A stretch of DNA of 64,000 bases from Asterochloris sp. CNOR1 (Eukaryota > Chlorophyta > Trebouxiophyceae > Trebouxiales > Trebouxiaceae). The notes beneath the pieces are model-generated. The model saw only the letters and a list, made by a program, of their open reading frames with translations. It did no database searches and was not told the DNA's origin. How positions within the stretch are numbered: position 1 is the stretch's first letter; every line of letters starts with the position of its first letter. The position numbers were made by a program, and so were the translations under genes. The stretch is from the NCBI GenBank assembly GCA_963969365.1, contig OZ017747.1, positions 2,294,001 to 2,358,000 on the forward strand. Reading direction: 5' to 3'. This document shows, one piece after another, positions 1-64,000 of the stretch.

Positions 1-2354
1 GCGCCGGTAGAAGCCCGCGAGGCCCAGAAAGCACCGGAGTTGGTGGGCGTCTGAGGGGTCAGGCCAATCAAGAATGGCCTTCACCTTCCTTGCGTCCACC
101 TTGATGCCTGCCCCGCTGATGGTGTGGCCAAGGAAGTCCAGCTCAGCCATGCCGAACTGGCACTTGGAGGCCTTGGCGTAGAGGTGGTGCCGCTCCAAGG
201 CACTGAGCACAGCCTCCACATGCTGCGCGTGCTCCTCAGGGGACTTGGAGTAGATGAGGATGTCGTCAAGGTAGACCACGACGAATTTGTCCAGGAAGGG
301 CCTGAGCACTTGGTTCATGAGGGTCATGAACGTGCTTGGCGCATTGGTGAGCCCAAAGGGTAGCACCAGGAACTCAAAGTGACCATAGCGTGAGCGGAAG
401 GCCGTCTTGTGCGTGTCGCCCTCAGCGATGCGGACTTGCCAGTAGCCACTGGCCAGGTCCAGCTTGGAGAACACCTTGGCGCCATTGAGTTGGTCCAGGA
501 GGTCATCAATGCGTGGAATGGGGTAGCGGTTCTTCACAGTGATTTTGTTGAGCGCTCTGTAGTCGATGCACATCCGCAGGCCGCCGTCCTTCTTGTGCAC
601 GAAGAGGATGGGTGCTCCAAAGGGGGACTTGCTGGGCTTGATGAAGCCCTTCTCCAGCAAGTCGTCCAGCTGCTTGCGCAGCTCTCCAAGCTCCAGAGGG
701 GACATGCGGTAGATGCCCTGATATGGTTGGGCGCCGCCAGGTTCCAGGTCGATGTGGTGGTCAACGTCCCTCCTTGGTGGTAGTTTACTGGGAAGAGGCT
801 GGAAGACGCCTCGGTGCCGGTTCAGCACCTCCTGTAGCTGGGCGTGTGAAGTCTGTGGTGCCGGGGTCACTGTGGTTGTCTCTGCGGTGGTTGTCTCTGC
901 GGTGGTTGTCTCTGCGGTGCGCACCAGGGCAAGATAGCCGCTGGCGCCGTGTCTGAGTGCTCTGGAGGCTTGCAACGAGGAGATGACTGGGATGTCCTCA
1001 GAAGAAGTTGTCCTTGGTGCCTCACTGCTGGGGGCCACTATGATCTGTGTTGGGCGTTCAGGTCCTTGGATTCTTGGCCGCAAGGTGCGCTGTGCCCAGT
1101 CGATGTCAGGGTTGTTGCTCTGGAGCCATGGTTGTCCCAGGATGAGATCATGGGGGCCGAGGTCTGTGACGTGGAGGTGGCACGAGGTCTGGTAGCCACT
1201 GAGGGTGACGGTGTTGTCGCTAATCTGGGTGCATGGGCGCACGCTGCCGTCTGCAAGCGTGACACGCCCATGGGGGTCTTCCTTGGTCTTGGGTAGTCTG
1301 TGCTTGGCCATGTAGCGGTGGTTGATGAAGTCCATGGAGGCACCTGAGTCCACCAGGATGTTGGCAGGGTGTCCGGCGCAGGTGCCTTGAAGGATGAGCA
1401 GGTCTGGGTGGCATGGTGGTGTGATCATGGTGGCGACTCCGATGTGGCTTTGGATGTGTGCCGGCGCAGCTCTGTGCCCAAAGCCTGTGTGACCAGGCTG
1501 GCCAGCTAGTTTTTTGGTTGCTCATGTGATGAGGATGATGTGGGGCGCGTGGTGTTGAAGTAGGTGCACTCCTCAGCAAGATGTCCAGGCTGGCGGCAGC
1601 GGAAGCACCTGCCCTCTCTGTACAGGCGCTCACGCTCTGCTGGTGAGAGCTTGGGTGGGCGGGTCAGAGCGCCAAGTTGCATGGGCTGTGGCCCCATGTA
1701 GGTAGGTGAAGGTGTCGGCCGGTTGACAGGGTAGGTGGGCCGCGTGAAGTACAGTGCTGAGTCAGCAGCTTGTGCCAAGCGGATGGCGTCGTTGACAGTG
1801 ATTGGGCGCTGGAGCTCCACGTGGAGGCGGATCTGGGGCTTCAGCCCCCTCACAAAGCGGTAGACGGCGTCCGCAGGGTGCATCTCTGGAACTTCCAGGA
1901 GCAGACCTGAGAACTGGTTGGCGTAGTCTGTGACAGAGGTGCGTTGCTTGAGGTTCTCCATGCGGTCCCTGGCCATGCGCTCAGCATCGATGGTCTGGAA
2001 GGCCTCAAGGAAGGAGGCCTTGAAGGCTGCCCAGGTGGTTGGTGGGCTTCCAGAAGCTTCCTGAGCACGCCACCAGGTTCTGGCAGCTCCGATGAGGAAG
2101 GACACTGCGTGGGGGATGGCGTGGGCGGTGTCCAGGATGCCCAGGATGGTGAGGTAGAGTGTCATCTGGTGCAGCCAGTTGGATGCTGCACCACTGCGGC
2201 GGTCTCCCTCATACTTCTCTGGCTGAGGTGGCTTGGGTTGCTTGGGTGCTGAGTGGGCAGCCTGCTGTGTGCTGAGCTGTTGCAGGGCACCGGTGACTGT
2301 TGCCAGGGAAGCCTCGAGCTCCCCGATCTTGGCTTGCATGGCTGCTGGGTCCAT
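1..2354 (-). mobile_element. Ty3/gypsy LTR retrotransposon remnant (gag-pol)
   Basis: This is a fossil retrotransposon read on the minus strand and cut by the window start. The gag part lies at 1506-2354 (282 residues): a coiled N-terminus, a capsid-type retrotransposon gag region and one CCHC zinc knuckle (CFRCRQPGHLAEEC). The pol part covers about 1-1500, with a protease-like region near 1000-1500 and a reverse transcriptase with the YLDDILIYS block near 240-270. Gag and RT type fit Ty3/gypsy (Metaviridae). RNase H and integrase are not present in this orientation inside the window. The gag frame is open, so the copy looks fairly young. Whether the whole element is intact cannot be judged, because it continues outside the window. 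Confidence 0.85.
871..936. repeat. 18-bp triplicated repeat inside the gypsy remnant
   Basis: A unit reading roughly GGTGGTTGTCTCTGCG occurs three times head to tail with an 18-bp period, within the protease-linker part of the retrotransposon. It is visible directly in the sequence. It probably reflects replication slippage in the element and has no separate function that I can see. Confidence 0.7.
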
Positions 2355-2373
2355 GGGGAATGATCGAACAGAA

Positions 2374-2596
2374 CCTCCGAAACCAAGTTGTGGCCTCGCT
2401 TACAGCGTACGGTGGACGGTGGGCTCTGAGACGGTGTTCAAAGGTGTCAAGGAATGTTGGTGAAGTGCCAGAGTGCTATATATACTCTCATATTATTATA
2501 ATAGAAAGAAAGGAAAATCAAGGAAGGTTCTAGCAGGTGCAGTGGAAGGTTCTGATAGGGTCTGGTAGGGTCTAGAAGGCAGCAGTGTGCTGCACT
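2374..2596. repeat. LTR-like direct repeat, copy A
   Basis: An about 223-bp block starts at CCTCCGAAACCAAGTT and ends at GCAGTGTGCTGCAC. It contains the TATA-like GTGCTATATATACTC, followed by repeated TTCTAGCAGGTGCAG and TCTGGTAGGGTCTAG units. It recurs at 2879-3100 and, by eye, differs at roughly one position in twenty. It lies immediately upstream of the minus-strand gag start, where the 5' LTR or leader of the element would be, so I read it as LTR sequence. The exact LTR ends are not proven. Confidence 0.65.
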
Positions 2597-2878
2597 ACGT
2601 GCCAGCTGGTGCTAACCTTCGCCAAGACATTCTCCGCGAGTACCACGACACCCCCTTCTCTGGACACCCGGGCATGGACAAGCTGCTTCGAGGAGTCTCC
2701 AAGGACTTCTGGTGGCCACACCAGCGCGATGATGTGGCTGACTATGTCAGGACCTGTGACTCCTGCCAACGCAACAAGCCCCTCAACCGCGCACCCGCCG
2801 GCCTACTTCAACCTCTGCCAACACCAGAGCACAACTGGGAGCAAATCACCATGGACCTGATCACAGCGTTCCCCACCA
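2587..2878 (+). mobile_element. Integrase zinc-binding fragment of a gypsy element
   Basis: A short piece on the plus strand encodes the H2C2 zinc-binding module and the start of the core of a gypsy-type integrase (HPGMDKLLRG, then CDSCQRNK). It sits exactly between the two LTR-like repeats and is opposite in strand to the gag-pol remnant to its left. It therefore belongs to a second, deleted or rearranged element. Fossil; only a small part remains. Confidence 0.75.
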
Positions 2879-3100
2879 CCTCCGAAACCAAGTTATGGCC
2901 TCGCTTACAATGTACGGTGGACGGTGGGCTCTGAGACGGTGTTCAAAGGTGTCAAGGAATGTTGGTGAAGTGCCAGAGTGCTATATATACTCTCATATTA
3001 TTACAATATAAGGAAAGGAAAATCAAGGAAGGTTCTAGCAGGTGCAGTGGAAGCCTCTGATAGGGTCTGGTAGGGTCTAGAAGGCAGCAGTGTGCTGCAC
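2879..3100. repeat. LTR-like direct repeat, copy B
   Basis: Second copy of the repeat at 2374-2596, in the same orientation, with the same boundaries and the same internal TATA-like stretch. About 95 percent identity by eye implies that the pair arose fairly recently. It follows the integrase fragment directly, as a downstream LTR would. Confidence 0.65.
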
Positions 3101-3470
3101 CGCAAGGTGCACTGTGCTCACTCCATGACGAGGTTGTAGTATTTCGCTGCGAAGACGTTGGTGTTGTCCTTGGTGTCTCACCCATGCCTGAGCCAGTGCG
3201 CTCTAGTCTGCAGGGTCCTTGGTGTCTCACTGGGGATCTGTGTTGGGTGGCCAGGTCCTTGGATCTTTTCCGCAAGATGCGCTGTGCCCAGGTGATGCTC
3301 TCTGCGATGGTGTTGTCCTTGGGGTCTCATTGGGTCCACTGTGATCTGTGATGGGTGTCCAGGTCCTTGGATTCTGGTCCGCAAGGTGCTCTGTAACCGG
3401 GTGGTCTCTGCGATGGTGTGGTCTCTGCGAAGGTGGTACCAGACCTACCAGATCATCTTATGAGTCTTAC
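3101..3470. repeat. Degenerate tandem repeats related to the gypsy protease region
   Basis: Several imperfect copies of a unit containing GGTCCTTGGAT, CCGCAAGGTGC and CTCTGCGATGGTG follow each other here. The same words occur at about 890-1100 in the retrotransposon, so this stretch is a decayed repeated piece of that element rather than a gene. No coding capacity is recognisable. Confidence 0.55.
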
Positions 3471-4599
3471 TGCATGCGTCACAGTGTAACCTCAAGGGCA
3501 TCCAGAGTATATAACATCCTTTTGTTCACTTCATCAAGAGACTACGCATACTCCTCCCACCTCATGAAGTCCTGACACCCGTGTACAGTCCACAGCAATC
3601 CTGTTAATCCTGGGCCACATACAGGAACAGTGCTCAAGAGAAAGCCACGAAGCACCCGAAATTGACACACACCCGTCAACCAGCCACACTTCCTTGAAGC
3701 GGGAACGACACTGCCACGAGGAACGAGCTTGGCAATGGCGAAATCACACTGCTGGGCGGCAGCACCAATAGGCCACCCGAGGTAAGACAGTTGGGCAGCA
3801 TGCTTGCCCAAGGGCACAGGGAGTGCCAGGGAATCAGGTGATGCATGTTCAGGAACTGTCGCATAGCCGCTTCAACACCAGATACACAAGTACAGTAATG
3901 GTGGACAAAAGGTGCAGACGGCCCATTTGCCTTGGCTGGCTAGCTTCAGCACAGTCGAGTACCCCAGCTCTGACGCGGGCAAACTGCATGTAGGCCCTAA
4001 GGACCTACTTCAAGTGCAGAAGCCACTTCTGAAAGATACGCTGTTGGGGCGCTTAAGACAGCAGCTAATGACTTGACTGATGCCAGTGAGCCGTTCCATT
4101 CCTTAGGAAGCTGTACTGGGCCTGGCCTAGCCGGCTCCTGGCTATCTGGCTGACTGTAGAAGTTCGGGGGCGTGACCTCTTACGCCGCCTGCTTGGGCAT
4201 GCAAATCGGTGGGTAGACATCTGCTACTCCCCATGACAATTTTGCTGCATGACAGCATGCAGATCGAGTTACTAGTCACCTACCCAGCAGAACAAATGCT
4301 TCAAACTCAGCTTGCAACTCTCAGCCAGGGGAACTCCAGTGAATACCGTGAGGTGTGAGAAGGGAGGTAGCCAGGAGGCGACTCGCATCAACCGCGCTTG
4401 GAATGGCCAAGTTCATCCCGGCTTCGGGAATTCCTCTACTGTGTGCCTGCCTTGTCAGGTGTCGTGCTGCTAGCATCCTTGGTCAACAGTACACAGGCAG
4501 CTGACAACAACAGTACCACATAGTTGTTGGCCGCCCTCACTGGTAATTGCTGACACATGGATGCCACCCTCGCTTTGGAACCAGCCAAATATCACACAG
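3471..4599. other. Non-coding stretch, no recognisable gene
   Basis: About 1.1 kb between the retrotransposon relics. Short open frames exist on the minus strand (for example 3542-3817), but they show no family motif, splice structure or conserved block that I can recognise. I see no tRNA, rRNA or clear repeat here. Confidence 0.5.
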
Positions 4600-4850
4600 T
4601 GATGGTGTGGCCCAGGGGTTACATGGTTGCTATGGACTTGGGCCCTGAGGCCAGGTACAAGGATGTGAGGTGTGTGAAGTATGAGAGGTCTGCTAGCAAG
4701 GTGAACAAAGTGCTATATATACCATATTTAATATCAATATTATAAAGGGAAGCTCATGGAAGGTTCTGGCAGGTGCAGTGGAAACTTCTGGCAGGTGCAG
4801 TAGAAGTGTCTGGCAGGTCTGGTAGGTTCTAGTCGGTAGCTATGTGCTAC
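4600..4850. repeat. Diverged LTR-like relic
   Basis: The order of short blocks matches the repeats at 2374-2596 and 2879-3100: a GTGCTATATATAC box, an AT-rich run, then repeated GGAAGGTTCTGGCAGGTGCAG and GGTCTGGTAGGTTCTAG units, ending in a TGTGCTAC tail. Overall identity is clearly lower than between those two. No internal region is attached, so it looks like a solo LTR of a related family. Confidence 0.5.
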
Positions 4851-5066
4851 AGATGGCCTCTGCCTTTCGTTACAGGGCAGGTATTTCAAAGCGGGAAGCT
4901 GTCACTCAGGACAGATGAACTTGAGGCGACATGGGTCGTCCTGTCCATAAAAGCAAAGGGTTGGGGGACAAACATTTTTCAGAACACTTTCAGAGATGGG
5001 GTGCACTCTGCTGTACACTACTTTGCACTAATATAGCTATCATTAACTCAACCTACAATCTTGAAC

Positions 5067-8000
5067 TCAATGGTCGATTTCGCAGCTGCCTACACAGCAC
5101 CAGAAGACAAGATCAGCTTTGCTCTCTTTGCTGGCAGATGCAAGTGCATCCTCAGGTGGAGCCAGGCCTGTGATTGCTCTGCAATGCACCAGATGGTAAC
5201 AGATGCGCTGACATTCGTAGATGCAGTCCACAGGCACGGTCGGATCTTGACCACTGCAACACACCTCTGGGAAGTAGTCCTGCAAGGGAACTTGCTCCAT
5301 CTTTTCGCTCTTCAGACCCTTCAGGGCTGCTGTCGTAGCCCTGGCTCCTGCCACTGTGGTGATGATAGGCACCTTGTACCCCAGAGCCAGTCGCCGTAGG
5401 TTCTTGCCATCAATGATGTCTGGCTCATCCCCTGCACAGCTGAGCATCTGTTGTGGACAGCTTGTCAATGTCAGCTACAAGCGCGAACAGATACAACCCA
5501 GCAGAGATAAGGCAGCAGCTGAATGCAGCAGGTGTGGCAGGCACCAAGTTACAGAAACTCACCAGGCAACACCAGCATCAAGACAATACCTTCAGCCCTG
5601 CAGCTGTGGCACATGCAATATGGCAGGTGCGCAGCTGAGTAGGCAACGCAGACCTGTGGAGGTGATCAGCATCATGGCAATGTCCCCATTCTTGACCAGG
5701 TCAGCCGCATTGGGGCGGCCCTCCTGGATTTTAAGCACTCGCTCTGAATCAATTCCTGCTGCCTTCAGGTGCGTCTGTGTGCCCCCAGTGGCCAGGATGC
5801 CGTATCCTAGGTCCTGCCACAACAAGCAGAGCATGTGAGCAAGCTGGGATGAGTGCAGTTCTCAGGACCGCCCTCAGCTCCTCTGGAAGGGCTGTTGTTT
5901 GCAAACCGATGCAGACAATCAGAGCAAAGCTGGGCAGCCCTGCCTAGACAGGCACTGCACACCATGTGCCGGAGAAGCTCCTCAAGGGCTGCAGACAAGC
6001 CCAAATTAATCCCAGCAGAGCTGCTACAAGCAAGCATGCCATGTGCGATATGTATACCTGCTTTATGGCCTGCACAGGGAGCAGGCCACCCTGGCTGCAG
6101 GCACAAGGCACGCTGAGTGCTGCAGGGCCTCCGGCAGCTCAGGTCTGCCCTCTTAAGTGTGCAAGGCATGCAGATGCTGCAGGGCACCTGCAGCTCCTTG
6201 GCGATGGGCACAATTGCGTCCTTGAACTTGTCAGTCATCGAAATGAAGATGTTGCCGCTGGCTGGCAGCTTTTGCCCGGCAGCTGTGGCAGCCTTGGCAT
6301 ATGCCTTGGCAAAGCTGGTGTCAATGCCCATGACCTCACCAGTGGACCGCATCTCAGGACCCAGCAGCGTGTCAGCACCTGCACAGAATGGTAAGAGGGC
6401 TACATGCACTGCCAGGTTGGATATTGACTTAGCAACATACTCCTTTGAGGACTGCAGTGTTGCTGAGCTCATGGGAGGATGGCCAGTCTCAGGGAGCTTC
6501 TCCAAGCATAAATCAGGAAAGCAGCAGGAAACATCTTGGCAGCATCTTGGCAAGATGACGTGCTCCCAGAGCAAAGCCAACCTCGCAGGCAGGCTGCAGC
6601 TGACCTGGGAATTTCTCAAATGGCAGCACAGCCTCCTTGACGGCGACATGATCAAAGGTGGGCTCCTCAGTAAAGCCCAGCTCTGGCAGCGTCTGCCCAG
6701 CCATGAGCAGACTGGCATACTTGGCCAGAGGGTGGCCCACCGCCTTGGCCACAAATGGCACCGTCCGCGAAGCCCTGGGGTTGGCCTCAATGATGTAGAC
6801 CTGCACAGGGAGGTGAAATGCTAGCGGGATACAGCAACATGGGTGGTGCACCAGACCTGATGTCTTGAGCTGCATGCGCGCAGGGCAGAGCTGCTCGTGG
6901 AGAGGCAAGGCGATGGCACCAGTGATCAGGTGTGGTGCTGGAAGGCTACGCATTGAGATGCTGAAACAACAGCAAAAGTGCTTTGTGGGCTCCTGGCAGC
7001 AGTCAGGCCTCAGTGCTGGTACGACTTGCTGATTGTCAGGTCAGGCAGCCCAAGCAGGCCTTGTCGGTACAGGCAACACTTGCCTGGTTGTCCTGGACAC
7101 AGTACTGCACATTGATCAGCCCGACAACGCCCAGCTCGCGAGCCAGCTTGGGAGTCCACTCGCGGATGGTGTCCAGGCACTCCTTGGGAATGGTCTGGGG
7201 AGGGATGCTGCATGCAGAGTCACCTGCAGCCGCAAGCTGGCAATTACGGCCGAGGCATGCATCCTGCAGGCTTGTGCATTGCTGGCCAGTGTGTTGCTTG
7301 CTACCCAGCATTGGCCTGAGAGTAGAGCTGTTGGGCAGGCATGACGGTCACACTGTTGCAATGCAAGGCTACTTTGCAGCCTGGCAGCCTCACTCAGCAG
7401 CATTACACTCTACGTGACAAGCTCACACATTCAAGTGCATAGCAGGCCCATTACAATTTGCCACTGAGCAAGAGCACCAACTGAGTGTCCCCCAACCTGC
7501 CTGATGTGCTGCTTGCCCAATGTGTTTCAGCAGTTTCAGCAAGCGCAGGTGGCCCCCACCCGAGTGTACTCCAGCCTGCTCGATGTGCTGCATGATGCCG
7601 CAGATGACGACATTGCCATCCTTGTCGGCCAAGGCATCCACGTCCAGCTCATCTGCGCGGTCCAGGTACTTGTCCACCAGCACAGGGCGCTCAGGGTCTA
7701 CCTCCACCGCGTTCTCTATGTAGCGTTTCAGATCCTTGGTGCTGCAGGGCAGGGCAGCAATTACAAAGTGTGCCATTGCAAAGCTCAACAAAGTGCTCGG
7801 GCACTGACGGAGAGCGCAGGCGTGTCAGGCAAAGTCACCCCTACTGCTGCAAAGCTCCATGCAGTGCATGATGGTACACAAGCGGTGCATATCAGGGCGG
7901 GGCATCAGTCGGGACAGGGTAGAGGTGAGCTTTTCACGCCTGCCCAGCTGCTGCTCTTGAAAAATGCTGCAGCCCTGAGCACACACAGTTGTTATAGCAG

Positions 8001-11000
8001 GAACGTAACTCTGTCTATGCACAGCACCTTTGCATGCTGCTGCAAGGTCCTGGTGGGCTGAGACTCAAGCCATAATGCTGCCAGATAATTCAGGCTGCAG
8101 CAGCCCTAAGGCAGCAGATGTGCTGATGCCCCTGTCTGCAGAGGGCCCACCTGTAGACAATCTCCATGGCACGCCCACCAAGCACGAAGGAGGGCCGCAC
8201 CATGACAGGGAAGCCCAGTTCATTGGCAATTTTGAGGGCCTCCTCCTCGGTGCGGGCCATGTCACCTGCAGCACCAGCATCCACCTGAGACTTCATAGCC
8301 GCTCTGCTGGCTGAGCATATCTCAGCCTTAGCTGGGCCCTGAGGGGCACCTCACATGGTTGGCATGACAAAGACAGGGGTGGCAGGATGCGAAATGTGTA
8401 GTTGAAAAGGCTGGAGTAACGTTCTCCAGAGGGTGGTCCAGCAGAAGACACCAGAGACACAGCTGGATGCTCAAGGTTGGGCACCAGCACGGTCCCTGCA
8501 GCCACAGAGGGATCCCTGCAGCTGACCTGGCGGCTGCTTGATGTCCAGCTTGGTCAGCACATCATACCACAGATCCCTGTCCTCTGCCCGGTTTATATCC
8601 TCTGGCTGAGTGCCCCAAATGGACACATTCCCATTCCCTGCAGGGCACGCACACAAGCTGCTTCTATAGAACGTTCTGTTTCCATAGCAAACCTCAGGCT
8701 AAGGGCTTGACTGGGTGGCCCCAGCCTTCACACACAAATAGACTCAGGCTGCAGTTGTGGCGCAGCACAACAATACAACCAGCTGTTGAGAGTACCAGAA
8801 GCAGGAAAACTGCAAACAATCGACCCGGCAGCTGTAGCCCACTCACTGCCACCCGTCACAATTGTCTTGACTAAGAAGCAACAGGCACCCACCGCTGGCA
8901 GCAGGGATAGGCCTCTCTGTTAGCGCCTTCTGCAGGGCTGCCGCCAGGGACAGGGGGGTCTGGCCGCCAAATTGCACAATGATCCCCTCAGGGCGCTCCC
9001 GCTCCAGCACGTTGAGCACATCCTCCACAGTCAGGGGCTCAAAGTAGAGCCGGCTGCTGGTGTCGTAGTCTGTGGACACCGTCTCGGGGTTGCTGTTCAT
9101 CATGATGGTCTCAAAGCCAGCCTCCCTGCAAGCCATGCAGGAGGCGGTCAGGCACAGTGCTGCCTGTGGCGCAAGCAGCCGTGGCAGACAGCACCAGGCC
9201 CCTCGGCACATGTAGGGCAACCAGAACTCTAAAGCACGCTTCTGAGACTCCATGGGGATGAAGCTAGGCTCTGCGAGCTTCCCAGATCTACAATGTGCCT
9301 CGCAACGAGCAACTCGCTCGCCACTAGCTGCTGCCCATCGCACGCGGCTTTCTGGCGCAAGGGAAGCAGCGGCGGCAAAGTCTGCTCACTGACAAAAATT
9401 GCTGCCTGGGCTTGCTGTCCTCACCCACAGGCTATGCATCAGCTGCAGGCCAACTTAAAGCAGAACGATACTGTCCGTCAACTGCTGGCAGCGGCCCTAT
9501 TTGCAGGCAGCATCAGCACAGACATCCTCAGGCACACCTGGGGCAGCAGCCCTGGACGCTCACCTCAGTGCAAAGGAGGCATGGCAGCAGCAGTAGTCAA
9601 ACTCAATGCCCTGCCCAATGCGGTTGGGCCCGCCTCCCAGGATGAGCACCTTGCGCTCCTTGGTGGGAGCGCACTCGTCATCCCCATCATAGCAGCTGTA
9701 CATGTAAGGCGTGGCTGCCTCAAACTCGGCAGCGCAGGTGTCTACACGCTTGTAGCTGGGCACCACCCCCAGCTCCTTGCGGCGGGCACGCACCTGCTCT
9801 CCGTTGGTGCCTGCATGCATCAATGTATGCCCTTAAAGCTAGCACAGGGAGGCAGAATTAGAAAGCGCTCAAGTCGAGACAAAGATCAACTGAGAGGCGT
9901 GCATGGCTGCAGCAGCCGCCATTGAAGTGCAGCGCATTTGGCCTGCCTGGATGGACAGCAGCAGAGGGGCAGCACCATGGCAGTGATTGCGGCTGGTGAA
10001 GGCCTGAAGCGGGCGTTGGGTCAACCCTGACACACATGCTTGCCTCCAGCAGCTTGTACAGCAATGCTTCATGGAAACACAACGCTTGTCTGCACAGGGC
10101 CAGCTGGAGGCGCGCAGTGCATGCCAGGGCAGGAAGGCGGCTGTGGCAAGGGCTGGACATAGTGTGGGAAGGCACTGGCCCTCATCCTACCTTTGGGGTG
10201 CTCCACACCCATTGGGCGCTGCTGCTCAGAAGCAGCACAACGCATCAAGCAGTGTGAGCACCAATTCAGCTGCACTCAGCATGGCTGCCAGCAAGCAGTG
10301 TCCGACTGTCTAGCAACCCCACCCGTAAACTTGGCAACCTGCAGGTCGCTGTAGCCACGCTTTTTGACTTGCCACATGTCCTCTTCAGACAGCTGCTCCA
10401 GCTTCTGCGTCTTGACCCAGGTCTCTGTCTCATGCAGCTCTCGCAGCTGGGCCAAAAACCAGGGGTCAATTTTGGTGTACTCGAACATGGTCTCGTTGGA
10501 CATGCCGTCCTCCATGGCCTGCAGGGCAGTGGTATTTAAGGTTCAGCACCGGCCAGCGCTGTGGCACTCCAGCCAGTCAGCTGGCGACGGCCAGCCCTAG
10601 GAGAAACAGGCTGGCAGATGCGGTACTGCAAGCTTCATCCAGGCGCCTGGACAGCAGCACAAAGCAGGGCAGTCAAACAAGCATACGGCAGGCCGTCCTG
10701 AATGGCCTGCAGGGCGACAACCTTCATGGTCAGGTCTACACACCCATGACGCTGGCAGCCTGCACAAGGCTGGCTGAGCGCAGCCGCGTGCAGGTGCAAC
10801 CAGCTCAGGCACTGAGCCGCCGGGCCGGCATGGGTGAGTGGCCCATCAGCGACCCACCTCTGACAGCAGAGAGACAACAGAACCGTGCATCCTCTGCACA
10901 CAAGCTGCGATGGCCAGCAACAACAGAGTCGAGACATGAACCAAGAAGGCTCTGGTAGCCCCCTGCAGACGTCATGCGCCCAGCCCCCACCTGCTTCAGC

Positions 11001-11660
11001 ACAAGCATCCTCTCAGGGTTGGGCACACGCAGCCCATAGACCAGCTGTTGCTCGGTCATGCGCTTCCACTTGCGCGGCAGGGACCAGCCGTCGCACCCTG
11101 TCTCCAGGGAGCGCATGGCCTTCTGGAAGGATTCCTGGAAGGTGCGCCCTATGGCCATGGCCTCCCCCACACTCTTCATCTGTGTTGTCAGCTCCGCCTT
11201 TGCACCTGGGAACTTCTCAAAGGCAAAGCGGGGGATCTGCAAGCAGGCAGGCAGCCATGCAGGATGGGAGACATGTCAAACACAGGGCAGGCAAAACTGC
11301 AGGCAGCCAGGCGCACACAGGGACCTAAATAGATAACTCTGCAAACACATAATCTGGGATGTGGAGGCAGCTGGAAGCCAACTTGGGCAAGGTAGCTTCG
11401 GAACACACTGCAGGGTGCTGCTCGGCAGCCACTCTCCTGCTCCCTGCAGGTGCAGTCACCTTGATTGCTGGGCAGCATGCAAGCCTTCCTGCTCCCTGTT
11501 CCTATTTACATTGAACATGAGCTGTGCAGCTCGAATTGCTCAGAGCAGGCTGACCTTGGTGACAATGTAGTCAATGGAGGGCTCAAAGGAGGCAGGCGTC
11601 TTGAGGGTGATGTCGTTGGGGATCTGGTCCAGCGTCAGCCCTACTGCCAGCTTGGCAGCA

Positions 11661-11692
<32 letters not shown>

Positions 11693-14640
11693 GGCCAATG
11701 CAGAGGACCGCGACACACGAGGGTTCATCTCAATGATCATCATCTCCCCAGTCTCAGGGTCAATGCCCATCTGCAATGCATGCGCAGCAGCAATGTTCAA
11801 GAGCTGTTGACACTACGGCTCAGCCTGATTGGCACGCGAGGCGGGCGTTGCTTCTCTTCTCTCTCTTGCTTCAAGTACCAAACAAACTTGTGAGCAAGCT
11901 TGCTGTTGGCAGTGCCCTGGCTGCATCCCAGGCGCCTTGCTTGATAACAGGGAGGCCTGCAAAGGCCTGCATGCCAGGACCACGGTGACAGCACTGCCCA
12001 GCCATCCCCAGCAAGCTCCCACCTGCACGTTGGAACCCCCGCACTCAACGCCCATCTCACGAATGATGGCCACAGCTGCGTCTCGCAGGCGCTGGTACTC
12101 CTTGTCGGTCAGCGTCTGGGCAGGGGCAATGGTGATGGAGTCGCCTGCACCAAACGCCACACCCTACACCATGCTTGTTGCCTCTGGTACAGGCGGCCCA
12201 CACTGCTGGGCTCGGTTCCGAGGAGGTTGTGCAGCTCTCCAAAGGCGTCAGCACGCTAAAGGGCAACCCAGGCAGCCCAAACACAGGTGAAGAGGCCTGC
12301 ATCGTCAATCAGCTGCAGACCACACCCTGCAAGCTGACCACATCATGACAGCCATGTAGTAACACTTACCTGTGTGCACGCCCATGGGATCCACATTCTC
12401 AATGGAGCAGATGATGACCACATTGTCCGCAAGGTCGCGCATCACCTCCAGCTCAAACTCCTTCCACCCCAGCAGGGACTGCTCAATCAGCACCTGCATG
12501 GGAATTCAGGCGCAGCTCTCTCAGCATCTGCACAGCAGCTTTGACCAGCTGAGCGCATCCCATCCTAGCAAACAGTGTTCACAACAGGATCTGCAGCAGC
12601 ATGGCAGGGACTGCTTGATCAGCAACCGCGCAGAACAGCAACTACAGCAGCTGCCCAGAAGGGCCAGACCTGGTGGCGGCTGCCAATGATGCCTTGCCTC
12701 CCAATTGTGAGGGCATGGTCATCAAGCTCTCACCTGCGACACCCACTCAAGACCTCCCACCAGAGTACAAGCCCGCTGCAGCCTCTGTAGATACCACCAA
12801 AGAGGTGCCCAGACCAATGAGCCAGCCCTAGGAGCTCTGCAGCAGGTACCTCTCCGATGCAGGCTTTGGGTGCCCTGGGGGCAGCCCACCTGCTTGGTGA
12901 CTGAGGCGGTCAGGCCTGCGTTGACGATCTCCTGGTACTCATCCATGTTGTAAGCAATGCCGCCGCCGGTGCCTCCCAGTGTGAAGGCCGGCCGGATGAT
13001 GAGGGGAAACTTGCCAATCTTGTCCGCCACCTGCAGCAGGGTAGCTTTGTATGATGTGCTGGCCAAGTTGCAAAGCTCAGCATGTTTGTTGTCTGCAACC
13101 TGCACCAGCAACCTGGTGGTCTGCAGACTTGAAAGCACAGCAGCAGGCACTTGCCAGACGTGGAGCGCGCAAGTGCTCATGGTGTTGAGGACATGGCAAG
13201 CATTGTAGCCAGGGGCGTAGAAGTTTGAGCACAGATACTAAGCTGAAGCACTGAGCAGCTATGCGCGCTGCCTTGGGCGGTTTCACACCTGCAGCGCCTC
13301 CTGGAACGAGGTGGCTGTGCCTGAGGTGGGGGTCTTCAGGCCAATCTTGACCATAGCCTGCTTGAACAGCTCGCGGTCCTCTGCCTTGTCGATGGATGGC
13401 AGCTTAGCACCAATCAGCTCACAGTTGTACTTGTCCAGAATGCCCATCTGCACAGCAAAGCAGATACTCAGTCATGCCAGAGACAGGGTGCTGGCTTAGC
13501 AGCTGCAACAAGTCTCCACCGACCACCATCCTCCGCAGCTGTGCATTAGGGGGGATGCCTTAGCAGGCTGCCAGGTGACCCCACCTCGGACAGAGCCTTG
13601 GCCAAGTTCAGCGCTGTCTGGCCACCCATGGTGGGCAGCACAGCCTCAGGGCGCTCCTACAACCAGACAGCTTACATGTGAGCAGCATGCATGGGGTTGG
13701 ACAGTCTTGCAACAGCAGAGGTGACAGACACACTGCTCTGCTGCAGTGGGATGCCAACTGAGTCGGCATGGCCCCTGGTGAGTGTTACAAGGGTGCTGCC
13801 CGCCCGCAGGCACCAAAGTATTGGGCGCACCTTTTTTATGATTTCCTCCACCAGCTCTGGGGTCATGGGCCCAATGTAGGTCCTATCTGCGGTGCCAGGA
13901 TCTGTCATGATGGTGGCCTGCATGGGGAGCGTCCGGCCCGTGTGATCAGATCAGATCCATATGGCAATGGGACTGTGCGCTGGGCTGTCTGTGACAACCA
14001 GACAGCTGGGGCCGGGGGGGGGTGTGGTCAGCTGCCATTTAGAACGCAAAGCATGTGTTCAACATGGCATACCGGATTAGAATTGACCAGCACCACTCTG
14101 TAGCCCTCTGCCCTGCAGATCAGGCAGAGGTGCAGTGTGAGCAAGGTTGCCTGACGCATTGGCCACCTGGGCCAGCACACCAATCACGCAGACTCACCTG
14201 AGAGCTTTGCATGCCTGGGTTCCAGAGTAGTCAAACTCACAGGCCTGCATGAGTGACATGGTCGTGAGTACTGCTGCCTGAGGCTGCTCAGCAAGCACCT
14301 GCATAGGCGACCTGCTAGGGGCTGGGCCGATGTGCACAAGGCAACGTCAAACCTGGCCAATAATGATGGGGCCAGCACCAAGCAGGAGGATAGTCTTGAT
14401 GTCCTCGCGCTTCTTGATTTTGGCCCCGGTGTTCCATGCTTCAAAGGGGGGCACTTTGCTGACATCTGCGCCCTGCTTCAATGGGGGTGCTGCCACCACT
14501 GCTACAATCTGCTGAGTGGATCTGCACTGTGACCTGCTGGGCCTTCGCCGGGCGAGCTGCTTGCTGCCGACCAAGAAACCCTTGCTGAGCCCACGAAGCG
14601 GACATCTTATTTGGCCAATCCGCCCAACCTCGGTGTACAT
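5067..14640 (-). CDS. carB: Carbamoyl-phosphate synthase large subunit, chloroplast type
   Basis: Makes carbamoyl phosphate from bicarbonate, ammonia (tunnelled from the small subunit) and two ATP, for arginine and pyrimidine synthesis; in green plants this occurs in the plastid. I resolve 22 exons whose lengths sum to 3678 bp (1225 residues). Exon 1 (14353-14640) gives a basic, Ser/Arg-rich presequence and then [13 protein letters not shown], the first ATP-grasp block. Further landmarks in order are [49 protein letters not shown], the second half starting [34 protein letters not shown], and the MGS-like C-terminal domain ([28 protein letters not shown]). The ATG at 14640 is chosen because the open frame further upstream contains only a GTG. 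One intron (6801-7083) has a GC donor. The frame runs about 45 residues past the usual family end, so a further 3' splice is possible. Confidence 0.95.
10680..10720 (-). repeat. Decayed copy of a carB exon start inside an intron
   Basis: Within the carB intron 10519-10990 the minus strand reads GCCCTGCAGGCCATTCAGG and continues like the true start of exon 12 at 10518 (GCCCTGCAGGCCATGGAGG). It thus copies the splice acceptor and the first codons (AIQDGL versus AMEDGM). The family alignment runs straight from the preceding exon to the real copy, so this one is not needed. Confidence 0.5.
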
Positions 14641-14725
14641 GGCCCCTGTGCGGCTGAGCCCTGTGTGCACTGCGGGAGAATCTGCTAGGTCAAAGGTTCA
14701 GGGGTTGACCATGTTGACCAGTGGC

Positions 14726-14733
14726 CATACATG
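14726..14733 (+). repeat. Putative LINE target-site duplication, left copy
   Basis: The 8-mer CATACATG here recurs at 19251-19258, directly after the (CT)n tail of the LINE. The interval between them matches the extent of the element estimated from its open frames. Eight bases can match by chance, so this is only suggestive. Confidence 0.4.
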
Positions 14734-14734
14734 A

Positions 14735-15721
14735 GAACTTTCAACACCAACAACAACACCGAGCGATGATCGAGGGGAGATCAGCAGCCTGCAGCTGCTG
14801 GTCACCCAGCTGCTGCAGCAGAACAACCAGCTGCTGCAGCAGAGCAACCAGCAGCAGCAGCAGATCAACCAGCTTGTCGCCCAGCGGCAGGCTGACAAGC
14901 AGCAGCAGGGTGCTGAGATCCAGCTGCTGAAGCAGCAGCAGGCTGCTGAAATCCAGCTGCTGAAGCATGAGGTCGCCAGGCTACGCGACGATGTGGGCAA
15001 ACGGAGCAGCCACCAGGACCAGGCTGCCAGCTTGGAGAGGGCAAACACACAGCTGGCTGCTCTGGGCCGGGACGTCGAACAGCTGCAGAGGCAGCAGCCA
15101 AAGCAGGCTCAGCGGACTGGGGCGGAGACCCACACAGCCATACCTGGGCAGCAGGCCCGCCGGGGCAGCCCAGGCGTGGCTGATGATGCTCATGGAAGTA
15201 TTGCGCCTGAGCGTGCCCACTTCTTGCTGCACAGATTTCCTGAGGGTGCAGAGAACGAGCAATGCTTAATGCAGCTTGTGGAGGGTGTTGTGCATGGCGA
15301 TCTGGGGGTGAAGGGAGTGGACATATTGAGTGCCAAGAGGGTCAATGGCCAGAATTCAGCCTCCCCGGTGCTTGTGCAGGTTGGTGACGCCGCCCAGTGC
15401 ATCAAGGTGCTGCGAGGTGCCAGTCAGCTGCAACACAGCACACGCTACAAAGGAGTGGGCCTCACGCCAGACCTCACAAAGCAGCAACGCGAGCACAAGC
15501 AGAAGCAGTGGGGGACATACCTGTCTTTCAAAAAGCAGGGCTACACAGTGTGCTTCCACGGGGACGCCCTGGTGTTGTGGAACAACAAGCAGTGGATGCC
15601 TATCCAGCCCCCCACTGGCCCGCCGCCACCGCCGGCGGGGCCACCGGCGCAGCCTCCAACCCAGACATCGCCTGTGCCACAAGCACAACTGCCTGGGCCA
15701 CCCTCTGAGAGGGTGGCCTAG
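14735..15721 (+). CDS. LINE ORF1 protein (coiled coil, RNA-binding-like)
   Basis: An open frame of about 328 codons with no in-frame ATG near its 5' end; a stop lies at 14732, so the 5' end may be truncated. The N-terminal 90 residues are Gln/Leu heptads (LLQQNNQLLQQSNQQQQQI) predicting a trimer- or dimer-forming coiled coil. The middle (HFLLHRFPEGAENEQCL onward) and the TKQQREHKQKQWGTYLSFKK segment resemble the RRM-plus-CTD layout of LINE ORF1 proteins, which chaperone the element RNA. The C-terminus is Pro-rich. The frame closes with TAG at 15719 and ORF2 continues in the same frame. Confidence 0.7.
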   Translation, partial: ELSTPTTTPSDDRGEISSLQLLVTQLLQQNNQLLQQSNQQQQQINQLVAQRQADKQQQGAEIQLLKQQQAAEIQLLKHEVARLRDDVGKRSSHQDQAASLERANTQLAALGRDVEQLQRQQPKQAQRTGAETHTAIPGQQARRGSPGVADDAHGSIAPERAHFLLHRFPEGAENEQCLMQLVEGVVHGDLGVKGVDILSAKRVNGQNSASPVLVQVGDAAQCIKVLRGASQLQHSTRYKGVGLTPDLTKQQREHKQKQWGTYLSFKKQGYTVCFHGDALVLWNNKQWMPIQPPTGPPPPPAGPPAQPPTQTSPVPQAQLPGPPSERVA

Positions 15722-18700
15722 GAAGAAGGGGGTCACTGCGTTGAGCTCTCATGTATTCTCTGGAACCTGCATGGCGGGCTCAACCATGCTTATAATAAGG
15801 CTGATGCTTTGAATGACCTGCATACTTTGGACTGCACAATTATTTGTTTGACTGAGACCTGGACTGCACCTGGGGATGCTGTGTATGACTTGCCAGGCTA
15901 TGTCTGTCATGAAGTGCACCGCCCCCAGCACCTGCAGAACCGCAATGGCCCCCGGGGTGGCATTGCTGTGTACATGAAGCAATGCGTCGCTGACCATGTC
16001 ATGGAAAGCTGCAGATGACGGGACATACATTTGGCTGCACATTGAGCTGCATGGCGGTTGCACAGAACATATTGCCTTTGCCACTTGCTACATGCCTCCT
16101 TACTACGCTAACAAAACACTGGACACTTTCCGCAGATTGACTACAGACATGGACAACTTTGCCAGCAGGGTGCCTGCCGACAAGCAGCCGCACTACTGGG
16201 TGTGTGGGGACACCAATGCAAACACTGGCACAGCACCTGACTTTATCAGACTCATTGGACATGGTATTTCTTCTGAAGTGCAGGCCCTTGACCAGCTTCC
16301 AGCTGACCTGAAGACGCGCGCAAACCTCTGCACCCACAAGGTTGATGTCTGTGGCAAGCAACAGCTGGACTTCTGCAAAGACAACGAGCTGCTCATTCTC
16401 AATGGCAGGGCACCTGGCGACTCATCTGGTAAGGTCACATTTGTGGGGAGGGGCGCGGGCACCCTCATTGACTACCACATGGCCTCCACGTGGCTGGCCA
16501 GCTGCTGCATGCAGCTGGCGGTGCTGGACATGGCCAGGGGGGCGTGCCGGGTGTGCTCAGATCACCTGCCAGTTCAGGTCTGCTTTCAGCTGCCCACCAC
16601 AGATGGGGAACCACCAGCAGCATCAGCACAGCAGCAGCCAGCTGCAGTCCCGCGCGTACCAGACATCAGACTTGACCCAAGTCAAACATAGGTTTGGCAA
16701 CAGAAGTTTGCAGCGGTTGCAGAGCGGTTTGCGGTTACAGGATGCGGTGACAGATCCAGAAGCAGGGGTCAGAGCCTTCACAGAGTGCATTTCAGAAGCA
16801 GCCGCAGACACCTTCCAGCTCAGACGCCGGCAGCCTTTAGAACTTATGCAACGCCCACCCTGGTTTGATGAGGAGTGCCGGTATGCTTGGAGGGAATGGA
16901 AGGATGCTGAGCGCTCCCCCATTATTGTGCCTTTTGCTGCTTTGAAGCTTCGCAACATGTACAGGGCAGTGCGCCGCAGGAAGCAGCAACAGTTCATGCA
17001 CCAAAGGATGGCTGACATCGATAAGCTTGCGTTGAAAAACATGGCACATTTATACCGCGTGTTTGGCTGGCGCAGGCACTCAGCTTGCCCCAGGGCGCTG
17101 CACAGTCAGCATGCACACTGGCAAAGCAAGCTGGGTGGCCGCCCAGAGCCACGAGGGATCCCTGAGCTGCTGACAGAGGACTGTCCCGGTGGGCCTGTTC
17201 CATCTGCTGCTACCTTGAATGCCCCTATCACCACCCGTGAGGTTTATGACAGCTTGCAGAAACTGAAGGGGGGCAAAGCAGCAGGGCTTGATGGCATGCC
17301 TGCAGAACTGCTCAAGAGTGGCCCCTTCAGCATGATGGAGTGCCTCGCGAGTCTCTTCACTGCAGTCCTGAATGGAAGATATCCAGAGCAACTGAGCGCT
17401 GGCCTGATTACTGCAGTTCACAAAAAGGGAGACAAGGCAGACCTCAATAACTACCGCCCCATCACAGTCATCCCGGTCCTGGCCAAGCTATTCGCCTCTG
17501 TGCTCACGCGCAGGCTGGCAGACTGGACTGAGAGTAACAATCTCAGGGCGCCCACGCAAGCAGGCTTCTGGGCCAATCGCGGCACATCAGATCAGCTAAG
17601 TATCTTCAATTACATAGTTAAGAAATGCCTATCACAGGGGAAGAAATTGTACTGCTGCTTTGTGGATTTTGAGAAAGCGTTTGACACAGTGGACAGGGAA
17701 GTGCTTTGGGCTGTCCTGGCCAACATTGGAGTGCGGGGGCAGTTCCTGAAGTGTCTGCAGAGCCTCCATGGTGTTGACTCTGCTGCAGTGAGAACTGCAC
17801 AGGGCACCTCTGGGGCTTTCAGATGCTTTCAGGGGGTACAGCAGGGGAGTCCCCTCAGCCCCCTGCTGTTCGGGCTGCTGCTTGACTGCTTGCACAAGGT
17901 CCTGAAAACTGTGCCAGGCAATGGCGCCCCAAGCCTTGCCGATTACTGGTTCACAGCTGCGGGCCGCGAGTGGAAGATGCAAAAGCCTGTGCCGCTGCTG
18001 CTCTACGCAGATGACCTTGCCATACTAGGCACCAGAGCAGAGGGGCTACAGAACATGCTTGATGCATTGCAGGACTTTAGCAAGAAGAGGCGCCTCACAG
18101 TGAACCTGGAAAAGACTGAGGTGCTGGTCTTTGAGCTGCGGCACACCCCCTGCCGGGATTTCACATACGGCGGGAGAGTGCTCACCCACAAGGACAGCTT
18201 CAAATATCTGGGCCTGTGGTTCCACGCCACGCAACGGGACTTCCGCCTTGCTCTGGGGAGTCTTGCAGCTTCTGCATGCAAAGCCATGCATGCCATGCGC
18301 CGCAGATGCTTCCAGCTTGGCTATGTGCACCCCCAGCGCATGTGCAACTTGTTCAATGCATTGGTGCTGCCCATCCTCAGCTATGGCTGTGAGGTGTGGT
18401 TCTGGCACCATGATGCCAGCAGCACAGTCACCAAAATGCTGGAAGGAGTCCACCTCCTGTTCTTAAGTGGCCTGCTGGGAGTGAAATGCACCATGCACCA
18501 CTTGATTGCCCTGGCTGAGTTTGGCAAATACCCGCTTGCTGTGCATTGGCAAAAACAAGTTGACAAGTTCAGGCTGCGCATTTGCAATGTCACTCGCACT
18601 GCATCTGACAACCCACTGTTCTGGGCGATGTTTGACGGCACACCCAATGTGGAAAACCTTGAGCTCCTGCGTACCCCTGCTGGATTTGCTGCCTTGCAGG

Positions 18701-19165
18701 CCCGCGGGAGGCCTGCCAGCGCCCCCAGCACAGAGCGCCATGAGCGGCTCTTTGCGGAGAACTCAGACAGCACCGTGGCAACGTACAAGCAGATGCGCGG
18801 CTTCAGCGCAGCGTACACCATGCAACCTTACATCCAGCAGATCAGAGGCTACAGACTGCGCAAATCAATGGATTCAGATCCGCTGCAGCAGCCACAGGCT
18901 GAGAGTTGAGACAGGCCGCTACACATCAGAAGCCAGACACAAGAGGACTTGCCGCCTCTGCACATCAGCAACCGCCATAGAAGACGAGCAACACATCTTG
19001 CTGCACTGTCCCCAGCTCGATGACCTGCGCAACGCCCACAGCCACCTATTCCAGACGCCAGGACAGACTCTGACAGATCTCTTTGATGACCATCCCCCAA
19101 TTTTGCTTGCTAAGTATGTGCGTGCAGCGCTGCTTATGCATCAATCAGTGCTGCTTTTACCATGA
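15722..19165 (+). pseudogene. LINE ORF2: AP-endonuclease, reverse transcriptase, zinc motif (frameshifted)
   Basis: This is the LINE polyprotein that nicks the target and primes reverse transcription. The endonuclease part covers 15722-16018 (frame 2; CLTETW, GGIAVYMK) and continues in frame 3 from about 16000 to 16691 (CGDTNANTG, CSDHLPV, the catalytic GD-N and SDH motifs). The reverse transcriptase is in frame 1 to 18909 (HKKGDKADLNNYRPI, FEKAFDTVDRE, QQGSPLSPLLFGLLLD, LLYADDLAIL). The C-terminal zinc motif (CRLC, then HILLHC) is in frame 2 at 18906-19165. So there are three frame changes. All catalytic residues I can check are present. No ATG is evident at the start. Confidence 0.85.
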
Positions 19166-19214
19166 TTACATAAATTGTCAGTCCCATGCCCGTTCATTGT
19201 TGCCCCCCGGACTT

Positions 19215-19250
19215 TAAATCTATTCTCTCTCTCTCTCTCTCATTCTCTCT
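19215..19250. repeat. (CT)n microsatellite at the LINE 3' end
   Basis: A run of CT dinucleotides broken by ATT, directly upstream of the right-hand CATACATG. Simple tails of this sort are common at LINE 3' ends in place of poly(A), so I take it as the end of the element. Confidence 0.75.
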
Positions 19251-19258
19251 CATACATG
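19251..19258 (+). repeat. Putative LINE target-site duplication, right copy
   Basis: CATACATG, identical to 14726-14733, immediately after the (CT)n tail. See the left copy for the caveat about its length. Confidence 0.4.
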
Positions 19259-19398
19259 GATCGGAGCTCCCCAATTGAGTGCAATCTTTGAGAGGCCCTG
19301 GCAGCCTGCGTTCTGAAAGGTGAACAGGGCGATGCTGCAATCATTGTTGACTCGACCGCCATTGATGGTCTTCTGTGACTTGCACAGGGGTCTATCAA

Positions 19399-22300
19399 AT
19401 GCAGACCACCGCAAGAGAAGAGGAAGATGCGGGTGTCAATACAGCACTGGCCAGAATTTGCCAGCTTGAGAGCAGGCTGAGGGCTGCAGTGCAGAGCACG
19501 CATCACCTCAGCAGTGGGTTTGACACCGATACAGCATTGGCCGACAGGGAGCGGGAGGCCCTGCTGATCATCAGGTAAGCCCAGCTTCAGCATAAGAGCA
19601 ATCACAGCCCAAAGGTCTGCCCTCATGTGCATGGTGCCATGTGCAGTGAGCAGCTGGAGCTTGTGGAGGACAAGCTGCGGGACTTCCGCACACTGTCAGA
19701 TGATGACGGAGATGACAAGGTGCGCCACGGACACCCAGAGATGCCTGTGCCTGTGCAGGCTGCATGCTGCTTGTGTCATGCGCAGCAACTCATTCAAAGA
19801 CCGACCAACGGACAGCTCTGCACTTTTCAAGCAGCAGCTGGGCCGTCGCAGCTCGTACTTTCTGCTGCTGGCTGCAGACGGTGGCTCTGAGCCAGCTGGA
19901 CAGCCTGCGCAGGGAGCTGATCAGCTGTGCTAAGGACAGGCTGCCGCTGGTCGTCTTTGCTAAGGTGCGCACTGCACCGCACAGGGAGCCTCACACGAGG
20001 CACAAGGCTGCCAGAGCCAGCTGTCTCTGCTCGTGAAGCCCAAGCTCTTTGCCGCCCAATTTTGCATTCCTATTGCTCATGGCTGGGTTGACTTGCTGCA
20101 GGAGCTGGTGCGTGAGGTGGTGGCCTTTGCCGACATGGGTGCCACCAGCGAAGCAGGCCCCTCTGCCCCTGGCAGCGCTGAGCAGCCCCGGCACCCACTC
20201 AGCCCCCTGCAGCAGCCTGCCGATGGGAGCGTTGCGCCAAATGGCAGGTGGGTGTGCTTCTGCCATCCAGCTGTATTGTCCTCCATAAGCAGTCAGATGA
20301 GCAGCTCTGGGTGCTTTTAAGGCTGCAAAGATTGCTGCCAGCTGCACATGCCAGCAGCTTGGCTTATGCAGCTGTGTCATGGGAAGCAGTATGTCAATGC
20401 ACTGTCAGATTGTCTGCTTCTGGCCTGCAGCTCGCCAGGCGCGTCCCCCACCCCTCCCAAGTCCCGGCGGGATGCCAGGCTGTACCGGAGCTACGGCGAG
20501 AACGATCCTAGCCTGCCGTCTGCTGTGACCACCCCTCCTGGCAGGCGCAGCCATGTCAGCCAGAGTCTGGACTTCTCACGGGCCCTGGTGAGGGTCTGCC
20601 TTGCCACAGGCCAGCGACCTGCTCAGCAGAAGGGCCGTGACTGGGGGCCATGCACTTAGACAAGGCTTTCACCACACAGCTGCCCTGTCTGCTCTCGCCT
20701 CCCTGCAGCAGCGCTTCCGGAGGCTGCGAGATCCTGTGCTGCAGGATCCCTGTCCAGGCTTTGGGGAGGCGCCTTGGCACAACGCTGCTGAGACCAGCAC
20801 GAGGGGCGTGCGCACAGGTTTGGCATTGGCTCCTCTGCGGGGGCCTTACCACGCTGGAGCCAGCCGTCGATCGGGACTCTGGGAGACGGGTGTGAGCACC
20901 ATGGATGAGGCGGACAAGATCATCTTTGGGAGCAGCATGAGCGACAAGCTGAGGAGCGCCAATCGGCAGCAGTCCCCTATGCTGTCGCCTGGGAGGGTCA
21001 GGTGGGCCTGCACTGTTGAGGACAGCCAGGCGGCGTTGCACCAAGGTTGCTGTTTGTGGATGACCACGTGGCAGTCCACATATTGCTCGCCACCTTTGCT
21101 GAGGCCTGCCCCAGTGCATTGCGCTGGTGCTATCAGAACATCACCCCACCCTGCAGAAGTGAGCAGCTGACATACTTCATGCAGGGATGCCGAATTGTAC
21201 CAGAGCACGAATGGAAGCTCTCGTTACAACTTCGACCCTGAGTTTGGCGGCAAAGTGTCCCTGCAGAGGCTGAGGGGAGATGAGCCCCAGCCAGCGCCGC
21301 TCTTGGAGCGCTCCAGGGGGAGGGGCCAACGAGGGACTCGCTCCCTGCTCTCGGATGGCAGGTGACCCCCGCTCTGCCTGCCATCAGCACGAGCAGGGCA
21401 GCGCCGCCTTTCATTAACAGCAGCCTTGTATGACTGTACCTCTGCATTGCTTCCCCTACAGCATCACTCGTGTTGCAGCAGCATTGCTGCACCCTGGCGA
21501 CCCCAGGCTGCCACATGCTCTGGCAAGCATGCACCCGATGCTGCGCAGGCTGGAGCAGGGCACTGCTCGCTCAGATGATGCCAGCAGCAGTGTGTCCACC
21601 CGCGGCTGGACAGCATCGCAGCCAGCCGCCACCCCACTGGCTGTGCGCAGGCTGCCAGGCCCCAGCACGCCGGCAGGGCTGCCCAAAGCTGCGCCCACCC
21701 GCAGTGGACTCAGGGTTGGCCAGCTGCTGGGCAAGGCAGCCAAACTGCTTCTCATTGGCACAGCTGCAGCAGTTGCAGCGGTGGTCGTCACTCAGGTGGC
21801 CTGCCTGAGCAGAATGGCAGTTCCCATGTTCTCAGGACACTCACTTGCAGACAGAGATGCAGCTGTCGCGATTGCTGGCTCGATGTGTGTCTGTGCCATC
21901 CCCTGCAACAGGATCCCTGGTATGCTGTGTGTGACAGCCTGGCCAGACCAGCGGCTCGCTGCAGTATCTGCAATGGCACCAGGATGCAGGGTGTGGGCTG
22001 ATCCACCTATCAGCGGTACTTCTGACCCCAGGCTTCAGCGCCTCTGAACACCCCACCCCAGCATCACCTCTTGGACATACATGCCTTCTGCTTGACTGCA
22101 GGGCGTGGAATGGTACGCCTGTGAGGAGCAGCAGCTACGGCGCCAGCAGGGCCGGGAGGCGAGGGAGGTGCGCCGCCAGCGCCGCAGCATCCTGATAGTA
22201 GAGAAGCGGGAGCAGCGGCGCCTGCGTCAGGCAGAGAAGAGGCAACTGGAGCGCCTGCGCCGGGAGCAGCTGCGGGATGCAGCGCTGGCTCAGGTGAGCG

Positions 22301-23827
22301 CAGCAGACCCCCGGCCAACAAGGGTGGGCTTCTGTCTCTGGGACCAGCTGCAAGCTGCTTGCGCTGAATGTGCTCACTTTAAGGAGCACAGATGGCGCTA
22401 GCAGCTCCTGGTTCCTTGTAACATGATGGAGGTCAGGGGCGGCAGCAAGAAAGTTACACAGCTTTCCTGCATACACTGGCATGCCTGCATGACTCTCTGA
22501 TGAGGGTCTGTGCATAAATTGATGGGCTTGACTCCAGAGGCCTTAGCTATGGTCTCACAGACCTTTGAGCCCATGGCCTGCTGATGTTTGCACCAGGCAG
22601 AGGAGCGCTGTAGGCAGCAGGCTGCTCAAGAGCAGGCAGCGCAGGCCAGGGCAGAGGCAGCAGCCGAAGAGCACCAGCGGCAGCAAGTTGTGCGGGAGGA
22701 GAGAGCTCAGGCAGAGGCAGAGGAGCGCCAGAGGCATCAGGCTCTCCAGCAGCAGCAGGCATGGGCAGAAGCTGAGGAGTGTCGCAGGCAGGAGAGTCTG
22801 CAGGAGCAGCGGGCACGGGCAGAGGCTGAGGAGTTGAGGAGGCAGAAGGCTCTGCGTGAGGAGAAGGCCAGGGCAAAAAGGCTCAGGTGGATGAGCTGAG
22901 TGCTTACACACACACAACACGAATCGCATGCTGATCGTTCAGTGTCAGCGCCTGTGCAGTTGACCACCACTCGTGACGACCCGAGCATTCATTATTGTGA
23001 CTGCAATTGCCGCATGCCTGGCAGCAAGCCTGCGGGCGTGGGGAGAGGTGGCCTCCAGCTGTGCTGTGCCGTCTGCAGGCGCCAGCAGCAGCAGGCAGAG
23101 CAGGAGGTGCAAACCAGGCGCCTGCAGGCACACAAAGATGCCCAGCTAGCAGCCACTGCACGGGCACAGGAGCAGGCAAGGTTGCTGGAGGTAAGAATCC
23201 CCATTGCCGCTCAAAACCCTGGGGCTTGCAGGGAGATGTGTGCCTCATCATAGCAGGCTTGTTCCGACCGTTGCAGCTTTGAGCTCAGACCAATCTGTAA
23301 GAAAGTGTGTGGCCCTTGCAGGAGCAGCAAGCTCAGCAGGCTGCCCTTCAAAGGCTTCAGCAGGAGGCCGCAGCAGCTGCAGCCCGGCAGCATGCAGACA
23401 AGCAAGCTGCCGCAGCAGCAGCTGCAGCTGCCAGATTCACAGAGCACCACCGGACACAGGCCGCTCAGGCTGCTCAGGTGTGTCTTCACAGAGTATTGTC
23501 TGCCATACATGTTGTTGGCCAACAGTGTCTGCATGGACGACATGCTCACCCTGGGCAGCATGCCTGCAGGCAGCAGCCCTGCGACTTCAGCAGCAGCAGG
23601 ATGAGCAGGATCAGCTCCAGCGCTTGAGAGGGAAGAGGACTTGGGAGCAGCAGCAGGCTCAGCAATGGTGGCGCCGTTTGACTGCCGTTGGGCCGCCTGA
23701 GGCTCTGCTGCAGGATGCCACACCCAGCAGCATTGCACAGGGGCAGCCCGTTGTTGATGCAGCCCCCCTTCCGGTGGGCAGCAGGCCCCGGCTGCCTCCA
23801 CCCAGCATTGTCAAGGGCCGGAAGTGA
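19399..23827 (+). CDS. Unrecognised coiled-coil protein with one central membrane segment
   Basis: I do not recognise the family. Thirteen exons sum to 2427 bp (808 residues), all introns GT-AG, starting from ATG 19399. Residues about 10-160 are helical and charged (CQLESRLRAA, EQLELVEDKLRDFRTL, LSQLDSLRREL). The next 300 residues are Ser/Pro/Arg-rich, probably disordered and phosphorylated. A single hydrophobic helix (LLLIGTAAAVAAVVV) sits at about 456-471. From there to about 740 runs a long Glu/Arg/Gln/Ala coiled coil (QREAREVRRQRR-like, then Ala-rich runs), and the end is short and Pro-rich with Lys/Arg at the C-terminus. The shape fits an organelle- or nuclear-envelope tether, but that is inference only. 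It shares a divergent promoter region with carB, now split by the LINE, and converges on DPH5 77 bp away. Confidence 0.7.
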
Positions 23828-23904
23828 TGGGTTCGAAGTCACACCCTGCGGCTCAACATGCCTGTTCATCATATAGTTGCAAACAGTGTCTCAGTCTGTT
23901 GTCA

Positions 23905-25288
23905 TCAACATTGTAGTTGAAACTGCTTCAAGCTCTCCCTTTCCATGTCATGGAGCGCTCCCGGCAAGACCAGTGAGTGCAAAGGTGCCCCAAAGTCTAC
24001 CTCCAGCAGCTGCTGCATGGTGCCAGCCACAAGCTGCTGGGAGTCGGCGCCCAGTCTGGCCAGCCCCACTGCAAGGGTGTCTAGACCGTATGCACCTGCC
24101 TTGCGGTTCCTCTCAACCTCAAGTAGCTGTTCTACAGCTGTGTTGACAGTCATGAACCGCGGCGGCTCATAAACCTTTTTGCCACGAGCCAGGGACTCCA
24201 GAGAGGGCTCTTTGACCTTGATGTCCAGCAGACACAGTGTGTGGGAGCCCATCCTTCTGTTCGCCAGTATCCTGTCATAAAAGCTATCAGGTCGCCAGGT
24301 TTCTGTGAAAAAGACGATGGACACAGCCTGCAGGGGCAGCCAGGCCACTTCTTCACGGGCTTAGTCAGAATGAAGGACTTCATGTATGCAGACAGGCCAT
24401 GTGCACGCTGTCGGAGCCAAACACCAGTCTGCAGGCTGACCTCTCCATACTTGTACAGCTGCAGCCCGCATGCCCCCACAGCATTCATGATGGAAGCATT
24501 GTGGATGACAGTGACCTGGATGCCCTCCTGCTGTGCTCGCATCTGCAGGTCATTGTGTGTCGTAGCCCTGAAGAGCACAGAGTAGGCTGTCAGCAAATGT
24601 GAGGCTGGCCATCCGCAATGCAGCACACCAGGCAGCGGCCGCCTGTGTCATTGAGTAGCCAGTGGAAAAGCATGAGGTGCGGGCCCGAGCAGAAATGACG
24701 CCCATGTGCCTGCATCTTGCTGACTTTGCACTGCTGGGGAACAGAGATGCGCTGCACACAGCAGCACATCTACCCTGCCTCAAACACCAGACATGCAGGG
24801 CTGGCACCTCACCCAAAGGGGTCACCCACAACCAGGAAGGCCACATCCTCCTCCTGAGCTCCTGCCAAGATGGCCTCAGACTCCTGCTCATGTGCAGGCT
24901 CTTGTTGAGGAGAGGGAGGTGGTGCCAGTGATGGGCAGCATGTGATGGCGCAATGCTAATTTACCGACTCCACCATTTCTCTGTCAGCTATGACGACCTC
25001 CTTGCCATAGAAGGCTTCCTGCAGGACATGCATGTGTTTCTCTGTGGGCCCCTGCAGGCCGGCAGATTCGGGCTGTGGCCTGGCGCACCAGTTGCTCCTT
25101 TGGAACAAGCAGCATGGATGTATATGCCTCCAAGTAGACACGCTGACTGCGCTTAACAGCCTCCAGGCCCCTGCATGTTGTCAAGCTGATGGTCAGCACT
25201 GCACGTGACCGGGCAGGGCAGCTTCTGCTACTCACTTGACGGTGATGTCCCTCTCATCTGCCAGCCCCAGCCCAATGATATACAACAT
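23905..25288 (-). CDS. DPH5: Diphthine methyl ester synthase
   Basis: SAM-dependent methyltransferase that builds diphthine methyl ester on the conserved His of translation elongation factor 2, in the cytosol. Six exons sum to 810 bp (269 residues). The start [18 protein letters not shown] matches the family N-terminus exactly. Next come [39 protein letters not shown] (the SAM-binding turn), [39 protein letters not shown] and a C-terminal block with [13 protein letters not shown] and PLHSLVL. Length and motifs are typical of eukaryotic DPH5. All introns are GT-AG. It converges with the upstream coiled-coil gene and diverges from the aminotransferase gene, with 223 bp between the two ATGs. Confidence 0.95.
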
Positions 25289-25511
25289 GAGCAGCTGATC
25301 TGGTAACGTTTGACCGATAGGTTACCCGGGACCACGGTCGTCGCGAGGTCAGCTGTCTGTCTTCCTTCCGCGAGTGACAGTGACAATTTAGCATTTGATA
25401 GTAACACACCTCATCTCCGACGTCCCATCAACAGCCAGTGTCATCAGGTACCTGTTGATTTTGAGCGGATGTAGTGCACATGTGAACCAAGGGCATCTTA
25501 CGTGCAGGTCC

Positions 25512-28429
25512 ATGGCAGCAGTCAAAGAGCAGCCCTCTGCTTATGCCAATGGCGATGACCAAGCCAACACATATTCTGAGAGGCCCGGGGAGCAGCTTTG
25601 CAAGATCTCTGACAAGCACCGCGCATCCACTACGCCCCTCAAGGCAAAAGTCATTGCTGGGCGGGACTCCCAGCTTGCAATGCTGGGTGCATGAGGCCTG
25701 TTCTCCTGCTGCAGATCCCCACGAGGCTGCTGATGGGCCCTGGACCAAGTCAGTGCTGCAGTGCCTCAGCTGCTGTCCTTTTCTGAGCAGCTTCAGGCCA
25801 GTGACACGAGCAAGGCCAAGCATTGCTGACAGTCTGCTGTGTGCCCTGCCTGCAGCCAATGCGCATCCCCGTGTCCTCGCTTCTCAGGTAGGCTTGCTTT
25901 CTTGGAAAGAATGGTGACCCAGATGCTACATAATAGGCCTGCTCTGCAGCCCCTTGCTGGCCAGACCTGCACTCAGCCTGCGCCCTGTCTGCTGCAGACC
26001 CTGCCTTTGCTGGGCCACCTGCACCCCCCTTTCCTGGCCATCATGGACGAAATTCAGGTCAGGAGAGCCGTTGCCTACACTGCTGGATGCATTGTGGACC
26101 GCCAAGACATTGCCGGCTCACCCCACATGCTTCTGGCTTCAGGAAGGTCTCCGCTACCTGTTCCAGACAGAGTCTCCTTATGTGCTGTACGTCAGTGGCA
26201 CTGGTGGGTGTGCCGAGTAAATTGCAGCCTTCGCTGCTGCCTGTCCTCACAACCAGCTGCCTGCATCTGGGCCCAAATGCGTGCGATTCTGCTGCAGGCC
26301 ATGCTGGCATGGAGGCAGCCATTGCCAATGTGCTGGAGCCTGGAGAGACCATCATTGTAGGCAACTCCGGCATCTGGGGCCAGCGCGTCTGTGATCTGAG
26401 CGAGAGATACGGAGGTCAGGCTGTTCCAAGCTTTGCTGCTGTGCCTGGAAATTCTCTGGATGACCCACCTGCCACCTTGCTGCCAGGTGCAAGCTCTCCT
26501 TTGCCACTGCAGGCAAGGTGGTCAACCTGGAATCGGGTCATGGGGCTGCCCTGTCCTTTGAGCAGATCGAAAAGGCAGTGTCAACTCACAAGCCAGCAGT
26601 TCTGTTCCTCTGCCAGGTGCAGCTTGGCCCTGACAGCAGTGGATGTTGCTGCGTTCATGTGGCTTGACTCTGCACCGCACAAGGGTTCCTCCTCATGCAC
26701 GTGCCATGCTGCGCTGCCACCAGGCACAGTCCCACCTGTGTACCTAGGTTCAGTGCCTTCCATGCTGCGATGCCCCCAGAATTGACCTTCGAGCCTGCCA
26801 TGCAGGGTGAGAGCAGCACAGGCGTGCACCAGAGCCTGGCAGGCATTGGCAATCTGTGCCACAAGCACAGTTGCCTGCTGCTGGTGGACTCAGTGTGCAG
26901 CGCAGGCGGGGTGCCACTGTTTGCGGATGCCTGGGGCATTGATGTGATGTACTCTGGCTCCCAGAAATGTCTCAGCGCGCCGCCAGGTGGGTGCCAAGAC
27001 CGGGCTGGCCCACCTGCGTACAGATTGCTGTGTTGGGGATTGAGGGTGCTAGAGCTCAGGCCGAGGTGGCAGGGTGGCCATTTGCCACCTTGACCGCCCA
27101 GGACAGCTGGCACAGCCTACTCGGGCACATCGCAGGCCAACTCATCGAACTGCGAAGAGCCTCTTTGATGCCCCGCAGGTGCTGCTCCCTTCATGATGAG
27201 CGAACGAGCCATGCAGAAGCTGAAGGGCCGGAAAGCAAAGCCCGCCAGCTACCTGCTGGACATGAACCTGATGGGAGATTACTGGTGGGCCGTTGCAAAC
27301 ATCTGGACTGCTGCATAGCTTGACTAACTACTGCTTCCAGCAGAAGATCATCCTCCATAAGCTTGACCCTGCTGCAGGGGCTGGTTTGGCAAGCGCTCCT
27401 ACCACGCAACTGGCAGCATCAGCACAGCGTGAGGCCTTTGCTGCCTTGCTTCTCATGGCTCACTCAGCACTGGGACAGCACACGTCTGCCCTTGTGCAAA
27501 CTACTTGCGTGCTACTTGCGTGCTTCGCTCACACAGCACTCCTGCATGCTGTCCAAGACAACTGAGGCTGTGCAGCAACATGCTGAGAGGTGTGCTGGGT
27601 GTCCTGCAGGTATGCCATGCGTGAGGCCCTGGCCATTGTTGCTGAGGAGGGGCTCGACACCATGTGGAAGCGCCACACCCAGCTGGCCAAGCAGCTGTGG
27701 CAGGGCCTGGCTGAGCTGGGGCTGGAGCCATTTGTCACTGTTGCAGAGGACAGGCATGCCTTGCATGAAATGCATTTGAACGAAACACTGCCTCAGGCAG
27801 AGCCTGCTCTACTGCAATCTCATCCATAAATGCAAGCTCCTGAGCCACTGACAGCAATGCGCCAGATTGCTTCTTGGTGTGTGTCAGGCAGGACCCCATT
27901 CTCTAGCTGAGGCTGTGGCACAGCTTGTGCTGCAAGACTGGCCATGAGGGCTGCCACACACCACCTCCCAAGCCTAGCGCCGAGCACGCCCACAGGCTGC
28001 TGCCTGCAGGCTGATCACCGTCAACACCATCAGGGTCCCCAAAGGCGTGGATGCACTGAAGCTGATAGCGCACGCCATGCAGACTTACAGCGTGGAGATT
28101 TCAGCAGGTATGGCTGCTGCTTCAGGTCCCTGCACTGGTGTGAGAGCAAGCATGAAAGATGATGCCTTTGCAGCTGAGACCACGTGGCAGCCCACGTGGG
28201 CCGCCCTGACTTCTGATGATTTTGAACAGCATGATCATGGTGACCAGAGCCTTGCAGGCAGTGGTGCCTCACACATGGCCTGTGCTGTGCACCTGCAGGT
28301 CTTGGCCCCTCAGCAGGTCAGGCATGGCGGGTGGGCGTGATGGGCTACAACGCTAGGGCTGAGGCTGTTGCCCTCGTTGTAAATGCCTTCAGGACAGGAC
28401 TTGCCGAGCAGGGTTACACAAAGAAATGA
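25512..28429 (+). CDS. Alanine-glyoxylate aminotransferase (class V, PLP)
   Basis: Transfers an amino group from alanine (or serine) to glyoxylate, giving glycine; in algae this serves photorespiration. Thirteen exons sum to 1251 bp (416 residues). Landmarks: LLMGPGPTN near residue 50, [45 protein letters not shown] and [12 protein letters not shown] with the PLP lysine at about K234, then [12 protein letters not shown] and [19 protein letters not shown]. The first 43 residues precede the conserved fold and do not look like a clear organelle signal. The C-terminus ends YTKK, not a classic PTS1. Two introns (25644-25714 and 27754-28009) start with GC, and both are needed for frame and for family motifs. 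It resembles animal AGXT at least as much as plant SGAT. Confidence 0.93.
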
Positions 28430-29562
28430 GCTTGAGATCATCTGCGTGGTTTGTAGCGTCCAGTGGCATTGCAAGCACTGCTGCCAGTCCTGTATGCAGC
28501 TCGTTAGTGTCTGCATAGTGGCTGTATCTTTGACCCATTGAGCCACATATAGAGATCTATACCCTCTGACCCCTGATGTGTGCTTGGCAGCCCTTGGCCA
28601 GTCTTGAAGAAATCTGTGAAGCCATATGAAAGCTCGGCGACACCTTTGGCCTGGCTTGAGGGGCCCCTCACCCTGACCCATCTCGAATCCGAGAGGATGG
28701 TAGGGCATAGAGCAGATGATTGCAACCTCTAAGGCAAACATGACAAGGCCAGAGCCGTGTCATATGGGAGCCTGAAGTCAGGCCACGCTGTCAATTTCTG
28801 ATGCACCTGAGCAGTCTTCCTGGTGCATGCGGCACCACTATGACAAGACCAGGCATCATGGATTGAGTTGGCCCCGCACTAGCATCATTTCAGTGTATTT
28901 ACATGACATCATCTTCAGCATCTGGCCTGCATGGAACACGATTTTCATGACTGCACCTCAAGCTCTCCCTGCAGTGGCTAAGTAAGACCAAAGCAATGAC
29001 TTGCGGAGTCTGCTACATCACCCATAGCTGACCTCCACACACAGGTGCTGAGCGTCGCCCTGAGATGCTAGCATCGCCACCCTGCTGCCATTGCACTGTC
29101 AGCCAAAGGAAGGCAGACTGCTGTCCACGTGCCACCCTCTGCCTCCTTGCTCCTGCTGCTCTGCTGATGTGCACCTGGCATCACCGTTTGTCTTGCTGCT
29201 CTGTGGTGTGAGCAAGTGAGCCCGTCAGCCACACTGAGCCTGAATCAGGTGCAGCTGATGCTGAGCAGTGAGTCAGCTAGCAAAGTCATGACATGATTCA
29301 GGCAGAGCCTGGCACAATCAAAGGCATCTTTGAATGCCAGAGTCACTCTGCAGGGAGGGGTACTCTGTGAGGGGGAGTGGGAGGCGTGAATGATGCCTCA
29401 CATTCACAAAGGGTGGCGTTGCTGAGGACCTCATGCTGAAGTTGGGACAATACTGCCTGCAATGGAAGAAGCTGCAGTCATGCAAGCAGCAGATACCTGA
29501 CCTACTTTAGCTTGTCTGACAAGACAGAGGGACCAATCTGTCTGTCTGGGACCAATCCAAGC
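28430..29562. other. Intergenic stretch, no gene recognised
   Basis: About 1.1 kb between two plus-strand genes, presumably the 3' UTR of the aminotransferase gene and the promoter and 5' UTR of the Pol III subunit gene. Open frames are short and show no conserved block. I see no RNA gene or repeat. Confidence 0.5.
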
Positions 29563-32500
29563 ATGGCCGCTGCAGAGCTATCAGAAGCATGCAGCACCAT
29601 CATCAGCACCCTGCAGAAAGCTCCCAAGGTGACAGCCTCAACCTCTGCGCCCAAGCTCCATGGAAAAGGTGCCTCCTTGGAGCCCCATGCCAGCCCCACT
29701 CACTTGCAAGTGTCTGTGGCAGGGAATTAGCGGAGCGGATCTCAACAAGGAGCTGGAGAAGTTTGCTGAGGACATGCGCAAGAATGCTATCAACAAATTG
29801 TCCCGTGATGGCAAGCTGAACATCCAGAAAAAGGATGGGGCTGTTTGGTTCCACTACAAGGAGGATGCAGGCGAGAGCGCCAGGTCAGTGCAACCAGACA
29901 TTGACGCCTTGCTGCTGGCTCAGCCAGCTTGCCATGTTGCTCTTCTTGTCGGCGCCAAATGCAGTGCAGGGGTCAGCCCATCTCCTGCCTTGAAGGCATG
30001 CCCATGCTACTGGCGCGCTTGTGCGTGTACTGGGTAATTGCCTGCTCAGCCGACAGCAGTGCAACATGTGCTGGGTTGCAGATTGAAGGGCATCAGCGCA
30101 GAGGAGATGCTTGTGCTGGAGCAGGTCAGAGAGGCAGGCAACACAGGTGATCATGGGGTTGCTGGTGTCCTGACTGTCACGTCTCATTCCTGTGCTAGAT
30201 GCCGCAATGCCTGCCAGCCAAAGAACTATGACACAGCGTGCCTGATCATCAAGTATAGGGCTGCATCACAGAGCAGATGCTGGTGCCTCGGCTGCTGCGG
30301 CAAATACCTTCCAGCACAAGCACTGTCTCACCAAACGGCAGCTGACATGCGTGCTCATGGTCATGGCTCTGCTGGTGCCAAAACTTCATCCCAGCTGACA
30401 TATAGCAATGAGTGCTCTGGCTTGGTTGCTCTGGCCTCGACTGTCCTCACTCTGGCTGGCCCATTTGTGTTGCTGGCTGCCTGAAGTCAGACTCCATGGC
30501 TCCTTCCACATTGTGGCATGCTCACAGCCACCTGCATCACAGCGGACGGACCTCAGGGCATGGCTGGCTTGCATGGCCTTGGCTTGGAAACAGGCGGCGG
30601 CATGGCTGCCTACATGTGCGTGCATCTCCAGAGGCCACCTTTGCAGAGTGGTCGGCGCATGCATCTCTCTGGCTGCCGCCAGTCATCCCTCCTGTGGCTG
30701 CCTACAGGCATCTGGACGCGGGACTTGAAGAGTAGGACCAATCTGCAGCAGGCCCAGATCACCAAGGTGCTCAAGCAGCTGGAGACGCGCCGTCTGGTCA
30801 AGTCCATACGCCCTGTCTCGGAGCCCAGCAAGAAGTTCTACATCAGCTTCGACATTGAACCCTCCACAGAGATCACGGGCGGCGCCTGGTGGGTTGCTGC
30901 GCTGCCCAGGGGTCGTGCTGCCCTGATGAAGCTGCGCTCAAATTGCCTGCATCATGCGGTCCTGTTGGCTCTGCCTCCCATGCTCGGCTGTCTTGTGGTG
31001 TCTTGAGAATTGCACCGAATTCACGGTGCCGGGGTATGCTGCTGCCATGTAGATCCACAATCCATTTCACTTCAGCCAGAGATGTTGCAGGGGCGCCTGG
31101 TGCGCGGTCGCTGCCCTGTGCTGTGAAGGTGTCTAATGCCCTTGTGTGACTAGCTCTCTGTGTTGTGCTCCCCAGTGAAATTAGCTGCCCTGCTGGCACA
31201 ATTTGTGGCATATTATTATCGCACAGCGCAAGCCAGCCGTGCCTGGCTGGCTGGGCATGAGCTAGGCTGGTGGCAGCCGCAAGCACATCAGTCTGCGGCA
31301 GCTGGTCAGCAATGTTGCGCTACCATGTGCTGCTCACTCATTGACCGAGAGCTGCCTTGAGATGGTTTGTGCAGGTATGCTGGCGAGGACTGGGATGCGG
31401 ACTTCATCGACATGCTGGCAGATATCTGCATGAGGATGATCACAAAAGTCCCACTCATCACCCTGCCTATCATTCTGCAAAGGATTGAGGAGTCGGTGAG
31501 TCCAGCTGATGTTGCATCAGCCTCACCATACATTCCACTCGCCACTCTGCCTGTGAACCCTCTGACGATTGAGGAGTCAGTGAGTGTTGCTACACCTGCA
31601 TAGTCCTGGGGCGCTGTTAAAACCCCTGATGAGTGGCACTGCCAACCTGTCAGTCAAATTTGGCCAACAGCCTGACACAGCAGAATGCCGCTGCCATCAC
31701 CTGCTGCACATCAATATGCATCCATCTTGTCCTCCATGTCAGATGTGGCTGCGGTGCAGGGCTGGTCAGATGCATCACCAATTTGCTTGACAGGAGGGGC
31801 TCAGCACAATGCAGCAGGCTGCTGTGCAGCTGGGTGGGTGTCACCACCTACAGCCACTCCTTGACATAATTCTGCTATCATCGTCATTGAGTGCAGCTGG
31901 CTACTGGCAGAGACTGGGCAAGATGCAGCTGGCTGCTGTGCAGCAACTGGTCAAAGATGCAGTGGCTGCTGCACTGTGGATGCTGAAGGTGCAGCCAGCA
32001 TTGACTCAGTCAGTAGTGCTGCGGTGCAGCTGGGTGCTGTGCAGGGGCTGGCCAAGATGCAGGGCTGCTGCACTGAAGATGTTGAAAGTGCAGGTGACCG
32101 TGGCAGACACCAATCAACCCTTGCTGCTGAGGTGGCGCAGGTTACTTTGGAGAGGCTGGTCACGAGGCACTGCGCCTGACATCACCACCAAGACCTTGAT
32201 TTTTAGGTGCTGCTGGCTGCTGTGCAGGGACTGGTCAAGATGCAGCTGCGCCTGGAGGATGTGTCCAGCATTGTGGACACGCTAGAGTCTGACTTCAAGA
32301 TTGAGAGAGTGCAGACACAGACAGGGGACGAGGACGCCTACCGGCCTGCACTGAGCAAGCTACCCGACAAGACAGAGTTCAATGACATCCCTTGCGGACG
32401 CTGCCCGGTAAGAGCCTGCACCGCCAGCCAGTCCGGGTGGCCGACACGAGGGCTGTTGTCACAAGACCCGCTGCCTAAGCAGCACAAGTCTGCTCACCGA

Positions 32501-32621
32501 CAAGTGGCGCCCCTGTGCATTGCAGGTTGTGCAGGAGTGCCATCCGGGGGGCGCCATCTCACCTCAGTCATGCCACTACTACAAAGAATGGCTCACCAAG
32601 CCACCAGATGCTGAGTTCTGA
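29563..32621 (+). CDS. RPC6: RNA polymerase III subunit RPC6 (RPC34)
   Basis: Subunit of the Pol III-specific RPC3-RPC6-RPC7 trimer that helps open promoters of tRNA and 5S genes in the nucleus. Seven exons sum to 891 bp (296 residues). The N-terminal half holds two winged helices (NKELEKFAEDMRKNAINKL, then RTNLQQAQITKVLKQLETR and KSIRPV). The centre reads KKFYISFDIEPSTEITGGAWY, and the third winged helix is EDVSSIVDTLESDF. The C-terminus keeps the four cysteines known to bind an iron-sulfur cluster (C261, C264, C270, C281; CGRCPVVQEC onward). All introns are GT-AG. Intron 5 (31496-32206) is filled with copies of its flanking exon ends. The 5' part of exon 6 is only weakly conserved. Confidence 0.93.
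31545..32105 (+). repeat. Decayed copies of exon 5 end and exon 6 start within an RPC6 intron
   Basis: Downstream of exon 5, positions about 31550-31592 repeat its end and donor (ATTGAGGAGTCAGTGAGTG versus ATTGAGGAGTCGGTGAGTC). Upstream of exon 6, three blocks at about 31891-31928, 31929-32012 and 32024-32105 repeat its start (for example GGTGCTGTGCAGGGGCTGG and GCCAAGATGCAG versus GGCTGCTGTGCAGGGACTGG and TCAAGATGCAG at 32214). None is needed for the family alignment. They carry substitutions and indels, so they look like old tandem duplications now spliced out. Confidence 0.65.
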
Positions 32622-32909
32622 CCCCTGCCAGTAAGATGACCAACCAAGCACTCGTTAAGGCCAGACGCGCAAAGTCAAATATCCATGCGGCCCTGATGAT
32701 TGGTCACTTACATACGCTGTATACCCCTTCGCACACTTCAACTGACTAACCTGACAGACTGTTGAATGCACCATTGACACACATGCTCAAGACGCTTGGC
32801 ATAGGAGCTTATGCATATATCAAAATTTAGAGTTCACACCTGGGTTCCTCTCTCTATCAGCGATCTAGCTGTCAAAACCTCTCTAGGCATACAGACACCG
32901 ACCAGAACC

Positions 32910-34521
32910 ATGGTCAAGGCAATCGCAGTGTGCACCAACCATCAGAAGCTCTTGGATGGCACATCAACCGGGTGCTGGTGAGCCTGGCTTCTGCGTGCAG
33001 TGCGGCAAAGGTCATCAGCACGGTGATGACAAGCATACATCAGATCATGCTGAGCTGGCGGTGACGTGATCTGGCCATCCCTCACTGATTCCACTCATGC
33101 TTGATGCAGGATGGAGGAGCTGGCAGCACCCTATTATATTTTCAATGCCGAGGGCTGGAGTGTGGATGTGGCATCCATGAAGGCAAGCCTGCCAGTCATC
33201 TGCCAGCAGCGTGCACTTGCGCATTGTGCCAGATGATCACCCAGCCATATGGCCTGCCTGCAGGGAGGCAAAGTGCCAATGGACCCTGCCAGGTGAGCCA
33301 TGTATCTGGTGCCTGCATGACGATCGGGAATGGCCGGCCTGCATCCTGCTGGTCCAAGACGCTGCACTCAGTCGAGGCCTGCCACTCACGTAACGTGTGT
33401 GGTCTGTCATCTCTCAGCGTAACCAAAACTGCCTAGGCAAATACAACAGGCCAGCCACACCCTTGTACCCCGCCTGCCTGCAGCATGGAGGGTGATTTCT
33501 TTACAGAGGCGGCCAAGAAATTTGCCCAGGAGAACAGCAGCTTGCTGGACAGCACGCCTGCAGTCTCATCGCTCAAGCCCGAGGAGGTGTGTAGAATCAG
33601 TGTGATTTTGCTTCATGTCAACGATATCTGACTGAAATTGTTGCGCAGTACGATGTTGTCTTCTTCCCGGGAGGTCACGGGCCGGTGTTCGATGGTAACC
33701 TGGCCTCAGACTTCGTCACAAAGTCATATGCCGCAGGTGAGGCACAGCCATGACCGCCCCATAGCATTGACTGGGGCCAACACGACTGTTTGTTTGGCTG
33801 CTGGGACGACTTGCAATCCTGACCGTTCTCGACAGCTTGGCGGCTGGCAGTGCTTTTGCCAGCCTTAGGGGTGCAGTGCTTGCTCTAACAACTTGTGGGA
33901 GCAGCAAAAAGCCCTTCTAGCTTCTTCAGGATTCTTTTGAGTTGCCAGCAGCGGGAAGCAGAGTGCTATACCTCCTATAGACCTGAGGCTGTTTGGCGCC
34001 ATTATGTGCAGGCAAGATCCTGTGCTCTGTGTGCCATGGGCCGGCAGTCTTTGTGCAAGGCCCCAAGAACCCTGAGGGCAAGCCTCTGGTATCTGGCAAG
34101 AAGGTCACAGGTTTCAGCAACAGTGAGGAGGCGGCTGTGGGCAAGACCAAGCTGGTGCCCTGGCTCTTGGAGGTTCGCCTTGCTTTGCATGAAGAGAGAC
34201 GCATGCTGTTTGGCAGTTTTCCAATGAGCAAGTCAACCTTTGCTCCAGCAAGCTCACTTGTTGTGTGTCTTTGTGGCACAGGACATGCTTAAGGAGCAGG
34301 GCGGCATATACAGCAAGGTGGACTGCATTTTGTACCCGCCCAGCTTTGTGTGCATTGCGCTGCTAGGGATCTCTGCATACATGAGCTTGGCTGCTGACAT
34401 GCAGGGGGCAGACTGGTCGCCCTATGTGGTTGCAGACGGCCGCCTGGTGACTGGCCAGAACCCACAGTCTTCTGAGAAAATGGCACATGAAGTCGTCAGG
34501 CTTGTCAAAGCCTCTGGCTGA
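32910..34521 (+). CDS. DJ-1/PfpI superfamily protein, Hsp31-like (glyoxalase III type)
   Basis: Class I glutamine-amidotransferase-like protein of the Hsp31/glyoxalase III branch, which converts methylglyoxal to lactate and/or acts as a chaperone or deglycase, probably in the cytosol. Eight exons sum to 675 bp (224 residues), with no obvious targeting signal. Visible motifs: MVKAIAVCTNH at the start, GCWMEELAAPYYIF, VASMKGGKVPMDPAS, YDVVFFPGGHGP, LCSVCHGPAVF with the nucleophile Cys at 128 followed by His, GKKVTGFSNSEE and LVTGQNPQSSEK. The nucleophile elbow and the acidic E/D positions are kept, so activity is plausible. The intron 33183-33263 has a GC donor. The gene converges on the metacaspase-like gene, 105 bp away. 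Confidence 0.92.
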
Positions 34522-34626
34522 TATGTGTTCTTTATGAGGATGGCCGTACGTGTTTCCAGTCCATTTCTTAGTTCACATCGAAGTTGCATCCAGAGGGTGT
34601 TGTTCAGTGCTACATTTGAGCATCGC

Positions 34627-37600
34627 TCAGATCATCAGTGGTCTGTTGAAGTCCAGCTTATTTGATGCATAAAGTTGTGGAGTTTGTGTGAAGTGCTGAG
34701 GTCCGTTCTTAAGTGCATACCTGAGTGCTCGTAACAAAACATTGTAAGTGCTGGCCTGCCCTTGTTCCACAGCTTGAATGAAGCAGAAAGCCATCGCACC
34801 TGCAACATTGACAGCTGGCGTTGCAGCAATGACTGTTAGCTGAGAGCGGGGCAGCCTGACGTGTTGAGCATGAGCCAGCAGCACGAGCCAGCAGGCATGG
34901 GCCAGTGCAGACGGTGTAGTGAGTGCAGTGACACTGCACCATGGCAGCCTCGAGACAATGCATCCAGCATGGCCCAGGCTTGCACGACAACTTCAGCGCC
35001 CCCAGGGCCAGCAGCGATGCACAACCTGTGGCAGGCAGAAGCAAGGGGACAAGCACGGCCCCAGCTTGCCTGTGGATGTGAGCGCTCCAAGGGTGTGCGC
35101 ATCAACCATGTCTTCGTCTGCCGTGCAGGTCAACAGCACCGCTTCTCCCTGCGGCTTCTGCAACATGAGCTCTGTGGCGCTCTCCTCTTCAGGACGCACC
35201 CCGGCTGCCTGCAGGACGTCCTCTGACATCTGCACCTGACGCACGCGCTGGTGGGCTCCCCGCTGCAGCCCGGCAGCACTGACTGTGTGAAGTTCAGTCA
35301 GAGTGGAAGACAGCAACACAAGCAGAAGACAAAAGCTGGCTCGGCAGCAGCGTGGCTTTCAGCAGCTGGGCACCTGCTGCAGCCAGGCAGCAAGCTGGTC
35401 AGAAAAGAGCACGTCGGAACTGTGCTCACACAGCCCCACAGCTGAAAGCCCAACGAGGTCTGAGGCAGACTGGACACGGCCAACAGCAGGTGCTGCCAAG
35501 CTAGCGTGGGCATCACATAGTCCTACGTGACGGCTGCGCACAGCTGCTGCTGCTCAGATTGCAGAGCAGAAGGAGAGACTGCCATTCGCCAGGGTGGTGG
35601 AGTGTGTCCAGTCTGTCAGTCAGTGCAGCTTCAGCGTGCAGAGGAGGCAACAACCCCCCAGCCGCCTGCACTCATAGAATGACTGCCTGTTGTGGGCGGG
35701 CACACCTGCCATTCTGACCACCCATCGCGCCGCAGCCCAGCTGAGTACTCCAGGTTGAGGGAGGGTGTGCTCTGGCAGGCATCAATGATGACATGCAGCC
35801 GCACACTTGGCTGCAGCGGCTGTATGAGGGCTGTGTGCAGGTCATCATCAGTCAGAGCTCCAGCCTGCAGGCAGCATGGTTGCCTCAGGGTCAGTGCAGG
35901 GACTGGTAAGGTCGCTCCCTGCTAATGTGCAGCCTGAATGCCATCAAGCAGCATGCTTTGAAGCATGTGTCCGGCACCACAGGAGGGTGCACCACGGCAG
36001 GCTTGGCCAGTGCTTGAGGTCGGCCGTCCCTGGTGAGGCCCTGCTGCCAGGACGGGTTGGAAGCTGACAGAGCTCTGCTGCGGTGCCCATCTCAGAGCTT
36101 CTGCGCATCTGAAGGCGGTGTTCCAGCTGGAGGATGACCAGGCACAGCTGCTGGCACCGAAGTGGCGTCCCCAGTGCTGGGGACAGGCCAGCAGACACGC
36201 CTAGGAAAGGCTGCCTGTGCTGACCTCCTGAAAGTCGCAGGGCAGGATGGCCTCGTCCCAGCTGCCACCTGAAGAGTGCGGGGGCTGGCAACCCCGCCCG
36301 GAAAAGGCAAACACCAGGGAGTCCAGCATGGTGCAGTCTTGCACCAGCCACGCGATGGCCTCCAGGATGTTGGCCTGCAGGAGTGGGCTGGCAGTGGTCG
36401 GGACTGGCATGGACCAATGAGGTGGCCAGAGACAGCACAAATTCAAGGTAGTCTGTCAGATGCTAGCCTATGCAATCTGGCATCACATCAGGTGGTGCCC
36501 AGGGACGTGCACTGCATATCTGGGAGGCCGCCATTCCTGTCCGCACACGCAGGCTACAAACTCAGGCAGTCTGGAGGTGCTGCCCCACCTTGGTGGGACG
36601 GTACTCATCGTGGGGTTGCTCGTCTTGCAGCATGACAATGTTGTTATGCAAGAATCTGCACGCAGCAGGGGCTTTCTGAGTCGCAGGAAGGTTGATTGCA
36701 CCAAGCTGGCAGCCAGCAGAAGCAGCCTCCCGCACGGGTGCGGAGGAGCCAAGGGAGCCCCAGCCTGGGCAGCCTCACCCGTAGTGCGAGATGAGCAGCT
36801 GCCGTAAGCAGTTGGCAGGGAGCCCCAGCCTGGGCAGCCTCACCCGTAGTGCGAGATGAGCAGCTGCCGTAAGCAGTTGGCATCATTCACGCAGCCCTGC
36901 AGCTGGGCAGGGGCGCAGCTGTCGTAGTTGCACCCGATGAGCAGAGCCTTCTTGCGCCCCGGCTGCCAGTATTGGCTTCGCTCCGAGTCTGGGTAGTCTG
37001 GCGGGGGCATGCTGGCATGCGGGATGAAGGGCGGGGCATAGGGCATCTCTGGAGCAGCCTCTGGCAGCACGCCTGCCGGGGCTTGTGAAACGGGCAGCTG
37101 CCTGGCTGCCGCCTGGGGGGGCTGCCACGGCCGAGCCACGCTCTGCAGGCACAGCAGGTCACATCAGGCGCTCGTGCAGGAGTCACACTGGCCTTAGCTG
37201 TGGCTTGCTGCCCGCTGACGTACTGCAATCTGCATGGCACAATCACTGCCTGCCCTAGGATCTGAAGATGCTGGCAGCATGCAGGTAGCCAAAGTGCTGG
37301 CATCACAACATTTCGTGAAATTACTTGGTGAGGGTGGGAGACAGTATTCAAGGTGCTGCAGCTAGTTGTCACCTGCTCAGGGGTGGCTGGAGCTTTACCC
37401 CCCTCAGCAGCCCCCTTGACTTCTGCCTCAATTGATTGCTCTGGCTCACTCTGCTGTTGCTGCTGCTGCTGCTGCTGCTCAGCTGGCTGCTGCTCCACCA
37501 TGTGCTGCTCTGCAAACTGAGCAGGAGCTTGCTGAAGGTTGGGTTCCACGCGCCCATTTTCGGGAATAACTCCTGTCAATTGGGATTCTTTCTGGCCTTG

Positions 37601-37645
37601 GTCAACCAGCACAGCCTTGTCAGGCTTGCTGAGACAGAGCCCCAT
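34627..37645 (-). CDS. Type-I metacaspase-like protein lacking the catalytic histidine
   Basis: Caspase-fold Cys protease family (C14B). Seven exons sum to 1287 bp (428 residues). The N-terminus MGLCLSKP has the Gly2/Ser6 pattern of N-myristoylation plus a Cys4 that could be palmitoylated. A Gln/Pro-rich prodomain (Q9 run near residue 60) follows. The p20-like part starts at KKALLIGCNYDS (about 154) and goes on with LQGCVNDANCLRQLL, NNIVMLQDEQP and PTKANILEAIAWLVQDC. The loop normally reading SGHG reads SGRG here (R240), so the dyad His is replaced. The Cys is kept in DACQS (C293, usually DACHS). The C-terminal part has TCTADED, GAMAFCFIQAV and a typical end. The intact frame argues for a maintained pseudoprotease. 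The intron 34800-35069 has a GC donor. Confidence 0.88.
36753..36882. repeat. Perfect 65-bp tandem duplication of an exon/donor junction
   Basis: Two identical 65-bp units, 36753-36817 and 36818-36882, start with GGGAGCCCCAGCC and end with CAGTTGGCA. On the minus strand each contains the last 13 codons of metacaspase exon 2 (NCLRQLLISHYG), its GTGAGG donor and the first intron bases. The unit next to the exon (36818-36882) is the one in frame. The other lies in the intron. Perfect identity means a very recent duplication or an assembly artefact. Confidence 0.9.
37444..37472 (-). repeat. CAG/CTG triplet run encoding polyglutamine
   Basis: A near-perfect (CTG)n tract on the plus strand encodes nine consecutive Gln in the prodomain of the metacaspase-like protein. 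It is likely to vary in length and is typical of low-complexity prodomains. Confidence 0.7.
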
Positions 37646-37963
37646 GGCCGTGGCCTGCCTTCACCACTCAGCTTGTCGGTACAGCTCACGTCAAAGTAAT
37701 GAGATGGCAGGCTGCGATGTGGGAGGATCACGGTGAGCAACCTCACCTCAGCAATCAGACTCAGCAAAACCGGCTGCCTTTCCATCCACCATGTAGAGTT
37801 GATGTATGTGGAGTCAACTGGAGGACATTCAGTCCTTGGGTGACTGGCAAGCTTGGCTGTTGTTCAGTGTCAACGTCAATGGAGGCATGGCCGAGAGCAT
37901 TGTCATGTAGGGTTAGGAGGTCAGCCCATCTTTGCTGCTAAAGCCTTTCGTCTGTCAATCAGG
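37646..37963. promoter_or_regulatory. Divergent promoter region, metacaspase-like / SNF2-RING
   Basis: 318 bp between the two start codons of opposite genes. It must hold both promoters and 5' UTRs. I see no convincing TATA box or known element, so the call rests on position only. Confidence 0.45.
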
Positions 37964-40900
37964 ATGGATCAGGGGCTGGAACCTGGATCTCGGGCTGCTG
38001 CAAGCAAGACTCCCTCCCAGTATGGGTCTGGCCAAGACTTGAGCCCCAGCAAGTCCGCACCAGGCAGCAAGAGGAAGGAGCCACCACCCTTGGTGAGAGG
38101 CCAGGGTGCTGCAAAGCAGATGCGAGCTAGATCCCAGCAGGCCAAGGTGGTGCCAAAGCTGAACTTGAGCGAGCTCAGTCGGCTCAGCTCACATGGCGTG
38201 GGCCCCACCACAGCCCGGCCCAAGTTACCAGGCAATGAGGTGCAGCGCAGGAAGCCCAAGCCCCAGAAATTTCGCACTGCTGCGCCAACAGTGTCAGCAC
38301 CAAGCCCTGCAGGCCCTCCCCAGGCTGCGATAGAGCCTGCAGGGGATGCTGCTGCGCCAGCACAAGCTCATGAGGGGCCTTTGATGCCTGACTCCCCTCG
38401 AGCTGCTGGCATCAGCTCTTGGGTGCCTCCTGCAGAGCCCCCAGCACCCCAGCCAGGCACAGTAAAGCTTGGTTCCCAGCAGGCTGCTGCCCAGCAGGCA
38501 CAGCAGGCCGCCCTAATTTCTCAGAGCAACCCAGCCCAGCAGCCTGGCCACCAGAATCAGATGCCGACGGCAGTGTCCAGATGCCAAGAGCCAGAGCTGG
38601 CAGGGGCCAGTTCCCACCAGCCTCGGCCAGCTCCTGCACCCCAGCAGCAGGCCCTGCAGGCAGTCATCATGTCGGAGACACCACTGCTGGCAGAGGGGGC
38701 AGTGCATCCGCCTGCGCCGGGTCCTGCCCCCTGGCAGCAGGCCCCACAATCATTGCCTATTTCCCAGACGCCTCAGCTGCCGCAAGGGCAGCCTCAGGTC
38801 CAGCAACCTCAACTGCCTCAGGGTTCCGAGCAGCAGGAGCAGCAGGCAGGCTCTGCTGCTCGGAGGCAGCAGCCTGCCTCTCAGCAGGGGCAGCTGCATG
38901 TCCAACAGCAGTCTGCTCTGAGGGCGCAGGCTGCCCCATCAGATCGGGCGCTGCCTGAAGTGTCTCCTGTCGGGAAGATATTTCCTGTGGCAGCAGCGGC
39001 AAGCCGGGAGCAGGCTCAGGCGCAGCAGCTTCCCGATTCCATGTCTATGTCAGGAGCAGCAGCAGGCGCAGGGGCAAGTCTTGCTGTTACAGGCCCTGGC
39101 CCTGGCAGAAGGGTGGCACAGACTGCGGCAACAGCAGCAGCAGCGGCGGCCGCCAGCCCCTCTGCAGGCGCAGTTGTACCACTCCCCCGTCCCAATGACG
39201 TGGATGCAAAGGCAAGCCTGCAGCATCGGTTGGGCTGTATGCACCACGCATGCTGCTTGCCTGTGAAAGCCCCGCATCACAGACTTGCATTGTGCCTGCG
39301 ATGCTGGCCATTTGAGGTTGGCTTTGCACCCTGCGGGCAGTGCTAATCAAAACAAGTGCGGTGTTTGCACCAGGCTGATGCCTGACAGGCAGACACTGTG
39401 TGGTGAGCCAATGACTGCCCGCTCTGCATGTCAGGAGCGCACCCTGCCGCGCAAGACAAGGCCGGCCAGGCCACGGCTTGCGTTGCATGTTGGGTGAGCT
39501 GGTCTGCTGCACCTGGTTGGGGCTGAGGAGGAGGCTGCCTACCCTGATTGCCAAACACAACAAGTTGCGGGGGCTGACCATTAAATCTGCTAGCGCTGTA
39601 AGTTGCTGATGCTGCCCGCACTGAGTGTCAGGGGTGCCTCCCTGCTGCAGGCGGCTCTGCGTGCTGCTCTGGAGGGTCTGCAGATGACGGGCGGGCAGGA
39701 ATGCGATGCTCCTGCAGGGCGCCTGGCTGTCCCTCTCATGCGGCACCAGCGCCTGGCCCTGGCCTGGATGTTGCAGCGGGAGAGGGAGGGCAGCAATCCC
39801 CGGGGGGGGCTACTGGCAGACGACCAGGTGTGCCCACAGCTGCATGTGGAAGCAGCTGACTGCAAGTGATGAACTTGGCAGCTATGGCAGAGGGCCCTGC
39901 ATCAGGGCAGGGTGAAGTACACCCTCTGCTGCGGCTCAGCTGCTTGACATCTGCGTAGGCGACTATGCTTCCTGCTTCTCTGTGGTCCTGGGGTCATTTC
40001 TTGGAGCGGGTGCAGCATGGAGGTGGCTGTGAGCTGCTGCAATAGCTGAATATGCATTGCACCACTGCTGCAGGCCTTTTGCGGCCTCCACATGGCCGCA
40101 GCACGAGCAGCAAGACATTAGCTCAGTCAGGGGTAAGAGTGGCCTGCTCTGTCTGCAGGGCTTGGGCAAGACGGTGAGCACCACTGCTCTCATTGTCACC
40201 AATCAGCGCCACAGCGACATCGAGGGCCTGCTGAGCAAAATGGCCCCCAAGGGCCCGAGCAGCAGCGCTCAGCATGGCGGGCAGGGTGACAGCAGCACAG
40301 CTGATGTGCTGGCTGGCGGGGCAAACAATGGTGCTGGGCTGCTCACCAGCACCAAACAGGTGAGGTGCAGCCAGACAAAAGCTTGTGATGCATGCAAACC
40401 ACTGCAATCTACAACAGAACACTGCAAGTGCAATCCTGGGTACAAAAGGTGCCTCACCCAACAGCATGCAAGCAGCTCCAGGCAACGGCACCACGTAGCA
40501 CATCCCAGGAACCCACGCTGGAGAGCCAGCACCCGACAGTCAGCGGCTTACCACAGCCGGGCATGCAGAGGGCCTGCTTGTTCTTACAGAAGCCCATGCC
40601 TCACATTGTTTGTCACTCAGCCCTTCAGTGGCCTGCTCATTCCTGCAGGACATGTCTATTGAGCTGGAGGATTCTGAGGAGGAGAGTGAGGAGCCACAGA
40701 GGCAGAGGCGCTGTCAGTTTGAGGGCGGGACGCTGATTGTGTGCCCCACTGCTGTGCTGAATCAGTGGGCTCGGGAACTAAGGACGAAGGTCAACCCTGG
40801 ACAGGGTAAGGCCGGGCGTGCTGGTCTGGAAATGCATGTCTGGGACAGCCTGATCAGGCCCTAATGCAGGAAAGAATGGTGAGGCCAACTCTGCAGCAGG

Positions 40901-43900
40901 AGAGGATGGCCCAGCTGCTCGAATCTGCCCTATGGCACAGGATGGAGCTCTGGCCAGGCGCCCTGCAGAACTGAATGCATACAGGCTGCAGGTGAGCAGC
41001 CTGCTGGCTGCAACACATCTCGTGAGGTTGTCCTTGTGAGGTGGTCTGCCTGTACAGCATACTCAAGGACGTCAGGTCAGCACTGACGTTAGGTCAGCAC
41101 TGGAAGTCTCAGTGCCTGATCTCATCCAGTGGTCTCTGGCGTCATCAATGGCAAGGCTGGTGAGCAGATGCTGAATGCTTTGCCCACTGCACCTGGCCTG
41201 TTGGGTGCAAAGAGGTTGCGGGAAGGTTGCTGCCAGCTGCACGCCCCACTGGATTGCATTATCAATCAGCGGTACTGACCAGCAGTTCAGCTCTCTGGCC
41301 AGCTACTCGGGTCATTACGCTGTGGGCTGCAGACCATGCAGGTCCGCCGTGCACCTCCACCAGGGCAAGCCGCCCCCTTACGCATGGAGGCTGCAGAGGA
41401 GCTCCCTGCCAGCTGCTCACTTGGTCATCTCCTGCTGTGGCCCACAGCATTGATCATGCACCTCTGTCACAGCAAGCCACTCTCTTCAGCATAAGGGCTG
41501 CAGAGGAGCTCCCTGCCAGCCGCAAGGTCGACGTGTCCTGCTGTGGCCTGCAGCATTGACCGTGCACACCTACCACGGCAAGGATCGGGTGAAGGAGGCA
41601 GAGCAGCTGGCTCGCTATGCCTGCGTGCTGACCACCTACACCACGCTGGGATTGGATGCACCTCTGCAGCCAGAGAAGCAGGCCATGGCAGAGCGGCAGC
41701 CCAACGCCCTGGCGCCAGGTGAGTGCCACCAAAGCAACCAACCATGCAGGGAAGTGTCCCCCAGAGGAGCAAACTGCAGGCCTGCAGCATGTGCCCATGG
41801 TCCAGGCAGGCTCTGTGGACACGAGGAGTCTCTGCTGGGGGAATGGTGGACCATGCGCCAGCACCACTGCCCTGGTGTCATGTGAGTCAATAGGGGCACC
41901 CTGCTCAGGAAAGCACCACAGTACAGCACTACAAGTGCCCCTCCTGAGCACGCACAGGCAGGCACCGTGTGATACAGTGGCAGCGTTCCCCAATGTTGAC
42001 CGCTGGTAAGGGCAAGCATCGCACGCGCGCAGAGCCTTGCCTGAGCCTGGCATAGGGTCATCACATGGTGTCAAGCTGCCCCTCTGGTACCCAGCATTGG
42101 CACTACATGCTGACGGCATGCTCCTCCCCTCAGTCAAAAAGAAGCGGCGGAAGTCTGCCGTTGTGGGGCCCCTGCACCAGATATCGTGGTGGCGGGTGGT
42201 GTTGGATGAGGCCCAAGCCATCAAGAATGCGCGCACGCTGGCAGCACACGCATCACGCTGCCTGGAGGTGAGCGCAATTCCTGCATCGGGTCGTTGGCAG
42301 AGCTCTGGCCTAGCTGGGCATCCTAGGAACTTACCGCAGCAGGAGGTCATGCTGTCAGGCATGCATGTGGCGAATTATGTGACAACTCATCCAATACATG
42401 CCTTCACTGGGCTGAACCCTGCCTGCTGGTCAGTCTCTGACCAGAGCACAGCCTGGTGTACTGACAGGGGCCAAATCTCACACCTGGCTACCCTGTAGGC
42501 CGAGCATCGCTGGTGCCTGAGCGGGACGCCGGTGCAGAACTCGATTGATGACCTTTTCAGTTATTTTGCGTTCTTAGGCTACATGCCGTACGGCAAGCTC
42601 GAGGCCTTCAAGCGCCTCATCAGCCTGCCCCTCCAGCGCCAGCCAGAAGTGGGGGCCAAGCGGCTACAGGCCTGCCTCCAGGCAAAATTTTCCAGCATGC
42701 TCTGCTTCAAGAGCCTGATCTATGCTGCTGTCCCTTCTGGCAGTTCATGGCTTGCGCTTGGCCACTCTGATGCTGCAACGTCTCACCTTGCAAGCCAGCT
42801 CACAGCTCCTCCTTGAGGCAGAGTGGGGCTGCTGCATCATTGCCGACAGCGATTTGGACCCATTGGCTGAAGCATGCACCTTGTGTCATCAGCAAACCCT
42901 GCTTTCTGCAGACCATGCTGCTGCGGCGCACAAAGAGCAGCACCATTGACGGGCAGCCTGTCGTGAACCTGCCTGCACGGGAGACTGGCCTGGTCAAGAA
43001 GGACTTTGATGAACAGGAGCGCCAGTTCTACAAAGACCTGGAGTCTGAGTCCCAGGAGAAAGTCTTGGTGGGTGTTTGAGCCCTGGCAGGGGCCTGAAGT
43101 GGGCAGCTGCAGGAAATCTCTGCTTGATGGACACCTTCTTTGGCTCAGAAAGTCTCAATGGGCAGCAGCAGACAGTGCCTGCGGGGTCAGGCAGCTGATC
43201 AACTGTCTGCAGCGGAGGGAGGCAGGCTTTGGCACAGAAAGTCTCAAGTCTCACAAGACAGCTGGTGGGGCTCAGCAGGAGCTCATGGTGAGCCACAGCA
43301 AACTGTGTCTATGCTGCGGGGCATAGGGTGCCCTGCATTCTGCATGGTGCTGAGGTTGATTAGCCAGGGGAGGTTGGGAGGTCTGAAACCCTGTCGTAAG
43401 AATGAGGATCTGAGTCCAGGACAAGTTCTGGTAACTGTTGAAGCTGCAGCAGAAAATTTGGGATGCAGCAATCGTGCCTGTTGGGCTCCTGCTGTCAATG
43501 CTGTTTGGGGTTGGCTGAGGTTGAGGCCCAGGGGAAGACCCAGGTGACTGTCTGGGTCCCAGCTGGACTTCCCAGTGTGTCTCACTACTGGCTGCCCTGC
43601 AGGAGCTCAAGGCAGAGAGCGTTTCAGGCGGGCATTCCAACTACATCAACATGCTGCGCCTGCTGCAGCGCCTGCGCCAGGCCTGCAACCACCCCTGGCT
43701 GGTGCGGGGCGAGGCCGATAACAATGTGTCTGGCTCAGTCCCGGCTGCGCAGGTGGCTGCTGCCCGCAGGCTGGACCCCTCCATCCGGGGTGACCTGCTG
43801 GAGGCCCTGCAGGTGACAGTCCTCGTCATTCACACAGGTTGGGAGATGCGTTCGTTGGTACTGCTCACCGGACTTCAACTTATGGGTACCTGCTAGAGGT

Positions 43901-46900
43901 GCTGCAGGGAGGTCACTGACAATACAGCTCATCAGCAGGCCTGAAGTGTCGCCTGATGTCTGGCCGATAAGCACAGTGGTTGTCAAGGCAGGCAAAGCAG
44001 GACTCCGCAGCATTGGCCTCTGTTGTGCACAGGAGCTGAGAATCAGCAGCCCTGCATGCTCTGCAGCTCCTGACAACATGCTTTTTGCTCCTGAGGGACT
44101 GTGGGTGGGTGATTGTCAGCATTTCAGGCTACCTCTGTGCGGTGCAGAAGGGGGATCAGGGCTGTGCCAATTGTGGCGACGTGCCTGAGGCACCTGTGGT
44201 GGCCGCGTGTGCCCACGTGTTCTGCAAACAGTGCCTGGACCTGCAGGTCAGTGCGGGCAGAAGGTGCTCCCCCTGCTATCTGTCTGCGGTGCCTGGACCT
44301 GCCAGTCAGCTACAATCCGTTGTTGTGTGGGCATGTGCATGGCTGGGACCTGGTCCAGATTGCTGTGGCCTCAGCAGGAGTTGCTTTTGCACCCCTTGGC
44401 CGCCACCTGCGGGGACCCGTTAAGGATCTGCACAAATTTGCTGCAGTTCTGGTCAGACGGGGCGCTGTGGTGACTGTTCCACAAAGATTCAGCCCTGCAT
44501 CTCCTGCTGGGGTCATGTGCAGCAGTACAGCAGTGCCCCAGTGCTGCTCCTCATGGAAAATGGCTGTGCCTGGGTTCAGCTTGTGCGCTGCTGAGAAGTA
44601 TGCTCTCACCTTGACATGGCTGCTCCTCAAGTGGGTCCATGTGCCAGCAAGGGCATGCAGCCCAGAATGCAGACAACGGCCGTAGCATCTGATGCCCCCA
44701 GTGAATGGCAGCCACTTCATCACTTGGACATGGCTGCCCCTGAGTGGCTCTGTGCGCTGCAGGCAGCTGCAATCGGCGCTGCAGACAAGGACCCCAGCAT
44801 ACAGTGTCCTCAGTGTGACATAGCCATTGGCCCCTCCCAAGTCTTCACAGAGATTGCCCTCAAGCAGGCCAGCAACCCGGGCTTGCCGCCGCCATCCAAG
44901 TGGCAGGGCAAGAAGGGCAAGTCTGCTGTCTCGGGCAAGATTGCCACCACTGAGTGGGTGTCCTCAGCCAAGATCAGGGAGCTGCTGCGAGTGCTGAACA
45001 AGCTGAGGCAGCAGAACGAAGACTTGTGAGTGCTCGCAGCACAAGCATGCTGCATGCTCCAGGCAGCATTTGCTGCTAAGGGTGCTGAGTGCAGCTGCAT
45101 GAGCATCCTCGAGTGCCTGCACCTGCAGGCCTGCTGCATGCTCAGCACTGGGGTTGCTGGCAACTGTGTTGGCTGATGTGGGTCTTGTGCAAGTACAAGT
45201 GCAGCTCGGTGCTCTGCATGCTGCCAGACAGCAGTCAGCAATGACCCTGGAAGGTGTCACCCATGGCAAGTACAGAGCAGTGCTGTGACAAGTGACGTGC
45301 AGCCGCCGCCACGGGCTGCGCAACGAGCTGGTTGTTCTGCCTGCAGCATCATCTTCTCATGCAAAATAGGTGTGGTATGCAGCCTCCGTCACTGCGTGAC
45401 TCCTCGTCCTGCAGGTACAAAAGTGGTTCCTGAACGGCTCCCCAGGGGGTGCAGCGCAAGGCCATGGCTTAGTTGCAGGTTCACTTGTGGCAGGCATGCA
45501 TCAGGAGGGGTGCAGCCGTCACAACTGCCTGACATGGGCCCTACTGCATCTTGTTCATCTCATGGCAGCAGAACAACCTCCATCACTGCCTGCAGACGCA
45601 AGGGTGGTCCCCTGAATCGCCCGCTCGGGCAGCGCAGCGCCACTGCCTTGAGCATGTCCTTTGCCCGCGGGCGCCCAGGCCGCCAATGGGGCCACTCCCA
45701 GGCAGCCAAAATGCAGCAGAAGGTCATTGTATTCAGCCAGTGGACCACTATGCTGGACGTGGTGGAGCGGGCCCTGGGCATCGAGAAGTGAGCTTCCATG
45801 GTCTTGGATGTGCCGCACCGCAGCTGGGGACAGCGTGTGCTTGCTGCTTGTCAGCACATGAGTGAGCGAGCATGCTGGATGTGGTGGACGGGGCCCTTCG
45901 TTTGAGAAAAGAGAGTGTTGCGCACCCATGCAAATAATACACCCCATGTCAGCACCTTATGTGTGCCTGAGAGAATATTGGGTGCATGGCTGCTGCTCCT
46001 GCAATGCAAAGGGGTGTGCTGCTGTGCGCAGCTTCCCATGTGCACAAACACACGGCATGGCATGCCTGCCTTCCACACCAGACATCAAGTGAGGCCACAA
46101 TGGTGGCTAGCAGCCACGCCTCGGCAGGCAACCTGACAGCAGGCTGGCCTGGTCGCCAGCCTGGTGGACACTAGCTGGTGGACAATAGCTGAGTTGTCTA
46201 GCAGCAAGATCAACCTGGCTTTGGCTGCCCGCAGGATTGTCTTCCGCCGCATGGACGGCACGATGTCAGTGACGCAGCGGGACAAAGCGATTCAGGACTT
46301 CCAGGAGAGGGCTGACGTCAACGTGCTGATCGTCAGCCTGAAGGCGGCGGCCCTGGGGCTGAACCTGGTGGCGGCCAACCATGTGGTGCTGCTGGACCTG
46401 GTGAGGCGTCTTCTCCTGCGTGCGCCTTGTGTGGCCCCTGTGTTTCCAATGCTGCACAGCTGCTGGCGCTGTCACACATGGTAAGGCCTCTGCAAGTACT
46501 CTTGGCGCTGCTGTCTGTGTACTGCAGCAGTTCCCTGAGTGCTTTGCCTCAAGTGCTGTGCCTTATGTGCAGCATGGTGCAAGGTCTCTGCCCACTTCTG
46601 GCACTGCTGGGTGTGCATGGCCACAGGGCTCCTTGAGTGATGTGACTACTGTCATGCCTGGCCACTGATTGCTTGCATCCATGCCACAGTGGCCTTGTCG
46701 CATGCCTGGCTATGACAACTCTGCCCACTCAAACGCGCTGCTGATCTTGCTTGATGCAGTGGTGGAATCCAACAGTGGAGGAGCAGGCCATCGACAGGGC
46801 CCACAGGATTGGGCAGACACGGACCGTCAACGTCACCAGGATCACCATTGCAGGCGAGCTAGCATCATCAACTCAGGCACTGGTCAGGCCAGGCCAGCCA

Positions 46901-47156
46901 ACTCACATGCCTTGGGCAAGGAGCACCCCCCTTCCGCATCGGTACATGGGTCCCGGCACAGCCCAGCCTGCCAGCTAGCATTTTGCATGCCATGGGAAGG
47001 CAGGCACCTCTTGCTGCAGGCACCATTGAGGACAAGATGCTTGCCCTCCAGGACCGCAAACGTAGGCTGATTGCCACAGCCATCGGTGATGGCAGCGCCA
47101 GCATGCAGCAGGCCAATAAGCTCACCCAGCAAGAGCTGGAGTCCCTCTTCTTCTGA
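37964..47156 (+). CDS. SNF2-family helicase with inserted RING finger (Rad5/16, FRG/CHR28-like)
   Basis: Nuclear ATP-dependent DNA translocase with a ubiquitin-ligase RING. In plants the closest type (FRG/CHR27-28) acts in chromatin silencing; in yeast Rad5/Rad16 act in repair. About 15 exons. Exon 1 (37964-39211) encodes a long Ala/Gln/Pro-rich disordered region. SNF2_N follows: [30 protein letters not shown] (Walker A, with an intron before GLGKT), [23 protein letters not shown] (DEAQ box), [37 protein letters not shown]. The RING is [20 protein letters not shown], then CKQCL and CPQC. Helicase_C is [63 protein letters not shown], and the frame stops after LESLFF. Three introns have GC donors (39212, 42682, 46854). 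One exon between 45025 and about 45706 is unresolved. Confidence 0.92.
41395..41584 (+). repeat. Duplicated exon-5 acceptor junction in an SNF2 intron
   Basis: The acceptor of exon 5 and its upstream intron (41494-41584: AGAGGAGCTCCCTGCCAGCC, then CAGCATTGACCGTGCACACC) is preceded by a decayed copy at 41395-41475 (AGAGGAGCTCCCTGCCAGCT, then CAGCATTGATCATGCACCTC). Only the downstream copy keeps the reading frame into [12 protein letters not shown]. Confidence 0.65.
45751..45915 (+). repeat. Duplicated exon/donor junction after [10 protein letters not shown] in the SNF2 gene
   Basis: The exon end ATGCTGGACGTGGTGGAGCG (45750 onward, with its donor at 45788) is repeated in the following intron as ATGCTGGATGTGGTGGACGG (about 45872-45914), with a tail that has lost the donor. 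A shorter similar pair, GTGCCTGGACCTGCAGGTCAG and GTGCCTGGACCTGCCAGTCAG, lies at about 44230 and 44289 around the RING exon. Confidence 0.6.
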
Positions 47157-47319
47157 TCTGATGCCCCCTTTCACAGGATCTCTTCTTGCATTTTGCAAAT
47201 GCATATCATTGCAACACATTCATTTGTGCATATTGGCCCCAGACCCATCAGCCTGGTGATGGACATCTAGCATCATTTTAAGATTCATTTGATCGAGTGC
47301 AATACACTGTCAGGGTGTC

Positions 47320-48432
47320 TCAAGCTTTTCGAGCTTTCTGGCGCTCCTGCTTCCTGCGCGCCAGCTCAGCTTCAAGGTCTTCCATGGACAGGCCCTGAAG
47401 GGAGCTGGCCTCCCCCCCAGTTGCCTGCTGCTTCTCCTCCTGCGCAGCCGCTGGGGCATTGCTGCCCCAGGCAGCAGCCTCCGAAGCCTTACGTTTCTGG
47501 TCAATCTGGGGATCCACAGTCTTGGCCATGTTTTCTGTCACCTGGGTCAGCCTTGGTGCTTCTGTGCCTGGGGGGGCCGGGCTCGCAGTGCCGCCTTCAT
47601 GCACAGCAGCCTCCTTTGCTGCGGAGGGTTTAGACTCTGCCTGCCCCTGGAAACTGTTGAGAGCGCTGCTGCTAGGGTAGGGGCCCTGGCCCCTCCACTC
47701 ATTGCGGATGTCGTCAAGCCCAATCTCCTCTTCCAGTGCCCTCTTGAGCTCTGTACCCGCCCCAGCGATCTCTTTCACAAAAGGGGCCACGCCTCGCAGG
47801 CTGGACCCCAAGCTCTTGGCAGCCTGCAGCCAGGAGATGGGAGCCTGGACGAGGGAGCGGACTTGCTCTGAATGGAGAAGATATGACGTGCACTGAGATG
47901 CTGGCTTGGCTGACTGGATAGACCTGCTTGGCAACTTGTCTGCCTCAGCCAAGCTGAGCCTTGACATGTGCTGTCCTGTGTGTTCACACTCTTTCCAAAC
48001 CATGCGGGGCTCCCTGACTTACCTGGGCCAAGCCCCTGGGGCCAAACACCACCAGTGCCACGACGCCGACAAGGACAGCTTCAGGGGCGCCCACCCCAAA
48101 TATTGACGCGGTTATGGCCTGCATGACAGGGATGCGCTCAAGTCTTGCAACACATGCAGCAAGCGAAGCACACTCCTCTGCCTCACCACTCCTCTGCGCC
48201 TAGCATGTTGAGAACGGGGACACCTGGTCCAGCCTGCAGAGGCAGCTCGAGTTTCAGGTTTATTAACTCATTGACACTGCAGAAGAGACGGGCAGAGCGG
48301 ACCTGAGTGCCTGGAAGGAGTCTTATAAGAGAGCCAGCCACCTGCAGCGGAACTCCGCAAGCCGATCTGCCTATGGTGGCACGTACTCCTGGCCTGAGGT
48401 CTGCAGAGCTGCTGCTGTGCAAAGGTGATCAT
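47320..48432 (-). CDS. HCF106: Thylakoid Tat translocase subunit TatB / HCF106
   Basis: Component of the delta-pH-dependent twin-arginine translocase that moves folded proteins into the thylakoid lumen; with TatC it forms the signal-peptide receptor. Four exons (48342-48432, 48187-48233, 48023-48118, 47320-47823) sum to 738 bp (245 residues). Residues 1-47 are a basic transit peptide without acidic residues (MITFAQQQLCRPQAR to HARRRGVA). The mature start SIFGVGAPEAVLVGVVALVV carries the conserved Glu59 at the head of the single membrane helix and the FGPRGLAQ hinge. Then come an amphipathic helix (AAKSLGSSLRGVAPF), the TatB-type LKRALEEEIGLDDI segment and a disordered acidic-basic tail. The IGLD motif and tail length favour TatB/HCF106 over TatA/Tha4. 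Confidence 0.93.
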
Positions 48433-48513
48433 GGTGTCGGGAAGCAGTCCTGGCTGACCTAGGCCAGACTTTCAATTGATCTGCCTCACCAATTTGCGTA
48501 GACAAACGTGTAC
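48433..48513. promoter_or_regulatory. 81-bp bidirectional promoter, HCF106 / RIQ-like
   Basis: Only 81 bp separate the ATG of the TatB gene (minus) from that of the DUF1118 thylakoid gene (plus). Both promoters and both 5' UTRs must overlap here, unless transcription starts inside the opposite gene. The stretch contains TCAATTGATCTG and no clear TATA box. Both products act at the thylakoid, so light-linked co-regulation is a natural inference. Confidence 0.55.
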
Positions 48514-49170
48514 ATGCTGCTTTCTGCCAAGGGCTCCATGCCTGTGGTGGCCAGGGCATCCACCATGCCTGTGGAGGCTAGAGCATCCAGCACCAAAAGA
48601 TTGTCTGCCAAGGGGGTGCCGAAGTCCCAGATCCTGAGTAGAGTGGAGAAGCTCAAGCTGCTGTCACGTGCTGAGAAGCTCGGAGTTCTTAGCCTTTTGG
48701 AAAATTCAGGCCTGACACTGGAGACAATTGAGTCACAGAAGCTGCTGTCAAAGGCTGAGCAGCTTCTCCCTATTTTGTCTGACAAGTGAGTGCAACTCCT
48801 TGGTAGTTTTAGATAGCCAGCGAGCACCTGTGGCCAGATCTCACAGCTCGAAGCTTACCATGTTGTTATGCAACCTGCAGGGGCACTCCTGGCAAGCTGA
48901 CCACCCTGGGTAGCTGAAGATGAGGGGCATTGCTACCAGGAGTGCCTTGCCTTGCCTGCTTAGCGCCTCCACAACGAGTGCCAACCCAGTTTGTGCCGTG
49001 CTGCAGGCGTCCTGGCTCTCGTCGCTGCTGGCGGGCTCATCTACGCAATCCCAGATGATTTCACTGGGCAGGTCCTGGCCCAAGTCTTGGCAACTGTGCT
49101 ATTGGCTGGTGGCGCATTGGCCGCATTTGCTGGCAGCAACCTCATCTCTGATTTACAACGCACAGATTGA
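48514..49170 (+). CDS. RIQ1/RIQ2-like thylakoid protein (DUF1118)
   Basis: Family of small thylakoid membrane proteins; in Arabidopsis, RIQ1 and RIQ2 affect grana stacking, LHCII organisation and non-photochemical quenching. Three exons (48514-48785, 48881-48909, 49007-49170) sum to 465 bp (154 residues). The N-terminus (MLLSAKGSMPVVARAS and on to about residue 35) looks like a chloroplast transit peptide. The centre has the family's repeated helix pattern (SRVEKLKLLSRAEKLGVL, then QKLLSKAEQLLPILSDK), then GTPGKLTTLG and two hydrophobic helices (VLALVAAGGLIYAI and VLATVLLAGGALAAFAGSN). An ATG further upstream through an unseen 5' exon is possible but not needed. Confidence 0.8.
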
Positions 49171-49240
49171 TGTACAGTCCCAGAAGCTCAGCTGATGATT
49201 CTCAGCCTTGCCCCTCATTACTTTGGCATTTTTGGGCGGC

Positions 49241-51570
49241 TCAGACTGGCGACCGCACGCCGAGGCTGGTCCTCGACTTGTGCTTTAGCTTGTCCGTCTT
49301 CAGAATACTCTGCATCTCTGCAGTCGCTTCCTCCAGGGTGTGAACATGCTGCAACACACAGTGGCGACTGTTATCCTGTGTCTGATTGTGCGCACATCCA
49401 ATCAAGTTGTACTCACATTTTCCCAGCCTAGCCTCTCAACGCTGTAGTCTGAACCACTTCGCACACGCACGTCAGCTCCTAACTTATCAATCGAGATGAG
49501 CACAGCATCATCAACTAATGCTCGCTGGGGGTGTGATAGCAGGCTGCGGAGCTCCTCCGAGAACCTGTCATTCAGCACCTAAAGGCAGCAGGGATCAGTG
49601 GTTTGAAGATGTCAGTGTGTCACACAATACCTCGATGCTGGGGCAGAGCTGATCGCTGACACTGCAGCAGCTGACCCCGCCAGGCAAAGTGCTGCATGCA
49701 TCTCCACGCTCATGTTGCCCAACAATGTGTTCCATCGCCATGCAGGAACCCCCGCACAATCATGAGGCAGGCCTCACCGCCAGAGTTTTGTTGGGCGATG
49801 CCATGACTATATTGTCTGGTTTGACAGCAGTATACTCTGTGATATCCACCCACTGCACGGTGCCAAAGCCGCCAACGAAGTAGATGTCGGAGATGCGGTG
49901 CATCCTGAAAAAGCCAAAGTTGCCTGACACCCAGCGCTCATTCTTGTCTGCAGCATGCTTCTGGGCAAAGATCTGCAGGCAAGAAGAGAAGCCGCAGCGA
50001 TGGGAGTGCGGCCAGTGTGCAGTGCAATTCGAGCTCCACAAAATGCAGGGTGAGGCCTGACGGGGTGGTGCTCTCACCTCTCTGGCTGTATCCTGCACCT
50101 CACGTGGCAGTTGGTACACATCACCTGCATGCCAACGAAAGGTGTCAGAGGTTTATTGCTGCCTGACCAGCTGCCTGCTGCCTCCACACAGCTGGCCTCC
50201 CCTCTTTGATGAGGTGCAGCTGTGTGGAGGCGGCAGGCAGCTGCTCCCGCCCGGCCTACTGCACAGGAAACCATGTCCATTGTGCAGAAACAGAGCATGA
50301 GCTGATGCAGGTGCCTCTTACCAAACAGAGTGACGCGCGCATTCGCCAGCCCCGTCCACCCAGGCATCTGCACCACCAAAGAGCACCTGCAAGCATTGTC
50401 TGTTGTGTCATTTGCAGCAGTATGCCGTTTGCCACATGTCAGCTTGCACAGCAGCCACTCCCTTGGTGAGATGGCACCCCACCAGGACTTGGGATGCAGC
50501 CCTGCTTGATGCCGAAAGCACAGCCTGCATGCCTGATGTGCTTCCTGCTAAGAAGCCATGTTCAAAGCACAAACAGGGACTGCAGGTGGACTGTGGGCTC
50601 TCTGGGAACCTATCTTGAGTCTTCAATGACATTGCATGCAAGCACGGACTTGGCTTGCCGCTAGAGAAGCATGGCAGAAGGCGGACTGTACACCTTGGGT
50701 CCTCAATGATGTTGCGCGTGTGGATGGCCAGGGGGGACAGGCAGAAGATGGGGAACCCTGCGCCATCGCAGGCGAAGTCCACCAGTGTGCCAAAGGGATA
50801 GCCTGCCCGCCGGTGGTGCATGTTGGACATGGTGGTGCACAGATGGGCGAACTGGGCCTGCTCCACCTGCACAAGAAGCATGGGAGGTTCAGGAATGAGT
50901 ATGCCAGGCAATGCAGCTGACTGGACGCACAGCGAGTTGCCTGAAAACCATCGAGTGCAAGCTGAGTGAACGCGTTGATTTCGCAAACGGCCTGACTGCA
51001 AACTGGCAGCCGTTGCTGCAGGCTCTGTGGCCTAGGCTGTGCCGTACAGAGTTTGCCGGCAGGGCTTGCCCGGCCAGGGCTCACTAGGTTGCGCACAGCC
51101 ACGGCTGGCGAGGGAAGGTCATAACGCAAAGTGGCGTTTTTGACGCCTCCACTCAGTGGCCCTCGCTGCAACCCTATGGCTGACAGCGAAACACCCAGTC
51201 CTCCACGGCCAGAGTTGGTGGGCGTCGGCTGGACCACTGCAGCCAACAGTTGTTTGGCGTCAATGAATCGCAGCAGGCCTCTGAGCGCCAGCAGCTGGAG
51301 AACATTACCTTCTGTTCTAGCCTCTGCTGCGTCCTGGCTGCTGTCCATGTCAGATGCCTGCTGAGCACCGCCATTGTCACTGCTGCTGCTTTTGCTGCTG
51401 GATGCCTGGCAACAAATCAGTTGGTCTCGGGTGCGCCAAGAGCTCTCTGCCGCCTGCTCCAGCTGCCTGACTTGCGATCTGGCATCGGATCGGCTGAACG
51501 GGCTGCGAGCATGCGACCGCACTGGCATGCTGATGGCATGGCGGCATGCCTCAGGTGAGGGCGGTAACAT
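49241..51570 (-). CDS. HugZ-like FMN-binding split-barrel protein, plastid (HOZ type)
   Basis: PNPOx-like split-barrel protein of the plant HOZ/HugZ group, related to bacterial HugZ haem oxygenases; plant members are plastidial. Seven exons sum to 1236 bp (411 residues). Residues 1 to about 150 are a Ser/Arg-rich transit and linker region. The barrel starts LVEQAQFAHLCTTMSN, continues PFGTLVDFACDGAGFPIFCL and SPLAIHTRNIIEDPRCS, then LVVQMPGWTGLANARVTLFG and GDVYQLP. The second half has NFGFFRMHRISDIYFVGGFG and VQWVDITEY. The C-terminal DUF2470-type domain has LISIDKLGADVRVR and VERLGWE. Motif order matches the green-lineage family throughout. All introns are GT-AG. It diverges from the J-domain gene, 120 bp between ATGs, and converges on the RIQ-like gene, 70 bp away. 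Confidence 0.85.
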
Positions 51571-51690
51571 GCTGGGAACTGGTGAGTGGCATGCAAAGTG
51601 CAGGCACTCGAGTGGACTCCACTGCTGCATGCCTAAGATGGCATAGGCCAGGCCTAGCTGTCTTGCTGGATCAGAGGCCCCATAAGACCC

Positions 51691-54600
51691 ATGCGCTGCC
51701 ACTATGAGGTGTTGGAAGTCAGCCGCGATGCAGATGATGATGCCATCAAGAAAGGCTATCGCAAGGCAGCCCTCACTTGGCATCCAGGCAAGGATGTGGG
51801 TGCTGGGGCATGCTCAGGAGACAGGACCCTTGGCAGGGCACCTACAGCTGTTGCCGATGAGCCCAGCACAGGCTCATTGCCTTAGCCTTGTGCTGCAGAC
51901 AAGAATCCTGACCGTCGAGAGGAAGCTAATGAAAGGTTTCAGGAGGTGGTGAACGCTTGGGAGGTAAGTGCTGACCTGCCAGGCAGGCCATCCTTCAGGT
52001 ACGGCCGCTTGCACGCTGCAATGGCATTCTGATGTGGTCTCCCATCAAGCTGCCCTCAGCCGCCCACTTTCTTGGCTCTGCGGTCATGTGTGCTTCTGCA
52101 CTACAGGTGCTGAGCGACAAGCATGAGCGGGCATGGTGAGCACCGACACCACCAGCATGGCCTGGGCAGCTGTTGCTCCATGCACACACCTGAGGCAGCT
52201 GCTTTGCGATCAAGTGCTCAATACACTCAGCCTGCAACGCTTTCCCACGTGCCAGTCTGCACTCCTTGGTCCCGCCACAGCTGCTGTGCCAGCCGGGGTG
52301 CATGCTCCACCCTTGGAGGCAGCTGCTGTGCCCCATGCCAGGTACGACAGCCACCGCAGCGCCATCCTGCGCTCTGGGGAGACACACCAGGCTGGCGGCG
52401 GCAGTGGGGCAGCTGCAGGCGGGCGCCCGAAGGATGATGTCGACCCCTTCCAGTTCTTCACACCCTCCTGCTTCTCAGGCTACAGTGACGGCTCCCGTGG
52501 CTTCTACACAGTGTACAGCGGCGTCTTCAGCAAGCTGGCTGCTGAGGAGGCGCAGGCCAGAGAGGCAGAGGACAGCTGGAGAGACGACATCGTGCCCGCC
52601 TTTGGTGGGCCTGGCTTGACAGCTGCTTAGCTGTGCTGTCTGTCATTACATGGAGTCTGTTACCAAGCAGCCTACTGTGAGGCATGCTGCTGGGTCGGGT
52701 GCTGCTGCTGGCTTTGATGGGAGACTTGCATGCCTGAGGCACACCCCTGGGTTGCTGCTTGTCTTGGCATCTGCTAGGAGACAGCCGTGGTGCAGAGACC
52801 TGCTGATAGGGCAATGCTGTGGGCTCTCCTGACTTAGCTTCACCTGAGGTTTGGTGCTGTGCTGGCCTCTTTTTTTGATGCCTGCTTCCAGCAGCCCCGA
52901 GTGCCACTGACTAGGGCCAGGGCTGGCAGAATCCTGCTGGTCAGCCCCTTTCAGGGAGTTCATGGCTGTGAGCTGTCTGTGCAGGCACATCCCAGACCGC
53001 CGGCCCTGAAGTCAGATGCTTCTACAGCTACTGGATGGACTTCTGCACCTCTAAAACCTTTGCCTGGGCTGACAAGTGGCACCCAGGCACAGCGCAGAAC
53101 CGCAAGGTGCGCAAAGGCTTCCTGCTGAGGCTGATGGGGATCTGACGCTGGGCAGGCTGGCAGCCAGCATGGGGCACTGATGCACATCCTGATGGAGGCA
53201 GTGGCATGGCAGTGCAGCAGGTGCTGGCAACCTTCCCTTGGCCTGCCATCTGCTCCTTAACTTTCTGCAGGTGCGCCGGCTCATGGAGGAGGACAACCGG
53301 AAGGCCCGCAAAGCTGCCAGAAAAGCATACAACGAGGCAGGCAAGTGCTGTACTGAGTGTGCCCGTTCAACTGGCCAGCCATCAAGCTTGTAGACTAGCA
53401 TGTTTAGCTGCCTGCATTGTCCACAGGCCTGCACCGCCTCAGCCTGCCGGGCGCTGCATGGCGCTCAGCTGCTGTGTCGATCATGCTTAGGCTCATCCTG
53501 CAGTGCGCGAGCTGGCTGCCTTTGTGCGGAAGCGGGACAAACGCATGGCTGCTTGGCAGGCGGAGCTGGCCCGGCAGCAGCAGGAGCGTGAAGCACAGGA
53601 GAAGGCCAGGTGCGGCCGCTTGATTGTAGAGAGCAGCCCTGGGAGGCACTGCCTTGCCCATTGCGATGCAGCGACTGGCAGCTATCTGCTGTTGGCAGCC
53701 ACCTGTGGTGCGCAGACTTGGCAGGCTCCTCCCTGCCACAAACTGCCCTGCCTGCCTGCCATAGCCAGGGTCTGTCTTACTGCACGCTGCCGTTGCCCTG
53801 ACCACCTGTGTCCATCATCAACCCCGCACAACTTGTACACAGACCTGTACATACACCTGGCAAGCATCAAGGGCCTCGCTCAGAGAGCTGTATGCTCTGA
53901 GGGCTTCTACCGGCTGGCAGGCAGCTGTTGCTCACGATAGCAAAGTCCATTGCCCTCAGTGAGGGGCATCGTGCGGGCAGCAGGTTGGATAGTAACATCA
54001 TGCTGAGGCGATGTATTGAGCACAACGCTTGACTTGTAGCCCTACATCAGCTCTTGGTGCTCTCCAAGTCTTGCACCTCTATTTCCTGCAGGCGACAGGC
54101 TGAGCAGGCTGAGCGTTGGGCTCGTGCAGCAGCGCTGCGTGAGGAGGAGCGCCTGGCAGCTGAGGAGGCCTCAGGCTCCGAGGATGGTGCCAGTGCCACC
54201 TCTGAAGCCTCTGGGGGCCATTCTGTCGAGGAGCAGATGCAAGACGCCTTCTACTGCGTGCTCTGCGACAAGCAGTTCAAGAGCGCCCGTGCTCTGGCCA
54301 ATCACGAGCGCAGCAAGAAGCATGCTGAGGCCTTTGAGGCACTGCGAGCGGTGCTGGAAGAGGAGCAGGCGCTGCAGGCACAGGATAAGGGGACAGATGA
54401 GGGGGCAACCTCTGCTGAGGAGACAGATGGGGCAGAAGCGCCAGCTGCAGCTGACCTGTCAGGTGTGCACACTCGGACAGCAGCTGTGCTGGGTTGGAGT
54501 GGTGTTGAGTGCAGCCAATGCCTTTGGGACTTTCTACCCATGTGTCAGGCTGTTCAAGCAATCAGACTGTTCAGTGCACCTCTGGGCAGAAGCCTGGTGT

Positions 54601-55319
54601 TTCAAGCACCACCCAATGAACTGCCTGGAGGGGTTTTTATTTGTCAGACAGCCAGAGACATGATTGCCATTCCCACAATCCCACGGCTAAACCAGAACAG
54701 CTCAGTTCCTGCAGAGCTTGAGGAGGAGGAGGCGAGCAGCCCCCCTGAACAGGCTCCAGCGCTGTCGCGAAGCAAGAAGAAGCAGCGCAAAAAGGCCAAG
54801 CAGTTGGCCAAGCTTTCAGGGGCCAGTGCCAATCGTGAGGCCAGTGACAGCGAGCCCAGTACAGTATCCAACGAGGGTGGGGAGGGACCTACAACAAATG
54901 GCGAGGCCATCGAGGCGGACTCTTCCAGCAAGGAGACAGCAGGAGAGGAGCTCAGTGAGGAGGAGTTGCTGCAGCGCATGATGGCAGCCAGCTCCCTCAA
55001 CACCTGGGCTGATGTGCAAGAGCTTGAGGAGAACTCACACAGTGCGGAAGCAGAAGCATTGCCTGTGGCAAGGGCATCAGTACGTCATAGTGCAGGTCAG
55101 CAGCAGATCACTGACAATAAATTTGGGGAAGCTCCCATACAGACACAGGCAAAGAAAAAGCCAGGCAGGGGCAAGGTCAAGAAGAAAGCTGCTGCCAAAG
55201 GCTTGGAAGGCACACCCCAGGCCTCTGCGACAGCATGTATGGTATGTGGAACCGAATGCAGCACTAGAAATAAATTATTCAAGCACATCAAAGACACAGG
55301 ACATGCAGCGCTGAGATGA
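51691..55319 (+). CDS. JJJ1: J-domain co-chaperone JJJ1 / DNAJC21
   Basis: Works with cytosolic Hsp70 and Rei1/ZNF622-type factors to recycle 60S biogenesis factors such as Arx1. Nine exons sum to 1728 bp (575 residues). The J domain occupies residues 1-70 ([19 protein letters not shown], then [16 protein letters not shown] and [18 protein letters not shown]). The HPD at 31-33 is joined across a GC-AG intron (51788-51898). The family-specific middle reads [39 protein letters not shown] and [20 protein letters not shown] second GC-AG intron (53341-53503) joins NEA to [14 protein letters not shown]. Then come a charged coil, C2H2 finger 1 ([19 protein letters not shown]), an acidic region, a Lys-rich stretch and finger 2 ([17 protein letters not shown]). 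Domain order equals yeast JJJ1 and human DNAJC21. Confidence 0.95.
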
Positions 55320-55411
55320 GACACAGAGCATGCAGTACAGATTCAGGCGGAGATTCACCGTTTGAAGCTGGCACCAGCATGTCACAGTATTTGAGACCCT
55401 GAATAATATAC

Positions 55412-58400
55412 TCAGGAGAATGTGGGGTTCCAAGAGTCAATGTGGGTTGGTTCACTGCTTGTCCGCCGATGCTGGCCTCTCTGCCTCCATGGGACTTTGG
55501 CTTTGCCAGCTTTGCCATCAGGGGAGAGTGGCGTGCTGGCACCCTCCTCCTCGTCCACAGGCCCAGCCCCTTCACTGTTAGCCTCACTGCCCTCCTGGAT
55601 GCCAAATGGATCAAAGGCCGGCAAGAGCTCCTGCAGCGTGGCGGCAGCCCACCTTGGGTGCATGTCCATGTCTGGCACAGGGCTTCTGGCCACAAAATCA
55701 ATGGGTTTGAGCATGTCTGCCATGTGTTCATGCCCACGACAGAAACTTGTGACTCCTCAAGGCTGGCTTGCCTTGATGCGCAGCAGCAATCTGCAGGCAT
55801 CCAGCCACAGCATCACCTTGACAGACTCGATGTTGGACTTGGTCGCCTTGATGAACTCCTCCTGAGGTCCGGGCACCCGCCTGGAGGGGGACCCTGGCCC
55901 GGTGGCATCGCCATTGGGCACCTCTGCATCACGCAGTGTGCCAAAGGCATCCCAGCAGGGGTCTGCATCCAGGCTGACCAGCGAGCCCTGGCTGCCTGCA
56001 GCCTGCTGGTGCTTGATTTGCGAGGCCCTGCCAAAGTTCTCAGCCTGCATTGTAGGAGAAAGCTTTCTGAGCCACACACGCATGCCTCACCAGGTCTGCA
56101 GCTGCTTGAGTGAGTTTGGCAGAAAGCAGCTCTGCCTGGACATGGGCAACAGGCAGCCCTGCAGGGCCAGCTTGGAGCAGTCCCCACACCTGCAGCTGCT
56201 GAATGGTGGCCTGCTGCGCTGCCACCGTGGCCTGCAGCTTGGCCACTTGCTGCCGCAGCATCTCCACCTCATGCGCCCCAGAGCTGCCTGCTCCTGTCCC
56301 CGCCTCTGCAACCTGTGGACTCCCCGGCGCAAAGTGCTGCTGCGCCTGAAAGGTAGGGGTCCCTCCTGCAGAGTGCGGACTGGCTGGCGCCCGCTGCCGG
56401 GAGGGTGCCAGGCCAGTGGTGTCGCTGCTGCGCCCAGCCCAGAAGTGGCCAGCTGCTCCTGGGCTGGTGCCGCTGGGCCTAGACGAAGTGGCAGCCTCCT
56501 GACTAGGGGCTGCAGGCAGCAGTTGGTCTCGAGGCCTGCCAGAACTGGCATGACCTGCCTGATGCAGTGCACAACATCATGCTGCGGGCATTGTCGAGAG
56601 CATCCTTATGCAGTGCACCACGACATGCTGCAGGCATTGTCAAGAGCACACATGTTCATGCTGGAGGAGCATCGCCAGGAAGGCAGCTCGCAGCTTAACC
56701 CCAGCTGTACAGGCAGCTTGCCGCACCTGCTGGAGATGCCTGCGACGCAGGTGGTGACTGGCGCACCACGCTGCGACAAGGCGGGGGGGGCCCTGAGGGC
56801 TGCGCTGAAGCCAGTGGGGCTGGCGCTCGAGTCGCTGCCTCTCCAACCACAGCTGCTGCCGGCGTGGACACCAGACTCCGCGGGCTGCTCGACAGCGGCT
56901 GTTGCTGCAGCGCCTGCTGGGGTCCAGGCATCTGAGCTGCTGGGGATGCAGCCAACGGGCTGCCTGCTACAGGCTGCCGTGTCAGCGATTCCACACGCTG
57001 CACCACCTGCAGGGCACAAGGGTGTGACAGTCTGATTGCCCAGAGCACTAATGCCTTCTGCGCCCAGACTGCAGGGCGGAGACACCAGGATCCTCAGATG
57101 GCCATGCCAACCCTGACCGCAGAACATGCCCAGCTGAGCAGAAGAATGTCAGTCTGAGGCCCCATCCAGTGCTGCACATCGAACGGGAGCAGGGGCGGCG
57201 GGCACTGACCTGGTCGATGGTGGGTCGCGCTGCGGGGGACACGGTCAGCATGTCCCGAATGAGGGCCCTGACGCCTTCTGGCCGTGCCCTGGGCATGCGG
57301 TAGTCTCCATTCAACACTTGAAGCTTGGCGTCCCCCTCGAATGGCAACTTGCCAAAGGCAATAAAGAAGAGCAAGCAGCCCAGAGCCTGCAGGGTCACAG
57401 CCTCAGTGTACTGACAAGCTGCCGAGGTGAAGCAGAGATGGCAGCCAGGCCGATCAAGATGCCAGGCCTGGTTGCGCACAGCTGATGCTGGCAGCTGCAC
57501 TCACCCAGATGTCTGCCTTTACGTCTATCCGCTCCCGGCTGTATAGGTCAAACATCTGCAGCAGCACGCACACGTTTCACAGTCACACCGGCACAGGCAG
57601 GCCTTGCCAGTCCACTGATGGCAGCTCAGACAGATGAAGCACAGTGGGTGCTATGCTGCATGCCTTAGGCATGGCTTTTGCTCACTCTGCACTTGTTGAT
57701 TGAATTCCAGCACACACAAAAAAGCCAACCTCCGGAGCCCGGTAGGCTGGCGTAGTGTACTTGCGGATGAGCTCCTCAGCCACCATGATCGCATTGGCGC
57801 TCTCATACACCCCCGCAAAGGCTGTCGTGCTGCCAAAGTCGCACAGCACCCAGTGGCCCGCCTGATGCAGGAGCACATTCTCCGCCTTCAGGTCCCTGCA
57901 GCCAGCATACATGCCTGTGGATGCGCCTGCTCCAGTGCCCTGGGGGCACCTGCTGCGAATGCAGAGCAAGGGTGGAGGCACTCATGCCTGCGGATGGGCG
58001 CAGGGCAATCAGGGCTCTAGGTTGCAAACAGCCCTGGCAAGGCCTGCTGCGCAGATAGTACAGCGCGGCATCAAGGTGGGGGAGCACACAATACCAATGC
58101 AAACAATACAAAGGCGACTCGGGCTAAGCAGGCGAGTCAGTGGACGGTCGTCTTCATGCCTGTGCAGCACGCTGCAGTTGGGGCTCACCTGTGCGCCAGC
58201 GGGGGCTGGCAGCTGTGCATGGCTGCCACTGCATCTGCCACCGCACCAAAGATGGCGAGCACCTGCTCGTCGCTCAGGCGGTGCTCGTGGTGCCGCAGAA
58301 ACTCCACCAGCGTGTCGTGGCACAGATCTAGCAGAAGGAACGCCTCCTGCTCCTGGCCCTTAAGCCCAGCAAAGGCTGTCGCGTGCAGGGTCAGCACATG

Positions 58401-58717
58401 CGAATTGGCACGCAGGCGCTTGAGGGTGTCAATCTCGGTCTGGCAGTCTGCAATGGCCTCCTTGTCTCCATTGAGGCGCATGTGCTTGAGGGCATATACA
58501 GCGCCATTGCTCTGATCCCGGACCTGCCAGATTGAGATCAAGGCTTACAGGTGCAGAGCTTGGCACAGGAAGCGTCGGGCCTTACCTTGTAGATGCTGGC
58601 AAATCCACCTTCGCCAATGGAGGACTCGACACGGATTGTATAGGGCCCAACTCTGAGAACCTTGCCAACGAGCCCAGCAGTCTTTTGATTGCCTAAACCC
58701 TTCAAGAATGACTTCAT
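55412..58717 (-). CDS. AAK1/GAK (Numb-associated) family Ser/Thr kinase
   Basis: Kinase family regulating clathrin adaptors and, in yeast (Ark1/Prk1), endocytic actin. Nine exons sum to 1953 bp (650 residues). The kinase domain spans about 20-290: SSIGEGGFASIYKV (Gly loop), YALKHM (Lys), FLLLDLCHDTLVEFL, HRDLKAENVLL (catalytic loop), WVLCDFGS (DFG), YRAPE, then KADIWALGCLLFFIAFGKLPFEG and ARPTIDQ. The DFGS and HRDLKAEN patterns are typical of the NAK family. A Pro/Ser/Gln-rich tail holds a coiled coil (EMLRQQVAKLQATVAAQQ) and a helix (IKATKSNIESVKVMLWLDACRLL) seen in plant and algal members, then DPFGIQEG and RRTSSEP. The last intron (55631-55771) has a GC donor; without it an in-frame TGA at 55757 ends the protein at 582 residues. 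Confidence 0.9.
56564..56656. repeat. About 45-bp tandem duplication in a kinase intron
   Basis: Two adjacent imperfect units read TGCAGTGCACAACATCATGC and TGCAGTGCACCACGACATGC, each followed by TG(C/A)GGCATTGTC-type sequence and AGAGCA. They lie entirely in the intron between exons 6 and 7 of the kinase gene, so they have no coding effect. Confidence 0.6.
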
Positions 58718-58810
58718 CACCAGTCCTGACAACTCAAGACGTCACTCAACCTTCTAACAAGTCATAAGCTATGCTCAAGTCCCACAGTGCCATCTCTACG
58801 TTTGTCATTC
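58718..58810. promoter_or_regulatory. 93-bp bidirectional promoter, kinase / ataxin-10
   Basis: Only 93 bp lie between the start codons of the two divergent genes. A shared bidirectional promoter follows from the spacing. I recognise no motif in it. Confidence 0.5.
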
Positions 58811-60612
58811 ATGGCCTGCAGTCAGCCAGTTACAAGCCTCCAGGACACTCTCAGCCTGACGCGCAGTGAAAGTGGGAGGTTGACCCTGGTGCAGCAGGAC
58901 TGCCCCCTAAGGCTCTCTGGCCAGTTGTCCGAGGCCGCTGCTGCCTGCAAGCAGCATGGCACCACTCATGCAGATCTGCTGCAGCTGCTGCGAGCCCTGC
59001 GCAACCTGTGTGCAGCAGGTCCTCATGTATGTGAGGCGCTGTCGCAGCAGGGGCTGCCCTCCAGCACCCTGACAGTGCTGCGGTGTCATGCAGCCCTGCC
59101 TGGTGCGTATCCCTGATCACCTGCAAATCTGCAATTTCTGCCGGCGTATGTACACTCCCACTGCTGCTGTTGCAGATGGGCCAGACCTCCTGCAGGCTGG
59201 TGCCCAGCTCCTGGCCAACATGGCAGCAGGCAGCCCTGCTGCAGCACAGGACATTTATGCAGTCCTCACCCCAGAGATCGGCAGCCTGATCGCTGGCGCT
59301 GGAGGTGACACTTTGTGCACAGCGAGCTGCACACATGAGCTCAGCCACAATGTGGTGGACTTTTGATGGCATGGCTGCAGGTGGAGCTCTGAATGCCTTC
59401 AGCTACCTGCTGCTCAGGCTGGCAGCCGTCTGCCCAGGTGCAGCACTTCAGTTCTGTGGCCAGCCCTGGCACATCGTTCTGCGAGCCCAACTTGTAGCCT
59501 GCCAGCAGCCTGACTTGCAGGCAAGATGCTGCCTCACTGCCCTCTTCAGACTGTGCATGCTCAATGAGCGGCCGTGACCCCGTGGCCTGCAGGTCAGCTT
59601 TACACCTGCCATGCTCCTGACGGCCCTGAGTTTAGAGCATGCCTGCCTGGAGCAGGTGCTGAGCTGCCTGCATCCAGTGCCTGGGTCAGGCCCCGCCCCC
59701 TCAACTCCAGAGCAGCATGAGCTTCTCTGCTTGCTGGCTGCACAGGCAGACGCAGTCAGCCCGGCGCCAGTCAGGTAAGATCACGCGCTCACTGGCCACC
59801 GTTCCATGTGTCTACTGGCCCCGGACTGTCTGCCACGTCCAGTCTCGCTGCCTGCCTGCAGGCCCTGGGATCAAAGTGATGTCCACCAGCCAGCAGTGGC
59901 TGCAGCGCTGATGCGCCTCCTGCAGGCTGCTGAAGGAGCGGATGACCCTGAGGGGATGCAGGGCTTGCTTCAGGTGGCCTGCTGCTCAGTTGTGTTTGAC
60001 GCTCTGGATGGCCTGCGTGCCAGAGCTGTCGTGACTACGGGCTCCTGGCCGTGAGTGCTGAGGTCGGGAGCTGACGCAGGAACCTGCATGCTGTGAGGCA
60101 TGACTCCTGGCTGCAGTTGCTGAGGTCGCTGCTGACACGTGAGGACCACGGAGCCGCCCTCATTGGCAGCAGCGGCCTGCAAGCTGCTCTGTGCAGGCTG
60201 GGACTGGTGCCGCACCTGCTGCGCAAGCTGGCAGCGCTGCCCAGCCCCAGACCCCCGCCAGGCGGGGCAGCTGCGCAGGTCCACCGGCTCAGTGGGTTGC
60301 CCTATGCCAACTACAGATGCGACCTGGTGCTCATCCTGGGCACACTCTGCCACAGGAACAGAGCTGCTCAGGATGATATCATGGAGCATGGCGGGGTGCC
60401 ACTGCTGCTGAATCAATGCCAGGTGGGCTGCTTACATGCTAGTGCATGCAGGCAGCAAGCCTGCAATGCGAGCCAAGGCCACTCCCTGCTGCGTGCAGTG
60501 GGATGCTGACAATCCACATGTCAAGGAGTGTGCAATCCTGGCGGTGCGCAATCTCTGTGAGGGCAACAAAGCAATTCAGGGCTTCATTGCTGAGCTTGAA
60601 ACCCAGACATGA
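58811..60612 (+). CDS. ATXN10: Ataxin-10 family armadillo-like protein
   Basis: Helical-repeat scaffold protein of unclear role (yeast CTR86; in animals linked to cytokinesis and cilia). Seven exons sum to 1275 bp (424 residues), starting at ATG 58811. The body is a series of Leu/Ala-rich helical pairs (DLLQLLRALRNLCAAGPHV, GAQLLANMAAGSPAAAQ, LLRSLLTREDHGAAL). The C-terminus is the diagnostic ataxin-10 domain: YRCDLVLILGTLCHRNRAAQ, HGGVPLLLNQCQWDADNPH, ECAILAVRNLCEGNKAIQ, GFIAELE, then stop. The intron 59521-59592 has a GC donor, the only choice that keeps phase into VSFTPAMLL. The protein is somewhat shorter than animal ataxin-10. Confidence 0.88.
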
Positions 60613-60761
60613 GAATCAACGACGACCGGCCAGAATCCACATTTAGACTCTCGCAGAGCAGCGGCTGTGCGTTGACACGGCAGGGGCCCTCCCAGATTGC
60701 ATCAAGGTCATTGGGTGCAGACTGATTTGGGTGCAATCAAGAAACCCGACTCCGATTCCTG

Positions 60762-63436
60762 ATGCTGGGAGCTCGCCAGCTGCCACCCCAGCTTGCCCAC
60801 TTTCACTGCCCTGCACCCTGTGCTCCGACCCATTGCTCGGCAAGACCTATTCCCAGATTGAGGCAAGCCCTTAGCAGGCTCACACCTCAGGCAGCAAGCA
60901 GTGCAGCTGCAGCAGAAGTGAGCTATGCTGCAGCACCATTGCTTACTCTCATCAGACAGATCACAATGCTTTGTGACAGCATCAGATGAACTTGCCGCTT
61001 GTTCTGAGGAGACTCGCTGACAGGCAGTGACAGTGGCACTCTCCACTTGCAGGTCCAGCAGGAGTGGGTGCAGGGCCTGGCCAAATCCACCTTAGGCAGC
61101 AGACCAGTAAGTGATGCACAGGAGGCAGTCAGCAGCAACGGCGCTGCACGGGCTCCTGTAGAGCCACCCTCAGACGAGCAGCACATTCTGCTTTTCTATG
61201 CCACAGGTGGGTTGAAGATGATGTGCAAGTGGCGCCTGTCATGCTCAGCGTGCTGTCACTGCAGCCCGATACCGCATGCTGATGCCTCAGGCCTTCTCTG
61301 GCATGCATGCAGGCTGGCAGCACCCCAAGCTGCACTACTCCATTCGGGGAGGAGCCTGGCAGGACACACAGCTTCGACAGGCAAGCCAACTCTGTGCTGA
61401 GCTCGCATGCCCTGCTTCCAATTTATCTGAGAGCCCTTCTTGTGCAGGCTGTGGCAAGGTGGGCGTACTGCTCACCCTGCAGCGCTGCTGTGCAGGTGCA
61501 CTCATCTGGCGGGCAGTGGAGTCAGGTTAATCTGCCCCTCAATGGGGCTGTGCAGAGCCCATCAGAGTCCCCATTGCTGGAGTTTGTGCTGACTGAGGCC
61601 GGGCATGATGTCTGGGACAAACCTACAACAGGTCGGCCTCCTGCGCCTGCCCCATGCGTCTGAGTCTGGCAGCCACATGGGGGGCGGTCAGGGGCCTGCT
61701 GCACTCTGTGAGGCGGGCCAGCACAATGATGCCCTGTGCCTGAGCCTGGTCACGCGGGAGCTCTGAGTGCTTCAGCCTGGCCCTCGGGGTGACACCGTGG
61801 AGCACAAGTCCAGCTATCGACTTGGGCAAGCTGTTGTCCTGCTGGCTGCAAGCTAGGTTCCCAGCCTGGCAGGCTGTTGCCACATCGTCTCTCAGAGATG
61901 GCAGGCTGATGCCCTGCAGGTGGCAACTACACTATTACAGAGCCCGGGGCCTTCATGCTGCGTGATGGGGAGGTGCAGCAGTCGGAGGGGCAGCCCGTAA
62001 TGGTTGTCTCAGATCTGGACGGCACCATGATTGGGGATGACGCAGCCACTGCTGCATTTAAGCAGTTCTGGGAGACGGAGGCGATCACCCGCGGCAGCTT
62101 GCTGGTATACAACACTGGCAGAGCGCTCAACAAGTTTGAGGAGCTCTGTGGGGAGAAGTCTGGCTGTCTGGCCATGCCTGACGTGCTCATCTCCTCAGTG
62201 AGTCCTGCCTGGCCACGCATGCAACCACCCCCCCATCACATCTCAGTGCGAGCCCTGTGTGTAGGTGGTGCTGCCTGCCTCCCTCCTGGTTGCAGCAGGT
62301 CGTGAATCGCCATGCCTGCTGGATGTTGCTGAGGCAAGCCATCTGCTAGTCCTAGCTCAGTGAAGCACACCACGCTGCAGACAGCATGTGCCTGTCTCCG
62401 CCACTGTCCCTCACGCCAGCCATGCTGATGAGCAGTTGCCGCTGCTGCTCAGCATGCATTTCTCTACTGGAAAAGTAGGCCAAGAGTTGGATGCAGCTGC
62501 ATCATGGCCTGGGGCCGGCCCACAGGCACCAATGAAGACTGATCTGCTCTGGGGACATGTCCCTCACGTTGATCAGGCTGCCTCTGTGCAGGTCGGCACC
62601 AAGGTGTTCAACTGGGAGGATGGCACTTGGGCAGCGGATGCCGACTACGCCTCTCGCCTGGACCAGCAGTGGAGCCTGGAGGCTGTAAGGGATGCCACCT
62701 ATGCGGCGCTGGCCGCTGTGGGCAAAGACAGCATGCACTTCAGGCCGCCCGACGAGCAGAACGATCACAAGGTGGCGCCAGCAACAGCTGTCAGTGATCT
62801 TTGTGTGGGTGCACAGGCTGCTGACGCTCAGACATGGGGCCTGACCTTCAAGCTGCGTCGGGTCCTATGTGAATGTACTGAGCAGGTCGTCCACTGGCTC
62901 GAAGTCCTACGCTTTGACTTTGCAAATCCAGTCTGCCCTGTACAGCTTGTGTGTCAGTCGAAGCCCCTGTGCTCCCCAAAACTTGCTCTGACTTGGCTGC
63001 TGAGGTGGGCATGTGCCGTTTGCAGGTCACCTGTGGTGTGCACTGCAGCGTGCGTGACGAGGTGGAGGCCCAGATCACTCGTGCACTGCACCCACAGCAG
63101 GTGGCTGCTCAGCTGATCTGGAGCGGGGAGGGCGACTGGCGCTTCTTGGACATTGTCAGCAAGAACGCAGGGAAGCTGGCCGCCCTGGAGTTTGTTCGCC
63201 TGAAGCATGGCTTCCAGCATTCCCAAACTGTTGCTTGTGGGGACTCCGGCAATGACAAAGACATGCTGGGCGGCAAGAACCTGGCCATCGTTGTTGGGAA
63301 TGCCCAGCCCGACCTGGTGGCATGGGTGCAAAGCCTCAAACAGGATTCAATCGGGCAGAAGCAGCGCCTGCTGACCACTCAGAGCCATATGGCATTAGGC
63401 ATCCTTGAAGGGCTGCAGCACTTTGGTTTCCGCTGA
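60762..63436 (+). CDS. Plastid HAD phosphatase of the sucrose-phosphatase family with N-terminal starch-binding-like domain
   Basis: Seven exons sum to 1431 bp (476 residues). Residues 1-52 (MLGARQLPPQLAHFHCPAP onward, rich in Ala/Ser/Arg/Pro, with no acidic residue until the end) fit a chloroplast transit peptide. Residues about 85-200 resemble a CBM25/53-type carbohydrate-binding module: HILLFYATA, HYSIRGGAWQD, FVLTEAGHDVWDKP and GGNYTI. Then a complete S6PP-type HAD domain follows: VVSDLDGTMIGDD (nucleophile D219, D221), LVYNTGR, ISSVGTKVF, QLIWSGEGDWRFLDIV, KLAALEFV and CGDSGNDKDML. No plant-type SPP C-terminal domain follows. The substrate could be sucrose phosphate or a glucan-linked sugar phosphate; that is inference. 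The intron 61381-61495 has a GC donor. Confidence 0.85.
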
Positions 63437-63763
63437 TGAATTGTGAGTGATGGAGGCAGGAGACACACAGATATTCAGTGACACTTCTTGCCTTCCACTG
63501 TGCGTGTACCTATACCATGATGTGCAGCAGTGTAGTCATAGTGACCACCACCACAACATGACCCACATGAAGGCGTCAGTATAAGATCACATTACTGGGC
63601 CGGTCAGGTTTGGTTACCATAGCATGGGCCAGCTGCTATAGGGGTGAGGGAACGGAGAGTATGATTATGCACTCTGCAGACGTGGCCCCCTCCAGCCACT
63701 CTTGCTGCAGCTGCAGAGAGCTCACGCGCACAAGGCCAGATTTAACTAAGCCCTGTTGAGTGC
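63437..63763. other. Convergent intergenic stretch, nothing recognised
   Basis: 327 bp that hold the 3' ends of two converging genes. I see no gene, RNA or repeat. Confidence 0.5.
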
Positions 63764-63985
63764 CTACTGAAAGCTGTTAGAGCGTACCATGGAGTTGTGC
63801 TGCTGCTGCATCATGCGAGCTGCAGGGTGCACAGATTGCTGCTCAGGACGGGCATTGTAGCTGTCGGCAATGCCCATATTGCGCACGCCAGAGCCGATGC
63901 TGTCCACAGTCCTGCCAGCGCCACTGCTGCTGGCAGCCGTCACTGTGGCACTGGTGCCTGGCATATGCTGGGGGTGCAGGCCAGC
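63764..63985 (-). CDS. Last exon of an unidentified gene (partial)
   Basis: A 222-bp open exon runs from an acceptor (CTCTGCAG before 63985) to a stop at 63764, phase 0. It encodes 73 residues rich in Ser, Gln and Met (TVTAASSSGAGRTVDSIG, then MMQQQHNSMVRSNSFQ at the end). The gene continues beyond the window. The low-complexity C-terminal tail gives no family clue. The RSNSF end could be a phosphosite. Convergent with the phosphatase gene. Confidence 0.5.
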   Translation of the reverse strand, partial: AGLHPQHMPGTSATVTAASSSGAGRTVDSIGSGVRNMGIADSYNARPEQQSVHPAARMMQQQHNSMVRSNSFQ

Positions 63986-64000
63986 CTGCAGAGGGTAGCA

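Follow-up and report, generated by a model that had tools for sequence, protein, structure and literature searches.

Ten homology-proven and up to thirteen GC-AG introns of probable U2 type in a 64-kb window of the Asterochloris nuclear genome

GC donors make up a mean share of 1.2% in plants (PMC6310983), and larger GC-AG shares are given for GC-rich algae, namely 7.7% in Chlorella sp., 22.2% in Micromonas pusilla and 39.6% in Aureococcus, in the account of PMC3033335 used here, which also reports a canonical U1 in Aureococcus and Micromonas. The GC donors described in PMC2490688 are compensated by their context, the rest of the donor lying nearer to the consensus when GC replaces GT. In Oikopleura and Eurytemora, GA donors are used and a U1 variant has been proposed (PMC7072748). 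Abundant GC-AG splicing is already known in GC-rich algae, to which Asterochloris adds another case; a literature search, partly genus-specific, returned no paper that deals with GC-AG introns of either Asterochloris or Trebouxia.

The genome considered here resembles the algae of PMC3033335 in being GC-rich and in having a GC-AG share above 1%, and its U1 carries the canonical 5' end found in Aureococcus and Micromonas, a comparison that, on that source, excludes Chlorella. It differs from them in genus, in a level that is Chlorella-like in the window (the whole 64-kb stretch of DNA analysed) and probably lower outside it, and in being known here from sequence alone. With Oikopleura and Eurytemora, as presented in PMC7072748, it shares a large proportion of non-GT donors, whereas the donors there are GA with a proposed U1 variant and here they are GC, with no variant found among six U1 matches. 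In the reading that we hold to be highly probable, the window carries ten proven and up to 13 U2-type GC introns, which are handled by the major spliceosome with a canonical U1 and are compensated by their context.

A direct check of the sequence showed that all 13 window donors read CAG/GC or AAG/GC (the slash marks the junction) and that all 13 paired acceptors are AG. Protein homology proves ten of these junctions, at 7083, 25644, 27754, 33183, 35069, 39212, 42682, 46854, 51788 and 53341, where the conserved protein resumes without a gap. The preliminary description had counted at least 13 GC-AG introns, with family motifs rejoining at each; both statements stand for these ten, and the sites at 55771, 59521 and 61381 are plausible candidate donors outside the homology-proven set. 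At the proven sites we infer U2-type GC-AG introns that are presumably spliced as such in the cell.

On the minus strand, the protein encoded on both sides of the intron in a carB-like gene for the carbamoyl-phosphate synthase large subunit (6801..7083, donor CAG/GCAAGT) aligns with 1bxr_A without a gap across the junction, and the support from the custom gene finder described below is 7.1 nats. The alanine-glyoxylate/serine-pyruvate aminotransferase gene on the plus strand contains two GC-AG introns, of which the first (25644..25714, AAG/GCAAAA, 2.7 nats) joins PLK/IPTR without a gap in six of seven aligned homologs, these being all that cover the site, and the second (27754..28009, CAG/GCATGC, 8.4 nats) joins VTVAED/RLITVNT, again without a gap in six of the seven. 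In the DJ-1/Hsp31-like gene (33183..33263, plus strand, AAG/GCAAGC, 7.1 nats), the junction VASMK/GGKVPMDP is gap-free against 1u9c_A and 4p5p_A, the two alignments inspected among 30 matches. For the metacaspase-like gene (34800..35069, minus strand, donor CAG/GCAAGC, acceptor TTGCAG/GTGCG), use of the junction yields a Peptidase_C14 match of 92.8 bits spanning profile positions 1-228 of 233, versus 79.6 bits and positions 1-174 for the read-through; homology places the acceptor at 34800, and the gene-finder support of 8.3 nats belongs to a call with the right donor but a wrong acceptor.

Three further proven introns lie in the SNF2 (CHR28-like) gene on the plus strand. The junction at 39212..39650 (AAG/GCAAGC, 7.8 nats) is without a gap against the Trebouxia proteins P0242 and P0244, and also P0243, and that at 42682..42911 (CAG/GCAAAA) is so in seven of seven aligned homologs, with a gene-finder support of just 0.5 nats. 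The junction peptide at 46854..47019 (CAG/GCGAGC) agrees with the homologs. The donor at 46893, which the gene finder placed 39 nt away from 46854, was rejected, as it adds 13 residues that are lacking in all seven aligned homologs. In the JJJ1/DNAJC21-like gene (plus strand), the intron at 51788..51898 (CAG/GCAAGG, 5.0 nats) interrupts the HPDK motif of the J-domain, and both this junction and the one at 53341..53503 (CAG/GCAAGT, 9.6 nats) are gap-free in seven of eight aligned homologs, in each case all that cover the site.

The three candidates are found in an AAK1/GAK-like kinase gene, 3' of the kinase-domain region (55631..55771, minus strand, AAG/GCAAGC, 0.7 nats), in the ataxin-10-like part of a gene model whose Pfam Atx10homo_assoc match falls elsewhere (59521..59655, plus strand, CAG/GCAAGA, 4.3 nats), and upstream of a sucrose-phosphatase-like HAD (S6PP) domain (61381..61555, plus strand, CAG/GCAAGC, 0.6 nats). 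It had also been claimed that each GC junction is required and, outside the SNF2 gene, that the reading frame demands it. With the acceptor held fixed, a search up to 150 nt from each site finds, for eight of the 13, no GT donor that is in phase and scores above 0.5 for context; the alternatives for 39212 and 42682 are weak (score 1.1). Better in-phase GT donors occur at the three candidates (2.3 for 55771, 4.2 for 59521 and 4.7 for 61381). At 55771 the GC donor scores 6.9 versus 2.3 for AAG/GTGATG located 45 nt upstream, at 61381 it scores 6.8 versus 4.7 for AAG/GTGGGC located 78 nt downstream, and the alternative for 59521 sits, as judged by eye, beyond an in-frame stop. When acceptors and gene ends are freed as well, GT-only models can bypass the GC sites, but these models trim exons, include a read-through, or break up or shorten genes.

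The content models of the gene finder were trained first with GT donors only and then with all 16 donor dinucleotides free, and it was further run with one extra dinucleotide, GC or a decoy, at a time. With all 16 free, it called 29 CA donors versus 21 GC donors, and since the CA calls exceed the GC calls and sit, by eye, in CAG repeats, per-site support and decoys were adopted as the measure. With GC as the sole extra donor, 12 of the 13 window donors were placed exactly and 46854 was off by 39 nt; further window calls at 23176 (0.2 nats), 46893 (2.3) and 48892 (1.5) were left out of the count. The likelihood gain was 159 nats for GC, 1-33 nats for 13 decoys and 80 nats for CA, the last of these being inflated by the CAG repeats; across the 16 dinucleotides and the decoy runs, none besides CA gave a signal comparable to that of GC. 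Over 264 kb, a support of at least 5 nats was reached by 12 of 38 GC calls (seven of them in the window) versus four of 159 calls for 14 decoy dinucleotides, and scaling the decoy rate by the candidate contexts (414 for GC, 2492 for decoys) gives an expectation of about 0.7 such GC sites. A rerun gave 11 GC sites at this level, six in the window. The GC donor class is real.

The preliminary estimate that about one-tenth of the modelled introns are GC-AG is borne out in the window, where the rate is 13/138, or 9.4% (95% CI 5.1-15.6), and 10/135, or 7.4% (95% CI 3.6-13.2), when only the proven sites are counted. In the 200 kb outside the window, the rate is approximately 2.6-6.8%, with the low end more likely, and from this lower estimate it follows that the window probably lies, by chance, at the high end of a genome-wide level that is itself moderately raised; a raised GC-AG fraction as such is supported. 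The GC calls outside comprise eight in fragments of the Midasin gene and 15 others, the homology test being confined to Midasin, in which three of 109 modelled introns are homology-supported GC introns. These are the calls at 44679, 21289 and 9132, the three of the eight that were compared with solved structures, and all were kept. The Midasin call at 41397 (1.4 nats) appears wrong on visual inspection, as it leaves an extra stretch between two motifs; the other Midasin candidates lie at 38291 (2.5 nats), 15118 (1.6), 10812 (0.2) and 47500 (1.8). A forward-likelihood profile of the GC fraction peaks at 11-15% in the window and outside alike, in conflict with the lower direct counts; because the decoys CC, GG, CT, TG and CA also gain in this profile, several of them peaking above zero, it is biased upward and was excluded from the rate.

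The GC donors differ from the GT donors most clearly at position +3. In the window, +3A is present in 12 of 13 GC donors versus 10 of 125 GT donors, and +3G in one of 13 versus 91 of 125, such that GC accounts for 12 of the 22 window donors with +3A and for one of the 92 with +3G. The count of 12/13 is biased, because the preliminary description had chosen mainly GCAAG sites, and the gene-finder context favours +3A; moreover, 36.5% of all AGGC have A as the next letter, which explains part of the excess. When all donors share one matrix, in which +3G dominates, +3A is present in 15 of 21 GC donors. The mean donor context is 4.85 of six scored matches at the 13 GC sites, which were not picked blind to context, versus 3.55 in a set of 211 GT donors with good support. 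At the remaining positions the GC donors keep to a tighter pattern than the GT donors, as in the GC donors treated in PMC2490688, from which, so far as that source describes them, the present case differs in that GT donors here are mostly +3G and GC donors prefer the opposite.

In the proposed mechanism, the normal major spliceosome would remove the GC-AG introns as ordinary U2-type introns, and a U1 with the standard 5' end would pair with the GC donor. It may tolerate the C:A mismatch at +2 because its pairing with the rest of the donor is better than in GT introns, the strongest compensation probably being the A in place of G at +3. In a GC-rich genome, GT donors may have changed into GC donors, which would persist where the context compensates; drift from GT to GC, then tolerated mainly beside +3A, is possible. 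A stricter, two-letter rule, by which +2C is allowed almost only with +3A and GC donors form a discrete selected class and not worn GT introns, is put forward tentatively, as we give it rather less than an even chance. If it were true, the strength of the pair between +3 and U1 would set the tolerance for GC across GC-rich algae. With GT and GC donors contrasting so sharply at +3 in the same genome, this alga is a natural system in which to examine how pairing of U1 with +3 makes up for a mismatch at +2.

U12-type donors can read GTATCC, and none of the 13 GC donors fits this or the alternative form ATATCC. The latter is the U12-type donor given in PMC3033335. A search for U12 RNA was without a match, as was its control. 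Inspection of the U1 5' end and of U1-C had been recommended in the preliminary description; of 1499 candidates from a first look, 41 were scored, and all six U1 matches carried the canonical ATACTTACCTG, while none of the six had the compensating variant, in which position 7, facing +2C, is G. The N-terminus of U1-C and the U6 core likewise appear ordinary relative to what we take to be their reference forms. The earlier proposal of relaxed U1/5' splice-site recognition is not upheld, given the canonical U1, the stricter GC donors and the lack of a comparable signal beyond GC and CA. A related explanation, that an altered machinery (a variant U1, U1-C or other factor) accepts GC generally, would account for window GC donors several-fold above the plant mean of PMC6310983, but these ordinary components speak against it, and GC with +3G, the form expected here of a general relaxation, is seen in one of 13 donors; we regard it as unlikely.

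Another origin is suggested by Micromonas, in which abundant GC-AG introns (PMC3033335) and introner elements (PMC3879977) are both described, namely that a mobile, introner-like intron carrying a GC donor gave rise to the GC introns by copying itself. Against this, three of three GC introns searched genome-wide (very common words skipped) match only themselves, with no second copy of the introns at 39212 and 53341 found in the whole genome, and hence there is no sign of an introner family. Among the 543 introns modelled in 264 kb, which are those of the gene finder and do not include 46854 or the corrected 35069, six match a sequence other than themselves, and no GC intron is among these. An introner origin is largely refuted and is the least probable of the explanations considered.

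With these introns, a green lichen photobiont joins those GC-rich algae in which GC-AG splicing is raised; the chief importance of the introns is that gene-finding programs can mis-model genes with GC donors. The public JGI aminotransferase protein P0122 (jgi/Astpho2), the seventh homolog above, aligns with 72% of the query at 98% identity and departs from it at both GC introns, starting downstream of 25644 and carrying AAAC in place of VTVAED at 27754. This is consistent with a gene caller having met no GT at these places, and it speaks against the possibility that the donors are truly GT and were altered by an assembly or base-calling error; the DNA-level reading does rest on one assembly, but the same T-to-C error at ten separate donors is implausible, and we consider this explanation very improbable. 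The departures indicate that the public gene model goes wrong at GC introns, and the proteomes of such algae may therefore hold avoidable errors.

A conserved protein is rejoined without a gap at 10 of the 13 junctions at which the preliminary description had placed introns opening with GC instead of GT. These lie in carB (7083, minus strand), the aminotransferase (25644 and 27754), DJ-1 (33183), SNF2 (39212, 42682, and 46854), JJJ1 (51788 and 53341; all plus strand), and the metacaspase (35069, minus strand), where the GC junction raises the Peptidase_C14 match from 79.6 to 92.8 bits and moves its profile end from 174 to 228 of 233. From the 120 homologs listed per gene, we aligned 7 for the aminotransferase, 8 for JJJ1, and 7 for SNF2; some of these do not cover every junction. 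The joins in the kinase (55771, minus), ataxin-10 (59521, plus), and HAD phosphatase (61381, plus) fall outside the stretches fixed by homologs, leaving these three as candidates. The claim that the reading frame requires each GC junction holds well at most sites but falls short of deciding two or three of them, because fair GT alternatives exist and GT-only models can be drawn. When in-phase GT donors with a context score >0.5 were sought within 150 nt, with the acceptor fixed, none qualified near 8 of the 13 sites, in support of the earlier reading; the alternatives at 39212 and 42682 are no more than weak and those at 55771 and 61381 fair, and that at 59521 sits, by eye, beyond an in-frame stop. 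With everything left free, GT-only gene models are still possible, in which exons are trimmed in carB, DJ-1, SNF2, the kinase, and ataxin-10, the metacaspase is read through, JJJ1 is split, and the aminotransferase is shortened.

The aminotransferase (25512–28507, plus strand) can be compared with a public gene model, the JGI protein P0122 (label Astpho2, which we take to be the code for Asterochloris), with 98% identity over 72% of the length of the window protein. The start of P0122 lies downstream of the 25644 intron. In place of the VTVAED of the window model it reads AAAC, and each of the other six aligned homologs carries its own six residues there. At this point the window DNA allows a false GT-AG intron, its GT opening a valine codon and its AG lying 14 nt before the true acceptor, and P0122 seems to swap the second GC intron for it; we infer the JGI caller's use of this intron from the protein. 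The 3′ end of the aminotransferase model from our gene finder is wrong with respect to the homologs.

This gene finder, a hidden Markov model that we wrote to describe exons, introns, and splice signals, was trained unsupervised on the window and four 50-kb stretches from other contigs (264 kb in total), with GT donors only and then with all 16 dinucleotides free. When the 16-free models were given GT plus one extra donor each time at equal prior, in a literature-like context not fitted to the Asterochloris genome, the gain over a GT-only model across the 264 kb was 159 nats for GC, as against 1 to 33 nats for 13 of 14 decoys (other non-GT dinucleotides) and 80 for CA, which is put down to CAG repeats. 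There were 38 GC calls, 15 of them within the window, and 12 of the 13 donors described earlier were recovered at the exact position; at the SNF2 donor 46854, the earlier position is correct and that of the gene finder wrong. Support of ≥5 nats was reached by 12 of the 38 GC calls versus 4 of 159 decoy calls. Scaling by the number of candidate contexts, 414 with GC and 2492 with a decoy, puts the false GC sites to be expected at about 0.7. GC calls number 11 at 2–5 nats, versus 9 by decoy scaling, and 15 below 2 nats, versus 17; being near expectation, these weak calls need other evidence.

The earlier figure of roughly a tenth of introns compares with 13/138 (9.4%, CI 5.1–15.6) for all sites and 10/135 (7.4%, CI 3.6–13.2) for proven ones, the total in each case being the 125 GT introns of the gene finder together with the GC sites, with some wrong introns and the transposon-like ORFs included. 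Outside the window, 5 GC sites of ≥5 nats stand beside 380 GT introns in the four 50-kb stretches, giving 2.6% at a sensitivity of 0.48 (GT introns as they stand) or 6.8% at 0.18 (GT support reduced by the GC prior). Applied to the window, these two ways of reading sensitivity yield 7.5% and 14.6%, and since 7.5% is nearer the hand count of 7.4–9.4%, we lean toward the low end of 2.6–6.8% outside. With the threshold kept the same, strong GC sites number 7 beside 125 GT introns in the window versus 5 beside 380 outside (Fisher P = 0.015; 0.035 in a rerun), the window having been chosen as striking. As a yardstick, the Midasin gene (contig C8, 1206782–1250000; loci L022–L026; three modelled fragments) has three GC junctions ungapped against solved Midasins, 2.8% of about 109 introns (CI 0.6–7.8), the match at junction 21289 being weak in identity (E 2e-7). 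The forward-likelihood profile favours higher GC fractions and inflates decoys likewise. Relative to the plant mean of 1.2% (PMC6310983), GC-AG introns are clearly raised in the window and probably genome-wide.

The U1 5′ end reads ATACTTACCTG in 6/6 genome matches, five of them above the family cut-off. The U1 genes comprise five similar copies on two contigs (C11 and C6; loci L001–L006) and a diverged copy with the same 5′ end. U6 has the usual ACAGAGA core, and the genome has a U1-C gene whose N-terminus looks ordinary. G stands at +3 in 388/505 GT donors, and within the window A stands there in 12/13 GC sites versus 10/125 GT donors. Because the earlier picks and the dinucleotide-test context both favour GCAAG, a cleaner figure is taken to be +3A in 15/21 GC donors under a shared, +3G-dominated matrix with 16 dinucleotides free, against backgrounds for A of 36.5% after AGGC (P = 0.001) and 39% after AGGCNNG (P = 0.003). 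Sequencing error as the source of the GC donors is unlikely. Were the GC introns introner copies, related copies would be expected; three searched genome-wide matched only themselves, and none of the 6/543 introns with a non-self match in the 264 kb is a GC intron. Nor does any of the 13 donors fit the U12 type; a search for U12 RNA gave no signal, and neither did its control. The simplest reading is that a standard U1 would tolerate the +2 mismatch where +3 and +4 pair well; GC donors are described as adhering more tightly to the remaining consensus (PMC2490688).

Asterochloris is one further alga with a raised fraction beside those of Iwata and Gotoh (PMC3033335), who give 39.6% for Aureococcus, 22.2% for Micromonas pusilla, and 7.7% for Chlorella sp., as against 2.7% for Micromonas RCC299. 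They tie these values loosely to the GC content of the genome, and they report that the U1 5′ end is canonical in Aureococcus and the two Micromonas. No report of GC-AG introns in Asterochloris or Trebouxia was found among the open papers searched, which make up part of the literature. The genome holding the window (56.38 Mb, 21 contigs; window GC 55–62% per 4-kb bin) is consistent with Asterochloris glomerata in size, GC content, and introns per gene, for which PMC6652019 gives 56 Mb, 56–62% GC over 98% of the sequence, and nine introns to a gene.

The window further holds a Ty3-type retrotransposon remnant (166–2354, minus; gag and aspartyl protease/reverse transcriptase matches), and, by eye, two similar stretches of some 230 nt lie near 2370–2600 and 2880–3110. 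A second, non-LTR-like retroelement (15996–18909, plus) has a reverse transcriptase match in 16741–18393 and no Pfam match in 15996–16550. Genes alongside show matches to the tetrapyrrole methylase (23905–25288, minus; taken to be Dph5-like), RNA polymerase III subunit Rpc34 (29563–32621, plus), TatA/Hcf106 (47320–48124, minus), and CREG beta-barrel (49241–51528, minus) families.
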